This document shows, in pieces, positions 1 through 64,000 of a DNA stretch of 64,000 nt. The stretch is taken from contig CM067529.1 of the NCBI GenBank assembly GCA_034509925.1, positions 12,524,001 to 12,588,000 of the forward strand, in the 5' to 3' direction. Origin of the DNA: Hirudinaria manillensis. Lineage: Eukaryota > Annelida > Clitellata > Hirudinida > Hirudinidae. The notes below the pieces were generated by a model. That model was not told the origin of the DNA. It did no database searches and saw only the letters and a program-made list of their open reading frames with translations. Position numbers and translations under genes: made by a program. Position 1 is the first letter of the stretch. The number at the start of each line of letters is the position of its first letter.

Positions 1-2178
1 ATGTGAAGGTGAAATTATTGAACTATGAGTTTGGGCACTAAGATTGATGCATATTTTGTGATTTCCGTTTCACAAAGATATCGACGAATGTATAGGCATA
101 CCTTGCGGAATGCATCAAGATTGTCTCAACACCATCGGGAATTACACATGCAATTGTATTCATGGATTTTACAGAATTAACGCCAATTCATGTGCCGGTG
201 AGCCTATGAAATCTTTCCGATTCTATTTGTATTTTAATGAATTAAGGTTAATATTTATTTCTTAAATTGCAATAGCAGAAAATGAGTATTTTGAGGTTTG
301 ATGTTTTAAATTTTAAGATGCAAGAACCTTTGTGCTGTACCTTAATTAATTTATGCTTGCATAGACATCGATGAGTGCAAGACTATGGAAAATTGTGACA
401 AAATGAGCACCATTTGTAAGAACTTAGACGGTGATTACGAGTGCATCTGTATAATTGGCTTTGACAGACAAGAGTCTGATTCACCAAAAAGTGGTTGTAG
501 AGGTTAGTTTTAAATAAATAAATAAATTTTTTTTTTTAAATTTCAAGATTTTTTAGCCTTTTTATAATTATTGTTGTTTATCAAATGCTCGTGAGTAAAT
601 TGTCATATTATTATTTCGTGCCATCCACATAGATGTTGACGAGTGCACTTTGTCCGAAAGTTGCGACGAAAGCTCTACCAATTGTGAAAATCTTCCTGGG
701 GACTATGAGTGTCTTTGCAAAGAAGGTTATACTAGAAAGGAATTGATGTCTCGCAAAAGCCAGTGCCAAGGTTTACACAAATCTTCTGAAAGTAATGTTA
801 ATATAGGACGATGTTCACAATAATAATGGCGAGAAGATGACCCATTTGGAAATAGGAACACATAAAATATAACTTTTATTAAAGTAAATTGTTACAAATT
901 GGAACATTTAATCTATTGTTGGATCCCTGGATCCGGATAATCGAAGAATAATTAAAATTATATTGCTGATTAATTAATTTAGCAATTAGTAATTAATTTA
1001 GTGGCAATATAATTTTATAATTAATTAAATAATTAATTATTATTCAGAGTCTTTGGTTATGAAGCTAGACAAATAGATTTATCTCGTAAAGCAGAGCGAG
1101 AGTAAGAGATAATAGCAGATTTCAAGACTTAGACATTTTATCATTGTACCTCTTCCAAGCTATCTGAACACTTTCAATAAACCTGACCTTCCGTAATTAG
1201 TTTGAGGACCCCGGGTTACTACACTATGTTATATTATTACCGTTGTGCTACGGCGGTATCGGCAACGAGCCGTTAGGTGTCGACTTCGATACCCGCCCTT
1301 CTATACAAATAGGACAAAGGATTGCCTTAACATTCCTTCAGATCATATAATGACACTCGAAGGATCGTACAAATATTCAATTCGATAACCTGAATTATGA
1401 CCATAGCTTACTAGAGAAGTAGTGAGAAGTTAAATTACACTATTTAATTTATTTATTTAATTATATTAACTTTTAAATAATCTAATTGAACTTCAGATGA
1501 AGACGAATGCTATCAACAAGACAAATGTCCCAGCGGTGTCGTATGCCTTAACTTGATTGGTTCCTACGACTGCGTTTGTCCAAATGGAACCAATAAACAA
1601 ACGTACACTCATATAATCGAATGTGAAGGTAGATCTAAAGAAAATGGAGCACTATTTATTTTAATCATTCGAAGTTTATTTTTTAAATTTTTTTTTCTGT
1701 TTTAAATAGATATTGATGAATGCGAGATTCCTGATGTTTGTGATCAAACCACCTCCTTCTGTCTCAACACGATTCATTCTTACATCTGTGCCTGCCGTCC
1801 TGGCTATGTTTCAATAAACAACTATACCTGCGTCATCAAAAACCGTATGAAAAGATGCTACAATTTAAAAATAATTATTTGCTTTTACATCGTCGTCCGA
1901 TGAATGATTTCTAAAATTTATTTTAATTTCTAGATGTGACCAAAGCAAACACGTCGACAAGATGGGAAGACATCTATTACACAGAAGTATACGATGAGGA
2001 ATATGATGATATCTTTGAAGATAGTTATACTTACGCTTTCAGCTTTTTCGTCGTCCTTATCGTTGGAGCAGTTTTCATTTCGCTTCTCTGCAGGAACAAG
2101 TACTCTCCTCCGACAAGATTGAGCTCTTTATCATCCGTGTCAAGCAGAACGAATCCAAGCCGTCTTACCAAATTTTGA
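1..2178 (+). CDS. Gene 1 (3' part): cbEGF-repeat transmembrane protein
   Basis: Only the 3' end of this gene is in the window. Proposed exons are 1-8, 78-197, 365-502, 633-770, 1497-1628, 1710-1844 and 1934-2178; all internal exons are phase 1-1 with GT-AG borders. Five complete cbEGF modules are visible, each opening with D-x-D-E-C and carrying a C-x-N-type motif. Modules 365-502 and 633-770 are of the same subtype (ending in a Lys/Ser-rich loop before the last Cys), which is single in every other copy here. The last exon encodes an acidic, Tyr-rich stalk, a hydrophobic helix (FFVVLIVGAVFISLLC) and a Ser-rich basic tail of about 29 residues. AATAAA at 2521-2526 is a possible poly(A) signal. 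The product is probably a type I membrane protein. This is the most divergent copy, and its tail differs from the others. The gene start and any WSC domain lie to the left of the window. Confidence 0.8.
917..1223 (+). mobile_element. Solo LTR (gypsy-type, TGTTGGATCC family)
   Basis: A 307-bp LTR begins TGTTGGATCC and ends CCGGGTTACTACA. It is flanked by a perfect 4-bp target duplication, CTAT (913-916 and 1224-1227). It lies in the intron between exons 633-770 and 1497-1628 of gene 1. It belongs to the same family as the paired LTRs at 28429 and 29915. No internal region is present, so it is most likely a product of LTR-LTR recombination. Confidence 0.85.
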
Positions 2179-3019
2179 CTTATTCAATTTATAAATATTC
2201 CATCGTCTTATGGATAATATAAACATTGTTTTAAAGAACAGTTTATTCCAAAAGCATATATGAAGGCTTTATAGGAACTCCTATTTCTCCAAATATCAAA
2301 TAATTATTTGTTGCTAACATCATAACCATCGCAATGTGTCCCTGAGACATTGGACAGTTCATTGGACATCCAGATATCGACTTACCAACATTTTGATTTG
2401 GTATTGTCACTTTGCCAAATATTTAGAAACTATTAGATTAAGTTTTTCATTTGATTTTAGTAGTATATTTTGTTTTTGATTAATTTTTTTAGTCAGTTGC
2501 ACTACGTTTATGTGTTCTTAAATAAATTATTTTCAAAAAATAATTTACAAAAAATCATGGATTTGAGGTTTCTAATGAATAATTATTGGATATCAAAGTA
2601 AGACATACTGATGATGATGCTTCTTAATTCGATCTTCTTCTGGTTACTGAAAGCCCTCGAGGGAATCATAAAACACTGTGACATTGTGAAAACAAAAGAT
2701 GCCATTCCGAAGAAAGTTATGGATTTTTGGTTATCACCGATTTTATAGTAAGATTATCAGACGGGTTAATATTTCCTTAACTTCCTTAATTTGGAATTTA
2801 GCTAAAGGCACAGAGTATTTTACCACTAAACTAAAATTAGATCAGTCCTTCTTTATTTCGTTCAAAGGTACATTATCGGGATTTAAAATTGAACGTTTTG
2901 AAAATATCGAATCAAGTCATATAAAGAATTAAACTATTTTTATTACAGATAATTTAGTGAGATTAAATTAAAATTTTAAGTATTTAAATGTAGGTATCCT
3001 AGTTTCTGATTCCCCATTT
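2179..3019. other. Intergenic region, genes 1-2
   Basis: About 0.84 kb of AT-rich spacer containing the 3' flank of gene 1. A 77-codon open frame at 2699-2932 has no recognisable motif and no paralogue in the other spacers, so I do not call it. Nothing else is supported. Confidence 0.5.
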
Positions 3020-3038
3020 ATTTTTGAACTGAATGACG
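3020..3038 (+). promoter_or_regulatory. Conserved 5' motif of gene 2
   Basis: The motif TTTTTGAACTGAATGACG ends about 43 bp before the gene 2 ATG. It recurs at the same distance before genes 5, 6, 7 and 8, and nearly so before gene 4, although most other flanking sequence of gene 2 has diverged. It is probably a core promoter or 5'-UTR element; which of the two cannot be told from sequence. Confidence 0.5.
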
Positions 3039-3081
3039 AAACACCGAATGCATTATTTATTTCAATAGGGTTTCGTCGGAG

Positions 3082-6000
3082 ATGAAACTTTTTAGATTTC
3101 GGAGTTTGACTGATTTGGTAATGTTTTTGCATCTATCAGTGTCAATCCCAGTGTTTTATATATTGAACGATGGCAAAGACCAATTGAAATTAAACGATTT
3201 GAGTGATGTGGAATTTAGCACGGTTAAGAAAATTGTCATAGATTTTGTCCATCCATATTACTTAAAATATATTGGACAAAACGATGAATATGGTAAGATC
3301 TAAACTAGAATTTAGACTATTATTGATGATGATGATGATGATTAAGATGATAACGATGACGGTGTTAATGATAATAACGATTATGATTGTTATATGTAAA
3401 TTTGTAAATTGGCGTTAAAATGGTTGGGTTGTGTTATCTTTTTATGGTTTTACCGAAACTGTTGCTTTTAATGACGTACGCAGGAACGCTAACTACATTC
3501 GGCTTACCTATAACATGTGTACTAATATGATAGCGTTTTAACATGTTTTAAATTAATAGCACTCGAATATATTCGTTAATATGAAGTGAAAATGCATCCA
3601 TTTAATTAATTAGAAGTTAGTTATTATTTTATTAATCACAATCAAGTTTTGGATATTTAAATTTTGTTTTTAATTTTAGCTTTTCCTTCGTCATCTTCTA
3701 TTTCTACTACAGTTACAATGTTGCTTCATTGGAGTATTTCGACCCATGCTAAGATGGACTGTACTTTCGAGAGTGCATTTGGGTTTATATGTGATCACGT
3801 TGCTAGAATGGTTATAATAGAAGGAGAGGAATTATTTAATAAAGTTGAATTTGATGGATATGGTATGTTTGTAATGGTGTTCATAATGTTGCCCATAAAA
3901 TATCTATGCTATTATTAATTTGAAACTTATTATGAAATTGGCCACTTACAACTCAGATACCTATTTTGATAATTATATTGGCTGCTTCGAGAATAATAAG
4001 CTACATCCTGCAGAAAGAATTACAAATGAATTGTTCGATTGCATGAGCTATTGTAAAACTTTTTTTTTTGCTCTTGCTGAGGTTAGTTAATAATTTCGCT
4101 AATAAATAATTATCGTTTAATCGATAGAAGGATTTTTTTACCATTTTCGTGGAACGTTTTATTTTTATTTTAATATTTGAAGACATTGGGAGATAATGCA
4201 AAATTTTTCCATAATTCCATTAAAAACAAATTTATATATGAATTTTAAATTATCAGGGAAAGGAATGTATTTGCATCAATGGTACTCGGGAGTTCACTCC
4301 AGTTGAATTGCATCTGTGCAATAGCAAGTGTAAAGTAAAATCCTTCCAAATATGCGGGGGCCGAGATTATTATTCCATCTATAGGATTGGTAAATAACGA
4401 TGCTGTTGAAAAACAATATATTCGATGCTAACAAAATAATCTTTTAATATCATCCGACTAAATTCACTTCAATCCGTAAACTTTTGAAAACCAACTTTAG
4501 GTAAAACCCATGCAGAAGGAAATATAGAAAACAACAAAGTGAATTTTTTTGATCCATCATGGGAATGCATATACACGAATAGGAATTGTCCAATATGTCC
4601 TGAAGGAAGATATGGCTCTAGATGTGAAAATAGGAGTAATTATTATATGAATCCTTTTTATTTGTTAAAATCTAATCTCAATACTTTTTTTGTAACTGTT
4701 TCATTTAGTATGTAAGATTCAGAAAGGAAAGTGTGGAGAAATGGATTGTCAGACGTATACATTCCATTGTTTGGAATGCCGATGCAAGACATGCAATTTT
4801 TCGGTTTCATTGTGCGCATGCAGGCCAGGTTTTTACATATACGGAGAACTTACGGATTGTATAGGTAATAAATAATTATAATTTATATTAATTTTTTAGT
4901 TAATTTTCAGGAACAATAACAATACAAAGCTAAATTTAGATATATTGTTATCCAAATTCAGTAATAATAGCGAATAAACAATCATCTCAAGTACCAGCTT
5001 TTGACCAAACATCTATTCACATAGATATCGACGAATGTCAGGAAGACATTGCAATTTGTCCTGGAAACATGTCTTGTACAAACCTTCCTGGACGTTATTC
5101 TTGCGACTGTTCATTAGGTTACCATTTAGCAGAAGGAGACCTATGCTATGGTGAGGCATGTGCTCATTAAATATTTTCTGGTTCCTTTGGTCTGTTAAGT
5201 TTGAATTTGATTCCGAAAGGTCATTGGACATTCTATATTTAACCATCGTCGTTGAAATGAGTTACTGTCACCGGCAACATTTCTCTTCATTTAGATATTG
5301 ACGAATGTCTGAGCGTAACGTGTGGAGAAAACGAATATTGTACGGATCTTGTTGCAAACTACTCGTGCGATTGTAGGGAAGGTTTCCATAAGACTGTTGG
5401 CAGTAACACATGTGAAGGTGAGGCTTTAAGGATTAATAGCTGAATGATATTCCGAAAATTACCTCAAAATTATTTTTTTTATTTACTTATTTATTTTTCT
5501 TGTCCGCAACATCATTTATATATTTGAGAGAAAGTGTAGGACCGAAGACGCTCACTTGAGGCAAGCCACTTACTACTTCACCGTTATTGGGCAGGTGGTC
5601 ATTCACTTTGCCTGCCTGAGTTCGATTGGATAAAAATGCCTCGAGCCATGAAAGCAGGTTGCCTGAAATGCCATAAGCTTGAAGCTTGGTCAGCTGTCTG
5701 TACCGTGGTGCATTGACAATAACCAATCAATTGTGCACTCGATAAAATTAGTGCATGATGATCTGGAGTTCAGAAAGCCATGTTGTTCAGGGGATATAAG
5801 ACTGTTTGTTTGAAGATGATTTAGGATGTCTGCTAATCATTTGTTCCAAAACTCTGCAGCAAAGGGTGGCAGCGGTATTGGTCAGTAGTGGCCGAAGTCA
5901 GAGGTGGCACCTTTTTATATATCGGGATTACATGGGTGGATCTTCAGTCAAGGGTAGTTCTATTGAAAGAGAAGCTAAATATGTGGGAGATAGGCAGGGA

Positions 6001-8655
6001 GAGACCGGTACTATAGTTTCTAAGGAGGGTGTTTGTTTTAAGTTGACGTTATGCAATTTTATGTTCTATTGGAAATCGACCGGTAGTTAATTTTAGCCAG
6101 GATAGGAAAGGAAAAATAATAAGACGGTTACTGTGGGGGAAAGATGATATACTGGATTAATTTCAATGATTTTTATAAAATTTTGTAATTTATTATTTAT
6201 TATTATATTATAACAAACAACTTATGTTAGATATTTCCCATGTTTGTGTGAGACTGAACTTACTTTAGTTGTTCCGTATATAATTTATGGACCAAATGAA
6301 CAGGTAAAAAATTAGATGATGAATCCAAGAGTTTCAGATATTGCACTTTTACACAAACGTTGTAAAATTTCCAAAGCTCAGATGGGGAACAGGTGGTATC
6401 TCTAGTAAGTCTTATTCTACACAATCCCTCTGGGATGTTTTGAAAGCCAAGCATCGAGCATGGGATACTCTTTGGCACACCAGGTGCAGACCAATTGATT
6501 TGAAAAGAAGAAATAGGACCAGGAATTAGGTGGTACCCACATATGCCTATAGTTAGGCCTGAGTTTACTCTGCGGGAAATCAAAGCTAGCTCAAAAGCCT
6601 GGGTACAAATCGTCAAGGCCAGATGACTACAAGGGCCTTGACAATAATTCAACCATTTGTGACACTTACCGAGTAGATACAAGCTCTGACGTCACAATGA
6701 TCATAAATAGTTAATATTTAATAAAAAAATATTATAATTTTTGTTAATTCTTAAAATATATCACGTCAGATCCCTTAATTTTTGTTTTATTCATTAAATA
6801 TGGCGGATGAGAAGGAACGGGAAATAGAGATGTAGCTTACCAAGAGTACGACCATATCACATGGTAGAAACATCAACATGATTGCAAAGAGACGATTCTC
6901 TCGATTCCATTGTTTCATGAACTAACCGATCGTTTATTTATTAACTGCTAACGTATAACCCAACAGATATCGAGGAATGTCTCGACAATATCTTTGTTTG
7001 TAGAAAAAACTCGCACTGCTTGAATACAATAGGAGGCTATGATTGCAAATGTAACTCGGGCTTCTACGAAACACCAGAGAAACTTTGCGCAGGTGAAAAT
7101 GTTAAATAAATTCAGAATCTTATTTCCCATTATTTCCGAAAATTATTTACACCATTTAATCTCACTTAAAATTAATATTCCACATACCATTTTTCGCATA
7201 TACTTCGTAGAATAACAATCGCTGTACATAATTTTGACTTTGATTATGATCTCGTAGACATAGATGAATGCAACTCTACAGCAAATTGCGACAAAGAATC
7301 CACCGATTGTCAAAACTTATTAGGCGACTATAGATGCCTCTGCAAAGTAGGTTTCGACAGAGGAGAATCAACATCTCTCAAAAACATATGCTTCGGTTAA
7401 TCAAATGAAGATGTTTCTGCTTTGGAAAGGATTAGTCGAGATTAAATTTATTTAAACATCAGTTATGAATAAATAACAATTAATACGAGGTAATGCAATG
7501 ATATGAATATCTATATCTTGTGTCTTGTTCGAGGTTCAGCTTGCAAAGCTGTGGGATGCTCTCAGGTAGAGCGCTTTATAAATGACGATCTACTGAGAAA
7601 TGTCTTATAAAACATTCTATTAGCATGCATTAAACACTTTAAAAAATAAAATAATTAAAAAACATCTATGAAATTATATAAATTACATAATTATCGAGAA
7701 CTCGAATTATTCAAAAGAGCGCTTACGATACGTAAGATGGCGGTATATTTTTTAATGTTCTCTTCATCGTTCTTTGATCAACAGCTTATGAATCATTTAT
7801 TTTTAGGTTTTCTAACTTAAAATATTTTAAGTAAGCAACTATAACTTTTACGAATCTAAAGACATTGATGAATGCAAATCTTCATATTGTCCCGACGGAG
7901 TTTCGTGTATCAACTTACTTGGTTCGTATGATTGCACCTGTCCGATTGGAACAGCAAAGAATGTACTCACTCATGCAATGGAATGCCTAGGTATACCATT
8001 TTAAAAACAGACTGTAAAAAATATAATAAGGTGTTGCAGACATTATTGCTATATTATACCGTTACACAACTTTAATTCAAAGATCATTTACATAATTTTC
8101 CATTTTGTTTGCAGATATTGATGAATGTCTTGACAACCAATTGTGTGATGAAAATTCATCTTTCTGTATGAACGCTTTCAGATATTACATTTGCGTCTGT
8201 CGCACAGGATACGTTACTGTTGACAATTACACCTGTACCCTTTCAGATGGTAAGGTTTACAATTTGAAAATATTGTAATTTTTGTTGTTCCTAAAGTAAG
8301 AAATGAATTTCAACTGTAAAAGCGTCGCAATAGTTGAATTCTAATCTAATCTAATAATTACTGTAGTTCATCTTATTGTTTTTTGTCTCAAATTTTAGAG
8401 TCTCCTGAGACTGATGTAATAGGCGACGACGATGATGATGATGATGAGGAGGAAAAAAGCTTGACTACAGAAATATTCGATGATAATGTGTCAAAGTGGA
8501 TTGTCCAATCCTGGATTGCTTATACTGTAGCTGTTATCATCCTCATTTTATGCGGTGCATCGTGTCTTTTTGTAATCTTTTTCAGATTTCCTAATTCTGA
8601 AAAAAGTCTTAGCTTTGAAACGGCGGATACATCGGAATTACAAGCTGAAAAATAA
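3082..8655 (+). CDS. Gene 2: WSC + cbEGF transmembrane receptor-like protein
   Basis: Thirteen exons: 3082-3292, 3680-3862, 3957-4081, 4257-4389, 4501-4635, 4709-4864, 5025-5150, 5295-5417, 6967-7092, 7258-7395, 7862-7990, 8115-8249, 8399-8655. Frames join without a stop, giving about 658 aa. Order: signal peptide (about 1-28), unknown N-terminal domain to about 131, WSC domain (about 132-217; GCFE, CICI and CGG landmarks), short EGF-like module, Cys-rich module, six cbEGFs (about 315-573), a stalk with a D7E3 run, one helix (about 611-635) and a short tail containing SLSF. Compared with gene 3 it lacks the cbEGF module that begins D-T-D-E-C. Intron 8 (5418-6966) holds transposon debris. Start chosen as the Met aligned with the paralogues' signal peptides. 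The protein is probably on the cell surface. Ligand is unknown. Confidence 0.82.
5484..6110 (-). mobile_element. LINE relic (reverse transcriptase fragment)
   Basis: On the minus strand, 5487-5726 reads as a LINE reverse transcriptase stretch with landmarks LLSWLEAFLSNRTQ, SGLPQVSVFGPTL and YINDVAD. The usual PQGS is degraded to PQVS. Its upstream part (to about 6110) matches the relic at 19920-20290 in gene 4. It sits in intron 8 of gene 2, opposite to the gene, and is not functional. Confidence 0.65.
6111..6966. other. Unidentified insert in gene 2 intron 8
   Basis: The stretch 6250-6700 is richer in G+C than its surroundings and has a 140-codon open frame on the minus strand (6260-6682) without motifs I recognise. 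It is absent from the corresponding introns of the other copies. It is probably transposon-derived, but the class is unknown. The rest is AT-rich intron up to the CAG acceptor at 6966. Confidence 0.35.
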
Positions 8656-9253
8656 AATTTATTTATTTATTTATATATTTATCTTTCTTTACTCTTTGTA
8701 TAATTTTCTAGAAGAAAACTCGAAGCATTATTTGTAGTATATATTTTTTTTTCGGAGTTTAGAGATTACTTCAAAACATGTCTAAGACCCCATATGAAAA
8801 TGCATTCTTATAACCTTCATTGTTTCATTGTTCGTTTGTTTTAGATTTTACAATAAGCTGTACTATCGTCCTTGTGTTAATACCATCCATCTTTAAGCAG
8901 ACATTTAAACTAAAATTATTCAATATTCATAAATGCATGTATTATCCGCCAGAGTTCTTTGTTGACAGCAGAATTCCTTAATTAATAATATATCGTCAGG
9001 AGGTAATAAATTAATTTATTATAATCAAAAATTGACTTCTTAATTTGTCTTTTAATAAATCATCTTTATGAATAATTGTTGTGGATAATGTAATAATATT
9101 GTAATGATTTATTATTACTTACAGTTTATAACGATAATATTCAGAAACTTTTTGAGGTTAGTGCAATGGCATATTCTTGGTAATAAAGTAGCTTAGTATC
9201 TCCAATTCCCAAAGTAGTCCTTAATTATATAGCAAGTAATTCAAGATACAACA
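8656..9253. other. 3' flank of gene 2, possible LTR at its end
   Basis: AT-rich spacer after gene 2. An AATAAA at 8651-8656 overlaps the stop codon, so it is unlikely to be the real poly(A) signal. The right end (ACA at 9251-9253) directly precedes a tRNA-primer-binding-like sequence, so part of this stretch could be an old LTR. I could not define its left edge. Confidence 0.3.
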
Positions 9254-9254
9254 T

Positions 9255-9272
9255 TGGCGACGAGGATTACAT
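9255..9272 (+). mobile_element. Retroelement primer-binding-site relic (tRNA-Ser type)
   Basis: TGGCGACGAGGAT at 9255-9267 is complementary to the 3' end (with CCA) of animal tRNA-Ser(GCU), the primer used by some gypsy-type elements. It follows an ...ACA LTR-like end. No second LTR or coding region was found nearby, so this is a weak relic call. Confidence 0.35.
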
Positions 9273-10305
9273 ATAAAAATATGTAATGTTTGGTTTAAAG
9301 ATTCAATTTTTTGATTCATGTTCTTAAAGCCTGAACAAGCAAATTAGACTCTGACTTAAATGGAATTGCCTTCAGTTTATTAAATTAAAAAAAAAATAAC
9401 AAAACCTGAAAATATTTTGTCCACAAAGAAACTATGATATTTTCCAATGGATTAAAGACGGGAACATTTCCCCCGCTAAAAGGGCAACTTACATTAAAAT
9501 ATATATACATTATATATATATATAAGTATATTTATGTATATATATTTAATAATAATAACGGTTATTATTAACAAATATGAGAACATTACGGTGATTAGTA
9601 TGAAAAGTTAAAATTATAATGAGGCGCTGATAATATATCTTCGATGTGTCCGAATGAATATCGTCTGAACACCCGTCGCAGTCACAGCAAAGCGAAAGGG
9701 TTAACCTTTAACCTTATTAGGCTATCGGCCTCCACCTAATACTGTACTTGCTTCAGCTTCGATGCATGTAGCGATGCACATCTAACCACTGGAACTAGTT
9801 ACCTATAGCTGAATAGTACGTATATCAGTTTTGGAACCTTTATCCATAAACCCATGAGATATACAGGCAGAAAATCGCAAATAAATAGACCTGCCTGGTA
9901 TGCATATAAATGCTATGGAGCAAAGACAGTGTTGATAAAAATGAAACGAAATGACCAATGGAGGGAAGAGTTATATTTTTTGTTATTGTTTTGCTTGAGC
10001 GTCTAGAGTCCTAATTCTTGCTATAGTTTTATAAATTATTTATTAAACAATTAATTACAAATTAATGCCAAATTAAGAAAACAAATCTTTGAATTAACAT
10101 CGAATAATACATCAGATGTAATATGGATTAATTCTCGCTAATAATTCACCAAAAAAACTAGGCATTCAATTGCGTGGGAAAATTTCATCTTTGTTAATCA
10201 ATAATCAATTTGATTTAACCACCTATAACTATTTGCAATTAAAATATAGTAAAAAAAATAATTGTGCAATTTTAAAATTTAATGTTGCTTTTATTTAATA
10301 ATTTC
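9273..10305. other. Intergenic region, genes 2-3
   Basis: Repetitive spacer. It contains a TA-rich microsatellite at about 9498-9547. A motif near 9460-9490 (GGGAACA...CCCGCT...GGGCAAC) also occurs at about 35727-35762 in the gene 5-6 spacer and its copies, suggesting a shared repeat family. An unassigned, moderately GC-rich stretch lies at 9650-9950. No gene is supported. Confidence 0.35.
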
Positions 10306-10386
10306 TAGTTGTCCAGTTATTTTTTAAACTGTTGTGACGCAATGGTACAATGGCGAATTATTTATTTTTATCAAACGTTTCGAAGC

Positions 10387-13300
10387 ATGGGTAATTTTAG
10401 GATTTGGAAATTGATCGTTTTTGCAATAAACTTGCATCTAGCAGCTCCAGTGTTTTATTTTTTGAACAACGGCAAAGATCGAGTGCAAACATACGATTTA
10501 AGATATTTCGATTTTCAAAACGTAAGCAAGATTATTATAGATATGATCCATCCATATTACGTGACAAAGGTTCGAGATAATGATGGATGGGGTGAGATAT
10601 GAACTTATCATTTATTGATTATGATTATCGCTTTATGTGAATATAAAAGCGCACCAACAAGAACCTTAATAGAGCACTTAATCCAATTACTCAGTATCAT
10701 ATGCAATATGATGTATTATGATTGCAGATTCAAGTCAGTTTTATATATTGTTGATGTTTTAGACGTTTATTATGTAAAATCGTTTCCATTGCAGATACTT
10801 TGTCAAGTGATGAAAGTCATTATCCTACAGCTCATTTAAAGTTTCATTGGAACTTGGGGAAACCTAAAGTAAACTGCATCTTCAGTAAGATCGATGGAAT
10901 TACATGCGACGAAGTTGCTAGAATAGTTGTAATAGAAGGAAAAAACATGCAATTTGATTTTCAAGTTTCTGGACATAGTAAGACTTTAATGTTGCTGAAT
11001 AATATTTATATTAATATTAATCTTAAACTTATGAAATGGAACTCTTACGATACAGACATCTATTTTGAAAGATATATTGGCTGTTATGAGTATAAAAAAG
11101 TAGCTAAAGACAAGCCTGATAATGATATGACTATGTGCGTCAACTTTTGTACAACATTATTATTTGCATTTACTAAGGTTGGTTAAAAATTGCGTCTACT
11201 TTCGTTTAATTCATGAATTGGGTTTTATTTTTTCATTTCCGTCAAACATATTCTTTTAACCTCTTAAAATCATTAAATCATTTCCATTAAAGAATAAAAA
11301 AATATATCAAGATATTAAATCCTTTCAGGGAAAGGAATGTCTTTGTGTTGAAGATACTCAGGATTTCAATCCGGTTGGTTTACATTCATGTGATGAAACG
11401 TGCAAGGAATTTCAATTCTGTGGAGGCAGTGGTTATTTCTCCATCTATAGGAGATCATGTAATTAAAGATATTTCTATGTTGTCAAAAATATATTGTGTT
11501 GTTAATGAATTAGAAAAAATATCCAGTAATAATTTCCTTATTTTATTTATAAGATTCACTTTTAACCTAAAAAATGATATATCTATATGATATATCTAAA
11601 ATAATTCAGAATTTCTAACATTTCATCTAATGACTCTTAGATAAATTTGAATAAGAAATTATGATATAATTATTATATGGATTGTTGTCACGTCATATTC
11701 GAATGTCAAATGGACTGTCGAAGCAGTCCATTGAGAGTTTGAGGTAGAGTTTAAGTTATGGTTCGATTGAGTGGAAGTTCGGCTTGATCGACTTCATTTT
11801 GTTTTCAAATACATTGCCTTCTGTTTTGAGTTTGCGTGTTTATTTTTACTTTGATAAAGTTTGACTGAAGTACAGGCAAATCACGCTACTATGCTAGCCT
11901 TCGGGACCTAGCAAAAGTGGTATAGTAACACAGTTTTTTTTTATTAATATTTCGGCCTATTTAAAAATGGCCTTATTTTATCAAATAAAAACGGTTTTAT
12001 TTGCTCAAGTTACCCATTGCTTTTCTGAGCTGACATATGCTAATCTTCACTCAAACTCGCAATTCTCACATAAAATCTCGACATTCACTCTCATTTCTAT
12101 TTACACTCCCAGTCAACTTTGTCCATTCCATCAATGAAATTCTATGGAAAGGTTCCATCACTTTCCTTAATCATCCCTCAACAACAAGAAAGTATGAATA
12201 TATGCTAATATATTAATATATACTGATATAATCTTAAAAATACAAAGTAATATCTCTTAATTACTTCCCCGACAAGGAATATGTCCTTAACTTCATGGGT
12301 TAGATAAATATTGTCAGGACCCTGGTGACATAGTGGCGAGAGTTGAGAGTGGAATAGTAAATTTATTTTGTACTGAATTTTGTCGGGACCAAGCAAAAGT
12401 AGCATAACAGCGATGGTGGAATATAGCGGAGTGGCATAGTAGTCAGTTTTTAATGTAATAGGTTCGAATAGACCTTTTTATTGTACATAAATGTATATTG
12501 AAGTATATTCATTGAAATGGAATTAAAAATTGAATAAAACTAACTGTACGCAAATGCCATGCAGCTGAAATAACAACCGAAAAAATATCATGGGAATGCA
12601 TATACCACGAAATGAATTGTTCAAAATGTCCTGAAGGAAGATATGGCCCAAGCTGTGAAAATATAAGTAATATAATTCTTTATGTTAAAATATGATCTTA
12701 AAACAACTTACAATCGTTTTATTTAGACTGTAACCTTAATAATGGTGACTGTGGAGAAATGGATTGTCAGACATATGTATTCAAATGTCGGGACTGCCGT
12801 TGCAAGACATGCAACTATTCGATATCAATGTGCGTATGCAGGCCAGGGTTTTACTTATTACGAGAACTCACGGATTGCATAGGTAATAATAATTTAAGTA
12901 AAGCTAAAATTTTACAATATTTGCAACAGTATTATGGGAAAATACCATATAATAATAGTAATATTATTATTAATTTAAACAAAATTAAATTGTTACAAAT
13001 CAATGATCTTATTATTTATAATTTTTGGGCGTATATTTATTCATATAGATATCGATGAATGTTATATTGGTGCCTGTCCTGAAAACTCACATTGTATAAA
13101 CATGTTGGGAAGTTATATATGCGAATGTAAAGATGGTTATTATTTAGCTGATGGAAACCTCTGCTACGGTGAGAAGTCTATTTAATATAATAATATTTAG
13201 TTAGTGTAATCTGTCGAGATTTAATTTGATGAAATGAGTTACATTGGAAATTTTGCAAACGGATCGTGGGTTTATCTCTTAAAAAATTTTTTGATTTCAA

Positions 13301-16300
13301 ATACTTAAAATATTTAATTGAAAGTTCCACATCAATTTCCAAATACCTCATGGTTGGTGATCACATGAATTGTCATTTTTGCACACACATTTCTTCGCAC
13401 AGATACCGATGAATGTGAAATAGGTACTGATACTTGTCCTAATAGCACATATTGTGTAAACACGATAGGAAGTTATCAATGCGATTGTAAAGACGGCTTT
13501 TTAATTGATGGACCTTTGTGCACTGGTGAGAAAAATATTTAATATAATGATGTTTAACTACTGTGATCTGTCAAGATTATGATTGATTGCATGAGTTTCA
13601 CTAAAAATTCTGTATTTCCTCGAAAAAAAACTAATCGTGGGTTTCCCACGTAGATATCAAATACTAAAAAATGTAAATTAAAAGTTGAAGTGGTTAAAAG
13701 AGTTCGTATTGCGAAGTTGATTTCCATAATCTTTCTCTACATTTAGACATAGACGAATGTCTGACCACAAGGTGTTTGGGCGAGAATGTAATTTGTAATA
13801 ATATCATTGGTAGTTACTCGTGTGATTGCTTGGAAGGCTTCGACAAGACTGGTGAAAATAAGACATGTGAAGGTGAGGCTGTTTTTAAAATGATTAATGC
13901 TAAGTAATTTCTTTTCGTGATTCCTTTTGTTGTGAAAGACAATCACAAGCCTTCATTTTCTTTTTTCTTATTGCAAGAAATGGAACTATTCCAAAATCTC
14001 TCATGAACATCTTATTAATATCGCTTAATGTGCTTCTAATCACCAAGCTTAGACTTGGCTTTCAGTGGAACATAACTTCTTGGTAGAACAATCCACTTTC
14101 GTTGTAAATAAGCAGTAATAAGTAAAAATTCTTTCAATTCCTTCGTTGTATGAACTAACCACTCAGCTGACTAAAACTTATATCACCAGATATTGACGAA
14201 TGTCTCAACAATGTTTGTACGAACAACTCGAATTGCGTGAATTCCATAGGAAGCTATGATTGCAAATGTACCTTGGGATATTACGAAACACCAGAGAAAA
14301 TTTGCGCAGGTAAACATTAATGTTAATTAAATTCACAATCTTATTTCCAATTGCAAAACTATTTTTTATATAATATTTCAGCCTATTTAATGTTATTATG
14401 ATATTGAATAATTTATTTTTTAACGCCAAAATCTGACCTCTTTCATGTTCATCCAGCAGTGCTTCCTTTTCCACGTTCTTTGAAGTCAAATAAAACTTTT
14501 AATTTGTTCTAAAAAAATAATCATTTCGTCCAATAGACTCCAATAAATAATTAATTATGCAAATTTAGGACACCCCTCTTAAAGATATGACGAACATTTT
14601 GTCACGATAATTTGCATTCCCTGCCAAAACATGTAATAAATTCTTTCTAACTTTATAATAATATTTCATACCTTAATTTAAATTAAATGTCAAAATTTCA
14701 TAAGATAAAATCATTATTTACGAAAGTCGTGCCAAAAAATGTGATCCGCTTAAACATATGACGAACACTGTACGTGCATTTGACTATAATTTTAATCTCA
14801 TAGATGTGGATGAATGTGATTCCACGACAAATTGCGACAAAGAATCCACCGAATGTAATAACTTAATTGGTGATTATGAATGCCTCTGCAAAATAGGTTT
14901 CGCCAAAGGGGAATCAAAGTCTCCCAAAAGCAGATGCTTCGGTTAATCAAATGCAGATATTTCTGAGTTGGAAAGGATTAGTCTAAACTCACTATTTTTT
15001 TTCGTGCTGTTACTAGAAATAATATACTAATGAATTATGTTAATGGAGATTTATCTTCTGTATCGTGTTCGAGTCCAATCTATATGTTGGTCAACGCTGT
15101 CGGATGGGGTTCTGTGATGTGTAATGTTCTATTAAGTACTTCCCCTTGCACCATATCAAGAAAAATTATTTACTGATATACTGAAAAGAATAATTAATAT
15201 ATATTAGTTATGGAAACCTCTTATTAAAGTCAGCAGTGACTAATTTTTGAAATTACCATCTGAAATAATTTAAGGAATCAAATTTAAATTAGACCTTTTA
15301 TAAATTTAAAGACATCGATGAATGCAAACCTTCTCGTTGTCCTGACGGGGTTTCGTGCATCAACTCAGTTGGTTCGTACGATTGCATCTGCCCGAATGGA
15401 ACAACGAAGAAGGAATATGCCCACGCTATGGAATGCCTAGGTATGACATTTTAAACTAGAATGTAAAAACTTGAGCTGTTGCAGAAATTATCCTTTATTA
15501 AATTATTATTATTATTATTTTGAAATGGTCGACACTATTTTATTTTCCCTAACAAGCCGTCGCTGTGATCTATATCATCGAGCCAGGAATCAACATTGGT
15601 TGAATCAAGAGTCCCCTTCGTAGATTAAATTCCCTCAAACGTGACGCGGGATCTTCAATGGGACTAGAAAGAACTAACTTAACTGGACAACTGAATCTGA
15701 ACATGCACAACACACACAAAAAAAAACTGAAAAGTAATCAAGTGACACGAAATAATCCAAAATACAAAAAAATGTTCAATTCAATCTTTTTTCTTTCTTT
15801 TGTACACCACTGCATGGAATGCATCTGGCTCTTCTCTGATTCATACAGCCCATTTGTTGCTTCCTCCATTTGTTCTAATTTCTTTTAACTTTTTCTCTAG
15901 AAGCTGCTTGCAGACTTATCTGTTTTCCCTGGCCAAGACTTAGGATGACCCTGTTGAAGTCCTTGCTGACCTCTAATTTGCTGATGTTCTCCAGAACAGT
16001 GTTTCTTGAGTTTTGATTCTCAAATTTTAACAATATTGGTCTTGGTTTTGCAGCATCCGTTTTCCCAATTCTAAAGATGTCAATGACTTCTTTGCCCATT
16101 TTCTTCAAACTGACTTCTTTCAAGGGTTTCAGCACTTGTTCTTTATCCTGGGAATAGGTAGCATCTTTCAAATTGTAAATTTTGATGTTGTTTTTCTTCC
16201 TCCGTCTATCACCATTACTTTCAATCTTGGATTTTGAGTCAATAACTGAACCATGAATTTTTCCCATATCAGTTATAAGAGTTTCAACTATGTTTTGAAA

Positions 16301-17563
16301 CAGATTGCTTCATTGCTGCGAAAGCCTTTCGCGGCGGTTCTCTTAAATTCAACACTCCATTTCTTGCTAATCTCCCTGACCAGTTTGGGACGTCATCGAT
16401 GTTCTCCTTCTGCGTAAAATCGATTAGCTTGAGTTTCTGAGCTGACATTTTTTAATCTTCACTCCAACTCGTAATTCTCACTTAAAACCTCGACATTCAC
16501 TCTCATTCCTATTTACACTCCCAGTCAACTTTGTTCGTTCCATCAATCAAATTCCATGTAATGTTCCACCACCTTACTTAATCATACCTCACCAACAAGT
16601 CCTGGGAAAGTATTAACCTGATATAATCTTAAAAAAACAAGTTAATGTCTCTTAATTACTTCCCCGACTGGGATTATGTCTTTACCTTCATGGGTTAGAC
16701 AAACATTGTCAGGACCCTGGTGGCATAGTAGCGAGAGTTGGGAGTGGTATAGTACTGTAATAACCCGGGGTCCTCAAACTAATTATGGAAGGTCGGGTTT
16801 ATTGAAAGTGTTCAGATGGATCGGAAGGTGTACAATGCTTAATTGTCTTGGAATCTGCTGTTTCTCTTAATCTCTCTCTGCTTTTCTAGATTTCTCTATT
16901 TGTCGAGGTTCGCAACCAAAGACTCTGAATAGTGCCCTGAACATTAATTAATTATTAAATTAATTAAATAGCAATATAATTTTAATTATTCCTTAATTAT
17001 CTGGATCCAGGGATCCAATAGTACATTTATTTTGTATTGTATTCGGGACCGAGCAAAAGTGGCATAGTAGCGAGATATGACTGTAGTTGTTTTTGATTCA
17101 TGGTTTGACATTTCGTTTCCAGATATTGATGAATGTCTTGAAGAAGGATTGTGTGATGAAACTTCATCTTTCTGCATGAACGCTTTCAACTATTACATCT
17201 GTGTCTGTCGAGTAGGATATATTACTGTTGACAATTTCACCTGTATCATGACAACAGGTAAGATTTATAATTTCAGTAAACATCATAAAGTAAGCATAAC
17301 AAGAACAAATTAGATGGTTTTTTTTAAATTTTACAGTGTCAAAGAAAGTTGATTTAGAGGAAGATACGACAAGTGCCATAACTACTCATTCATTCGATGA
17401 AAATGAGTCAAAGTCAGATTTCTTACCATGGCTTGCTTTCATAGTATCCTTTATCATCTTTTTCATGTGCGGTGCAATGTGCCTTTATATATCCAATTCT
17501 TACTCAGATCAAAGTTTTTCTTTTATGTCGACAGTTTCATCGGAATTCCAAAGTATGGGATAG
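10387..17563 (+). CDS. Gene 3: WSC + seven-cbEGF transmembrane protein
   Basis: Fourteen exons: 10387-10591, 10795-10977, 11056-11177, 11329-11458, 12565-12666, 12727-12882, 13049-13168, 13403-13525, 13747-13872, 14190-14309, 14804-14941, 15312-15440, 17123-17257, 17337-17563. All joins keep the frame, giving about 671 aa. It has a signal peptide (MGNFRIWKLIVFAINLHLAA), unknown N-domain to about 129, WSC domain about 130-213 (CYE, CVNFC, CLC, CDETC, CGGSGY), EGF-like module ending GRYGPSCE, Cys-rich module (about 248-299), seven cbEGFs (about 300-596), helix about 628-650 and a 21-residue Ser-rich tail. The start is the Met aligned with the other copies; an upstream in-frame TTG is not conserved. 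Introns 4 and 12 were enlarged by LINE sequence, yet splice sites are intact. Intermediate between old genes 1, 2, 4 and young genes 5-8. Confidence 0.85.
11679..11935. repeat. Intronic repeat with perfect hairpin, shared with genes 5 and 7
   Basis: Intron 4 of gene 3 contains the inverted repeat TGGACTG...CAGTCCA (11711-11730) followed by a stretch that ends near a GGGACC-AGCAAAAGT motif. Related sequence occurs in intron 4 of gene 5 (27770-27900) and gene 7 (46646-46760). It is missing from genes 6 and 8, whose intron 4 is only 71 bp. It may be an old solo LTR or short non-autonomous element; the class is unresolved. Confidence 0.45.
11990..12470 (-). mobile_element. LINE 5' region (5'-UTR plus start of ORF1), minus strand
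   Basis: This matches 16430-17080 on the same strand, including the short coding start that reads MSAQK on the minus strand. Upstream of that start are repeats of a GGGACC-AGCAAAAGT-GGCATAGTAGCG motif (as read on +), which look like 5'-UTR monomers. It is a truncated fragment in gene 3 intron 4. Confidence 0.55.
14420..14765. repeat. Tc1-like derived repeat in gene 3 intron 10
   Basis: Inserted relative to the short intron 10 of genes 5-8. The minus strand near 14430-14470 reads like a Tc1 transposase N-terminus (ERGQILALK, compare the intact element at 57274). The right part (14575-14640) has CTTAAAGATATGACGAA and TGCCAAAACATG-type sequence, also seen inverted at 21646 and 22023. It is a degenerate, non-coding insert. 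Confidence 0.5.
15540..17080 (-). mobile_element. LINE fragment with ORF1 remnant, minus strand
   Basis: Read on the minus strand: a 5'-UTR with AGCAAAAGT-type monomers (from about 17080), an ORF1 start near 16449 (MSAQKLKLIDF), then a frame interrupted by a stop, then a 130-codon frame at 15875-16267. The latter is rich in Lys/Arg and contains NNIKIYNL, FRIGK and RPILLKF, typical of LINE ORF1 RNA-binding proteins. There is no reverse transcriptase part. It lies in gene 3 intron 12 and is itself interrupted by the solo LTR at 16756-17020, so it is the older insertion. Confidence 0.65.
16756..17020 (-). mobile_element. Solo LTR, reverse orientation, nested in a LINE
   Basis: A 265-bp LTR of the TGTTGGATCC family in reverse (begins TGTAATAACCCGGGG, ends GGATCCAATA). 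It is flanked by a perfect 4-bp target duplication GTAC (16752-16755 and 17021-17024). The terminal CA is mutated to TA at the right end. It was inserted into the 5'-UTR of the minus-strand LINE. Confidence 0.85.
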
Positions 17564-18285
17564 CTCATACGTTTTTTTGTTTTTGTGCTTGTATAATTTG
17601 TTAGACTCAAAATGGTTATTTGATATCAATTCGTTAGGGATTTATAGATTACAACATCGCATCTCACCATTCATAACTTTATGTGCAATACCAACTTTAT
17701 AACCTACGTTGTTCGTTAATTCTAGTTTGGACAATGGAAGATGTTAATGTTTGTACTACTTTAAGCTGACAGTTAGTTAAACATGATAAATTTCTAAAAG
17801 CTCAAATATTACTTGGTGTTATTCTTAAAAACGAATATCTTTAATTAATACTTGCATGTAAAGTGGTCAAAAAATTGACGCCTTCTCAAAGTCAATGACT
17901 TCTTGGTTTAAGTATTTCTTTTTTCATGATCAAATGGATATGTTTTATATTAATATTCGAATACATTTACAAAACTTATTCATTTTTTATTATTATTGCA
18001 TACGGTTATCTTTCGATGAGCATTATTTTTTTCATTATGCAAGTCTCGATTAAAGAACCGGAAGAAAATGTGGCAGAATAACTTTCTTTCTAGTCAATTT
18101 TAGTGTAACAAATATTCATTTACCTCAAATCCTAAGAAAGAGAAGTAAAACATTTATAAACAAAGATGACAAGATGGCTATCAATTTAATATATCAACTT
18201 ACTAAAAACTATTAAAATCCGTTAAATAAGAATAATCATAAATTTTAAAGCGAAATTTAAGTTTCCTAATTTTTGGTTTTCCAGT
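17564..18285. other. Intergenic region, genes 3-4
   Basis: About 0.7 kb of AT-rich spacer. The first 250 bp are homologous to the 3' flanks of genes 4-8 (same order of short motifs, including CGTTGTTCGTTAATTCTAG). The AATAAA conserved in the other copies is changed to GATAAA here. No gene is seen. Confidence 0.5.
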
Positions 18286-18306
18286 TATATTTGAACTGAG
18301 TGACGC
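18286..18306 (+). promoter_or_regulatory. Conserved 5' motif of gene 4
   Basis: TTTGAACTGAGTGACGCG, about 31 bp before the ATG, is a one-mismatch form of the motif found before genes 2 and 5-8. The AAATTTTAAAGCGAAATTTA block about 45 bp upstream (from 18241) is also shared with genes 5-8. Confidence 0.5.
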
Positions 18307-18336
18307 GTTATTTGTTTTTATGAAGCTTTTCGAAGC

Positions 18337-21300
18337 ATGGGAAACTTTTTGATTTGGAATTTGATTATTTTTGCAATAACCTTACGTCTAGCAACCCCAT
18401 TGCTTTTTTATGTCTTGAAAAATGGTATGGAACAGTTGAAACTAGACGATTTACAAAATGTCGATTTATCAAATGTAGACAAGATTGTCATAGATCTACT
18501 CCATCCATATTACGTGACATACGTTGAAGATAATAAGAAATGGGGTGAGATGAATTCAATATTTATTGATTATGATTATCGCTTTATGTGAAATTGTAAA
18601 CAAACTGTTGTCACCCTGTTGTCTAATGTTATCTCCTAGAGCTCTTAAGCCATTTACATAGTTTCATATACTACATATAAGCATTAGCAATTGCACAGTC
18701 AAATTTTGCCCTATAAACCTGTTGTGGTGGCGTCCCAATAGGAGTGAGGCGCGGCAATCCTATTGTGTGGGACCACTATAAATAGCCTCGCGGCTATTCC
18801 GTTCTCGCTCTTTTGTCTCTCGATGTCGTAATAGTGTGATAGTGAATAAAGCTACTTAAAACGTTTGTCATAGACTACTTATCCTTCGATTGAACGATAT
18901 AACAAAACCCATCCAATGTAATCAACAATAAGTCAGTATAATATTTTGTTTTAGACATTTATTCTGATAAATCGTTTTAGCCACTTTGTCAAGTGATGCA
19001 AGTAATCCTACAGCTCAGTTATTGTATCATTGGAATTTAGAGAAAAATAAAATAACCTGCCGTTTCAATAAGCACTACGGATTTTTTTGCGACGAAGTTT
19101 CTAGACTAGTTGTAATAGAAGGAAAAAACATGCAATATGATATTGGAGTTTATGGGCATGGTAAGGCGTTAATGTTGCTGAATAATGTATGTTCACATCA
19201 ATTTGAAACTTATGAAATTGGCCACTTACAGAAACAAATTTTGAAAAATATATTGGCTGCTATGAATATAATAAAGTTCTTCCTGCAGGAAGAGTTATAA
19301 CAGAATTGTACGAATGCGTAGACTATTGTAAAACATATATGTTTGCTGTTACCGAGGTTAGTTAATAATTTTGCCGACTCGTTTAATTCATGAATTGGCT
19401 TCTTTTTTTCATTTTGTAAAACTCCAAAACTTTATTTACTTATTTGTCTGAACAAATTTAAGAGTCATACAATGGATATTTACTCAAATTTTTATATGGT
19501 TTGTCAACAGAAAATAGATGCAATAGAAACTTAACGTTAATGATTTAATGGAGAGGAAATTGTTGCGGTTTGTAAACGAGACACAAGATCTAGAGGGAAA
19601 TAATATTGAAGAGTTAATGACAACAAGGGCTAGAGATTTCTAGCGTTTTATGTTTCGGTTGATGAATAATGTTAACTGTGACTAATGAAACATTTCTCTC
19701 GCCGTAAGCGAAGGGGATGACCATCGGTCCTGAAGGCTAGAAGGGTATGGAATTCTAGACTGTTACATTTAACAGGACCTTGTTACAACTTTGTCTGGCA
19801 TAAATCACAGATGAGGCGTCAATGTTCGATGGTTTTGAGTAATAGTAGTAGTACGCTGTGGAGTGGCAGTGCTCTGAAACCGGGAATGGATCTTGTAAAC
19901 TAATTTTGGACTCTTAATTTTCACTGCAAGATAAAAATGTCTCAAGCCCTGAAAGCCGATTGCCTGAGATGCCATGAGCTTGAAGTTCGGTCGACAGCTT
20001 CTGGCGAGACATCAAAAAAAACCCCTTTAAGTCAAAGTATATGATATCTGTGCCCTGGTGCATTGACCGTAACCAATCATTTGTGTACTCGATAAGTTTC
20101 GTGCATGTCGATCTAAAAGTTCAGTAAGTCATGTTGTTCATGAGATTCAAAGAGAGTTTGTTCGAAGGTAGTTTAGGATGTCTTTGTTGATCATCCGTTC
20201 TATGGCAGAAAGTGAATATCACCGGTAGGCAGTTGTAGCGGTCGGGTCAAAAGTGGTCGGAACCTTGTTACCGTTAAAGATTGTCTTTTAGTCTTTTCAA
20301 ATAATATTAAAATTTATATTAATATTAAATAAAAAATTTCGATTATAGAATAAATAATATATCAAGATTTTAAAATAGCAGGGAAAAGACTGCATTTGCA
20401 CTAACAGTACTCTGGATTTCACACCGGTTGATTTACGTCTATGTAGTGAAATGTGCGAGGGAAAGCCATTTCAATTTTGTGGAGGCAGTGGTCATTTCTC
20501 TATCTTTAGGACACGTAATTAACAATAAAACTTAGTTGTTAAATATATAATTGGATGTTAATGACTTATAAAAATTTGCGTGGTTTGAATTTACTTCATT
20601 TTATTCATCGGATTGACTTTAAGTTCCATAAAAATAATTCAAATTACATTCTGAATTTGTATTACATACAGAAAGGTTCCAACGAGACAAAGTTGAACCA
20701 TTCCAACCTTCATGGGAATGCATATACGACGAAGTTAATTGTCCAATATGTCCTGAAGGAAGATATGGCCTAAGCTGTGAAAACAGAAGTAATATAATTA
20801 TTTTTGTTAAAATATGTACTTAAAACAACTTATAATCTTTTTATTTAGACTGTAGCCTTAATAATGGTGACTGTGGAGAAATGTATTGTCAGATATATAT
20901 ATTCAAATGTGGGGGCTGCCGTTGCAAGAGATGCAACTTTTCGATTTCAATGTGCGTATGCAAGCCGGGGTTTTACATTTACGGAGAATTCACGGATTGT
21001 AGAGGTAATAATAATTTAAGTAAAGCTAAAATATTACAATATTTGCAATAATGTTACAATATTGTTTATAATAATAGGTAATATTATTAATATTAATTGT
21101 AACGTTATTAACATTTAAATAAGACTAAATTGTTACACAAAGATTTTCAAATACCGCAATACTGGTGATTAAATGATCATATTAAATATATTTGTTCTTA
21201 TAGATATCGATGAATGTGAAGCAAATATTGATTCTTGTTCTGAAAATATGTCTTGTGTTAACATCGAAGGAAGTTTTAAATGCGACTGTCCATTAGGTTA

Positions 21301-24288
21301 CTATTTAGCTGATGGAATCCTGTGCACTGGTGGGTAACATATTTAATACTATTTTTGCTCTTCCACGCATTACCGTGGCTTAATCTGTTTATATTGAAAA
21401 GAAAGTAATGAAATAAAAAAACACACTTTATAATATGTTTATTTTTTTTTTTACAATTTCACAAAGCTTATAACAATTCAATGATTTAGTTGAGCCGCGG
21501 TATTCCATCAGCGTGGCCGGGTACACCTAATACACTGGTCGTGATATTATTAAGCAGACCACATTCGCAGATATTAAATTGGTATCATAAAATTAGGATA
21601 TATAATTTAAATACTGGTACGAAATCTTATTATAAAATTAGAAAAGAATTTATTACACGTTTTGGCAGGAAATGCACATTAGCGTGCCAAAACGTTCGTC
21701 ATATCTTTAAGAATGGTCTTAAAGTTGCATAATTAATAATTTATTAGATAATCTATTGAAGGAAATGATTATTATTTCATTAGATTTGCGTACGTACATC
21801 AACTAAAACAAATTAAAAGTTTTATTTGAAATGTACTAAATATGTACAGTCAGGCTTCTATTAAGTTGATATTAAATTAATGCATTTTACTATTTTAATA
21901 AAAATTGAAATGTTATTTTCCAATGAATGTCAAGGTTTTGGAAGAAAAACATATTTTTGTCTGTTACAGTTGTAATATTTATATGAAACCAATATAAAAA
22001 AAATCACTACTCTAATTTATTAGAGAATTTATTACACGTTTTGGCAGGAAATGGATATTAGCGTGCCAAAACTTTCGTCATATCTTTAAGAATGATGTCT
22101 TAAAGTTGCATAATTAATAATTTATTAAATAATCTATTGGAGGAAATGAATATCATTTTATTAGATTTGCGTAAGCACATCAATTAAAACAAATTCAAAG
22201 TTTTATTTCACATGTATCTATAAAATTACTCTAATCTAGTACTATGCTGTATCAGAATTTCAAAGCAATCTATGAAGAACTTTCAGAGAACATTGATTAC
22301 ATCCAAACTACATTTTAATTTATATAGATAACAAACTTTTGATTACCAAAATCCTTCTCTACATTTAGACATCGATGAATGCTTGAGCCCCATGTGTCTG
22401 GAGAATGAAATTTGTAATAACGCCATTGGCAGTTATTCATGTGATTGCAAGGAAGGATTCAAAATGACTGGTGTTAATGACACATGTGAAGGTAAAGCTG
22501 TTATTAATATGAGTAGTGTGAAGTAATATCTTTTCTGATTTTCTTTTTGTTATGACAACCAAAAGCATTCCTTTTTCATTCTTATTTCCAGAAATTGAGC
22601 TCTCATCGTCATCTTTTTGATATCACCTGCTTTTTGATTTAACATACTTCTAAACACTAAGCTTAGACGTGGCTTTCAGTGGAGCACTAATTCTTGGTAG
22701 AACCGTTTACTTTCATTGTAAATAAGTAGTAATAAGTAAATACTCTTTCAATTCCTGTGTTACACGATCCACTCTTTCAGTAATTAACAACTAAAACTTA
22801 TATCACCAGACATTGACGAATGCCTCAACAATCTCTACGTTTGTACGAACAACTCGAATTGCGAGAATTCCATAGGAAGCTATAATTGCAAATGTACCTC
22901 GGGATATTACGAAACGCCAGAGAAAATATGCGCAGGTAAACGTTATTGTTAATTTAATTTATGCAATATATGTGCATAAGTATATGAATTTGAATTTAAT
23001 TTTAAACTCATAGACATGGATGAATGTGATTCCACGACAAATTGCGACAAAGAATCCACCGAATGTAAGAACTTAATAGGAGATTATGAATGCCTCTGCA
23101 AAATAGGTTTCGCCAAAGGGAAATCAAAGTCTCCTAAAAGCAAATGCTTCGGTTAATCAAATGAAGATATTTCTGAGTTGGAAAGGATTAGTCGAAACTT
23201 ACTTTATTTTTAGTGCTGTTAATAGGAATAAGATACCAATGAATTATGTTAATGGAGATGTATCTGCTGTATCCGTATTCGAGTGCAATCTATACTCCGG
23301 TCAAAGCTGTCGGGTGGGGTTCTGTGTTTTATAGCGATCTATTATTTATTACTTGCTATGGATCCCTATTATGAATAATTTGTCATTGAAAAATCAAAAG
23401 AATGATTTAATATCATTTAGTTATGTAAACCTTGATTTCCACATAAAAAGCTTGTACGAATGTGTTGGCATAGTTTCTAAAATTGCATTGTTCGCTCTTT
23501 TATCAATTACTTAACTCTAAGTATCATCCAATTTAAAAACTTACCATCTGAAATAATTTGAGGAATCAAATTAAAACTATAACATTGATGAATTTAAAGA
23601 TATCGATGAATGCCAACTATCTCGTTGTCCTGAGGGAGTTTCTTGCTTCAACTCAGTTGGCTCATACAATTGCATCTGTCCGAAAGGAACAACAGTGGTG
23701 AACTATCCCCATACTATGGAATGCCAAGGTATACCATTTTAGAAATAGAGAGTAGGTGTTTTGAGGCATTGCAGAAATTATTGAAATTTGTTTTTACTTA
23801 ATTTGTCGTTTTCAGATGTTAATGAATGTCTTGTAGAAGAAGTGTGTAATAAAACTTCATCTTTCTGCATGAACGCTTTCAACTATTACATTTGTGTCTG
23901 TCGAATAGGATACGTCACTGTTGACAATTTCACCTGTACTCTTGCAACAGGTACGATTTACATTTTCGATATTTGCGTGCCATAACGTAACCATGGGATT
24001 TTAACTGCGACAGCATCGTAATAGTTGCACATTAGCGTAATGTTTAATTAATAATCCTCAAATTTTACAGGGACGAGGAAGGAGTTTGAGGTGACGATTA
24101 CCATGTCTACTCAGTCAATCGATGAAAATGTATCAGGGTCAGAAGTCATGGCATGGCTTGCTTTCATAATCGCTTTTATAATATTTTTCTCCGGCGGTGC
24201 GTTGTGTTTTTGGGTATCCATTTCATACTCCGATCTAAGTATCGGCTTTGCATCCTCGGTCTCATCGGATTTCCAAAGTGTCGGATAG
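18337..24288 (+). CDS. Gene 4: WSC + six-cbEGF transmembrane protein
   Basis: Thirteen exons: 18337-18544, 18981-19160, 19232-19356, 20382-20514, 20672-20788, 20849-21004, 21204-21329, 22369-22491, 22810-22935, 23014-23151, 23600-23728, 23816-23950, 24071-24288. The joined frame is open, about 637 aa. Signal peptide 1 to about 25 (MGNFLIWNLIIFAITLRLA), unknown N-domain, WSC domain about 130-215 (GCYE, VDYC, CICT, CSEMC, CGGSGH), EGF-like GRYGLSCE, Cys-rich module, six cbEGFs (about 307-565), helix about 592-614 and a 23-residue tail ending SDFQSVG. As in gene 2, the D-T-D-E-C cbEGF module is absent. The donor after 21329 is a weaker GTGGGT. Introns 1, 3 and 7 were enlarged by mobile elements. 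AATAAA at 24505-24510. Probably a functional, older paralogue. Confidence 0.84.
18720..18904 (+). mobile_element. Short solo LTR (TGTTGTGGTGG family)
   Basis: A 185-bp element from TGTTGTGGTGG to GATATAACA with a perfect 5-bp target duplication AAACC (18715-18719 and 18905-18909). It contains a TATA-like CTATAAATAG (18776-18785) and AATAAA near 18845, as expected for an LTR with promoter and poly(A) site. It is GC-richer than its surroundings and lies in intron 1 of gene 4. It is unrelated to the TGTTGGATCC family. Confidence 0.8.
19430..20300 (-). mobile_element. Degenerate LINE relic in gene 4 intron 3
   Basis: The segment 19920-20270 matches the LINE relic at 5640-5900 in gene 2 (shared landmarks such as GCATTGAC-GTAACCAATCA and TTTAGGATGTCT), on the minus strand. 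It is degraded with no usable frame. The left part (19430-19900) is not recognised and may belong to the same or another insertion; intron 3 is about 1 kb here against about 150 bp in genes 5-8. Confidence 0.5.
21440..22205. repeat. Tandem pair of Tc1-like end repeats in gene 4 intron 7
   Basis: Two copies of a sequence containing CACGTTTTGGCAGGAAATG, then GCGTGCCAAAAC, then TTAAAGTTGCATAATTAATAA, at about 21656-21830 and 22032-22205. TTTTGGCA and TGCCAAAA are locally inverted. Similar sequence is seen at 14575-14640. This looks like ends of a non-autonomous Tc1/mariner-type element. The 80-codon frame at 21490-21732 is not a convincing protein. Confidence 0.45.
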
Positions 24289-24504
24289 CTCATATGTTTT
24301 TGTTGTTTTTATGATCGTCTAAATTGTTAGACAAGTATTTTTTGGTATTAATTCGTAAGTATTCAGATATTACAACATTGTATTTCACAATCCATTGCCT
24401 TATGTTCGATGTCAATTTATAACCTACGTTGTTCGTTAATTCTAACTTGGAAAATGGAAGACGTTAATGTTCGTACTATAATAAGTTGACAGTTGGTTAA
24501 AAAT

Positions 24505-24510
24505 AATAAA
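24505..24510 (+). terminator. Candidate poly(A) signal, gene 4
   Basis: AATAAA 217 bp after the stop, at the position conserved in genes 5-8. Confidence 0.4.
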
Positions 24511-24666
24511 TTTTTGAAAAATGCTATCATTGCCTGTGTAATTCAAAACAATGAAAATCTTTAATTATTAGCTACGTTTCAATTAGTCAACCATGACTTC
24601 TCAAAGTTAGTTCATCACAAGGATGAGGAAGTGAAACGTAGAGGATTAGATGTCTGATCGTGATAG

Positions 24667-25052
<386 letters not shown>

Positions 25053-26508
25053 GAAAGGAATAAATGAATATATAAATCTTTATTCAATGAACTTTTTATT
25101 GGTAATTGATTTTATTGATTTTAAAGTAAATAAGAGTCTTTAGTTAAATTGGTTTGGTACTATTCAAAGTTATTTTTAAAAAATAAGCTCCAAATTGATA
25201 TTAAATCCATTTTAGATGCACTATATATTTTTTATTTATAGTTTTTTTTTAATAGGTTTCTAAGTCTTTAATTTTTTGATTTACATGACGAAGAACTTCA
25301 GTTTTCAGTTTAATGTGGTGATGCAAAATTGTAAATATAGTTATGCAAATTTATAAATAATAATTATTTAAAATAATGTAACATTTGCGGATCCATCTCT
25401 CTATATTGTACCGATAGAGGTAAGGACTTCTTCACGATCAACAGTGATGACTTTATTTTGATAATCGCTATATTATAAACAACTCCCTTTGGCCAATTTG
25501 CAAACCCGATATCCTATAAAGGGTTAAGCATATTCATTTTCAATAATTTAACAATTACATTTGGTAGTTACTTTACGTTATGTTATGTTATGTTGTGCTA
25601 TATTATATTATAATGGTTATTTCGTCCGTATACGCATCACAACCGGTTTCTCAATTTAGATCAATCTTTATTCTTGCAGACATAGACGAATGTGAAAATA
25701 ATTCTCGAAACACAATCAATATTGGTAACTATTAATAGTTAAGTGAAACTTGGAAGATTTCTGGAGTTTCACAAATCACGAACATCGTCAATGGTCAGTC
25801 TTTCTTGACGCGAACATGAGAAGCTGCCTAAGTGGTCTCGATGGTCCTATTTAAGTAGGAAAGAATTGAAATGTATAAAAGGAGATATTTTTAAACGATT
25901 TATTCACTGTTGTATATACAATTTACCTTATTTAAAAAAAAACAATTATACGGCTTTATATAAATGCTTAATTTATGAAACATTGCATAATGCGCTAAAT
26001 TAAACTTAGTCATTGATGGTCAACTAGAAACTATCATTTCATATATTTGAACCCAGAATGGGCACATTTCACTTCTGAAACTTAAGATTTTGTAAAATTA
26101 CTTAATAATGATACTAAACGTAGCTTCGTTTTTCATATTATCAACTTTAAACAAGTTACGCACAAATGAAATACAAGAGGTTCGACAGCAAATATGCTTT
26201 CGAAATTGGCCTCCTTGGCACTTCTCGAACTCGGCATAATTTCTTTTCAGAATGACGAAAAACGACTTTACCAGCTTTCCGATAATATTCCATCGCGAAA
26301 ATTGTTCGCAATACACTTTTAAATCGAAGTTCTAATTATCTTAATGACATTTATATCAAACACTCCTCTATTCGAGTACTGTATGTTGTGTCAAAATTTC
26401 AAAGCAATTTGTCAAGAGCTTTCAGAGAATATTCATTTGAAAACAAACATACGTCAGCGTTTTTATTTTTATGGATCAAAATATATAGATTAAGAACAAA
26501 ATAATTTT
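25053..26508. other. Intergenic region, genes 4-5
   Basis: AT-rich spacer. It contains the decayed EGF exon at 25680-25735. From about 25860 it carries the 5' flank shared with genes 6, 8 and 9, including a region around 26130-26330 that is strongly conserved between these copies. The conservation reflects recent duplication. Confidence 0.5.
25680..25735 (+). pseudogene. Relic cbEGF exon
   Basis: A normal-looking acceptor (TTCTTGCAG, 25671-25679) is followed in phase 1 by the cbEGF start D-I-D-E-C, then NNSRNT, INIGNY and a stop at 25733. The central Cys residues are lost. No other exons are adjacent. It is probably the last trace of a deleted paralogue between genes 4 and 5. Confidence 0.6.
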
Positions 26509-26580
26509 AAATTTTAAAGCGAAATTTATGTTGTCTAGTTTCGCTGTTTTCGGTTATTTTTGAACTGAATGACGCAATGG
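26509..26580 (+). promoter_or_regulatory. Conserved proximal 5' block of gene 5
   Basis: AAATTTTAAAGCGAAATTTA followed by GTTTTCGG and TTTTTGAACTGAATGACG, ending about 48 bp before the ATG. It is nearly identical before genes 6-9, and its last part is shared with genes 2 and 4. Probably the promoter/5'-UTR core. Confidence 0.5.
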
Positions 26581-26622
26581 CTCAATGACTCATTATTTTC
26601 TTTATATCAAGCTGTCCTGAGC

Positions 26623-29600
26623 ATGGGACATTTTAGCTTTCGGAATTTAATTATTTTTACGATAACCTTGCGTCTAGCATCCCCAGCACAACCATTTTTT
26701 TATTTCTTAGACAATGGCAAAGAACAGGTGAAATCGTCAGGTTTTAGTAAAATCTACAAATACGTAAACAAGATTGTCATAGATATGACCCATCCACATT
26801 TCGTGGAATATGTTGATGATAATGATAAATGGGGTGAGATTTGAACTTATCATTTATTGATTATCGCTATATGTGAATTTATAAGCGCACCAACAAGAAC
26901 CTTAATAGAGCACTTAATCCAATTACTCAGTATCATATGCAATATGATGTATTATGATTGCAGATTCGAGTCAGTTTTATATATTGTTGATGTTTTAGAC
27001 GTTTATTAGGTGAAATCGTTTCCATTTCAGGTACTTTATCAAGTGATGAAAGTCATTATCCTACAGCTCATTTAAAGTTTCATTGGAGGTTTGAAAAATC
27101 TTACTGCAACTTCAGTAAGAACGACGGATTTTTTTGCAACGAAGTTACTAGATTAGTTATAATAGAAGGAAAAAACATCAAATCTAATCTTCAAATTTCA
27201 GGGCATGGTAAGACTTTAATTTTGCTGAATAATATTTATGTTAATATCCATCTTAAACTTATGAAATGGAACTCTTGCAATGCAGACACCTATTTTGAAA
27301 GATATGTTGGCTGTTATGAGTCTAAAAAAGTAAATCCTAAACACGGGGTAATTAAGGATTTGGCTATATGTGATAACTATTGCACTACACGTTTTTTCGC
27401 TATTTCTAAGGTTAGTTAATATTTTCGTGGACTTTCGTTTAATTCATGAATTGGGTTTTATTTTTTTCATATCCATCAAACATATTCTTTTAACCTCTTA
27501 AAATATTAAATCATTTCCATTAAAGAATAAAAAAATATATCAAGATATTAAAACGTCAGGGAATGGATTGTCTTTGTATTAAAGATGCCGAGAAATTCAT
27601 TCCGGTTCGTTTGCATTTCTGCAATGAAATGTGCAAGGAATTTCAATTCTGTGGAGGCAGTGGTTATTTCTCCATCTATAGGAAAATATGTAATTAAAGA
27701 TAATTCTATGTTGTCAAAAATATATCGAAGCATATATTGTCGATACAATTATTATATGGAATTTGAAAAAGGACTGTCGAAGCAGTCCCTTGAGATTTTG
27801 TTAGAGTATGATTGAGTGAAAGTTCAACTTTATGTCATCATCTTCTTTTCAACTACATTGCCTCCTGTTTTGAGTTTGCTTTTTTTTTAATTAGTTTTAT
27901 AAAGTTCAATTGAAGTAACAAATTCGAATAAACACTTATTTATTATACCTAAATGTATAAAGAAGTATTTTCACTTTACTAAAATTTAATAATAACTGAA
28001 TCTAACTGTGTGAAAATACCATACAGATCAAACAAGAAAAAGCTATGAACTATCATGGGAATGCATATACCACGAAACCAATTGTGCAATATGTCCTGAA
28101 GGAAGATATGGCCCAAACTGTGAAATTAGAAGCAATATCATTTGTTTCATTTGCTAAAATTTGTCCTTAAAACAACTAGTAATCGTTTTTCTTTAGACTG
28201 TAGCCTTAATAATGGTGACTGTGAGAGTTTGCAGTGTGAGACATATGACTTCAAATGTAAGGACTGCCGTTGCAAGACATGCACCTTTTCGATTTCAATG
28301 TGTGTATGCCCTCCAGGTTATTACGCCATAAAAGAATTGCACTATTGCGGAGGTAATAATAAATTGAGTGAAATTACAATATTAAAATATTTGTAACAGT
28401 ATTTTGGTAAGAAGCCATATAATAATAGTGTTGGATCCCTAGAAATTGAATAATATTTAAAATTATATTGCCGATTAATTAATTTAATAATTAATTAAAT
28501 TTAGTGGCAATATAATTTGAGAATTAAATTGGTGCTATTCAGACTCTTTGGTTATGTACCTTGACAAATGGATTTACCTCGGAAAGTAGAGCGAGAATTA
28601 GAGAACAGCAGATTTCAAGACTTAGACATTTGAAGCATCGTGCATCTTCCAAGCCATCTGACAACTTTCAATAAACCTGACCTTCAATAATTAGTTTGAG
28701 GACCCCGGGTTATTACATTGGTGTCAGGAGTTGGATTTAGAGTTAAAGGGTATCCAAAAGTAACTAAAGTAGAAGCTTGTTTAGTTGAAAAGTGAACGAT
28801 GCCGAAGTACTTGGATGAATTGTACGTGCCTCGATTGAGACAAGAATTGAGAGAGCGTGGCCTGGATTGGAAAGGCACGAAAGCTGAGATACGAGAGCGA
28901 CTTGGGGCATGGCTGACAGAGAATGGCCATGACCCAGAGGAATACGAATTCGAGAATCCATCCCATAAAAAGATGGATGAATTTCTTGATTTTATGAAAA
29001 AGTCCGCAGAAAAGTTAGAGGAGTGTAGGAGGATTATTAGGGGCGATTTGGAAAACACAGCGGTTCCATGCCAGGATGTCTCGTTGGCTTCGGGTGAAGA
29101 CTCTGCCGAGAAGAGTCCTGTTGGCTCTTTTGAGGAGAGCAAAGTGGTGCTTCCATCTTGCGAAGAACAAGGAGAGGAACTCTGCAAAAAGGTTACCAAC
29201 GAAGAACAAATCATGTCCGTTGTTCCAGGTACCGTTTCTGGCAGCATTGGGATGGAGTCATTAGAAGGCACATCCAACCACAATGCGTGCGTGTCTCCAG
29301 AAACTCTGTGCGTGATGGCAGACTTAGAGAACTCGACGTTGGAGCCCATAGAGTTACCAGATCAGGTCGAGTCGTCAGCAGGGCCCAGAGAGCTCACGGA
29401 GGTTTTAGTGGAGCAAGTGGAACTTTCGGAGGAGCCTATGGGATTGCCGGTGGATCATGTGGAGTTGTTGGTGCAGCCCGAGGAGTTACTGATGAGTCAC
29501 GTGGAGTTGCCGGTGGAGCGCACGGATTTGATGGTGGAACAAGTAGAGTCTACAGAACAGCCCATGGATTTACCAGCGGATGTTTCGGCTCCATTGGAAA

Positions 29601-32582
29601 TAACAGAAGGGAGTGCTCGGGATTTCAGGAGAGTGCCTAGCATGGAAAGTGGAGCAGGTGATCCTGAGGAGAGTCTGGGATCTGGCGACATCGTGGAGCA
29701 GGAGAGTGTGCGTAGAAATGACGATGTTCCGCGGCTGAAACTTGCGGGACGCAGAAGTAAAAGGAAGGAGACAGAAATCCCAGAAGATGACAAAGCAAAT
29801 GGATCTGGGATTTGCAGCCATGAGATTGTTGGAAGATCGGATCCTATTCCGAGAGTAAAAATGAAAATGGGAATAGATGTCTGTTCGGGACGAACAGATT
29901 TAAGGAGGGGGCAGTGTTGGATCCCTAGAAATTGAATAATATTTAAAATTATATTGCCGATTAATTAATTTAATAATTAATTAAATTTAGTGGCAATATA
30001 ATTTGAGAATTAAATTGGTGCTATTCAGACTCTTTGGTTATGTACCTTGACAAATGGATTTACCTCGGAAAGTAGAGCGAGAATTAGAGAACAGCAGATT
30101 TCAAGACTTAGACATTTGAAGCATCGTGCATCTTCCAAGCCATCTGACAACTTTCAATAAACCTGACCTTCTATAATTAGTTTGAGGACCCCGGGTTATT
30201 ACAATAGTATTATAAAAAGTTATTATTAATAACTTAGACATTAATATAAATTTAAATTAAATTGTTACACATCTATTACCATATACCTCACTGTTGTTAA
30301 TTCAATGACATTATTAATTGTCATTCTCGGCATATATTTGTTCGCATAGATATCGATGAATGTCTTGATAAGCCTTGTGGTGAACACGGACATTGTGTAA
30401 ACATGATGGGAGCTTTTGAATGCCAATGTTACAAAGGTTTTCATTTAACTGAAAACGATGTATGCATCGGTGAGAAATAAATTCAATATAATAGTATGTA
30501 GTCTGTGGAGATTGTATTTGATTGAATTTATTTGACAATTTTTACATTCATGGAGAATTACCGGATTGCAAATTTAGGTAATTATAATTTAAGTAAACAC
30601 AAATATTTCAACCCAAAATATTGCAATATTTGTAGCAATATTATAAGAATATGACAAAACATTCCATATAATAATATTATTAATAATTTAAATAATATTA
30701 AATTGTTCCACATCGATTTCCAAATCCCGCTTGTTGGTGATCACATGAATTGACATTTTTGCACACACATTTCTTCGCACAGATACCGATGAATGTGAAA
30801 AAGGTACTGATACTTGTCCTAATAGCACCTATTGTGTAAACACGATAGGAAGTTATCAATGCAATTGTAAAGACGGCTTTTTAATTGATGGATCTTTGTG
30901 CACTGGTGAGAATAATATTTAATATAATGATGTTTAACTACTGTGATCTGTCAAGAATATGATTGATTGCATGAGTTTCATTGAAAATTCTGTATTTCAT
31001 CGTAAAACTATTCGTGGGTTTCCCACGTCGACATCAAAGACAAAAAAATGTAAATTAAAAGTTAAAGTGGTTAATAGAATTCGTATTGCGAAGTTGATTT
31101 CTAGAATCTTTCTCTACACTTAGACATAGACGAATGTCTGACCACAAGGTGTTTGGGCGAGAATGTAATTTGTAATAATATCATCGGTAGTTACTCGTGT
31201 GATTGCTTGGAAGGCTTCGACAAGACTGGTGTAAATAACACATGTGAAGGTGAGGCTGTTTTTAAAATGATTAATGCTAAGTAATTTCTTTTCGTGATTC
31301 CTTTTGTTGTGAAAGACAACCACTAGCCTTCATTTTTCTTGTTATTATTGCAAGAAATGGAATTATTCCAAAATCTCTCATGGACATCTTATTAATATCG
31401 CTTAACATGCTTCTAATCACCAAGCTTAGACTTGGCTTTCAGTGGAACATAACTTCTTGGTAGAACAATCCACTTTCGTTGTAAATAAGCAGTAATAAGT
31501 AAAAATTCTTTCAATTCCTTTGTTGCATGAACTAACCACTCATCTACTAAAACTTATATCACCAGATATTGACGAATGTCTCAACAATGTTTGTACGAAC
31601 AACTCGAATTGCGTGAATTCCATAGGAAGCTATGATTGCAAATGTACCTTGGGATATTACGAAACACCAGAGAAAATTTGCACAGGTGAACATTAATGAT
31701 AATTAAATTCAGAATCTTATTTCCAATTGCAAGGTTTTTCTTATTTATAATATTTCAAATTATTAAATTTATTACGCCAAAGATCATTTATCACATATAT
31801 TTCATTGATTATCACATATATGCATTTGAAATTAATTTTAATCTCATAGACATGGATGAATGTAATTCCACGGCAAATTGCGACAAAGAATCTACCGAAT
31901 GTAACAACTTAATTGGTGATTATGAATGCCTCTGCAAAATAGGTTTCGCCAAAGGGGAATCAAAGTCTCCCAAAAGCAGATGCTTCGGTTAATCAAACTC
32001 AGATATTTCTGAATTGGAAAGGATTAGTCGAAACTTTATTTACTTTTAGTGCTTTTAATAAGAATAAGATACCAATGAATTGTGTCAATGGAGATGTATC
32101 TGCTGTATCGTGTTCGAGTCAAGTCTATACACTATTCAACACTGTCGGATTGGGTCCAGTGCTTTATTGTGATCTAAATATTGTTTGCTATGGCACCCTA
32201 TTTCGAAAAATTGGTCGCTGAAAAACTGAATAAAGTGACTTGATATATTAGTTATGAAAACATCTATTTGCCCAAAAATGCATATGCACAACATGGTGGT
32301 ACATATTTTTAATGTTGCGAACTGAGATAATTTGACGAATCAAGTTTAAACTAAAAATTAAATTTAATTTAAACTAAAATATCATTTACTTTTGTAAATT
32401 TAAAGACATCGATGAATGCAAACCTTCTCGTTGTCCTGACGGGGTTTCGTGCAACAACTCAGTTGGTTCGTACGATTGCCTCTGTCCGACTGGCACAGCA
32501 AAGAAGGAATATGCCCACGCTATGGAATGCCTAGGTATACCATTTTGAGTCCAGCATATAAAACTTGAGCTGTTGCTGAAAA

Positions 32583-32618
<36 letters not shown>

Positions 32619-33120
32619 AATATGCCATGCGACGTTATTTAATAGTTCTTCTTGACTCATGGTTTGACATTCTGTTTCCAGATATTGATGAATGTCTTGA
32701 AGAAGGATTGTGTGATGAAACTTCATCTTTTTGCATGAACGCTTTCAACTATTACATCTGTGTCTGTCGAGTAGGATATATTACTGTTGACAATTTCACC
32801 TGTATCATGACAACAGGTAAGATTTATAATTTCAATAAACATCATAAATTAAGCATAACAAGAGCAAATTAGATGATTTCTTAAATTTTACAGTGTCAAA
32901 GAAAGTTGATTTAGAGGAAGATACGACAAGTGCCATAACTACTCATTCATTCGATGAAAAGGAATCAAAGTCAGATGCCATAACATGGCTTGCTTTCATA
33001 TTATCCTTTATCATCTTTTTCACATGCGGTGCATTGTGCCTTTATATATCCAATTCTTATTCAGATCAAAGTTTTTCTTTTATGTCGACAGCCTCATCGG
33101 AATTCCAAGGTGTCGGATAG
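26623..33120 (+). CDS. Gene 5: WSC + seven-cbEGF transmembrane protein
   Basis: Fourteen exons: 26623-26833, 27031-27207, 27286-27410, 27560-27689, 28027-28131, 28197-28352, 30350-30469, 30783-30905, 31124-31249, 31566-31685, 31850-31987, 32406-32534, 32682-32816, 32894-33120. Joined frame open, about 673 aa. Domains: signal peptide (hydrophobic LIIFTITLRLA), unknown N-domain to about 129, WSC about 130-214, EGF-like GRYGPNCE (about 215-249), Cys-rich module with ten Cys (about 250-301), seven cbEGFs (about 302-598), acidic Thr/Ser stalk, helix about 630-652, Ser-rich tail ending FQGVG. The donor of intron 5 is GC (28132), not GT. Intron 6 carries a complete LTR element (28429-30203). A Met 18 codons upstream (26569) is in frame, but gene 7 lacks it, so the shorter start is preferred. 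Confidence 0.85.
28429..28717 (+). repeat. 5' LTR
   Basis: 289 bp, TG...CA ends. A polyadenylation-like AATAAA near 28670 lies about 48 bp before the LTR end. Almost identical to the 3' LTR. Confidence 0.92.
28799..29935 (+). CDS. SAP-domain gag-like protein of the LTR element
   Basis: A 378-codon frame. Residues about 8-42 fit a SAP motif (LYVPRLRQELRERGL, then GTKAEIRERL), a DNA/chromatin-binding helix pair found in some retroelement Gag proteins. A Glu/Leu/Val/Pro-rich middle (about 175-265) holds imperfect repeats of the type V-E-x-x-x-E-P-x-x-L-P, and a charged basic C-terminus follows. There are no CCHC zinc knuckle, protease or polymerase motifs. The frame runs a few codons into the 3' LTR, as if the end of a pol frame had been joined to gag by deletion. 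The Met at 28799 is 82 bp after the 5' LTR. The protein could package element RNA with help from a related autonomous element; that is inference. Confidence 0.7.
   Translation: MPKYLDELYVPRLRQELRERGLDWKGTKAEIRERLGAWLTENGHDPEEYEFENPSHKKMDEFLDFMKKSAEKLEECRRIIRGDLENTAVPCQDVSLASGEDSAEKSPVGSFEESKVVLPSCEEQGEELCKKVTNEEQIMSVVPGTVSGSIGMESLEGTSNHNACVSPETLCVMADLENSTLEPIELPDQVESSAGPRELTEVLVEQVELSEEPMGLPVDHVELLVQPEELLMSHVELPVERTDLMVEQVESTEQPMDLPADVSAPLEITEGSARDFRRVPSMESGAGDPEESLGSGDIVEQESVRRNDDVPRLKLAGRRSKRKETEIPEDDKANGSGICSHEIVGRSDPIPRVKMKMGIDVCSGRTDLRRGQCWIPRN
29915..30203 (+). repeat. 3' LTR
   Basis: 289 bp, preceded by the polypurine tract AAGGAGGGGG and followed by the ATAG target duplication. Confidence 0.92.
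32583..32617. repeat. (ATT)n microsatellite in intron 12 of gene 5
   Basis: About 12 ATT units. The same tract is present with different lengths in genes 6 (about 40857-40880), 7 (about 49567-49591) and 8 (about 59660-59690), so it is a natural length marker for telling the copies apart. Confidence 0.9.
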
Positions 33121-33340
33121 CTCATACGTTTTTGTTTTTGTGCTTGTATACCTTGTTAGACCCGTAGCGGTTTTTTTGGCATTATTTAGTTAGGTTTTCA
33201 GAGATCATAACATCGCATCTCACCATTCAAATCCTTGTGTTCAATATCAATTGTAATCGCTATGTTGTCCGTTATTTCTAGCTTGGACAATGGAAAATGT
33301 TAATGTTCCTTCTATTTCAAGTTGACAGTTATTTAAAACT

Positions 33341-33346
33341 AATAAA
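33341..33346 (+). terminator. Candidate poly(A) signal, gene 5
   Basis: AATAAA 221 bp after the stop codon, conserved at the same place in genes 4, 6, 7 and 8. Confidence 0.45.
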
Positions 33347-33395
33347 TTTTTAAAAATTCAAATATCACCTGGTGTTTTTCATTGAAACGAATATC

Positions 33396-34626
33396 TCCTT
33401 TGGACACGGTGGCCACTCCGGTCATCAAGCGCTTTCCTCTAATTTTCTGCCTTTTATACTGTTGATCACAGCATCCTTGCCCAGCGCCTTGATGCTGAAT
33501 TTGCCATCAGAGGCTCAGCACTGACATGGCTGAAATCCTACCTTGGCTGTAGGAAGCAATTTGTCAAACTCGGCAATAGTTCCTCCGACCTTGTCACCAT
33601 TGATGTTATCGTTCCTCAGGGCTCGGTCCTCGGACCTATCCTCTTCACGGCCTATACCTCTCCAGTCGGCGACTTGATCTCTAGCTTTGGCTTTAGCTAT
33701 CATATGTATGCGGATGACACCAGCATCCATATACCCGTCTCCTTATCGAACACGGCCGGGGATCTCCGCAAGGCTGATGAATGCATCAGAATGATCCAGG
33801 AGTGGCACATGGCCAACCAGCTTCAGCTAAATCCCTCCAAATTCGAGGCCATGCTTCTGGGAACCCCCCAGAGCATATCGAAGCTGGGTCTCAGCACTGT
33901 CAGTCTAGCCGACGAAACAATACCCTTGAAGAGAAACATCAGACTCCTCGGAGTTACCCTTGACAAAAGCCTCCGCCTGGCTGAACACACCTCTTCTGTC
34001 ATCAGGTCATGTAACTACCACCTGTGGGCTCTGCGCCATATCAGGCACCTCCTAACACCTGACATCTCTGCGACACTCTATCGATGCCTCATTCTGTCAA
34101 GGCTCGACTACTGTAATGTCTTGCTTCATCAGCTGCCCTCGGCTTCCTTCCGGAAACTACAGAGAATTCAAGACAAGGCGGCATGTCTAGTACTGGGTAG
34201 AGGAGCTGACCCGGCCGACGCCATGAGACTGCTACACTGGCTTCCAGTAAGAGATAGAGTGAACTTCAAAATCGCCTTAATTGCGCATAAAGCCCTCAGC
34301 ACTCGGTCACCACCTTATTTGGCTGAGATGCTCTCACCACACCTGCACTCAAGAAGTCTGAGAGTGGCATCCTCAAACTTCCTTAACATCCCCATTCCAA
34401 AGACCAGATTCCAGGCTGGCTCATTCAGATTTGCCGCTCCATCTATATGGAACAGTCTGCCACCCCTGTTAAGATCTGAAATGTCAACCGCCGACTTTAA
34501 GAAGAGACTCAAGACTCTCTTTTTTAGGCGTTTGGATTCTTGAAATTGTTGCACTGGCTCGCATGAATTTGACCGGTACAGCGCCTCTGTAGCTCACGCG
34601 TTCGGCGCTATATAAATGACTTATTA
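33396..34626 (+). mobile_element. L2/CR1-like LINE, copy A (truncated)
   Basis: The 3' part of a LINE. The frame 33674-34543 has the YADD catalytic box (MYADDTS near 33703-33720), followed by a LINE thumb/C-terminal region ending TLFFRRLDS. The upstream part (GVPQGSVLGPI type, though here IVPQG) is in another frame. The 3' end (GCGCTATATAAATGAC) is typical of L2-type elements. Compared with copies B and C, 346 bp are missing at the 5' side between CTAATTTTCT and GCCTTTTAT (junction near 33456), but the YADD box is kept. The empty site is seen after gene 6 (about 41659). Confidence 0.75.
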
Positions 34627-34920
34627 GTCGCATATTAAGTGGTCATAAATTGATCTGTCTAACTCTGTCATTAGGAACTACGCATCGATTGAAGTCAATC
34701 TATTTAAGATCAGCAACACAGGTAGATTCCATAGATACATCAGTATCTTTATCAAATATCGCTCCTATGACCAGTGTTGTCCCCCAGGGTAGTGTGCTTG
34801 ATCCTGCACTCTTTTCATTGCACATCAATGATCTTGTACAAAGATACTGGTGTCGTTTGCAAAGTATTTGCTGATGACGTTAAGCTTTAATGCTTCTCAA
34901 CGTCGTCCAAAACCCATCAA
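34627..34920 (+). mobile_element. Older LINE reverse transcriptase fragment (block A)
   Basis: Contains SVVPQGSVLDPALFSLHIND, then in a shifted frame VFADDVKL (about 34866-34890), so it is a second, different LINE fragment with a frameshift just before its catalytic box. The same fragment follows gene 6 without the L2 insertion (41672-41930), showing it was there first. Confidence 0.65.
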
Positions 34921-35424
34921 ATCATATATGTTGTTCCAGGTACAGTTTCTGGCAGCATTGGGATGGAGTCATTAGAAGACACATCCGACCACCCCGTGCG
35001 TGTCTCCAGAAAAATTATGTGCATAATGGGAGATTCAGAGGATTTGCCGTTGGAGCCCATGGAGTCACCAGTTCAGGTCGAGACGTTAGCAGGGCCCAGA
35101 GAGCTCACGGATGTTTTAGTGGAGCAAGTGGAGCCTTCGGAAGAGCCCGTGGATTTACTAGCGGAACACTTGAGATCAATTGGACCTGTAGAGTCTACGG
35201 AGGAGTCCGCGAAATTACCAGCGGAGAGCATGGAATCAGCTAAGTCAGTGGAGCCTGCGGATGTTTCGGCCCCATTGGAGATAACAGAAGGGAGTGCTCG
35301 GGATTTCGGAAGTGATGGGAGACTGCCTAGCATGGAAAGTGGAGAAGGCGATCCTGTAGAGAGTTTGAGATATGGCGACATGGCGGAGCAGGAGGGCCTA
35401 AAAACTATCATTTCACGTAATTGA
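34921..35424 (+). mobile_element. gag fragment of the SAP-gag LTR family (block A)
   Basis: Homologous to 29210-29700 of the complete LTR element, covering only the Glu/Pro/Leu-rich repeat part (153-codon frame, 34963-35424). The SAP domain, LTRs and purine tract are missing. Joined abruptly to a LINE fragment on the left and gene-flank sequence on the right. Confidence 0.7.
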
Positions 35425-36737
35425 ACCCAGAATGGGCACATTTCATTTCTGAAACTTAAGAATTTGTAAAACTACTTAATAATGGTACATAACTTAGCTT
35501 CGTTTTTCATATTATCAACTTTAAACGAGTTATGTATTATTTAATTTAATTATTTTAATAATAATTTAAATTTTCGACTTTTTTCAAGTCAAACGGATGG
35601 CAAGATTTTCGAAAAAAAATGGCATTTTTACCTGATTTGATTGATTTTATTGATTGTTTTCTTGGTATCAGCAATATAACACAAATAACAATATAAGGAC
35701 CGCGAGTATATGATACCAAAGGATCCCGAAGGGAACAATGTTCCCGCTAGATGAGCAACCTATTCACAAAAAAAAAAACAACAAGTTACAAATCTATTCC
35801 ATGGCTATTATACATTAAAGTTCACTTTAGCGGCTTATGAGAGTTTGAAGTATTATTTTATATTTAGCTTCGTTTTTCATATTATCAACTTTAAACAAGT
35901 TATGCACAAATGAAATCCAAGAGGTTCGGCAGCAAATATGCTTTCGAAATTGGCCTCCTTGGCACTTCTCGAACTCGGCATAATTTCTTTTCAGAATGAC
36001 GAAAAACGACTTTACCAACTTTCCGATAATATTCCATCGCGAAAATTGTTCGCAATACACTTTTTAATCGAAGTTCTAATTATCTTAATGACATTTATAC
36101 GAAACCTATACAGAAAAACACTCCTCTATTCGAGTACTATGTTGTATCAAAATTTCAAAGCAATTTGTGAAGAACTTTCAGAGAACATTCATTTGAAAAC
36201 AAACACACATTAGCGTTTTTATTTTTATGAATCCTCTACAGAAAAACACTCCTCTATTCGAGTATTTTGTTATGTCAAATTTATTATGTGCAATTTTTAT
36301 GTATATAGAAGAAATGAAAATGCAAACATTTTCTAATATGTTTATTTTTACAATTTCACAATGTTTAGTTTGACCAGTTTTACCTCTAGAGTCTCTGGAG
36401 GAAACAAACTAAATATAAATATAATATAATAATATCATGAAATTATTTAATTTAATTATTTTAATACAAATATAAATATTCGACTTTTTTTCAAGTCCAA
36501 TGGATGGCAAGATTTTCGAAAAAAATGGCATTTTTATCTGATATTGTTGTGACAATTATATGAAACCTATATAAATACACTCCTCTAGTCAAGTACAATG
36601 TTGAATCAAAATTTCAAAGTAATTGGTCAAGAACTTTCAGAGAACATTCATTTGAAAACAAACACACATTAGCGATTTTATTTTTATGGATTAAAATATA
36701 TATATATATATGTAGATAAAGAACAAAATAATTTTTA
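35425..36737. other. 5' flank of gene 6
   Basis: Non-coding, shared with the flanks of genes 8 and 9 and in part gene 5. It holds a local inverted repeat TTGGTATCA/TGATACCAA (35672-35719), a repeat with CCCGAAGGGAACAATGTTCCCGC (about 35728-35751), two copies of a TTTCGACTTTTTTCAAGTC-type block (about 35570 and 36480), and a 128-bp-spaced direct repeat around ACACTCCTCTATTCGAGTA (about 36110 and 36238). Small frames on either strand here are conserved only because the DNA is duplicated. Confidence 0.5.
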
Positions 36738-36806
36738 ATTTTAAAGCGAAATTTATGTTGTCTAGTTTCGCTGTTTTCGGTTATTTTTGAACTGAATGAC
36801 GCAATG
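36738..36806 (+). promoter_or_regulatory. Conserved proximal 5' block of gene 6
   Basis: Same block as before genes 5, 7, 8 and 9, ending with TTTTTGAACTGAATGACG about 48 bp before the ATG. Confidence 0.5.
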
Positions 36807-36849
36807 GCTCAATGACTCATTATTTTCTTTATATCAAGCTGTCCTGAGC

Positions 36850-39800
36850 ATGGGACATTTTAGCTTTCGGAATTTAATTATTTTTACGATAACCTTGCGT
36901 CTAGCATCCCCAGCCGAACTAACTTTTTATTTCTTAAACAATGGCAAGGAACAGGTGAAATCGTTAGCTTATGGTAAAATCTACAAATACGTAAACAAGA
37001 TTGTCATAGATATGTTCCATCCACATTTCGTGGAATATGTTGATGATAATGATAAATGGGGTGAGATTTGAACTTATCATTTATTGATTATGATTATCGC
37101 TATATGTGAATTTATAAGCGCACCAACAAGAACCTTAATAGAGCACTTAATCCAATTACTCAGTATCATATGCATTATGATGTATTATGATTGCAGATTC
37201 AAGTCAGTTTTATATATTGTTGATGTTTTAGACGTTTATTATGTAAAATATTCAAAAATATTCCATTTCAGATACTTTGTCAAGTGATGAAAGTCATTAT
37301 CCTACAGCTCATTTAAAGTTTCATTGGAATTTTGAAAAATCTTACTGCAACTTCAGTAAGAACGACGGATTTTTTTGCGACGAAGTTACTAGATTAGTTA
37401 TAATAGAAGGAAAAAACATGCAATTTGATCTTCGAATGTTTGGGCACGGTAAGACTTTAATTTTGCTGAATAATATTTATGTTAATATCCATCTTAAACT
37501 TATGAAATGGAACTCTTGCAATGCAGACACCTATTTTGAAAGATATGTTGGCTGTTATGAGTCTAAAAAAGTAAATCCTAAACACGGGGAAATTGATGAT
37601 TTGGCTATATGTGATAACTATTGTGATACAAGTTTTTTCGCTATTTCTAAGGTTAGTTAATATTTTCGTGGACTTTCGTTTAATTCATGAATTGGGTTTT
37701 ATTTTTTTAATTTCCGTCAAACATATTCTTTTAACCTCTTAAAATATTAAATCATTTCCATTAAAGAATAAAAAAATATATCAAGATATTAAAACGTCAG
37801 GGAATGGATTGTCTTTGTATTAAAGATGCCGAGAAATTCATTCCGGTTCGTTTGCATTTATGCAATGAAATGTGCAAGGAATTTCAATTCTGTGGAGGCA
37901 GTGGTTATTTCTCCATCTATAGGAGAAAATGTAATTAATGTATTTTCACTTCACTAAAATTTAATAATAACTGAATCTAACTGTGTGAAAATACCGTACA
38001 GATCAAACAAGAAAAAGCTATGAACTATCATGGGAATGCATATACCACGAAACCAATTGTGCAATATGTCCTGAAGGAAGATATGGCCCAAACTGTGAAA
38101 TTAGAAGCAATATCATTTGTTTCATTTGCTAAAATTTGTCCTTAAAACAACTAGTAATCGTTTTTCTTTAGACTGTAGCCTTAATAATGGTGACTGTGAG
38201 AGTTTGCAGTGTGAGACATATGACTTCAAATGTAAGGACTGCCGTTGCAAGACATGCACCTTTTCGATTTCAATGTGTGTATGCCCTCCAGGTTATTACG
38301 CCATAAAAGAATTGCACTATTGCGGAGGTAATAATAAATTGAGTGAAATTACAATATTAAATTATTTGTAACAGTATTTTGGTAAGAAGCCATATAATAA
38401 TAGTATTATAAAAAGTTATTATTAATATAAATTTAAATTAAATTGTTACACATCTATTACCATATACCTCACTGCTGTTAATTCAATGACATTATTAATT
38501 GTCATTCTCGGCATATATTTGTTCGCATAGATATCGATGAATGTCTTGATAAACCTTGTGGTGAACACGGACATTGTGTAAACATGATGGGAGCTTTTGA
38601 ATGCCAATGTTACAAAGGTTTTCATTTAACTGAAAACGATGTATGCATCGGTGAGAAATAAATTCAATATAATAGTATGTAATCACCGTAGTCTGTCGAG
38701 ATTGTATTTGATTGAGTTCATTTGACAATTTTTAAATACATGGAGAATTACCGGATTGTAATTTTAGGCAATGATAATTTAAGTAAACATAAATATTTCA
38801 ACCTAAAATATTGCAATATTTGTAACAATATTATAAGAATATGACATAACATTCCATATAATAATATTATTAATAATTTAAATAATATTAAATTGTTCCA
38901 CATCGATTTCCAAATCCCGCTTGTTGGTGATCACATGAATTGACATTTTTGCACACACATTTCTTCGCACAGATACCGATGAATGTGAAAAAGGTACTGA
39001 TACTTGTCCTAATAGCACCTATTGTGTAAACACGATAGGAAGTTATCAATGCAATTGTAAAGACGGCTTTTTAATTGATGGATCTTTGTGCACTGGTGAG
39101 AATTATATTTAATATAATGATCTTTAACTACTGTGATCTGTCAAGAATATGATTGATTGCATGAGTTTCATTGAAAATTCTGTATTTCATCGTAAAACTA
39201 TTCGTGGCTTTCCCACGTGGATATCAAATACTAAAAAATGCAAATTAAAAGTTGAAGTGGTTAAAAGAGTTCGTATTGCGAAGTTGATTTCCATAATCTT
39301 TCTCTAAATTTAGACATAGACGAATGTCTGACCACAACGTGTTTGGGCGAGAATGTAATTTGTAATAATATCATTGGTAGTTACTCGTGTGATTGCTTGG
39401 AAGGTTTCGACAAGACTGGTGAAAATAAGACATGTGAAGGTGAGGCTGTTTTTAAAATGATTAATGCTAAGTAATTTCTTTTCGTGATTCCTTTTCTTGT
39501 GAAAGACAATCACAAGCCTTCATTTTCCTTTTCTTATTGCAAGAAATGGAACTATTCCAAAATCTCTCATCGTCATCTTATTAATATCGCTTAACGTGCT
39601 TCTAATCACCGAGCTTAGTGGAACATAATTTCTTGGTAGAACAATCCACTTTCGTTGTAAATAAGCAGTAATAAGTAAATACTCTTTCAATTCCTTTGTT
39701 GCATGAACTAACCACTCATTCAGTAATTAACTACTAAAACTTATATCACCAGATATTGACGAATGCCTCAACAATGTTTGTACCAACAACTCGAATTGCG

Positions 39801-41383
39801 TGAATTCCATAGGAAGCTATGATTGCAAATGTACCTTGGGATATTACGAAACACCAGAAAAAATTTGCGCAGGTGAACATTAATGTTAAATAAATTCAGA
39901 ATCTTATTTCCAATTGCAAATTTTTTTTTAGAATATTGCAGATAATTAAAGTTATTACGCCAAAGATCATTTATCACATGTATTTCATTGATTATCACAT
40001 ATAAGTATATGCATTTGACCTTAATTTCAATCTCATAGATGTGGATGAATGTGATTCCACGGCAAATTGCGACAAAGAATCCACCGATTGTAACAACTTA
40101 ATTGGTGATTATGAATGCCCCTGCAAAATAGGTTTCGCCAAAGGGGAATCAAAGTCTCCCAAAAGCAGATGCTTCGGTTAATCAAACTCAGATATTTCTG
40201 AATTGGAAAGGATTAGTCGAAACTTACTTTATTTTTAGTGCTGTTAATAGGAATAAGATACCAATGAATTATGTTAATGGAGATTTATCTGCAGTATCGT
40301 GTTCGATTCAGGTCTATACACTATTCAACACTGTCGGATTGGGTTCAGTGCTTTATTGTGATCTATATAAATCTAAATATTGTGATCTAAATATTGTTTG
40401 CTATGGCACCCTATTTCGAAAAATTGGTCGCTGAAAAACTGAATAGAGTGACTTGATATATTAGTTATGAAAACATCTATTTGCCCAAAAATGCATATGC
40501 ACATCATAGTGGTATATTTACTAGAATTCCATTGTTCGCCATTTTATCCTTAATTTATTAACGTTATCAGTCATTCATTTTTAATGTTGCGAACTGAAAT
40601 GATTTGACGAATCAAGTTTAAGCTAAAAATTAAATTAAATTTAAACTAAAATACCATTTACTTTTGTAAATTTAAAGACATCGATGAATGCAAACCTTCT
40701 CGTTGTCCTGACGGGGTTTCGTGCATCAATTCAGTTGGTTCGTACGATTGCATCTGTCCGACTGGCACAGCAAAGAAGGAATATGCCCACGCTATGGAAT
40801 GTCTAGGTATGCCATTTTGAGTCCTGCATATAAAACTTGAGCTGTTGCTGAAAATATTACTATTATTATTATTATTATTAAAATATACCATGCGACGTTA
40901 TCTAATAGTTCTTCTTGACTCATATTTTGACATTCTGTTTCCAGATATTGATGAATGTCTTGAAGAAGGATTATGTGATGAAACTTCATCTTTTTGCATG
41001 AACGCTTTCAACTATTACATCTGTGTCTGTCGAGTGGGATATATTACTGTTGACAATTTCACCTGTATCATGACAACAGGTAAGATTTATAATTTCAATA
41101 AACATCATAAATTAAGCATAATTAGAGCACATTAGATAGTTTCTTAAATTTTACAGTGTCAAAGAAAGTTGATTTAGAGGAAGATACGACAAGTGCCATA
41201 ACTACTCATTCATTCGATGAAAAGGAATCAAAGTCAGATGCCATATCATGGCTTGCTTTCATATTATCCTTTATCATCTTTTTCACATGCGGTGCATTGT
41301 GCCTTTATATATCCAATTCTTATTCAGATCAAAGTTTTTCTTTTATGTCGACAGCCTCATCGGAATTCCAAAGTGTCGGATAG
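36850..41383 (+). CDS. Gene 6: WSC + seven-cbEGF transmembrane protein
   Basis: The most compact copy and the best template. Fourteen exons: 36850-37060, 37272-37448, 37527-37651, 37801-37930, 38002-38106, 38172-38327, 38531-38650, 38973-39095, 39314-39439, 39753-39872, 40039-40176, 40678-40806, 40945-41079, 41157-41383; about 673 aa. WSC domain (about 130-214) has eight Cys in the family pattern (GCYE, AICDNYC, CLC, LCNEMC, CGGSGYFSIY). cbEGFs carry the Asp/Asn hydroxylation consensus C-x-N-x4-Y-x-C-x-C (for example in exon 10). Helix about 630-652 (WLAFILSFIIFFTCGALCLYI), tail rich in Ser. Intron 4 is 71 bp, intron 5 has a GC donor (38107), and intron 2 is 78 bp with no in-frame stop. No transposon lies within the gene. 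Confidence 0.87.
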
Positions 41384-41603
41384 CTCATACGTTTTTTGTT
41401 TTTTTGCTTGCATAACTTGTTAGTCACGTAGCGGTTTCTTTTTGGCATTATTTCGTTAGGGATTCAGAGATCATAACATCGCATCTCATTCAATTCCTTG
41501 TGTTCAATATCAATTGTAATCGCTACTTTGTCCGTTAATTCATGCTTGGACAATGGAAAATGTTAATGTTCCTTCTATTTCAAGTTGACAGTTAATTAAA
41601 ACT

Positions 41604-41609
41604 AATAAA
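41604..41609 (+). terminator. Candidate poly(A) signal, gene 6
   Basis: AATAAA 221 bp after the stop, conserved among copies. Confidence 0.45.
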
Positions 41610-41671
41610 TTTTTAAAAGTTCAAATATCACCTGGTGTTATTCATAGAAACGAATATCATTAATTAATAGT

Positions 41672-42715
41672 CGCATATTAAGTGGTCATAAATTGATCTG
41701 TCTAACTCTGTCATTAGGAATTACGCATCGAATGAAGTTAATCTAAGATCACAAACACAGGTAGATTCCATAGATGCATCAGTATCTTTATCAAATATCG
41801 CTCCTATGACCAGTGTTGTCCCCCAGGGTAGTGTGCTTGATCCTGAACTCTTTTCATTGTACATCAATGATCAAAGATACTGGTGTCATTTGCAAAGTAT
41901 TTGCTGATGACGTTGAGCTTTAATGCTTTTCAACGTCGTCCGAAACCCAACTGCAGTCTGCTCTTAACAAGGTTTTCCAGTTGAGTCACATTTGGCAGCT
42001 TCAGCAAGTGACGGAGAAATGTCAGGTTTTCTCCGCAGCATGACGAAGAAGGAAAAGAAATAATCATGAGTAACCCATCAACGGTCAGAACCTCCAACGA
42101 GTGGATTCCTTTAATAATTCCTTTAATTGATCCATTGAAACAATTCTTTTAATTATTTAAACTTAATCAAGATTAAATCGGAATTAATTGTCTTCATTAA
42201 AATTTTGAAAAAAATAAGTGACTGGAATGATGAATAATCAGAGTTTCACAAAGGAATAATTTGGATAATAAAAATTATGGATCTCGGGATTATGATGGAC
42301 CCAAATTAGCTTAAAGTTTGCAGTCCACATCGACAAAATCGTTCATAAAGCTGCAGCAGTTTCGTGGAAGATTAGGGCATCCAATACTTGATTATTTTCC
42401 TCAGTATGGAACACTCACCACAAATACCTAATTGATAGAGTTGAAAAAATACAAAAGAAAATACCGCTCAATACCTTCATTTGCTAAATACCTCTACATG
42501 GAAGGAATAAAACATCTTAAACGTATGACCCTTGAGAGATCATCTTGGCATTTTGCTTCAAATTAATAAATGTCATTGCGACATCCCCCTGAAGCATCTA
42601 CTACACGTCCACGATTGTCCAGTCACGAGAGGACACAGTTTCGAACTTCGATACAATAAATTTTCAACAAATATTGTCAAATATTTTTTCTGCAATAGGA
42701 TCGTAAAACCATGGA
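41672..42715 (+). mobile_element. LINE fragments downstream of gene 6
   Basis: The left part (41672-41930) is the same older LINE fragment as in blocks A-C (SVVPQGSVLDPELFSL, then VFADDVEL in a shifted frame) and continues further here (about 41945-42000). The right part (about 42290-42715) reads like the C-terminal region of a LINE polyprotein (VTRGHSFELRYNKFS, then FFCNRIVKPWNALPKR). Both are broken by frameshifts. Confidence 0.6.
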
Positions 42716-43742
42716 ATGCACTACCAAAACGAAATCGTGAAGGTGAGAGAGAGGTTTTACTGGTTGCACTACAAACAAGACGTTGTGGAGTGGTGTAGAA
42801 ATTGCAATAATTGCGCAACCAGTAAAGGTCCTCAAAAGAAGACTAAAGGTCTAATGCAACCTTATAATGTGGGAGTACCTTTTGAAAGAATAGCTTTGGA
42901 TATTGCCGGACCATTCCCTACATCAAAGAAGGGAAATCGGTACTTATTAGTGATCAGCGATTACTTCATCAAATGGACTGAAGCGTTTGCACTGCCAAAT
43001 CAGGAGGCGGAAAATGTAGCTGATGCTCTCGTAAATAATTGGATTAGTCGATTCGGGTTGTCATTAGAGTTACATTCGGACCAAGGCAGGAATTTCGAGT
43101 CGAAAATATTTCAAGAGCTATCCTTGGAATCCATAAGACAAGAACCACTGCATTGCATCCGCATCGGACGGTATGGTCGAGAGATTTATCAGGACCATGG
43201 AGCAGTATTTGTCAAAAATGGTAAGTGAACAGCAAGATGACTGGGACAGATACTCGCCACTTTTCCTTATGGCCTACCGGACAGCCATGCATAAAACGAC
43301 AGGAATCAGTCCATAAATGATGACATTCGGGAGGGAGATTCGTCTTCCTGCCGATATGATGTTCGGAAGAGCAGAGGAACCTAAGTCGGCATGTGACTAC
43401 GTTTCAAACCTAAGAAATACACTGGCTGAGACACATCAGGTTGCCCGGAAAAATATTAGTGTTAATAGCGATCAAGCCAAAGCGAGATACGATAGGCAAG
43501 CCAATGATGTAAGTTTTAAAGAAGATGAACTAGTCTGGCTATACAACCCCCAACGAAGAAAAGGGAAGTCGCCAAAGTTACAAAAAGATTGGGAAGGACC
43601 ATACAAAATCATAAGGAAAATAAACGACGTGGTATACCGCATACAGAAGTCAGCAAGGACTAGAAAGAAAGTGGTCCACAGCAATCGATTAGCAAAATGT
43701 CACCGAGAAACAGAACAGCCTTTTCGGGTCGAACAGATTTAA
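42716..43742 (+). pseudogene. Ty3/gypsy integrase remnant
   Basis: Frame 42716-43228 has the end of an HHCC zinc-binding region (CRNCNNCATSKGP) and an integrase core: catalytic Asp in LDIAGPFP and Asp in LHSDQGRNF. Then the frame is disturbed before the expected Glu. Frame 43317-43742 continues with the C-terminal part (FGREIRLPADMMFG, KARYDRQAN, LVWLYNP, WEGPYKI, HSNRLA). Family: gypsy-type pol, rve integrase. Truncated on the left, where it is fused to LINE sequence, and internally frameshifted, so inactive. It is the only trace of the autonomous relative of the SAP-gag element. Confidence 0.8.
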
Positions 43743-43753
43743 GGAGGGGGCAA

Positions 43754-43966
43754 TGTTGGATCCCTGACATTAATTAATTAATTAAGTTTAGTTAATGTTC
43801 AGAATCTTTTATCTCGAAATCGCATCTAGCGATTCGAGTCATTAGGCAGTTCCGATCGGGACAGCAATTGCAATAGACCAAAATCGTCCAGCCGTATTTG
43901 CCATTAGTTAATTCCAATAAAGATATCCTTACGCTAATTAATTCATCAGACCCCGGGTTACAACAA
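43754..43966 (+). mobile_element. 3' LTR of the gypsy fragment
   Basis: 213 bp, TGTTGGATCCCTGACATT to CCCGGGTTACAACA, preceded by polypurine AAGGAGGGGG (43741-43750). A shorter subfamily of the LTR at 29915; the last 30 bp of the pol frame plus the purine tract are shared. No 5' LTR is present. Confidence 0.8.
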
Positions 43967-44759
43967 AACTCTTTCAATTCCTTTGTTGCACGATCCACTC
44001 TTTCAGTAACAACTAAAACTTATATCACCAGACATTGACGAATGCCTTAACAATCTCTACGTTTGTACGAACAACTCGAATTGCGATAATTCCATAGGAA
44101 GCTATAATTAAAAATGTACCTCGGGATATTACGAAACGCCAGAGAAAATATGCGCAGGTAAACGTTAATGTGCATAAGTATATGAATTTGAATTTAATTT
44201 TAATCTCATAGACATGGATGAATGTAATTCCACGACAAATTGCGACAAAGAATCCACCGATTGTAACAACTTAATTGGTGATTATGAATGCCTCTGCAAA
44301 ATAGGTTTCGCCAAAGGGAAATCAAAGTCTCCTAAAAGCAAATGCTTCGGTTAATCAAATGAAGATATTTCTGAGTTGGAAAGGATTAGTCGAAACTTAC
44401 TTTATTTTTAGTGCTGTTAATAGGAATAAGATACCAATGAATTATGTTAATCTGTATCCGTATTCGAGTGCAATCTATACTCCGGTCAAAGCTGTCGGGT
44501 GGGGTTCTGTTTTTTATAGCGATCTATTATTTATTACTTGCTATGGATCCCTATTATGAATAATTTGTCAATGAAAAATCAAAAGAATGATTTAATATCA
44601 TTTAGTTATGTAAACCTTGATTTCCACATAAAAAGCTTGTACGAATGTGTTGGCATAGTTTCTAAAATTGCATTGTTCGCTCTTTTTTCAATTACTTAAC
44701 TCTAAGTATCATCCAATTTAAAAACTTACCATCTGAAATAATTTGAGGAATCAAATTTT
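43967..44759 (+). pseudogene. Two-exon pseudogene fragment of a gene 4-like copy
   Basis: Matches 22735-23577 of gene 4 (intron, exon, intron, exon, part of next intron). Exon 44032-44157 encodes a cbEGF of the gene 4 subtype (contains LNNLYVCTNN) but has an in-frame TAA in place of the Cys after SIGSYN (near 44107). Exon 44212-44349 is an intact cbEGF. It is bounded on the left by a gypsy LTR end and on the right by a minus-strand LINE. It has no signal peptide, WSC or membrane exon, so cannot make a receptor. Confidence 0.85.
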
Positions 44760-45391
44760 GGGTACCGAGTAAATGCGATTTAAGTGATTTCTTGAACATT
44801 GAGGTCGAGGTAGATGATTTTATGTCTATAGGTATGTCAGAAAATATTCGAGGACCACGGCATTTTATAGGAAATAGTTTCAAAGTTGTTCTGGCAGAAT
44901 CCGAACATAAGTCATTAATATTGCGCAAACTGTAGGAGTGGCTTCCGCCAATCCTTTCAAAGTAGTCCTCGAAAAATGGCGGTAACATGTTGTTAAAATA
45001 TTTATAAATAAATATGCCTATTTGGAATGTGTTTATGTTGTAAATGTTGAGAATTTTATGGCTAATGAACAAGTGCGTCGACGATGAAAAAGGATGACGA
45101 TGGAAGATAATACGTAGTGATTTTTTTTTAGCGCTGGCCAAAGAGATCAATCGGGATGGGAAAGTAGATGCCCAGGCTATGTTATAATATGATAAATATG
45201 GATGAATGAGGCAGTAGAAAAGGGTAAGCAAGGTACTCCCATTGATCCGTGATAAAACACAACAGTTTTTAGAAATTTTCGAATGAATAAGATTGATGTG
45301 ATTTTTCCAAGTGAGATTATCATCCAATAAAATGCCAAGAAATTTACAAGACCTCACTCGGTTAATAATCGTTCTATTAATATACAATTAA
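44760..45391 (-). mobile_element. LINE C-terminal fragment, minus strand
   Basis: The minus-strand frame (45387 down to about 44760) carries CKFLGILLDDNLTWKNHI, then LIHPYLSYYNIAWAS and YKYFNNMLPPFF, typical of the thumb/C-terminal part of jockey/CR1-group LINE polymerases. The catalytic palm is missing. It ends only about 140 bp before the gene 7 start and replaces the upstream flank seen in genes 6 and 8. Confidence 0.75.
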
Positions 45392-45420
45392 TCTGATATA
45401 GTTGTGACAATTATATAATT

Positions 45421-45490
45421 TTAAATTTTAAAGTGAAATTTATGTTGTCTACTTTCGCAGTTTTCGGTTATTTTTGAACTGAATGACGCA
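45421..45490 (+). promoter_or_regulatory. Conserved proximal 5' block of gene 7
   Basis: Same block as in genes 5, 6 and 8 with a few changes (AAGTGAAATT for AAGCGAAATT; ACTTTCGCAG for GTTTCGCTG). Everything further upstream has been replaced by transposon sequence. Confidence 0.5.
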
Positions 45491-45528
45491 ATGACTCATT
45501 ATTTTCTTTATATCAAGCTGTCCGGAGC

Positions 45529-48500
45529 ATGGGACATTTTAGCTTTCGGAATTTAATTATTTTTACGATAGCCTTGCGTCTAGCATCCCCAGCACAACCA
45601 ACATTTTATTTCTTAAACAATGGCAAGGAACAGGTGAAATCGTTAGCTTATGGTAAAATCTACAAATACGTAAACAAGATTGTCATAGATATGTTCCATC
45701 CACATTTCGTGGAATATGTTGATGATAATGATAAATGGGGTGAGATATGATCTTATCATTCATTGATTATGATTATCGCTATATGTGAATTTATAAGCGC
45801 ACCAACAAGAACCTTAATAGAGCACTTAATGCAATTACTCGGTATCATATGCTTTATGATGTATTATGATTGCAGATTCAAGTCAGTTTTATATATTGTT
45901 GATGTTTTAGACGTTTATTATGTAAAATCGTTTCCATTGCAGATACTTTGTCAAGTGATGAAAGTCATTATCCTACAGCTCATTTAAAGTTTCATTGGAA
46001 TTTTGAAAAATATTACTGCAACTTCAGTAAGAACGACGGATTTTTTTGCGACGAAGTTACTAGATTAGTTATAATAGAAGGAAAAAACATCCAATCTGAT
46101 CTTCAAGTTTTAGGGCATGGTAAGAATTTAATTTTGCTGAATAATATTTATGTTAATATCAATCATTATGAAATGAAACTCTTGCAATGCAGACACCTAT
46201 TTTGAAAGATATGTTGGCTGTTATGAGTCTAAAAAAGTAAGTCCTATACACGGGGAAATTGATAATTTGGCTATATGTGATAACTATTGTGATACACGTT
46301 TTTTCGCTATTTCTAAGGTTAGTTAATATTTTCGTGGACTTTCGTTTAATTCATGAATTGGGTTTTAATTTTTTCATTTCCGTCAAACATATTCTTTTAA
46401 CCTCTTAAAATCATTAAATCATTTCCATTAAAGAATAAAAAAATATATCAAGATATTAAAACGTCAGGGAACGGAATGTCTTTGTATTAAAGATGCCGAG
46501 AAATTCATTCCGGTTCGTTTGCATTTCTGCAATGAAATGTGCAAAGAATTTCAATTCTGTGGAGGCCATGGTTATTTCTCCATCTATAGGAGAAGATGTA
46601 ATTAAAGATAATTCTATGTTGTCAAAAATATATCGAGGCATATATTGTTGATGCAGTCCCTTGAGATTTTGCTAGAGTATGATTGAGTGAAATTTCAACT
46701 GTATGTCTTCATGTTGTTTTCAACTACATTGCCTCCTGTTTTGAGTTTGCTTTTTTAAATTAGTTTTATAAAGTTCAATTGAAGTAACAAGTTCGAATAA
46801 ACACTTATTTATTATACCTAAATGTATAATGAAGTATTTTCAATTCACTAAAATCAAATAATAACTGAATCTAACTGTGTGAAAATACCGTACAGATCAA
46901 ACAAGAAAAAGCTATGAACTATCATGGGAATGCATATACCACGAAACCAATTGTGCAATATGTCCTGAAGGAAGATATGGCCCAAACTGTGAAATTAGAA
47001 GCAATATCATTTGTTTCATTTGCTAAAATTTGTCCTTAAAACAACTAGTAATCGTTTTTCTTTAGACTGTAGCCTTAATAATGGTGACTGTGAGAGTTTG
47101 CAGTGTGAGACATATGACTTCAAATGTAAGGACTGCCGTTGCAAGACATGCACCTTTTCGATTTCAATGTGTGTATGCCCTCCAGGTTATTACGCCATAA
47201 AAGAATTGCACTATTGCGGAGGTAATAATAAATTGTTACACATCTATTACCATATATCGCAATGCTGTTAATACCTTTGACCTTATTAATTGTCGTTATC
47301 GGCATATATTTGTTCGCATAGATATCGATGAATGTCTTGATAAGCCTTGTGGTGAACACGGACATTGTGTAAACATGATGGGAGCTTTTGAATGCCAATG
47401 TTTCAAAGGTTTTCATTTAACTGAAAGCGATGTATGCATCGGTGAGAAATAAATTCAATATAATAGTATGTAGTCTGTGGAGATTGTATTTGAATGAATT
47501 TATTTGACAATTTTTACATTCATGGAGAATTACCGGATTGTAAATTTAGGTAATTATAATTTAAGTAAACACAAATATTTCAACCTAAAATATTGCAATA
47601 TTTGTAGCAATATTATAAGAATATGACATAACATTCCATATAATAATATTATTATTAATTTAAATAATATTAAATTGTTCCACATCGATTCCAAATACCG
47701 CATTGTTGGTGATCACATGAATTCTTATTTTTGCACACACATTTCTTCGCACAGATACCGATGAATGTGAAATAGGTAATGATACTTGTCCTAATAGCAC
47801 CTATTGTGTAAACACGATAGGAAGTTATCAATGCGATTGTAAAGACGGCTTTTTAATTGATGGACCTTTGTGCACTGGTGAGAAAAATATTTAATATAAT
47901 GATCTTTAACTAACTGTGATCTGTCAAGAATATGATTGATTGCATGAGTTTCATTGAAATTTCTGTATTTCATCGTAAAACTATTCGTGGGTTTCCCACG
48001 TGGACATCAAAGACAAAAAAATGTAAATTAAAAGTTAAAGTGGTTAATAGAATTCGTATTGCGAAGTTGATTTCTAGAATCTTTCTCTACACTTAGACAT
48101 AGACGAATGTCTGACCACAAGGTGTTTGGGCGAGAATGTAATTTGTAATAATATCATCGGTAGTTACTCGTGTGATTGCTTGGAAGGCTTCGACAAGACT
48201 GGTGTAAATAACACATGTGAAGGTGAGGCTGTTTTTAAAATGATTAATGCTAAGTAATTTCTTTTCGTGATTCCTTTTGTTGTGAAAGACAACCACAAGC
48301 CTTCATTTTTCTTGTTATTATTGCAAGAAATGGAATTATTCCAAAATCTCTCATGGACATCTTATTAATATCGCTTAACATGCTTCTAATCACCAAGCTT
48401 AGACTTGGCTTTCAGTGGAACATAACTTATTGGTAGAACAATCCACTTTCGTTGTAAATAAGCAGTAATAAGTAAATACTCTTTCAATTCCTTTGTTGCA

Positions 48501-49960
48501 TGAACTAACCACTCATTCAGTAATTAACTACTAAAACTTATATCACCAGATATTGACGAATGCCTCAACAATGTTTGTACCAACAACTCGAATTGCGTGA
48601 ATTCCATAGGAAGCTATGATTGCAAATGTACCTTGGGATATTACGAAACACCAGAGAAAATTTGCACAGGTGAACATTAATGTTAATTAAATTCAGAATC
48701 TTATTTCCAATTGCAAGGTTTTTCTTATTTATAATATTTCAAATTATTAAATTTATTACGCCAAAGATCATTTATCACATATATTTCATTGATTATCACA
48801 TATATGCATTTCAAATTAATTTTAATCTCATAGACATGGATGAATGTAATTCCACGGCAAATTGCGACAAAGAATCCACCGAATGTAACAACTTAATTGG
48901 TGATTATGAATGCCTCTGCAAAATAGGTTTCGCCAAAGGGGAATCAAAGTCTTCTAAAAGCAGATGCTTCGGTTAATCAAATGAAGATATTTCTGAGTTG
49001 GAAAGGATTAGTCGAAACTTTATTTACTTTTAGTGCTTTTAATAAGAATAAGATACCAATGAATTGTGTCAATGGAGATGTATCTGCTGTATCGTGTTCG
49101 AGTCAAGTCTATACACTATTCAACACTGTCGGATTGGGTCCAGTGCTTTATTGTGATCTAAATATTGTTTGCTATGGCACCCTATTTCGAAAAATTGGTC
49201 GCTGAAAAACTGAATAAAGTGACTTGATATATTAGTTATGAAAACATCTATTTGCCCAAAAATGCATATGCACAACATGGTGGTACATATTTTTAATGTT
49301 GCGAACTGAAATAATTTGACGAATCAAGTTTAAACTAAAAATTAAATTTAATTTAAACTAAAATATGATTTACTTTTGTAAATTTAAAGACATCGATGAA
49401 TGCAAACCTTCTCGTTGTCCTGACGGGGTTTCGTGCAACAACTCAGTTGGTTCGTACGATTGCCTCTGTCCGACTGGCACAGCAAAGAAGGAATATGCCC
49501 ACGCTATGGAATGCTTAGGTATACCATTTTGAGTCCAGCATATAAAACTTGAGCTGTTGCTGAAAATATTATTATTATTATTATTATTATTAAAATATGC
49601 CATGCGACGTTATTTAATAGTTCTTGACTCATGGTTTGACATTCTGTTTCCAGATATTGATGAATGTCTTGAAGAAGGATTGTGTGATGAAACTTCATCT
49701 TTTTGCATGAACGCTTTCAACTATTACATCTGTGTCTGTCGAGTAGGATATATTACTGTTGACAATTTCACCTGTATCATGACAACAGGTAAGATTTATA
49801 ATTTCAATAAACATCATAAATTAAGCATAATTAGAGCACATTAGATAGTTTCTTAAATTTTACAGTGTCAAAGAAAGTTGATTTAGAGGAAGATACGACA
49901 AGTGCCATAACTACTCATTCATTCGATGAAAAGGAATCAAAGTCAGATGTCATAACATGA
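45529..49960 (+). CDS. Gene 7: WSC + seven-cbEGF protein truncated before its membrane helix
   Basis: Exons: 45529-45739, 45943-46119, 46193-46317, 46468-46597, 46896-47000, 47066-47221, 47322-47441, 47755-47877, 48097-48222, 48550-48669, 48834-48971, 49390-49518, 49654-49788, and the last exon from 49866. All modules of gene 6 are present. In the last exon TGG (first Trp of the helix) is TGA at 49958-49960, so the predicted product has 629 aa and ends SKSDVIT, losing the helix and tail (44 aa; ancestral stop at 50090-50092). Because the stop is in the final exon, the mRNA should escape nonsense-mediated decay, and a secreted ectodomain is plausible. Alternatively this is an early pseudogene: the upstream flank is also replaced by a LINE. 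Intron 2 (73 bp) is not a multiple of three, which confirms that intron 2 is real. Confidence 0.82.
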
Positions 49961-50312
49961 CTTGCTTTCATATTATCCTTTATCATCTTTTTCACATGCG
50001 GTGCATTGTGCCTTTATATATCCAATTCTTATTCAGATCAAAGTTTTTCTTTTATGTCGACAGCCTCATCGGAATTCCAAGGTGTCGGATAGCTCATACG
50101 TTTTTGTTTTTGTGCTTGTATACCTTGTTAGACCCGTAGCGGTTTTTTTGGCATTATTTAGTTAGGTTTTCAGAGATCATAACATCGCATCTCACCATTA
50201 AAATCCTTGTGTTCAATATCAATTGTAATCGCTACGTTGTCCGTTAATTCTAGCTTGGACAATGGAAAATGTTAATGTTCCTTCTATTTCAAGTTGACAG
50301 TTAATTAAAACT

Positions 50313-50318
50313 AATAAA
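50313..50318 (+). terminator. Candidate poly(A) signal, gene 7
   Basis: AATAAA 221 bp after the ancestral stop codon. Confidence 0.4.
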
Positions 50319-50367
50319 TTTTTAAAAGTTCAAATATCACCTGGTGTTTTTCATTGAAACGAATATC

Positions 50368-51867
50368 TCCTTTGGACACGGTGGCCACTCCGGTCATCAA
50401 GCGCTTTCCTCTAATTTTCTCGATGCTTATAACCAAACTTGCTAACCTTTCCTTCACAAACTGCATTTCCCTTCCCCCCACAAGATAGCTCAAGTACTTT
50501 CTCTACTCAAAAAACCTGGACTTATCCCACTCATTCCTGCAAATTATAGACCTATATCCAACCTCACTACTTTCTCCAAGATTATCGAGAGACTTGTACT
50601 TCATCGCATTCGGCCCCACCTCCTCTCTAACTCAAACTTCCAAAACTTTCAATCTGCATATCGAAAGGACCACTCCATTGAAACGGCTCTCCTTCATACC
50701 ATTGACGGTGTCACTTCGGCTGGTAAAGACGGTTGTACCATGCTGATTGCACTAGATCTGTCGGCTGCCTTTTATACTGTTGATCACAGCATCCTTGCCC
50801 AGCGCCTTGATGCTGAATTTGCCATCAGAGGCTCAGCACTGACATGGCTGAAATCCTACCTTGGCTGTAGGAAGCAATTTGTCAAACTCGGCGATAGTTC
50901 CTCCGACCTTGTCACCATTGACGTTGGCGTTCCTCAGGGCTCGGTCCTCGGACCTATCCTCTTCACGGCCTATACCTCTCCAGTCGGCGACTTGATCTCT
51001 AGCTTTGGCTTTAGCTGATGAATGCATCAGAATGATCCAGGAGTGGCACATGGCCAACCAGCTTCAGCTAAATCCCTCCAAGTTCGAGGCCATGCTTCTG
51101 GGAACCCCCCAGAGCATATCGAAGCTGGGTCTCAGCACTGTCAGTCTAGCCGACGAAACAATACCCTTGAAGAGAAACATCAGACTCCTCGGAGTTACCC
51201 TTGACAACAGCCTCCGCCTGGCTGAACACACCTCTTCTGTCATCAGGTCATGTAACTACCTCCTGTGGGCTCTGCGCCATATCAGGCACCTCCTAACACC
51301 TGACATCTCTGCGACACTCTATCGATGCCTCATTCTGTCAAGGCTCGACTACTGTAATGCCTTGCTTCATCAGCTGCCCTCGGCTTCCTTCCGGAAACTA
51401 CAGAGAATTCAAGACAAGGCGGCATGTCTAGTACTGGATAGAGGAGCTGACCCGGCCGACGCCATGAGACTGCTACACTGGCTTCCAGTAAGAGATAGAG
51501 TGAACTTCAAAATCGCCTTAATTGCGCATAAAGCCCTCAGCACTCGGTCACCACCTTATTTGGCGGAGATGCTCTCACCACACCTGCACTCAAGAAGTCT
51601 GAGAGTGGCATCCACAAACTTCCTTAACATCCCCATTCCAAAGACCAGATTCCAGGCTGGCTCATTCAGATTTGCCGCTCCATCTATATGGAACAGTCTG
51701 CCACCCCTGTTAAGATCTGAAATGTCAACCGCCGACTTTAAGAAGAGACTCAAGACTCTCTTTTTTAGGCGTTTGGATTCTTGAAATTGTTGCACTGGCT
51801 CGCATGAATTTGACCGGTACAGCGCCTCTGTAGCTCACGCGTTCGGCGCTATATAAATGACTTATTA
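50368..51867 (+). mobile_element. L2/CR1-like LINE, copy B
   Basis: Longer at the 5' side than copy A: it includes the reverse transcriptase start (LIPANYRPISNLTTFSKIIERL type) and 50740-51018 with LIALDLSAAF and GVPQGSVLGPI. A 77-bp deletion at about 51016 removes the YADD catalytic box and shifts the frame. The C-terminal frame 51005-51784 continues afterwards. Same insertion point and 3' end as copies A and C, so it moved by segmental duplication, not new transposition. Confidence 0.78.
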
Positions 51868-52161
51868 GTCGCATATTAAGTGGTCATAAATTGATCTGTC
51901 TAACTCTGTCATTAGGAACTACGCATCGATTGAAGTCAATCTATTTAAGATCAGCAACACAGGTAGATTCCATAGATACATCAGTATCTTTATCAAATAT
52001 CGCTCCTATGACCAGTGTTGTCCCCCAGGGTAGTGTGCTTGATCCTGCACTCTTTTCATTGCACATCAATGATCTTGTACAAAGATACTGATATCGTTTG
52101 CAAAGTATTTGCTGATGACGTTAAGCTTTAATGCTTCTCAACGTCGTCCAAAACCCATCAA
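51868..52161 (+). mobile_element. Older LINE fragment (block B)
   Basis: Same fragment as at 34627-34920, with small differences (a TGATATCG near 52088 introduces a stop where A and C read Trp). Confidence 0.65.
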
Positions 52162-52665
52162 ATCATATATGTTGTTCCAGGTACAGTTTCTGGCAGCATT
52201 GGGATGGAGTCATTAGAAGACACATCCGACCACCCCGTGCGTGTCTCCAGAAAAATTATGTGCATAATGGGAGACTCAGAGGATTTGCCGTTGGAGCCCA
52301 TGGAGTCACCAGTTCAGGTCGAGACGTTAGCAGGGCCCAGAGAGCTCACGGATGTTTTAGTGGAGCAAGTGGAGCCTTCGGAAGAGCCCGTGGATTTACT
52401 AGCGGAACACTTGAGATCAATTGGACCTGTAGAGTCTACGGAGGAGTCCGCGAAATTACCAGCGGAGAGCATGGAATCAGCTAAGTCAGTGGAGCCTGCG
52501 GATGTTTCGGCCCCATTGGAGATAACAGAAGGGAGTGCTCGGGATTTCGGAAGTGATGGGAGACTGCCTAGCATGGAAAGTGGAGAAGGCGATCCTGTAG
52601 AGAGTTTGAGATATGGCGACATGGCGGAGCAGGAGGGCCTAAAAACTATCATTTCACGTAATTGA
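52162..52665 (+). mobile_element. gag fragment (block B)
   Basis: Frame 52204-52665 encodes the same 153-residue acidic repeat part of the SAP-gag protein as in block A. Confidence 0.7.
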
Positions 52666-53970
52666 ACCCAGAATGGGCACATTTCATTTCTGAAACTTAA
52701 GAATTTGTAAAACTACTTAATAATGGTACTTAACTTAGCTTCGTTTTTCATATTATCAACTTTAAACGAGTTATGTATTATTTAATTTAATTATTTTAAT
52801 AATAATTTAAATTTTCGACTTTTTTCAAGTCAAACGGATGGCAAGATTTTCGAAAAAATGGCATTTTTACCTGATTTGATTGATTTTATTGATTGTTTTC
52901 TTGGTATCAGCAATATAACACAAATAACAATATAAGGACCGCGAGTATATGATACCAAAGGATCCCGAAGGGAACAATGTTCCCGCTAGATGAGCAACCT
53001 ATTCACAAAAAAAAAACAACAAGTTACAAATCTATTCCATGGCTATTATACATTAAAGTTCACTTTAGCGGCTTATGAGAGTTTGAAGTATTATTTTATA
53101 TTTAGCTTCGTTTTTCATATTATCAACTTTAAACAAGTTATGCACAAATGAAATCCAAGAGGTTCGGCAGCAAATATGCTTTCGAAATTGGCCTCCTTGG
53201 CACTTCTCGAACTCGGCATAATTTCTTTTCAGAATGACGAAAAACGACTTTACCAACTTTCCGATAATATTCCATCGCGAAAATTGTTCGCAATACACTT
53301 TTTAATCGAAGTTCTAATTATCTTAATGACATTTATATGAAACCTATACAGAAAAACACTCCTCTATTCGAGTACTATGTTGTGTCAAAATTTCAAAGCA
53401 ATTTGTGAAGAACTTTCAGAGAACATTCATTTGAAAACAAACACACATTATCGTTTTTATTTTTATGAATCCTCTACAGAAAAACACTCCTCTATTCGAG
53501 TATTTTGTTATGTCAAATTGATTATGTGCAATTTTTATGTATATAGAAGAAATGAAAATGCAAACATTTTCTAATATGTTTATTTTTACAATTTCACAAT
53601 GTTTAGTTTGACCAGTTTTACCTCTAGAGTCTCTGGAGGAAACAAACTAAATATAAATATAATATAATAATATCATGAAATTATTTAATTTAATTATTTT
53701 AATACAAATATAAATATTCGACTTTTTTTCAAGTCCAATGGATGGCAGGATTTTCGAAAAAAATGGCATTTTTATCTGATATTGTTGTGACAATTATATG
53801 AAACCTATATAAATACACTCCTCTAGTCAAGTACAATGTTGAATCAAAATTTCAAAGTAATTGGTCAAGAACTTTCAGAGAACATTCATTTGAAAACAAA
53901 CACACATTAGCGATTTTATTTTTATGGATTAAAATATATATATATATGTAGATTAAGAACAAAATAATTT
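52666..53970. other. 5' flank of gene 8
   Basis: Almost identical to 35425-36737 (gene 6). Both copies of the 128-bp-spaced direct repeat are kept (53348 and 53476). No gene is supported. Confidence 0.5.
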
Positions 53971-54043
53971 TAAATTTTAAAGCGAAATTTATGTTGTCTA
54001 GTTTCGCTGTTTTCGGTTATTTTTGAACTGAATGACGCAATGG
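53971..54043 (+). promoter_or_regulatory. Conserved proximal 5' block of gene 8
   Basis: As for genes 5 and 6; ends with TTTTTGAACTGAATGACG about 48 bp before the ATG. Confidence 0.5.
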
Positions 54044-54085
54044 CTCAATGACTCATTATTTTCTTTATATCAAGCTGTCCGGAGC

Positions 54086-57000
54086 ATGGGACATTTTAGC
54101 CTTCGGAATTTAATTATTTTTACGATAACCTTGCGTCTAGCATCCCCAGCCGAACTAACTTTTTATTTCTTAAACAATGGCAAGGAACAGGTGAAATCGT
54201 TAGCTTATGGTAAAATCTACAAATACGTAAACAAGATTGTCATAGATATGTTCCATCCACATTTCGTGGAATATGTTGATGATAATGATAAATGGGGTGA
54301 GATTTGAACTTATCATTTATTGATTATGATTATCGCTATCTGTGAATTTATAAGCGCACCAACAAGAACCTTAATAGAGCACTTAATCCAATTACTCAGT
54401 ATCATATGCATTATGATGTATTATGATTGCAGATTCATGTCAGTTTTATATATTGTTGATGTTTTAGACGTTTATTATGTAAAATATTCAAAAATATTCC
54501 ATTTCAGATACTTTGTCAAGTGATGAAAGTCATTATCCTACAGCTCATTTAAAGTTTCATTGGAATTTTGAAAAATCTTACTGCAACTTCAGTAAGAACG
54601 ACGGATTTTTTTGCGACGAAGTTACTAGACTGGTTGTAATAGAAGGAAAAAACATGCAATTTGATCTTCGAATGTTTGGGCACGGCAAGACTTTAATTTT
54701 GCTGAATAATATTTATGTTAATATCCATCTTAAACTTATGAAATGGAACTCTTGCAATGCAGACACCTATTTTGAAAGATATGTTGGCTGTTATGAGTCT
54801 AAAAAAGTAAATCCTAAACATGGGGAAATTGATGATTTGGCTATATGTGATAACTATTGTGATACAAGTTTTTTCGCTATTTCTAAGGTTAGTTAATATT
54901 TTCGTGGACTTTCGTTTAATTCATGAATTGGGTTTTATTTTTTTCATTTCCATCAAACATATTCTTTTAACCTCTTAAAATATTAAATCATTTCCATTAA
55001 AGAATAAAAAAAATATATCAAGATATTAAAACGTCAGGGAATGGATTGTCTTTGTATTAAAGATGCCGAGAAATTCATTCCGGCTCGTTTGCATTTCTGC
55101 AATGAAATGTGCAAGGAATTTCAATTCTGTGGAGGCAGTGGTTATTTCTCCATCTATAGGAGAAAATGTAATTAATGTATTTTCACTTCACTAAAATTTA
55201 ATAATAACTGAATCTAACTGTGTGAAAATACCGTACAGATCAAACAAGAAAAAGCTATGAACTATCATGGGAATGCATATACCACGAAACCAATTGTGCA
55301 ATATGTCCTGAAGGAAGATATGGCCCAAACTGTGAAATTAGAAGCAATATCATTTGTTTCATTTGCTAAAATTTCTCCTTAAAACAACTAGTAATCGTTT
55401 TTCTTTAGACTGTAGCCTTAATAATGGTGACTGTGAGAGTTTGCAGTGTGAGACATATGACTTCAAATGTAAGGACTGCCGTTGCAAGACATGCACCTTC
55501 TCGATTTCAATGTGTGTATGCCCTCCAGGTTATTACGCCATAAAAGAATTGCACTATTGCGGAGGTAATAATAAATTTAGTGAAATTACAATATTAAAAT
55601 ATTTGTAACAGTATTTTGATAAGAAGCCATATAATAATAGTATAATAAAATGTTATTATTAATATAAATTTAAATTAAATTTTTACCTTAAATGAAATTA
55701 AATTGTTACACATCTATAACCATATACCACAATGTTGTTAATTCAATTAGAAATTATTAATTGTCATTCTTGGCATATATTTGTTCGCATAGATATCGAT
55801 GAATGTCTTGATAAACCTTGTGGTGAACACGGACATTGTGTAAACATGATGGGAGCTTTTGAATGCCAATGTTTCAAAGGTTTTCATTTAACTGAAAGCG
55901 ATGTATGCATCGGTGAGAAATAAATTCAATATAATAGTATGTAGTCTGTGGAGATTGTATTTGATTGAATTTATTTGACAATTTTTACATTCATGGAGAA
56001 TTACCGGATTGTAAATTTAGGTAATTATAATTTAAGTAAACACAAATATTTCAACCCAAAATATTGCAATATTTGTAGCAATATTATAAGAATATGACAT
56101 AACATTCCATATAATAATATTATTATTAATTTAAATAATATTAAATTGTTCCACATCGATTTCCAAATACCGCATTGTTGGTGATCACATGAATTCTTAT
56201 TTTTGCACACACATTTCTTCGCACAGATACCGATGAATGTGAAATAGGTAATGATACTTGTCCTAATAGCACCTATTGTGTAAACACGATAGGAAGTTAT
56301 CAATGCGATTGTAAAGACGGCTTTTTAATTGATGGACCTTTGTGCACTGGTGAGAAAAATATTTAATATAATGATCTTTAACTACTGTGATCTGTCAAGA
56401 ATATGATTGATTGCATGAGTTTCATTGAAATTTCTGTATTTCATCGTAAAACTATTCGTGGGTTTCCCACGTGGACATCAAAGACAAAAAAATGCAAATT
56501 AAAAGTTGAAGTGGTTAAAAGAGTTCGTATTGCGAAGTTGATTTCCATAATCTTTCTCTAAATTTAGACATAGACGAATGTCTGACCACAACGTGTTTGG
56601 GCGAGAATATAATTTGTAATAATATCATTGGTAGTTACTCGTGTGATTGCTTGGAAGGCTTCGACAAGACTGGTGTAAATAACACATGTGAAGGTGAGGC
56701 TGTTTTTAAAATGATTAATGCTAAGTAATTTCTTTTCGTGATTCCTTTTGTTGTGAAAGACAACCACAAGCCTTCATTTTTCTTGTTATTATTGCAAGAA
56801 ATGGAATTATTCCAAAATCTCTCATGGACATCTTATTAATATCGCTTAACATGCTTCTAATCACCAAGCTTAGACTTGGCTTTCAGTGGAACATAACTTA
56901 TTGGTAGAACAATCCACTTTCGTTGTAAATAAGCAGTAATAAGTAAATACTCTTTCAATTCCTTTGTTGCATGAACTAACCACTCATTCAGTAATTAACT

Positions 57001-59659
57001 ACTAAAACTTATATCACCAGATATTGACGAATGCCTCAACAATGTTTGTACCAACAACTCGAATTGCGTGAATTCCATAGGAAGCTATGATTGCAAATGT
57101 ACCTTGGGATATTACGAAACACCAGAGAAAATTTGCACAGGTGAACATTAATGTTAATTAAATTCAGAATCTTATTTCCAATTGCAAGGTTTTTCTTATT
57201 TATAATATTTCAAATTATTAAATTTATTACGCCAAAGATCATTTATCACATATATTTCATTGATTATCACATACAGTGCGCGTCATAAAGATAGGACAGG
57301 TGCATATTTTGATGATATCATTCCAAGTAGTGGAGTTATGTAAACCATTTTTTTATATGATATAGTAAAATACGTTACATTTACAGATTTATCAAATTTA
57401 TTGTGCAAAAATAAATATTTTGTGAGAATTTAACAAAACACTGGAAATCCCCGAAATTGCACACATCAACGAAGAACACTGTGGAGCATAAATTTTCAAA
57501 TTTATTGGATTTAAACTTTTAAATTATGATTTATATGAAAGCCAATAATTAGTTTTGTCTTCTTTCTTCATAATTACTTCTTTAATTCTGTTTTTCAATG
57601 AATCCAGGAAAGGTTTTAGGCTGTCTTCGTCCAGCTCTTTCCAGGCCTTTTCCAAAGAGTCTTTCAGCTCTTGAACGCTGGATTATTGTTTGCCATTACA
57701 ATATATTTTCCTGGCAAGCAATCCCCACACGTTTTTGATGGGATTCAAGTCTGGGGAGCGAGATGGCCACTTGAAAACCTCCAAATTCCTTTTCTTGAAA
57801 AAAAGTTTGGTTGATTTTGCCCTGTAGAGGGGCATTGTCATGCTGGAAGATGACCCTTTCATTTCCAAATTTGTCACATAATGTGAACAAATGATGGTCC
57901 AGAGTTTCAACATATTTGGCAGAGTTTTGCTTCCCCTCTAAGAACACAAGTTCTGAAGAACCTCGAGAGGAAATGGCAGCCCAGACCATCACTGAGCCAC
58001 CTCCAAAATTTCTTTTGAAAAATGAGTTTTTGCGTTTTCTGACATCATGCCAATGAAATTTGAATCCATCTGGACCATCCAAGTTAAATTTTTTTTCATC
58101 TGAAAAAATAACGGACTTCCAGTTGGTGTCCAAATCCAGCATCTCCTTTGCCCAGTTCAGTCGGAACTCCTTGAGGGCCTCCGTCAGAAGCGGCTTGTGC
58201 TGACGCTTAACAAACGTTAGAAAACCACTTCCACGGAGACATCTCAATATTTTAGATCTACCGACATTTAGGTTTAAGCTATTTTTTAGGTCCTTTGTTG
58301 AACTGAGCCCCTTGGAAGCTTCGCGAAGGATGACTCTTCTCTGACGTTCATTCAGTTTTTTTGGTCTTCCAGGGGAACAAATTGTTCCATAACTTTGAGG
58401 ATTACTTAAAAAACGACTAATAACATTTCTAGAGCGATTCATACTCCTAGAAATTTCAGAAATTGACAAATTCAAGTCTTTAAAGGCAAGAATTTGTCCT
58501 CTTTCAACATCATTAAGTTGCTTCCCTAAACCCATCAATAATAAAATTACCTAACGACATTTTATTCTATAAACATGTTAGGGACATCAAGTAATATATA
58601 AGGAGTCTTATTATGTTAATGAAATTTTGTGAAACCTGTAATAAAAATTTTTTTCCTCAACGGAAGAGACCCCACGCTCCGTTGCGGAAACTCCGAGAAA
58701 CAACATCAAAAGTGTTTCTTGGTGGATTCTCATCAATATTCAAATTTTAGTCTTAACTTTTATTGAATACTAATTAATTACTCTCTTATGATCGCTAAAA
58801 TCAGCATTTTGACCGAAGTTTACCGGTAATTTTAAAGATAGAGATAGAAATCTTGTGATTCTAGTACCTGTCCTATCTTTATGACGCGCACTGTATATGC
58901 ATTTCAAATTAATTTTAATCTCATAGACATGGATGAATGTAATTCCACGGCAAATTGCGACAAAGAATCCACCGAATGTAACAACTTAATTGGTGATTAT
59001 GAATGCCTCTGCAAAATAGGTTTCGCCAAAGGGGAATCAAAGTCTTCTAAAAGCAGATGCTTCGGTTAATCAAATGAAGATATTTCTGAGTTGGAAAGGA
59101 TTAGTCGAAACTTTATTTACTTTTAGTGCTTTTAATAAGAATAAGATACCAATGAATTGTGTCAATGGAGATGTATCTGCTGTATCGTGTTCGAGTCAAG
59201 TCTATACACTATTCAACACTGTCGGATTGGGTCCAGTGCTTTATTGTGATCTAAATATTGTTTGCTATGGCACCCTATTTCGAAAAATTGGTCGCTGAAA
59301 AACTGAATAAAGTGACTTGATATATTAGTTATGAAAACATCTATTTGCCCAAAAATGCATATGCACAACATGGTGGTACATATTTTTAATGTTGCGAACT
59401 GAAATAATTTGACGAATCAAGTTTAAACTAAAAATTAAATTTAATTTAAACTAAAATATGATTTACTTTTGTAAATTTAAAGACATCGATGAATGCAAAC
59501 CTTCTCGTTGTCCTGACGGGGTTTCGTGCAACAACTCAGTTGGTTCGTACGATTGCCTCTGTCCGACTGGCACAGCAAAGAAGGAATATGCCCACGCTAT
59601 GGAATGCTTAGGTATACCATTTTGAGTCCAGCATATAAAACTTGAGCTGTTGCTGAAAA

Positions 59660-59692
<33 letters not shown>

Positions 59693-60194
59693 AATATGCC
59701 ATGCGACGTTATTTAATAGTTCTTCTTGACTCATGGTTTGACATTCTGTTTCCAGATATTGATGAATGTCTTGAAGAAGGATTGTGTGATGAAACTTCAT
59801 CTTTTTGCATGAACGCTTTCAACTATTACATCTGTGTCTGTCGAGTAGGATATATTACTGTTGACAATTTCACCTGTATCATGACAACAGGTAAGATTTA
59901 TAATTTCAATAAACATCATAAATTAAGGATAACAAGAGCAAATTAGATGATTTCTTAAATTTTACAGTGTCAAAGAAAGTTGATTTAGATGAAGATACGA
60001 CAAGTGCCATAACTACTCATTCATTCGATGAAAAGGAATCAAAGTCAGATGTCATAACATGGCTTGCTTTCATATTATCCTTTATCATCTTTTTCACATG
60101 CGGTGCATTGTGCCTTTATATATCCAATTCTTATTCAGATCAAAGTTTTTCTTTTATGTCGACAGCCTCATCGGAATTCCAAGGTGTCGGATAG
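54086..60194 (+). CDS. Gene 8: WSC + seven-cbEGF transmembrane protein
   Basis: Fourteen exons: 54086-54296, 54508-54684, 54763-54887, 55038-55167, 55239-55343, 55409-55564, 55793-55912, 56227-56349, 56568-56693, 57021-57140, 58927-59064, 59483-59611, 59756-59890, 59968-60194; open joined frame, about 673 aa, same architecture as gene 6. Two introns have GC donors: intron 5 (55344, as in genes 5-7) and, only here, intron 2 (54685, GCAAGA). Intron 2 is 78 bp with no in-frame stop, so retention would insert 26 residues between the N-domain and the WSC domain. Exons 1-6 resemble gene 6 while cbEGF exons 1 and 2 (55793-56349) match gene 7, so the gene is a mosaic. Intron 10 holds a Tc1-like element. 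The helix is intact (TWLAFIL). Confidence 0.87.
57274..58893 (-). mobile_element. Tc1-like DNA transposon (1620 bp)
   Basis: Perfect 28-bp terminal inverted repeats (57274-57301 and 58866-58893) starting CAGTGCGCGTCATAAAG, flanked by a TA duplication (57272-57273, 58894-58895). The empty site CACATATATGCATTT exists in intron 10 of gene 7 (about 48797-48811) and in gene 5. It carries one transposase gene on the minus strand. Inserted after the gene 7/8 duplication, or lost from the other copies by exchange. Confidence 0.93.
57696..58538 (-). pseudogene. Tc1-like transposase, frameshifted and catalytically changed
   Basis: The 280-codon frame from 58538 has an N-terminal paired helix-turn-helix region (VERGQILAFKDLNLS; SRNVISRFL), a GRPKKL linker (GRP motif), the first catalytic Asp (IFSDEKKFNLD), a GGGSVMVWAAIS segment and the second Asp (FQHDNAP). 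Near 57830 the frame shifts, and the rest (RSPDLNPIKNVWG) is in another frame (57683-57913). The spacing from the second Asp to the third catalytic position is 34, as in DD34E Tc1 elements, but that position is Lys where Glu is expected. Both changes predict no activity, although the ends look intact and could be mobilised in trans by a related transposase. Confidence 0.88.
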
Positions 60195-60414
60195 CTCATA
60201 CGTTTTTGTTTTTGTGCTTGTATACCTTGTTAGACCCGTAGCGGTTTTTTTGGCATTATTTAGTTAGGTTTTCAGAGATCATAACATCGCATCTCACCAT
60301 TAAAATCCTTGTGTTCAATATCAATTGTAATCGCTACGTTGTCCGTTAATTCTAGCTTGGACAATGGAAAATGTTAATGTTCCTTCTATTTCAAGTTGAC
60401 AGTTAATTAAAACT

Positions 60415-60420
60415 AATAAA
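60415..60420 (+). terminator. Candidate poly(A) signal, gene 8
   Basis: AATAAA 221 bp after the stop, conserved among copies. Confidence 0.45.
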
Positions 60421-60469
60421 TTTTTAAAAGTTCAAATATCACCTGGTGTTTTTCATTGAAACGAATATC

Positions 60470-61969
60470 TCCTTTGGACACGGTGGCCACTCCGGTCATC
60501 AAGCGCTTTCCTCTAATTTTCTCGATGCTTATAACCAAACTTGCTAACCTTTCCTTCACAAACTGCATTTCCCTTCCCCCCACAAGATAGCTCAAGTACT
60601 TCCTCTACTCAAAAAACCTGGACTTATCCCACTCATTCCTGCAAATTATAGACCTATATCCAACCTCACTACTTTCTCCAAGATTATCGAGAGACTTGTA
60701 CTTTATCGCATTCGGCCCCACCTCCTCTCCAACTCAAACTTCCAAAACTTTCAATCTGCATATCGAAAGGACCACTCCATTGAAACGGCTCTCCTTCATA
60801 CCATTGACGGTGTCACTTCGGCTGGTAAAGACGGTTGTACCATGCTGATTGCACTAGATCTGTCGGCTGCCTTTTATACTGTTGATCACAGCATCCTTGC
60901 CCAGCGCCTTGATGCTGAATTTGCCATCAGAGGCTCAGCACTGACATGGCTGAAATCCTACCTTGGCTGTAGGAAGCAATTTGCCAAACTCGGCGATAGT
61001 TCCTCCGACCTTGTCACCATTGACGTTGGCGTTCCTCAGGGCTCGGTCCTCGGACCTATCCTCTTCACGGCCTATACCTCTCCAGTCGGCGACTTGATCT
61101 CTAGCTTTGGCTTTAGCTGATGAATGCATCAGAATGATCCAGGAGTGGCACATGGCCAACCAGCTTCAGCTAAATCCCTCCAAGTTCGAGGCCATGCTTC
61201 TGGGAACCCCCCAGAGCATATCGAAGCTGGGTCTCAGCACTGTCAGTCTAGCCGACGAAACAATACCCTTGAAGAGAAACATCAGACTCCTCGGAGTTAC
61301 CCTTGACAACAGCCTCCGCCTGGCTGAACACACCTCTTCTGTCATCAGGTCATGTAACTACCTCCTGTGGGCTCTGCGCCATATCAGGCACCTCCTAACA
61401 CCTGACATCTCTGCGACACTCTATCGATGCCTCATTCTGTCAAGGCTCGACTACTGTAATGCCTTGCTTCATCAGCTGCCCTCGGCTTCCTTCCGGAAAC
61501 TACAGAGAATTCAAGACAAGGCGGCATGTCTAGTACTGGGTAGAGGAGCTGACCCGGCCGACGCCATGAGACTGCTACACTGGCTTCCAGTAAGAGATAG
61601 AGTGAACTTCAAAATCGCCTTAATTGCGCATAAAGCCCTCAGCACTCGGTCACCACCTTATTTGGCGGAGATGCTCTCACCACACCTGCACTCAAGAAGT
61701 CTGAGAGTGGCATCCTCAAACTTCCTTAACATCCCCATTCCAAAGACCAGATTCCAGGCTGGCTCATTCAGATTTGCCGCTCCATCTATATGGAACAGTC
61801 TGCCACCCCTGTTAAGATCTGAAATGTCAACCGCCGACTTTAAGAAGAGACTCAAGACTCTCTTTTTTAGGCGTTTGGATTCTTGAAATTGTTGCACTGG
61901 CTCGCATGAATTTGACCGGTACAGCGCCTCTGTAGCTCACGCGTTCGGCGCTATATAAATGACTTATTA
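60470..61969 (+). mobile_element. L2/CR1-like LINE, copy C
   Basis: Nearly identical to copy B, at a constant offset of 10102 bp, with the same 77-bp deletion of the YADD box (near 61118) and the same ends. Frames 60842-61120 and 61107-61886. Inactive. Confidence 0.78.
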
Positions 61970-62263
61970 GTCGCATATTAAGTGGTCATAAATTGATCTG
62001 TCTAACTCTGTCATTAGGAACTACGCATCGATTGAAGTCAATCTATTTAAGATCAGCAACACAGGTAGATTCCATAGATACATCAGTATCTTTATCAAAT
62101 ATCGCTCCTATGACCAGTGTTGTCCCCCAGGGTAGTGTGCTTGATCCTGCACTCTTTTCATTGCACATCAATGATCTTATACAAAGATACTGGTGTCGTT
62201 TGCAAAGTATTTGCTGATGACGTTAAGCTTTAATGCTTCTCAACGTCGTCCAAAACCCATCAA
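61970..62263 (+). mobile_element. Older LINE fragment (block C)
   Basis: Third copy of the LINE fragment also seen at 34627 and 51868. Confidence 0.65.
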
Positions 62264-62767
62264 ATCATATATGTTGTTCCAGGTACAGTTTCTGGCAGCA
62301 TTGGGATGGAGTCATTAGAAGACACATCCGACCACCCCGTGCGTGTCTCCAGAAAAATTATGTGCATAATGGGAGACTCAGAGGATTTACCGTTGGAGCC
62401 CATGGAGTCACCAGTTCAGGTCGAGACGTTAGCAGGGCCCAGAGAGCTCACGGATGTTTTAGTGGAGCAAGTGGAGCCTTCGGAAGAGCCCGTGGATTTA
62501 CTAGCGGAACACTTGAGATCAATTGGACCTGTAGAGTCTACGGAGGAGTCCGCGAAATTACCAGCGGAGAGCATGGAATCAGCTAAGTCAGTGGGGCCTG
62601 CGGATGTTTCGGCCCCATTGGAGATAACAGAAGGGAGTGCTCGGGATTTCGGAAGTGATGGGAGACTGCCTAGCATGGAAAGTGGAGAAAGCGATCCTGT
62701 AGAGAGTTTGAGATATGGCGACATGGCGGAGCAGGAGGGCCTAAAAACTATCATTTCACGTAATTGA
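62264..62767 (+). mobile_element. gag fragment (block C)
   Basis: Frame 62306-62767, the same 153-residue acidic part of the SAP-gag protein with a few substitutions. Confidence 0.7.
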
Positions 62768-63948
62768 ACCCAGAATGGGCACATTTCATTTCTGAAACTT
62801 AAGAATTTGTAAAACTACTTAATAATGGTACTTAACTTAGCTTCGTTTTTCATATTATCAACTTTAAACAAGTTATGTATTATTTAATTTAATTATTTTA
62901 ATAATAATTTAAATTTTCGACTTTTTTCAAGTCAAACGGATGGCAAGATTTTCGAAAAAAAAATGGCATTTTTACCTGATTTGATTGATTTTATTGATTG
63001 TTTTCTTGGTATCAGCAATATAACACAAATAACAATATAAGGACCGCGAGTATATGATACCAAAGGATCCCGAAGGGAACAATGTTCCCGCTAGATGAGC
63101 AACCTATTCACAAAAAAAACCAACAAGTTACAAATCTATTCCATGGCTATTATACATTAAAGTTCACTTTAGCGGCTTATGAGAGTTTGAAGTATTATTT
63201 TATATTTAGCTTCGTTTTTCACATTATCAACTTTAAACAAGTTATGCACAAATGAAATCCAAGAGGTTCGGCAGCAAATATGCTTTCGAAATTGGCCTCC
63301 TTGGTACTTCTCGAACTCGGCATAATTTCTTTTCAGAATGACGAAAAACGACTTTACCAACTTTCCGATAATATTCCATCGCGAAAATTGTTCGCAATAC
63401 ACTTTTTAATCGAAGTTCTAATTATCTTAATGACATTTATATGAAACCTATACAGAAAAACACTCCTCTATTCGAGTATTTTGTTATGTCAAATTGATTA
63501 TGTGCAATTTTTATGTATATAGAAGAAATGAAAATGCAAACATTTTCTAATATGTTTATTTTTACAATTTCACAATGTTTAGTTTGACCAGTTTTACCTC
63601 TAGAGTCTCTGGAAGAAACAAACTAAATATAAATATAATATAATAATATCATGAAATTATTTAATTAAATTATTTTAATACAAATATAAATATTCGACTT
63701 TTTTTCAAGTCCAATGGATGGCAAGATTTTCGAAAAAAATGGCATTTTTATCTGATATTGTTGTGACAATTATATGAAACCTATATAAATACACTCCTCT
63801 AGACAAGTACTATGTTGAATCAAAATTTCAAAGTAATTGGTCAAGAACTTTCAGAGAACATTCATTTGAAAACAAACACACATTAGCGATTTTATTTTTA
63901 TGGATTAAAATATATATATATATATGTAGATTAAGAACAAAATAATTT
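62768..63948. other. 5' flank of a ninth gene copy
   Basis: Homologous to the flanks of genes 6 and 8. One of the two 128-bp-spaced direct repeats is missing (only one at about 63452), as after recombination between them. No gene. Confidence 0.55.
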
Positions 63949-64000
63949 TAAATTTTAAAGCGAAATTTATGTTGTCTAGTTTCGCTGTTTTCGGTTATTT
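63949..64000 (+). promoter_or_regulatory. Start of the proximal 5' block of a ninth copy
   Basis: AATTTTAAAGCGAAATTTATG followed by GTTTTCGGTTATTT, the sequence that precedes genes 5, 6 and 8 by about 60-110 bp. The window ends before the ATG, which would be expected about 60 bp further on. Confidence 0.6.

Follow-up and report, generated by a model that had tools for sequence, protein, structure and literature searches.

We confirmed the first-pass observation that the window, a 64,000-nt stretch of contig CM067529.1 from the Asian buffalo leech Hirudinaria manillensis, holds a tandem array of genes for surface proteins that combine a WSC domain with calcium-binding EGF (cbEGF) modules. The window and 20 kb on each side were searched by tblastn with the peptides that the 13 exons of a single gene encode, and splice sites were then refined. 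Inside the window this gave seven full paralogues on the same strand (U1–U7). An eighth unit, U0, starts left of the window and has only its 3' part within it, and the start codon of U8 lies at 64064, 64 bp past the window end. The same-strand paralogues with one exon plan that had been described were recovered as U1–U7 and parts of others; the count of eight visible genes holds if the U0 tail is taken as one of them, whereas the ninth, placed at the right edge, begins just outside. Each gene encodes, in order, a signal peptide, an N-terminal domain, one WSC domain, a pair of small Cys-rich modules and a series of six or seven cbEGFs, followed by one transmembrane (TM) helix and a short tail rich in Ser. 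The regular spacing of the units, their co-duplicated blocks and their common intron phases exclude chance as the origin of the array pattern.

All units lie on the plus strand. The 3' part of U0 (1–2178), also located by tblastn with splice refinement, includes the last bases of one cbEGF exon, further cbEGF exons at 78–197, 365–502, 633–770, 1497–1628 and 1710–1844, and a TM exon at about 1934–2178 that was read by eye. Open frames after splicing were obtained for U1 (3082–8655; 13 exons, 637 aa, six cbEGFs), U2 (10387–17563; 14 exons, 667 aa, seven cbEGFs), U3 (18337–24288; 13 exons, 628 aa, six cbEGFs), U4 (26623–33120; 14 exons, 669 aa, seven cbEGFs) and the reference unit U5 (36850–41383; 14 exons, 669 aa); GT-AG sites in these five models, which are predictions from genomic DNA, were imposed by construction. 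In U5, exon 2a (37272–37448) encodes the second half of the N-terminal domain and is followed by a 78-nt intron (37449–37526). The WSC domain (37527–37930) is divided between exons 37527–37651 and 37801–37930 by a phase-0 intron, the seven cbEGF exons (38531–41079) are all phase 1-1, and the TM helix and Ser-rich tail occupy 41157–41383. The donor of the exon preceding the CSLNNGDC exon is at 38094 in U5 or is one further downstream, and the modelled donor is poor in U0 and Um2. U6 (45529–50092; 14 exons) carries a TGA where the TM helix starts and would therefore encode a soluble ectodomain or be a pseudogene. U7 (54086–60194; 14 exons) has a GC donor at 54685, and its exons at 57140 and 58927 flank a Tc3-like transposase encoded on the opposite strand. 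A relic at 44032–44349 on the plus strand, found by the same procedure, comprises a pair of EGF exons, one of them interrupted by a stop codon; it has a duplicate at 71287–71604, right of the window, with the same stop. The frame of U9 is likewise open across its 13–14-exon model. The models omit three cbEGF-like matches without usable splice sites (in Um2 and U0), as well as the final cbEGF of Um1.

The single "exon 2" of the first-pass annotation proved to be two exons around an intron of 71–94 nt. The length of this intron is divisible by three in certain copies (78 and 84 nt) and not in others (71, 73 and 94 nt), and in the latter it creates apparent frameshifts. Once it was recognised, the seeming frameshifts in U1, U3, U6, U9 and U10 no longer counted as signs of pseudogenes. 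GC replaces GT at its donor in U7 and U8. Because the intron lies inside the former exon 2, the N-terminal domain measures about 110 residues rather than 130, and it is only after correct exon joining that Pfam detects the WSC domain.

Our analysis bore out the WSC domain, serial cbEGFs, single helix and Ser-rich tail originally read from the translations. Among the four array copies searched with the WSC model (PF01822), U1 (33.2 bits) and U3 (32.2 bits) exceeded the curated Pfam cut-off of 27.8 bits, U0 (23.9 bits) and U5 (19.4 bits) fell below it, and the model was covered whole, to within one residue, in all four. A further three copies, whose exons were put together by eye at loci L035, L036 and L008, also scored above the cut-off. 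The EGF_CA model (PF07645) matched seven stretches of U5 (E 8e-48), and the calcium motif D/N-x-D/N-E/Q-C is present in seven of seven cbEGFs in U2 and U4–U9, six of six in U3 and five of six in U1. Each of the eight copies checked for hydropathy has exactly one hydrophobic helix near the C-terminus; the N-terminal hydrophobic stretch passed the threshold in U1–U3 only, and the signal peptide was assigned by eye. With a signal peptide so assigned and a single C-terminal helix, the products have the features of type I membrane proteins. The tail, of about 19–23 residues, is Ser-rich, and no signalling or docking motif was recognised in it on reading.

The N-terminal domain, split across two exons, was found at 24 places in the genome, all on the chromosome of the array. 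It had been proposed as a possible new domain. In agreement with that, none of 14 copies matched the Pfam F5/8C families and a search of PDB sequences returned nothing beyond chance; another origin is nevertheless suggested by where the domain sits in the gene, by its intron phases and by its first half. Its intron phases and position agree with those of the F5/8C domains of sister genes, and its first half, compared by profile with their fucolectin-type domains, scored 26.3, whereas 100 shuffles reached at most 15.4 and five control profiles 6.6–10.5. The second half showed no similarity to the sister F5/8C domains in the same profile comparison with shuffles, and a global profile alignment failed (score 2.2). 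The domain is probably a worn, diverged F5/8C domain of the fucolectin type. The sister gene L008 matches fucolectin-type lectins such as FBP32 (E 1.6e-7); the likeness of the window domain to these lectins runs only through L008-like domains and over the first half, as it is shorter than they are, does not align in its second half and has no direct match.

The array was also described as young and expanding, a view supported by duplicated blocks that are 97–99% identical, lie at distances of 10, 17 and 27 kb and contain transposons. Among U4–U9, residues of the head are more variable than those of the stalk: variable positions number 14 of 84 in the WSC domain and 20 of 108 in the N-terminal domain, compared with 19 of 290 in the cbEGFs. 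The TM helix and tail (15 of 74) vary as fast as the head, a pattern that relaxed constraint would also produce. Pooled ratios were 0.38 for the cbEGFs, 1.33 for the WSC domain and 1.69 for the TM helix and tail; the pairs are non-independent, and values above 1 are no proof of positive selection. The small Cys-rich modules showed no amino-acid change. Exon-13 values for pairs with U6 were excluded as an artefact of its stop codon. The stalk of U2 is nearly identical to that of U5, whereas its head is unlike that of U5, which may be read as gene conversion involving U2. Synonymous divergence between the two is 0.03–0.53 for the head exons together with the first cbEGF, and 0.04–0.21 for the remainder; since these ranges overlap, the contrast between head and stalk lies mainly at the amino-acid level.

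Such a locus might reflect dosage or decay, that is, selfish or neutral tandem duplication by unequal crossing-over with mostly no new function. The near-identical, transposon-containing blocks, the two relics with the same stop, the U6 stop codon and the GC donors in U7 and U8 would all fit. This explanation is unlikely, however, given the open frames over 13–14 exons in U1–U5 and U9, the constraint on the cbEGFs and the invariance of the small modules.

Related WSC genes are clustered on three other contigs, and hirudin-family matches were found on the contig of the array. At the positions that could be judged, the mitochondrial COX1 of this genome uses TGA for Trp, ATA for Met and AGR for Ser; together with the hirudin matches, this led us to discard a sponge as the source. 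Genes of the order WSC-WSC-EGF-cbEGF in the same genome (on C2, C11, C12 and C4 near 12.85 Mb) share with the window genes similarly split WSC exons, a CSxNNGxC-type module and cbEGF exons, and also a TM exon where the locus extends that far (L004 and L008). They differ in carrying two WSC domains, whereas the window genes have one WSC domain and the worn N-terminal domain; in L008, though not in L004, the WSC pair is preceded by a clear F5/8C domain. In the literature searched we found neither a published description of these genes nor a leech receptor family in which a cbEGF stalk carries WSC domains. Against a receptor reading, both WSC and F5/8C domains are used in enzymes, matrix and venom proteins too. 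According to PMC5336659, glycerotoxin of the bloodworm Glycera is an annelid protein that, like the window genes, has a signal peptide, WSC and a calcium-binding EGF near the N-terminus; compared by description rather than by sequence, it is a venom protein of other make-up, with one cbEGF, two WSC domains and a CCP domain.

WSC also lies outside the membrane in the Wsc sensors of yeast and in animal proteins such as polycystin-1. Their stalks and tails are other than those of the window genes, and among them we know of neither a cbEGF stalk nor a tandem array like that of the window. A WSC domain on a stalk with one helix would suit mechanical or stress sensing at an epithelial surface, where the head grips matrix or glycocalyx and a stiff stalk transmits force, and the body wall or gut stretches greatly during feeding. 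A role of this kind has been proposed for the yeast sensors and polycystin-1, to which PMC5336659 and PMC9024836 draw the parallel. We consider this role improbable, as sensing would not require an array whose heads diverge and the short tail offers no recognised docking motif.

Fibrillins are matrix proteins with TB domains. The window genes share serial cbEGFs with fibrillin (FBN1), and they might be all or part of an expanded FBN1 family, a structural or elastic matrix that aids swelling after a blood meal. According to PMC10087013, the two blood-feeders have twelve FBN1 copies and the others four or none, FBN1 expression rises during feeding, and the expansion is tied to post-meal body swelling. 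The matrix explanation is quite improbable for the window genes, which, unlike fibrillin, have a WSC domain and a TM helix, with no TB match in a profile search of U5. Moreover, TB matches over the cut-off occurred at one locus only, C12:2.666–2.690 Mb (9 of 10 matches), and the cbEGF stretch matched ADGRE5, NELL2 and Notch ahead of fibrillin among PDB sequences, where fibrillin is present just as short pieces. With a single TB locus found, the twelve-copy "FBN1" expansion reported in that paper may comprise WSC-cbEGF genes like those of the window, a candidate link between the two.

Together, these observations suggest a lineage-specific, still expanding array of type I surface proteins in a blood-feeding leech, most likely glycan-recognition or adhesion receptors, a reading to which we give about an even chance. 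The lectin-like head would combine the worn F5/8C-type domain with the WSC domain and both small Cys-rich modules, and be carried on a cbEGF series stiffened by calcium; a single helix with a short tail would anchor the protein, and signalling would proceed via partners or clustering. The head would diversify while the stalk is kept by purifying selection, perhaps also by copying between units. What the DNA itself shows is the anatomy, the array with its duplications, and the greater variability of head than of stalk residues. Expression, surface location, glycan binding and signalling through partners are inferred, as would be any immune or gut-surface role.

Large, variable receptor families are a usual invertebrate route to recognition without antibodies. 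Somewhat speculatively, and as an unlikely extension of the receptor reading, leeches may use several arrays of lectin-headed surface receptors as a so far undescribed annelid repertoire that recognises non-self or the blood meal. Heads would diversify and move between units through gene conversion, certain members would be secreted or acquire an in-frame linker, and the feeding-induced expression of such genes would already be in print as FBN1. With many close copies at known distances, the array lends itself well to the study of unequal crossing-over in nature, and of possible exon-wise gene conversion. If the "FBN1 expansion" is the WSC-cbEGF family, the published account of body swelling becomes one of surface recognition.

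Mapping of the exon peptides of U5, the reference unit, over 104 kb, comprising the window, its left flanks (L041 and L040) and its right flanks (L038 and L039), placed every unit on the + strand. Units Um2 and Um1 lie to the left of U0, whose tail reaches 2178 in the window. These are followed by U1 (3082-8655; 637 residues), U2 (10387-17563; 667 residues), U3 (18337-24288; 628 residues), U4 (26623-33120; 669 residues) and U5 (36850-41383; 669 residues), all without an internal stop, and then by U6 (45529-50092) and U7 (54086-60194). U8 begins at 64064, outside the window, and after its start come a second relic, U9 and U10. The array of same-strand WSC and cbEGF genes proposed in the first-pass annotation is real, and its reading there was a good one. 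The models of Um2, Um1, U0 and U10 are partial, and GT-AG introns were imposed by construction except in U7 and U8. The intron that splits the WSC domain is in phase 0, and every other modelled intron is in phase 1. A relic of two EGF exons (44032-44349, +) lies between U5 and U6; it has travelled within a 27-kb duplication, and the same internal stop is present in its copy at 71287-71604, right of the window. In U6, within 49866-50092, a TGA occurs where the TM helix begins, such that its product, if expressed, would be a soluble ectodomain.

The second exon, originally read as a single one, is actually two, separated by a short intron of 84 nt in Um2, Um1 and U0, 94 nt in U1, 78 nt in U2, U4 and U5, 71 nt in U3 and U10, and 73 nt in U6 and U9. 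Acceptors are CAG and donors mainly GTAAG; in some copies the length is divisible by three, making read-through possible there. In U7 (54685) and U8 (64663, just right of the window) the donor is GC rather than GT, and the 78-nt segment keeps the reading frame open. These two copies contain either a spliced GC-AG intron or 26 residues added in frame.

Pfam searches identified seven EGF_CA stretches in U5 (E 8e-48), bearing out the EGF modules. The calcium motif is present in all seven cbEGFs of U2 and U4-U9, in 6/6 of U3 and in 5/6 of U1. Once exons were correctly joined, the WSC domain was detected in each of the four array copies tested, with scores above the cut-off of 27.8 bits in U1 (33.2) and U3 (32.2), but below it in U0 (23.9) and U5 (19.4). 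Three additional copies, with exons joined by eye, also exceeded the cut-off: L035 and L036 (C4, 13.37 and 13.43 Mb) and the sister gene L008 (C11). A single hydrophobic C-terminal stretch followed by 19-23 residues was found in 8/8 copies checked, in agreement with the predicted single helix and short tail. To our knowledge, this tail contains no signalling motif.

The N-terminal region had been proposed as a new domain of 130 residues. It is closer to 110 residues, and the first 159 residues of U5, in a model that then included 26 intron-derived residues, gave zero Pfam matches. A set of 14 diverse N-domains, some joined by eye, yielded three Pfam matches, in one copy each and to unrelated families (best E 0.054), and a single PDB match, to a designed bundle (E 0.55); all of these are chance matches. 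At the equivalent position, however, L008 encodes an F5/8C domain (PF22633, 1.1e-8; FBP32 in PDB, 1.6e-7), interrupted by a phase-1 intron close to where the N-domain's intron falls and joined in phase 1 to the WSC exon. Profile-profile comparison of the 14 N-domains with eight F5/8C domains of the L008 type aligned the two across a W-x-V-D-L strand, with a whole-domain score of 26.9 (probability 31%; maximum of 100 column shuffles, 19.5) and a first-half score of 26.3 (probability 74%; shuffle maximum, 15.4), whereas the first half scored 6.6-10.5 against five control profiles. The second half scored 8.5 against F5/8C, not above its own shuffles, and global alignment of the profiles fails. 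HMM scores against single sequences were weak: the N-domain model gave 2.8-5.9 bits on the eight F5/8C domains (reversed, at most 0.2), and the F5/8C model gave -0.7 to 6.4 bits on 13/14 N-domains, U5 being absent, while reversed U5 scored 2.4 bits, above 10 of the 13 genuine N-domains scored. Given the first-half profiles and the position and intron phases in L008, we favor descent of the N-domain from an F5/8C domain as the probable origin.

We examined one H. manillensis assembly (148.43 Mb, 23 contigs), in which the array lies on C4, the window spanning bases 12,524,001-12,588,000 of that contig. The N-domain with the first WSC exon gave 29 matches in 24 separate places by our grouping, on C4 only: 18 on the + strand at 12.427-12.610 Mb and 6 on both strands at 13.339-13.428 Mb, the two weakest matches having E of 0.07 and 0.74. 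All 10 matches to the TM exon fall within 12.532-12.609 Mb, and the 43 matches to the two small modules are exclusively on C4. The WSC profile extends further, with at least 96 matches on eight contigs, dense on C2, C11, C12 and C4 (150/333 candidates scored). Read by eye, loci L004-L006 and L008 (C11), L076 (C12), L077 (C2) and L078 (C4, ~12.85 Mb) show WSC exons and, after them, modules that resemble those of the window genes, with cbEGF exons at all except L077, as far as each piece extends, and TM exons seen at L004 and L008. Elsewhere, WSC appears by eye to be joined to a C-type lectin domain at L001 (C1) and L002 (C3), and L003 is xylosyltransferase-like. PF22633 had at least 49 matches genome-wide (150/232 candidates scored); further clusters of such F5/8C-type exons (L045-L074) lie chiefly at C10:2.55-2.89 Mb and C11:1.72-2.66 Mb.

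Repeated blocks 10.1 kb apart are 99.1% identical, those 17.2 kb apart 97.5% and those 27.2 kb apart 96.9-97.0%, with transposon pieces within them, as unequal crossing-over would leave. The array is unlikely to be an assembly artefact, because the assembly was made from HiFi reads and Hi-C (PMC10671345). Hirudin-family matches, several above the Pfam cut-off, lie on the same contig at 12.237-12.250 Mb. C23, which bears COX1, is the mitochondrial contig; its COX1 reads TGA as Trp, ATA as Met and, where judgeable, AGR as Ser, the invertebrate mitochondrial code, by comparison with COX1 of other animals. A nuclear locus, L042 (G000:C9:3024946-3029286), has a COX1 match score equal to that of C23, and reflects either recent transfer of mitochondrial DNA into the nucleus or a join made during assembly. 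Within the array are reverse-transcriptase frames of one retroelement type, co-duplicated with the genes (33443-34540, an RVT_1 match, 50446-51784 and 60548-61886), integrase pieces of an LTR-type element (42707-43739, +) and a Tc3-like transposase (57699-58550, -). Between U4 exons lies an open frame of 379 aa that contains a SAP domain (28796-29932, +) and is probably of mobile-element origin; similar partial frames recur at 34.9, 52.1 and 62.2 kb. Between U3 and U4, a long TTTA-like four-base repeat (24587-25111) translates as LFIY repeats in three frames.

U2 and U5 share 41-74% identity in the head exons and first cbEGF, 93-100% in cbEGFs 2-7 and 88% in the TM exon. U2 thus looks mosaic, but gene conversion is a reading, not proved, because the ranges of synonymous divergence of the two gene parts overlap. 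Among U4-U9, the head is more variable than the stalk, as are the helix and tail: variable residues number 0/81 in the small modules, 19/290 in the cbEGFs, 14/84 in WSC, 20/108 in the N-domain and 15/74 in the TM and tail. The corresponding pooled ratios, from 15 non-independent pairs, are 0, 0.38, 1.33, 0.65 and 1.69; those above 1 do not establish positive selection.

A three-leech-genome comparison reports twelve copies of fibrillin (FBN1) in the two blood-feeders, compared with 4 or 0 in the others, with expression up during feeding and the copies tied to body swelling (PMC10087013). TB domains above cut-off occur at only one locus of the H. manillensis assembly (C12:2.666-2.690 Mb, 9/10 matches; 14/14 candidates scored). 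Most of the reported copies can therefore hardly carry TB domains, which makes the WSC-cbEGF genes candidates. Against this, in a PDB search with the cbEGF stretch, fibrillin, present there as short pieces only, ranked after ADGRE5, NELL2 and Notch. We consider the identification evenly balanced.

No leech family of the WSC-cbEGF type was found in the literature searched (titles and abstract openings, with most subscription journals outside coverage). The nearest annelid report is of glycerotoxin (PMC5336659), which likewise combines WSC and cbEGF, but with two WSC domains, only one cbEGF and a CCP domain. The parts of the array genes are already known; undescribed in the searched literature are their combination, its spread over several contigs and its rapid growth in a blood-feeding annelid. 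Our best guess from the predicted proteins is that these genes may serve as lectin-like receptors or in adhesion.
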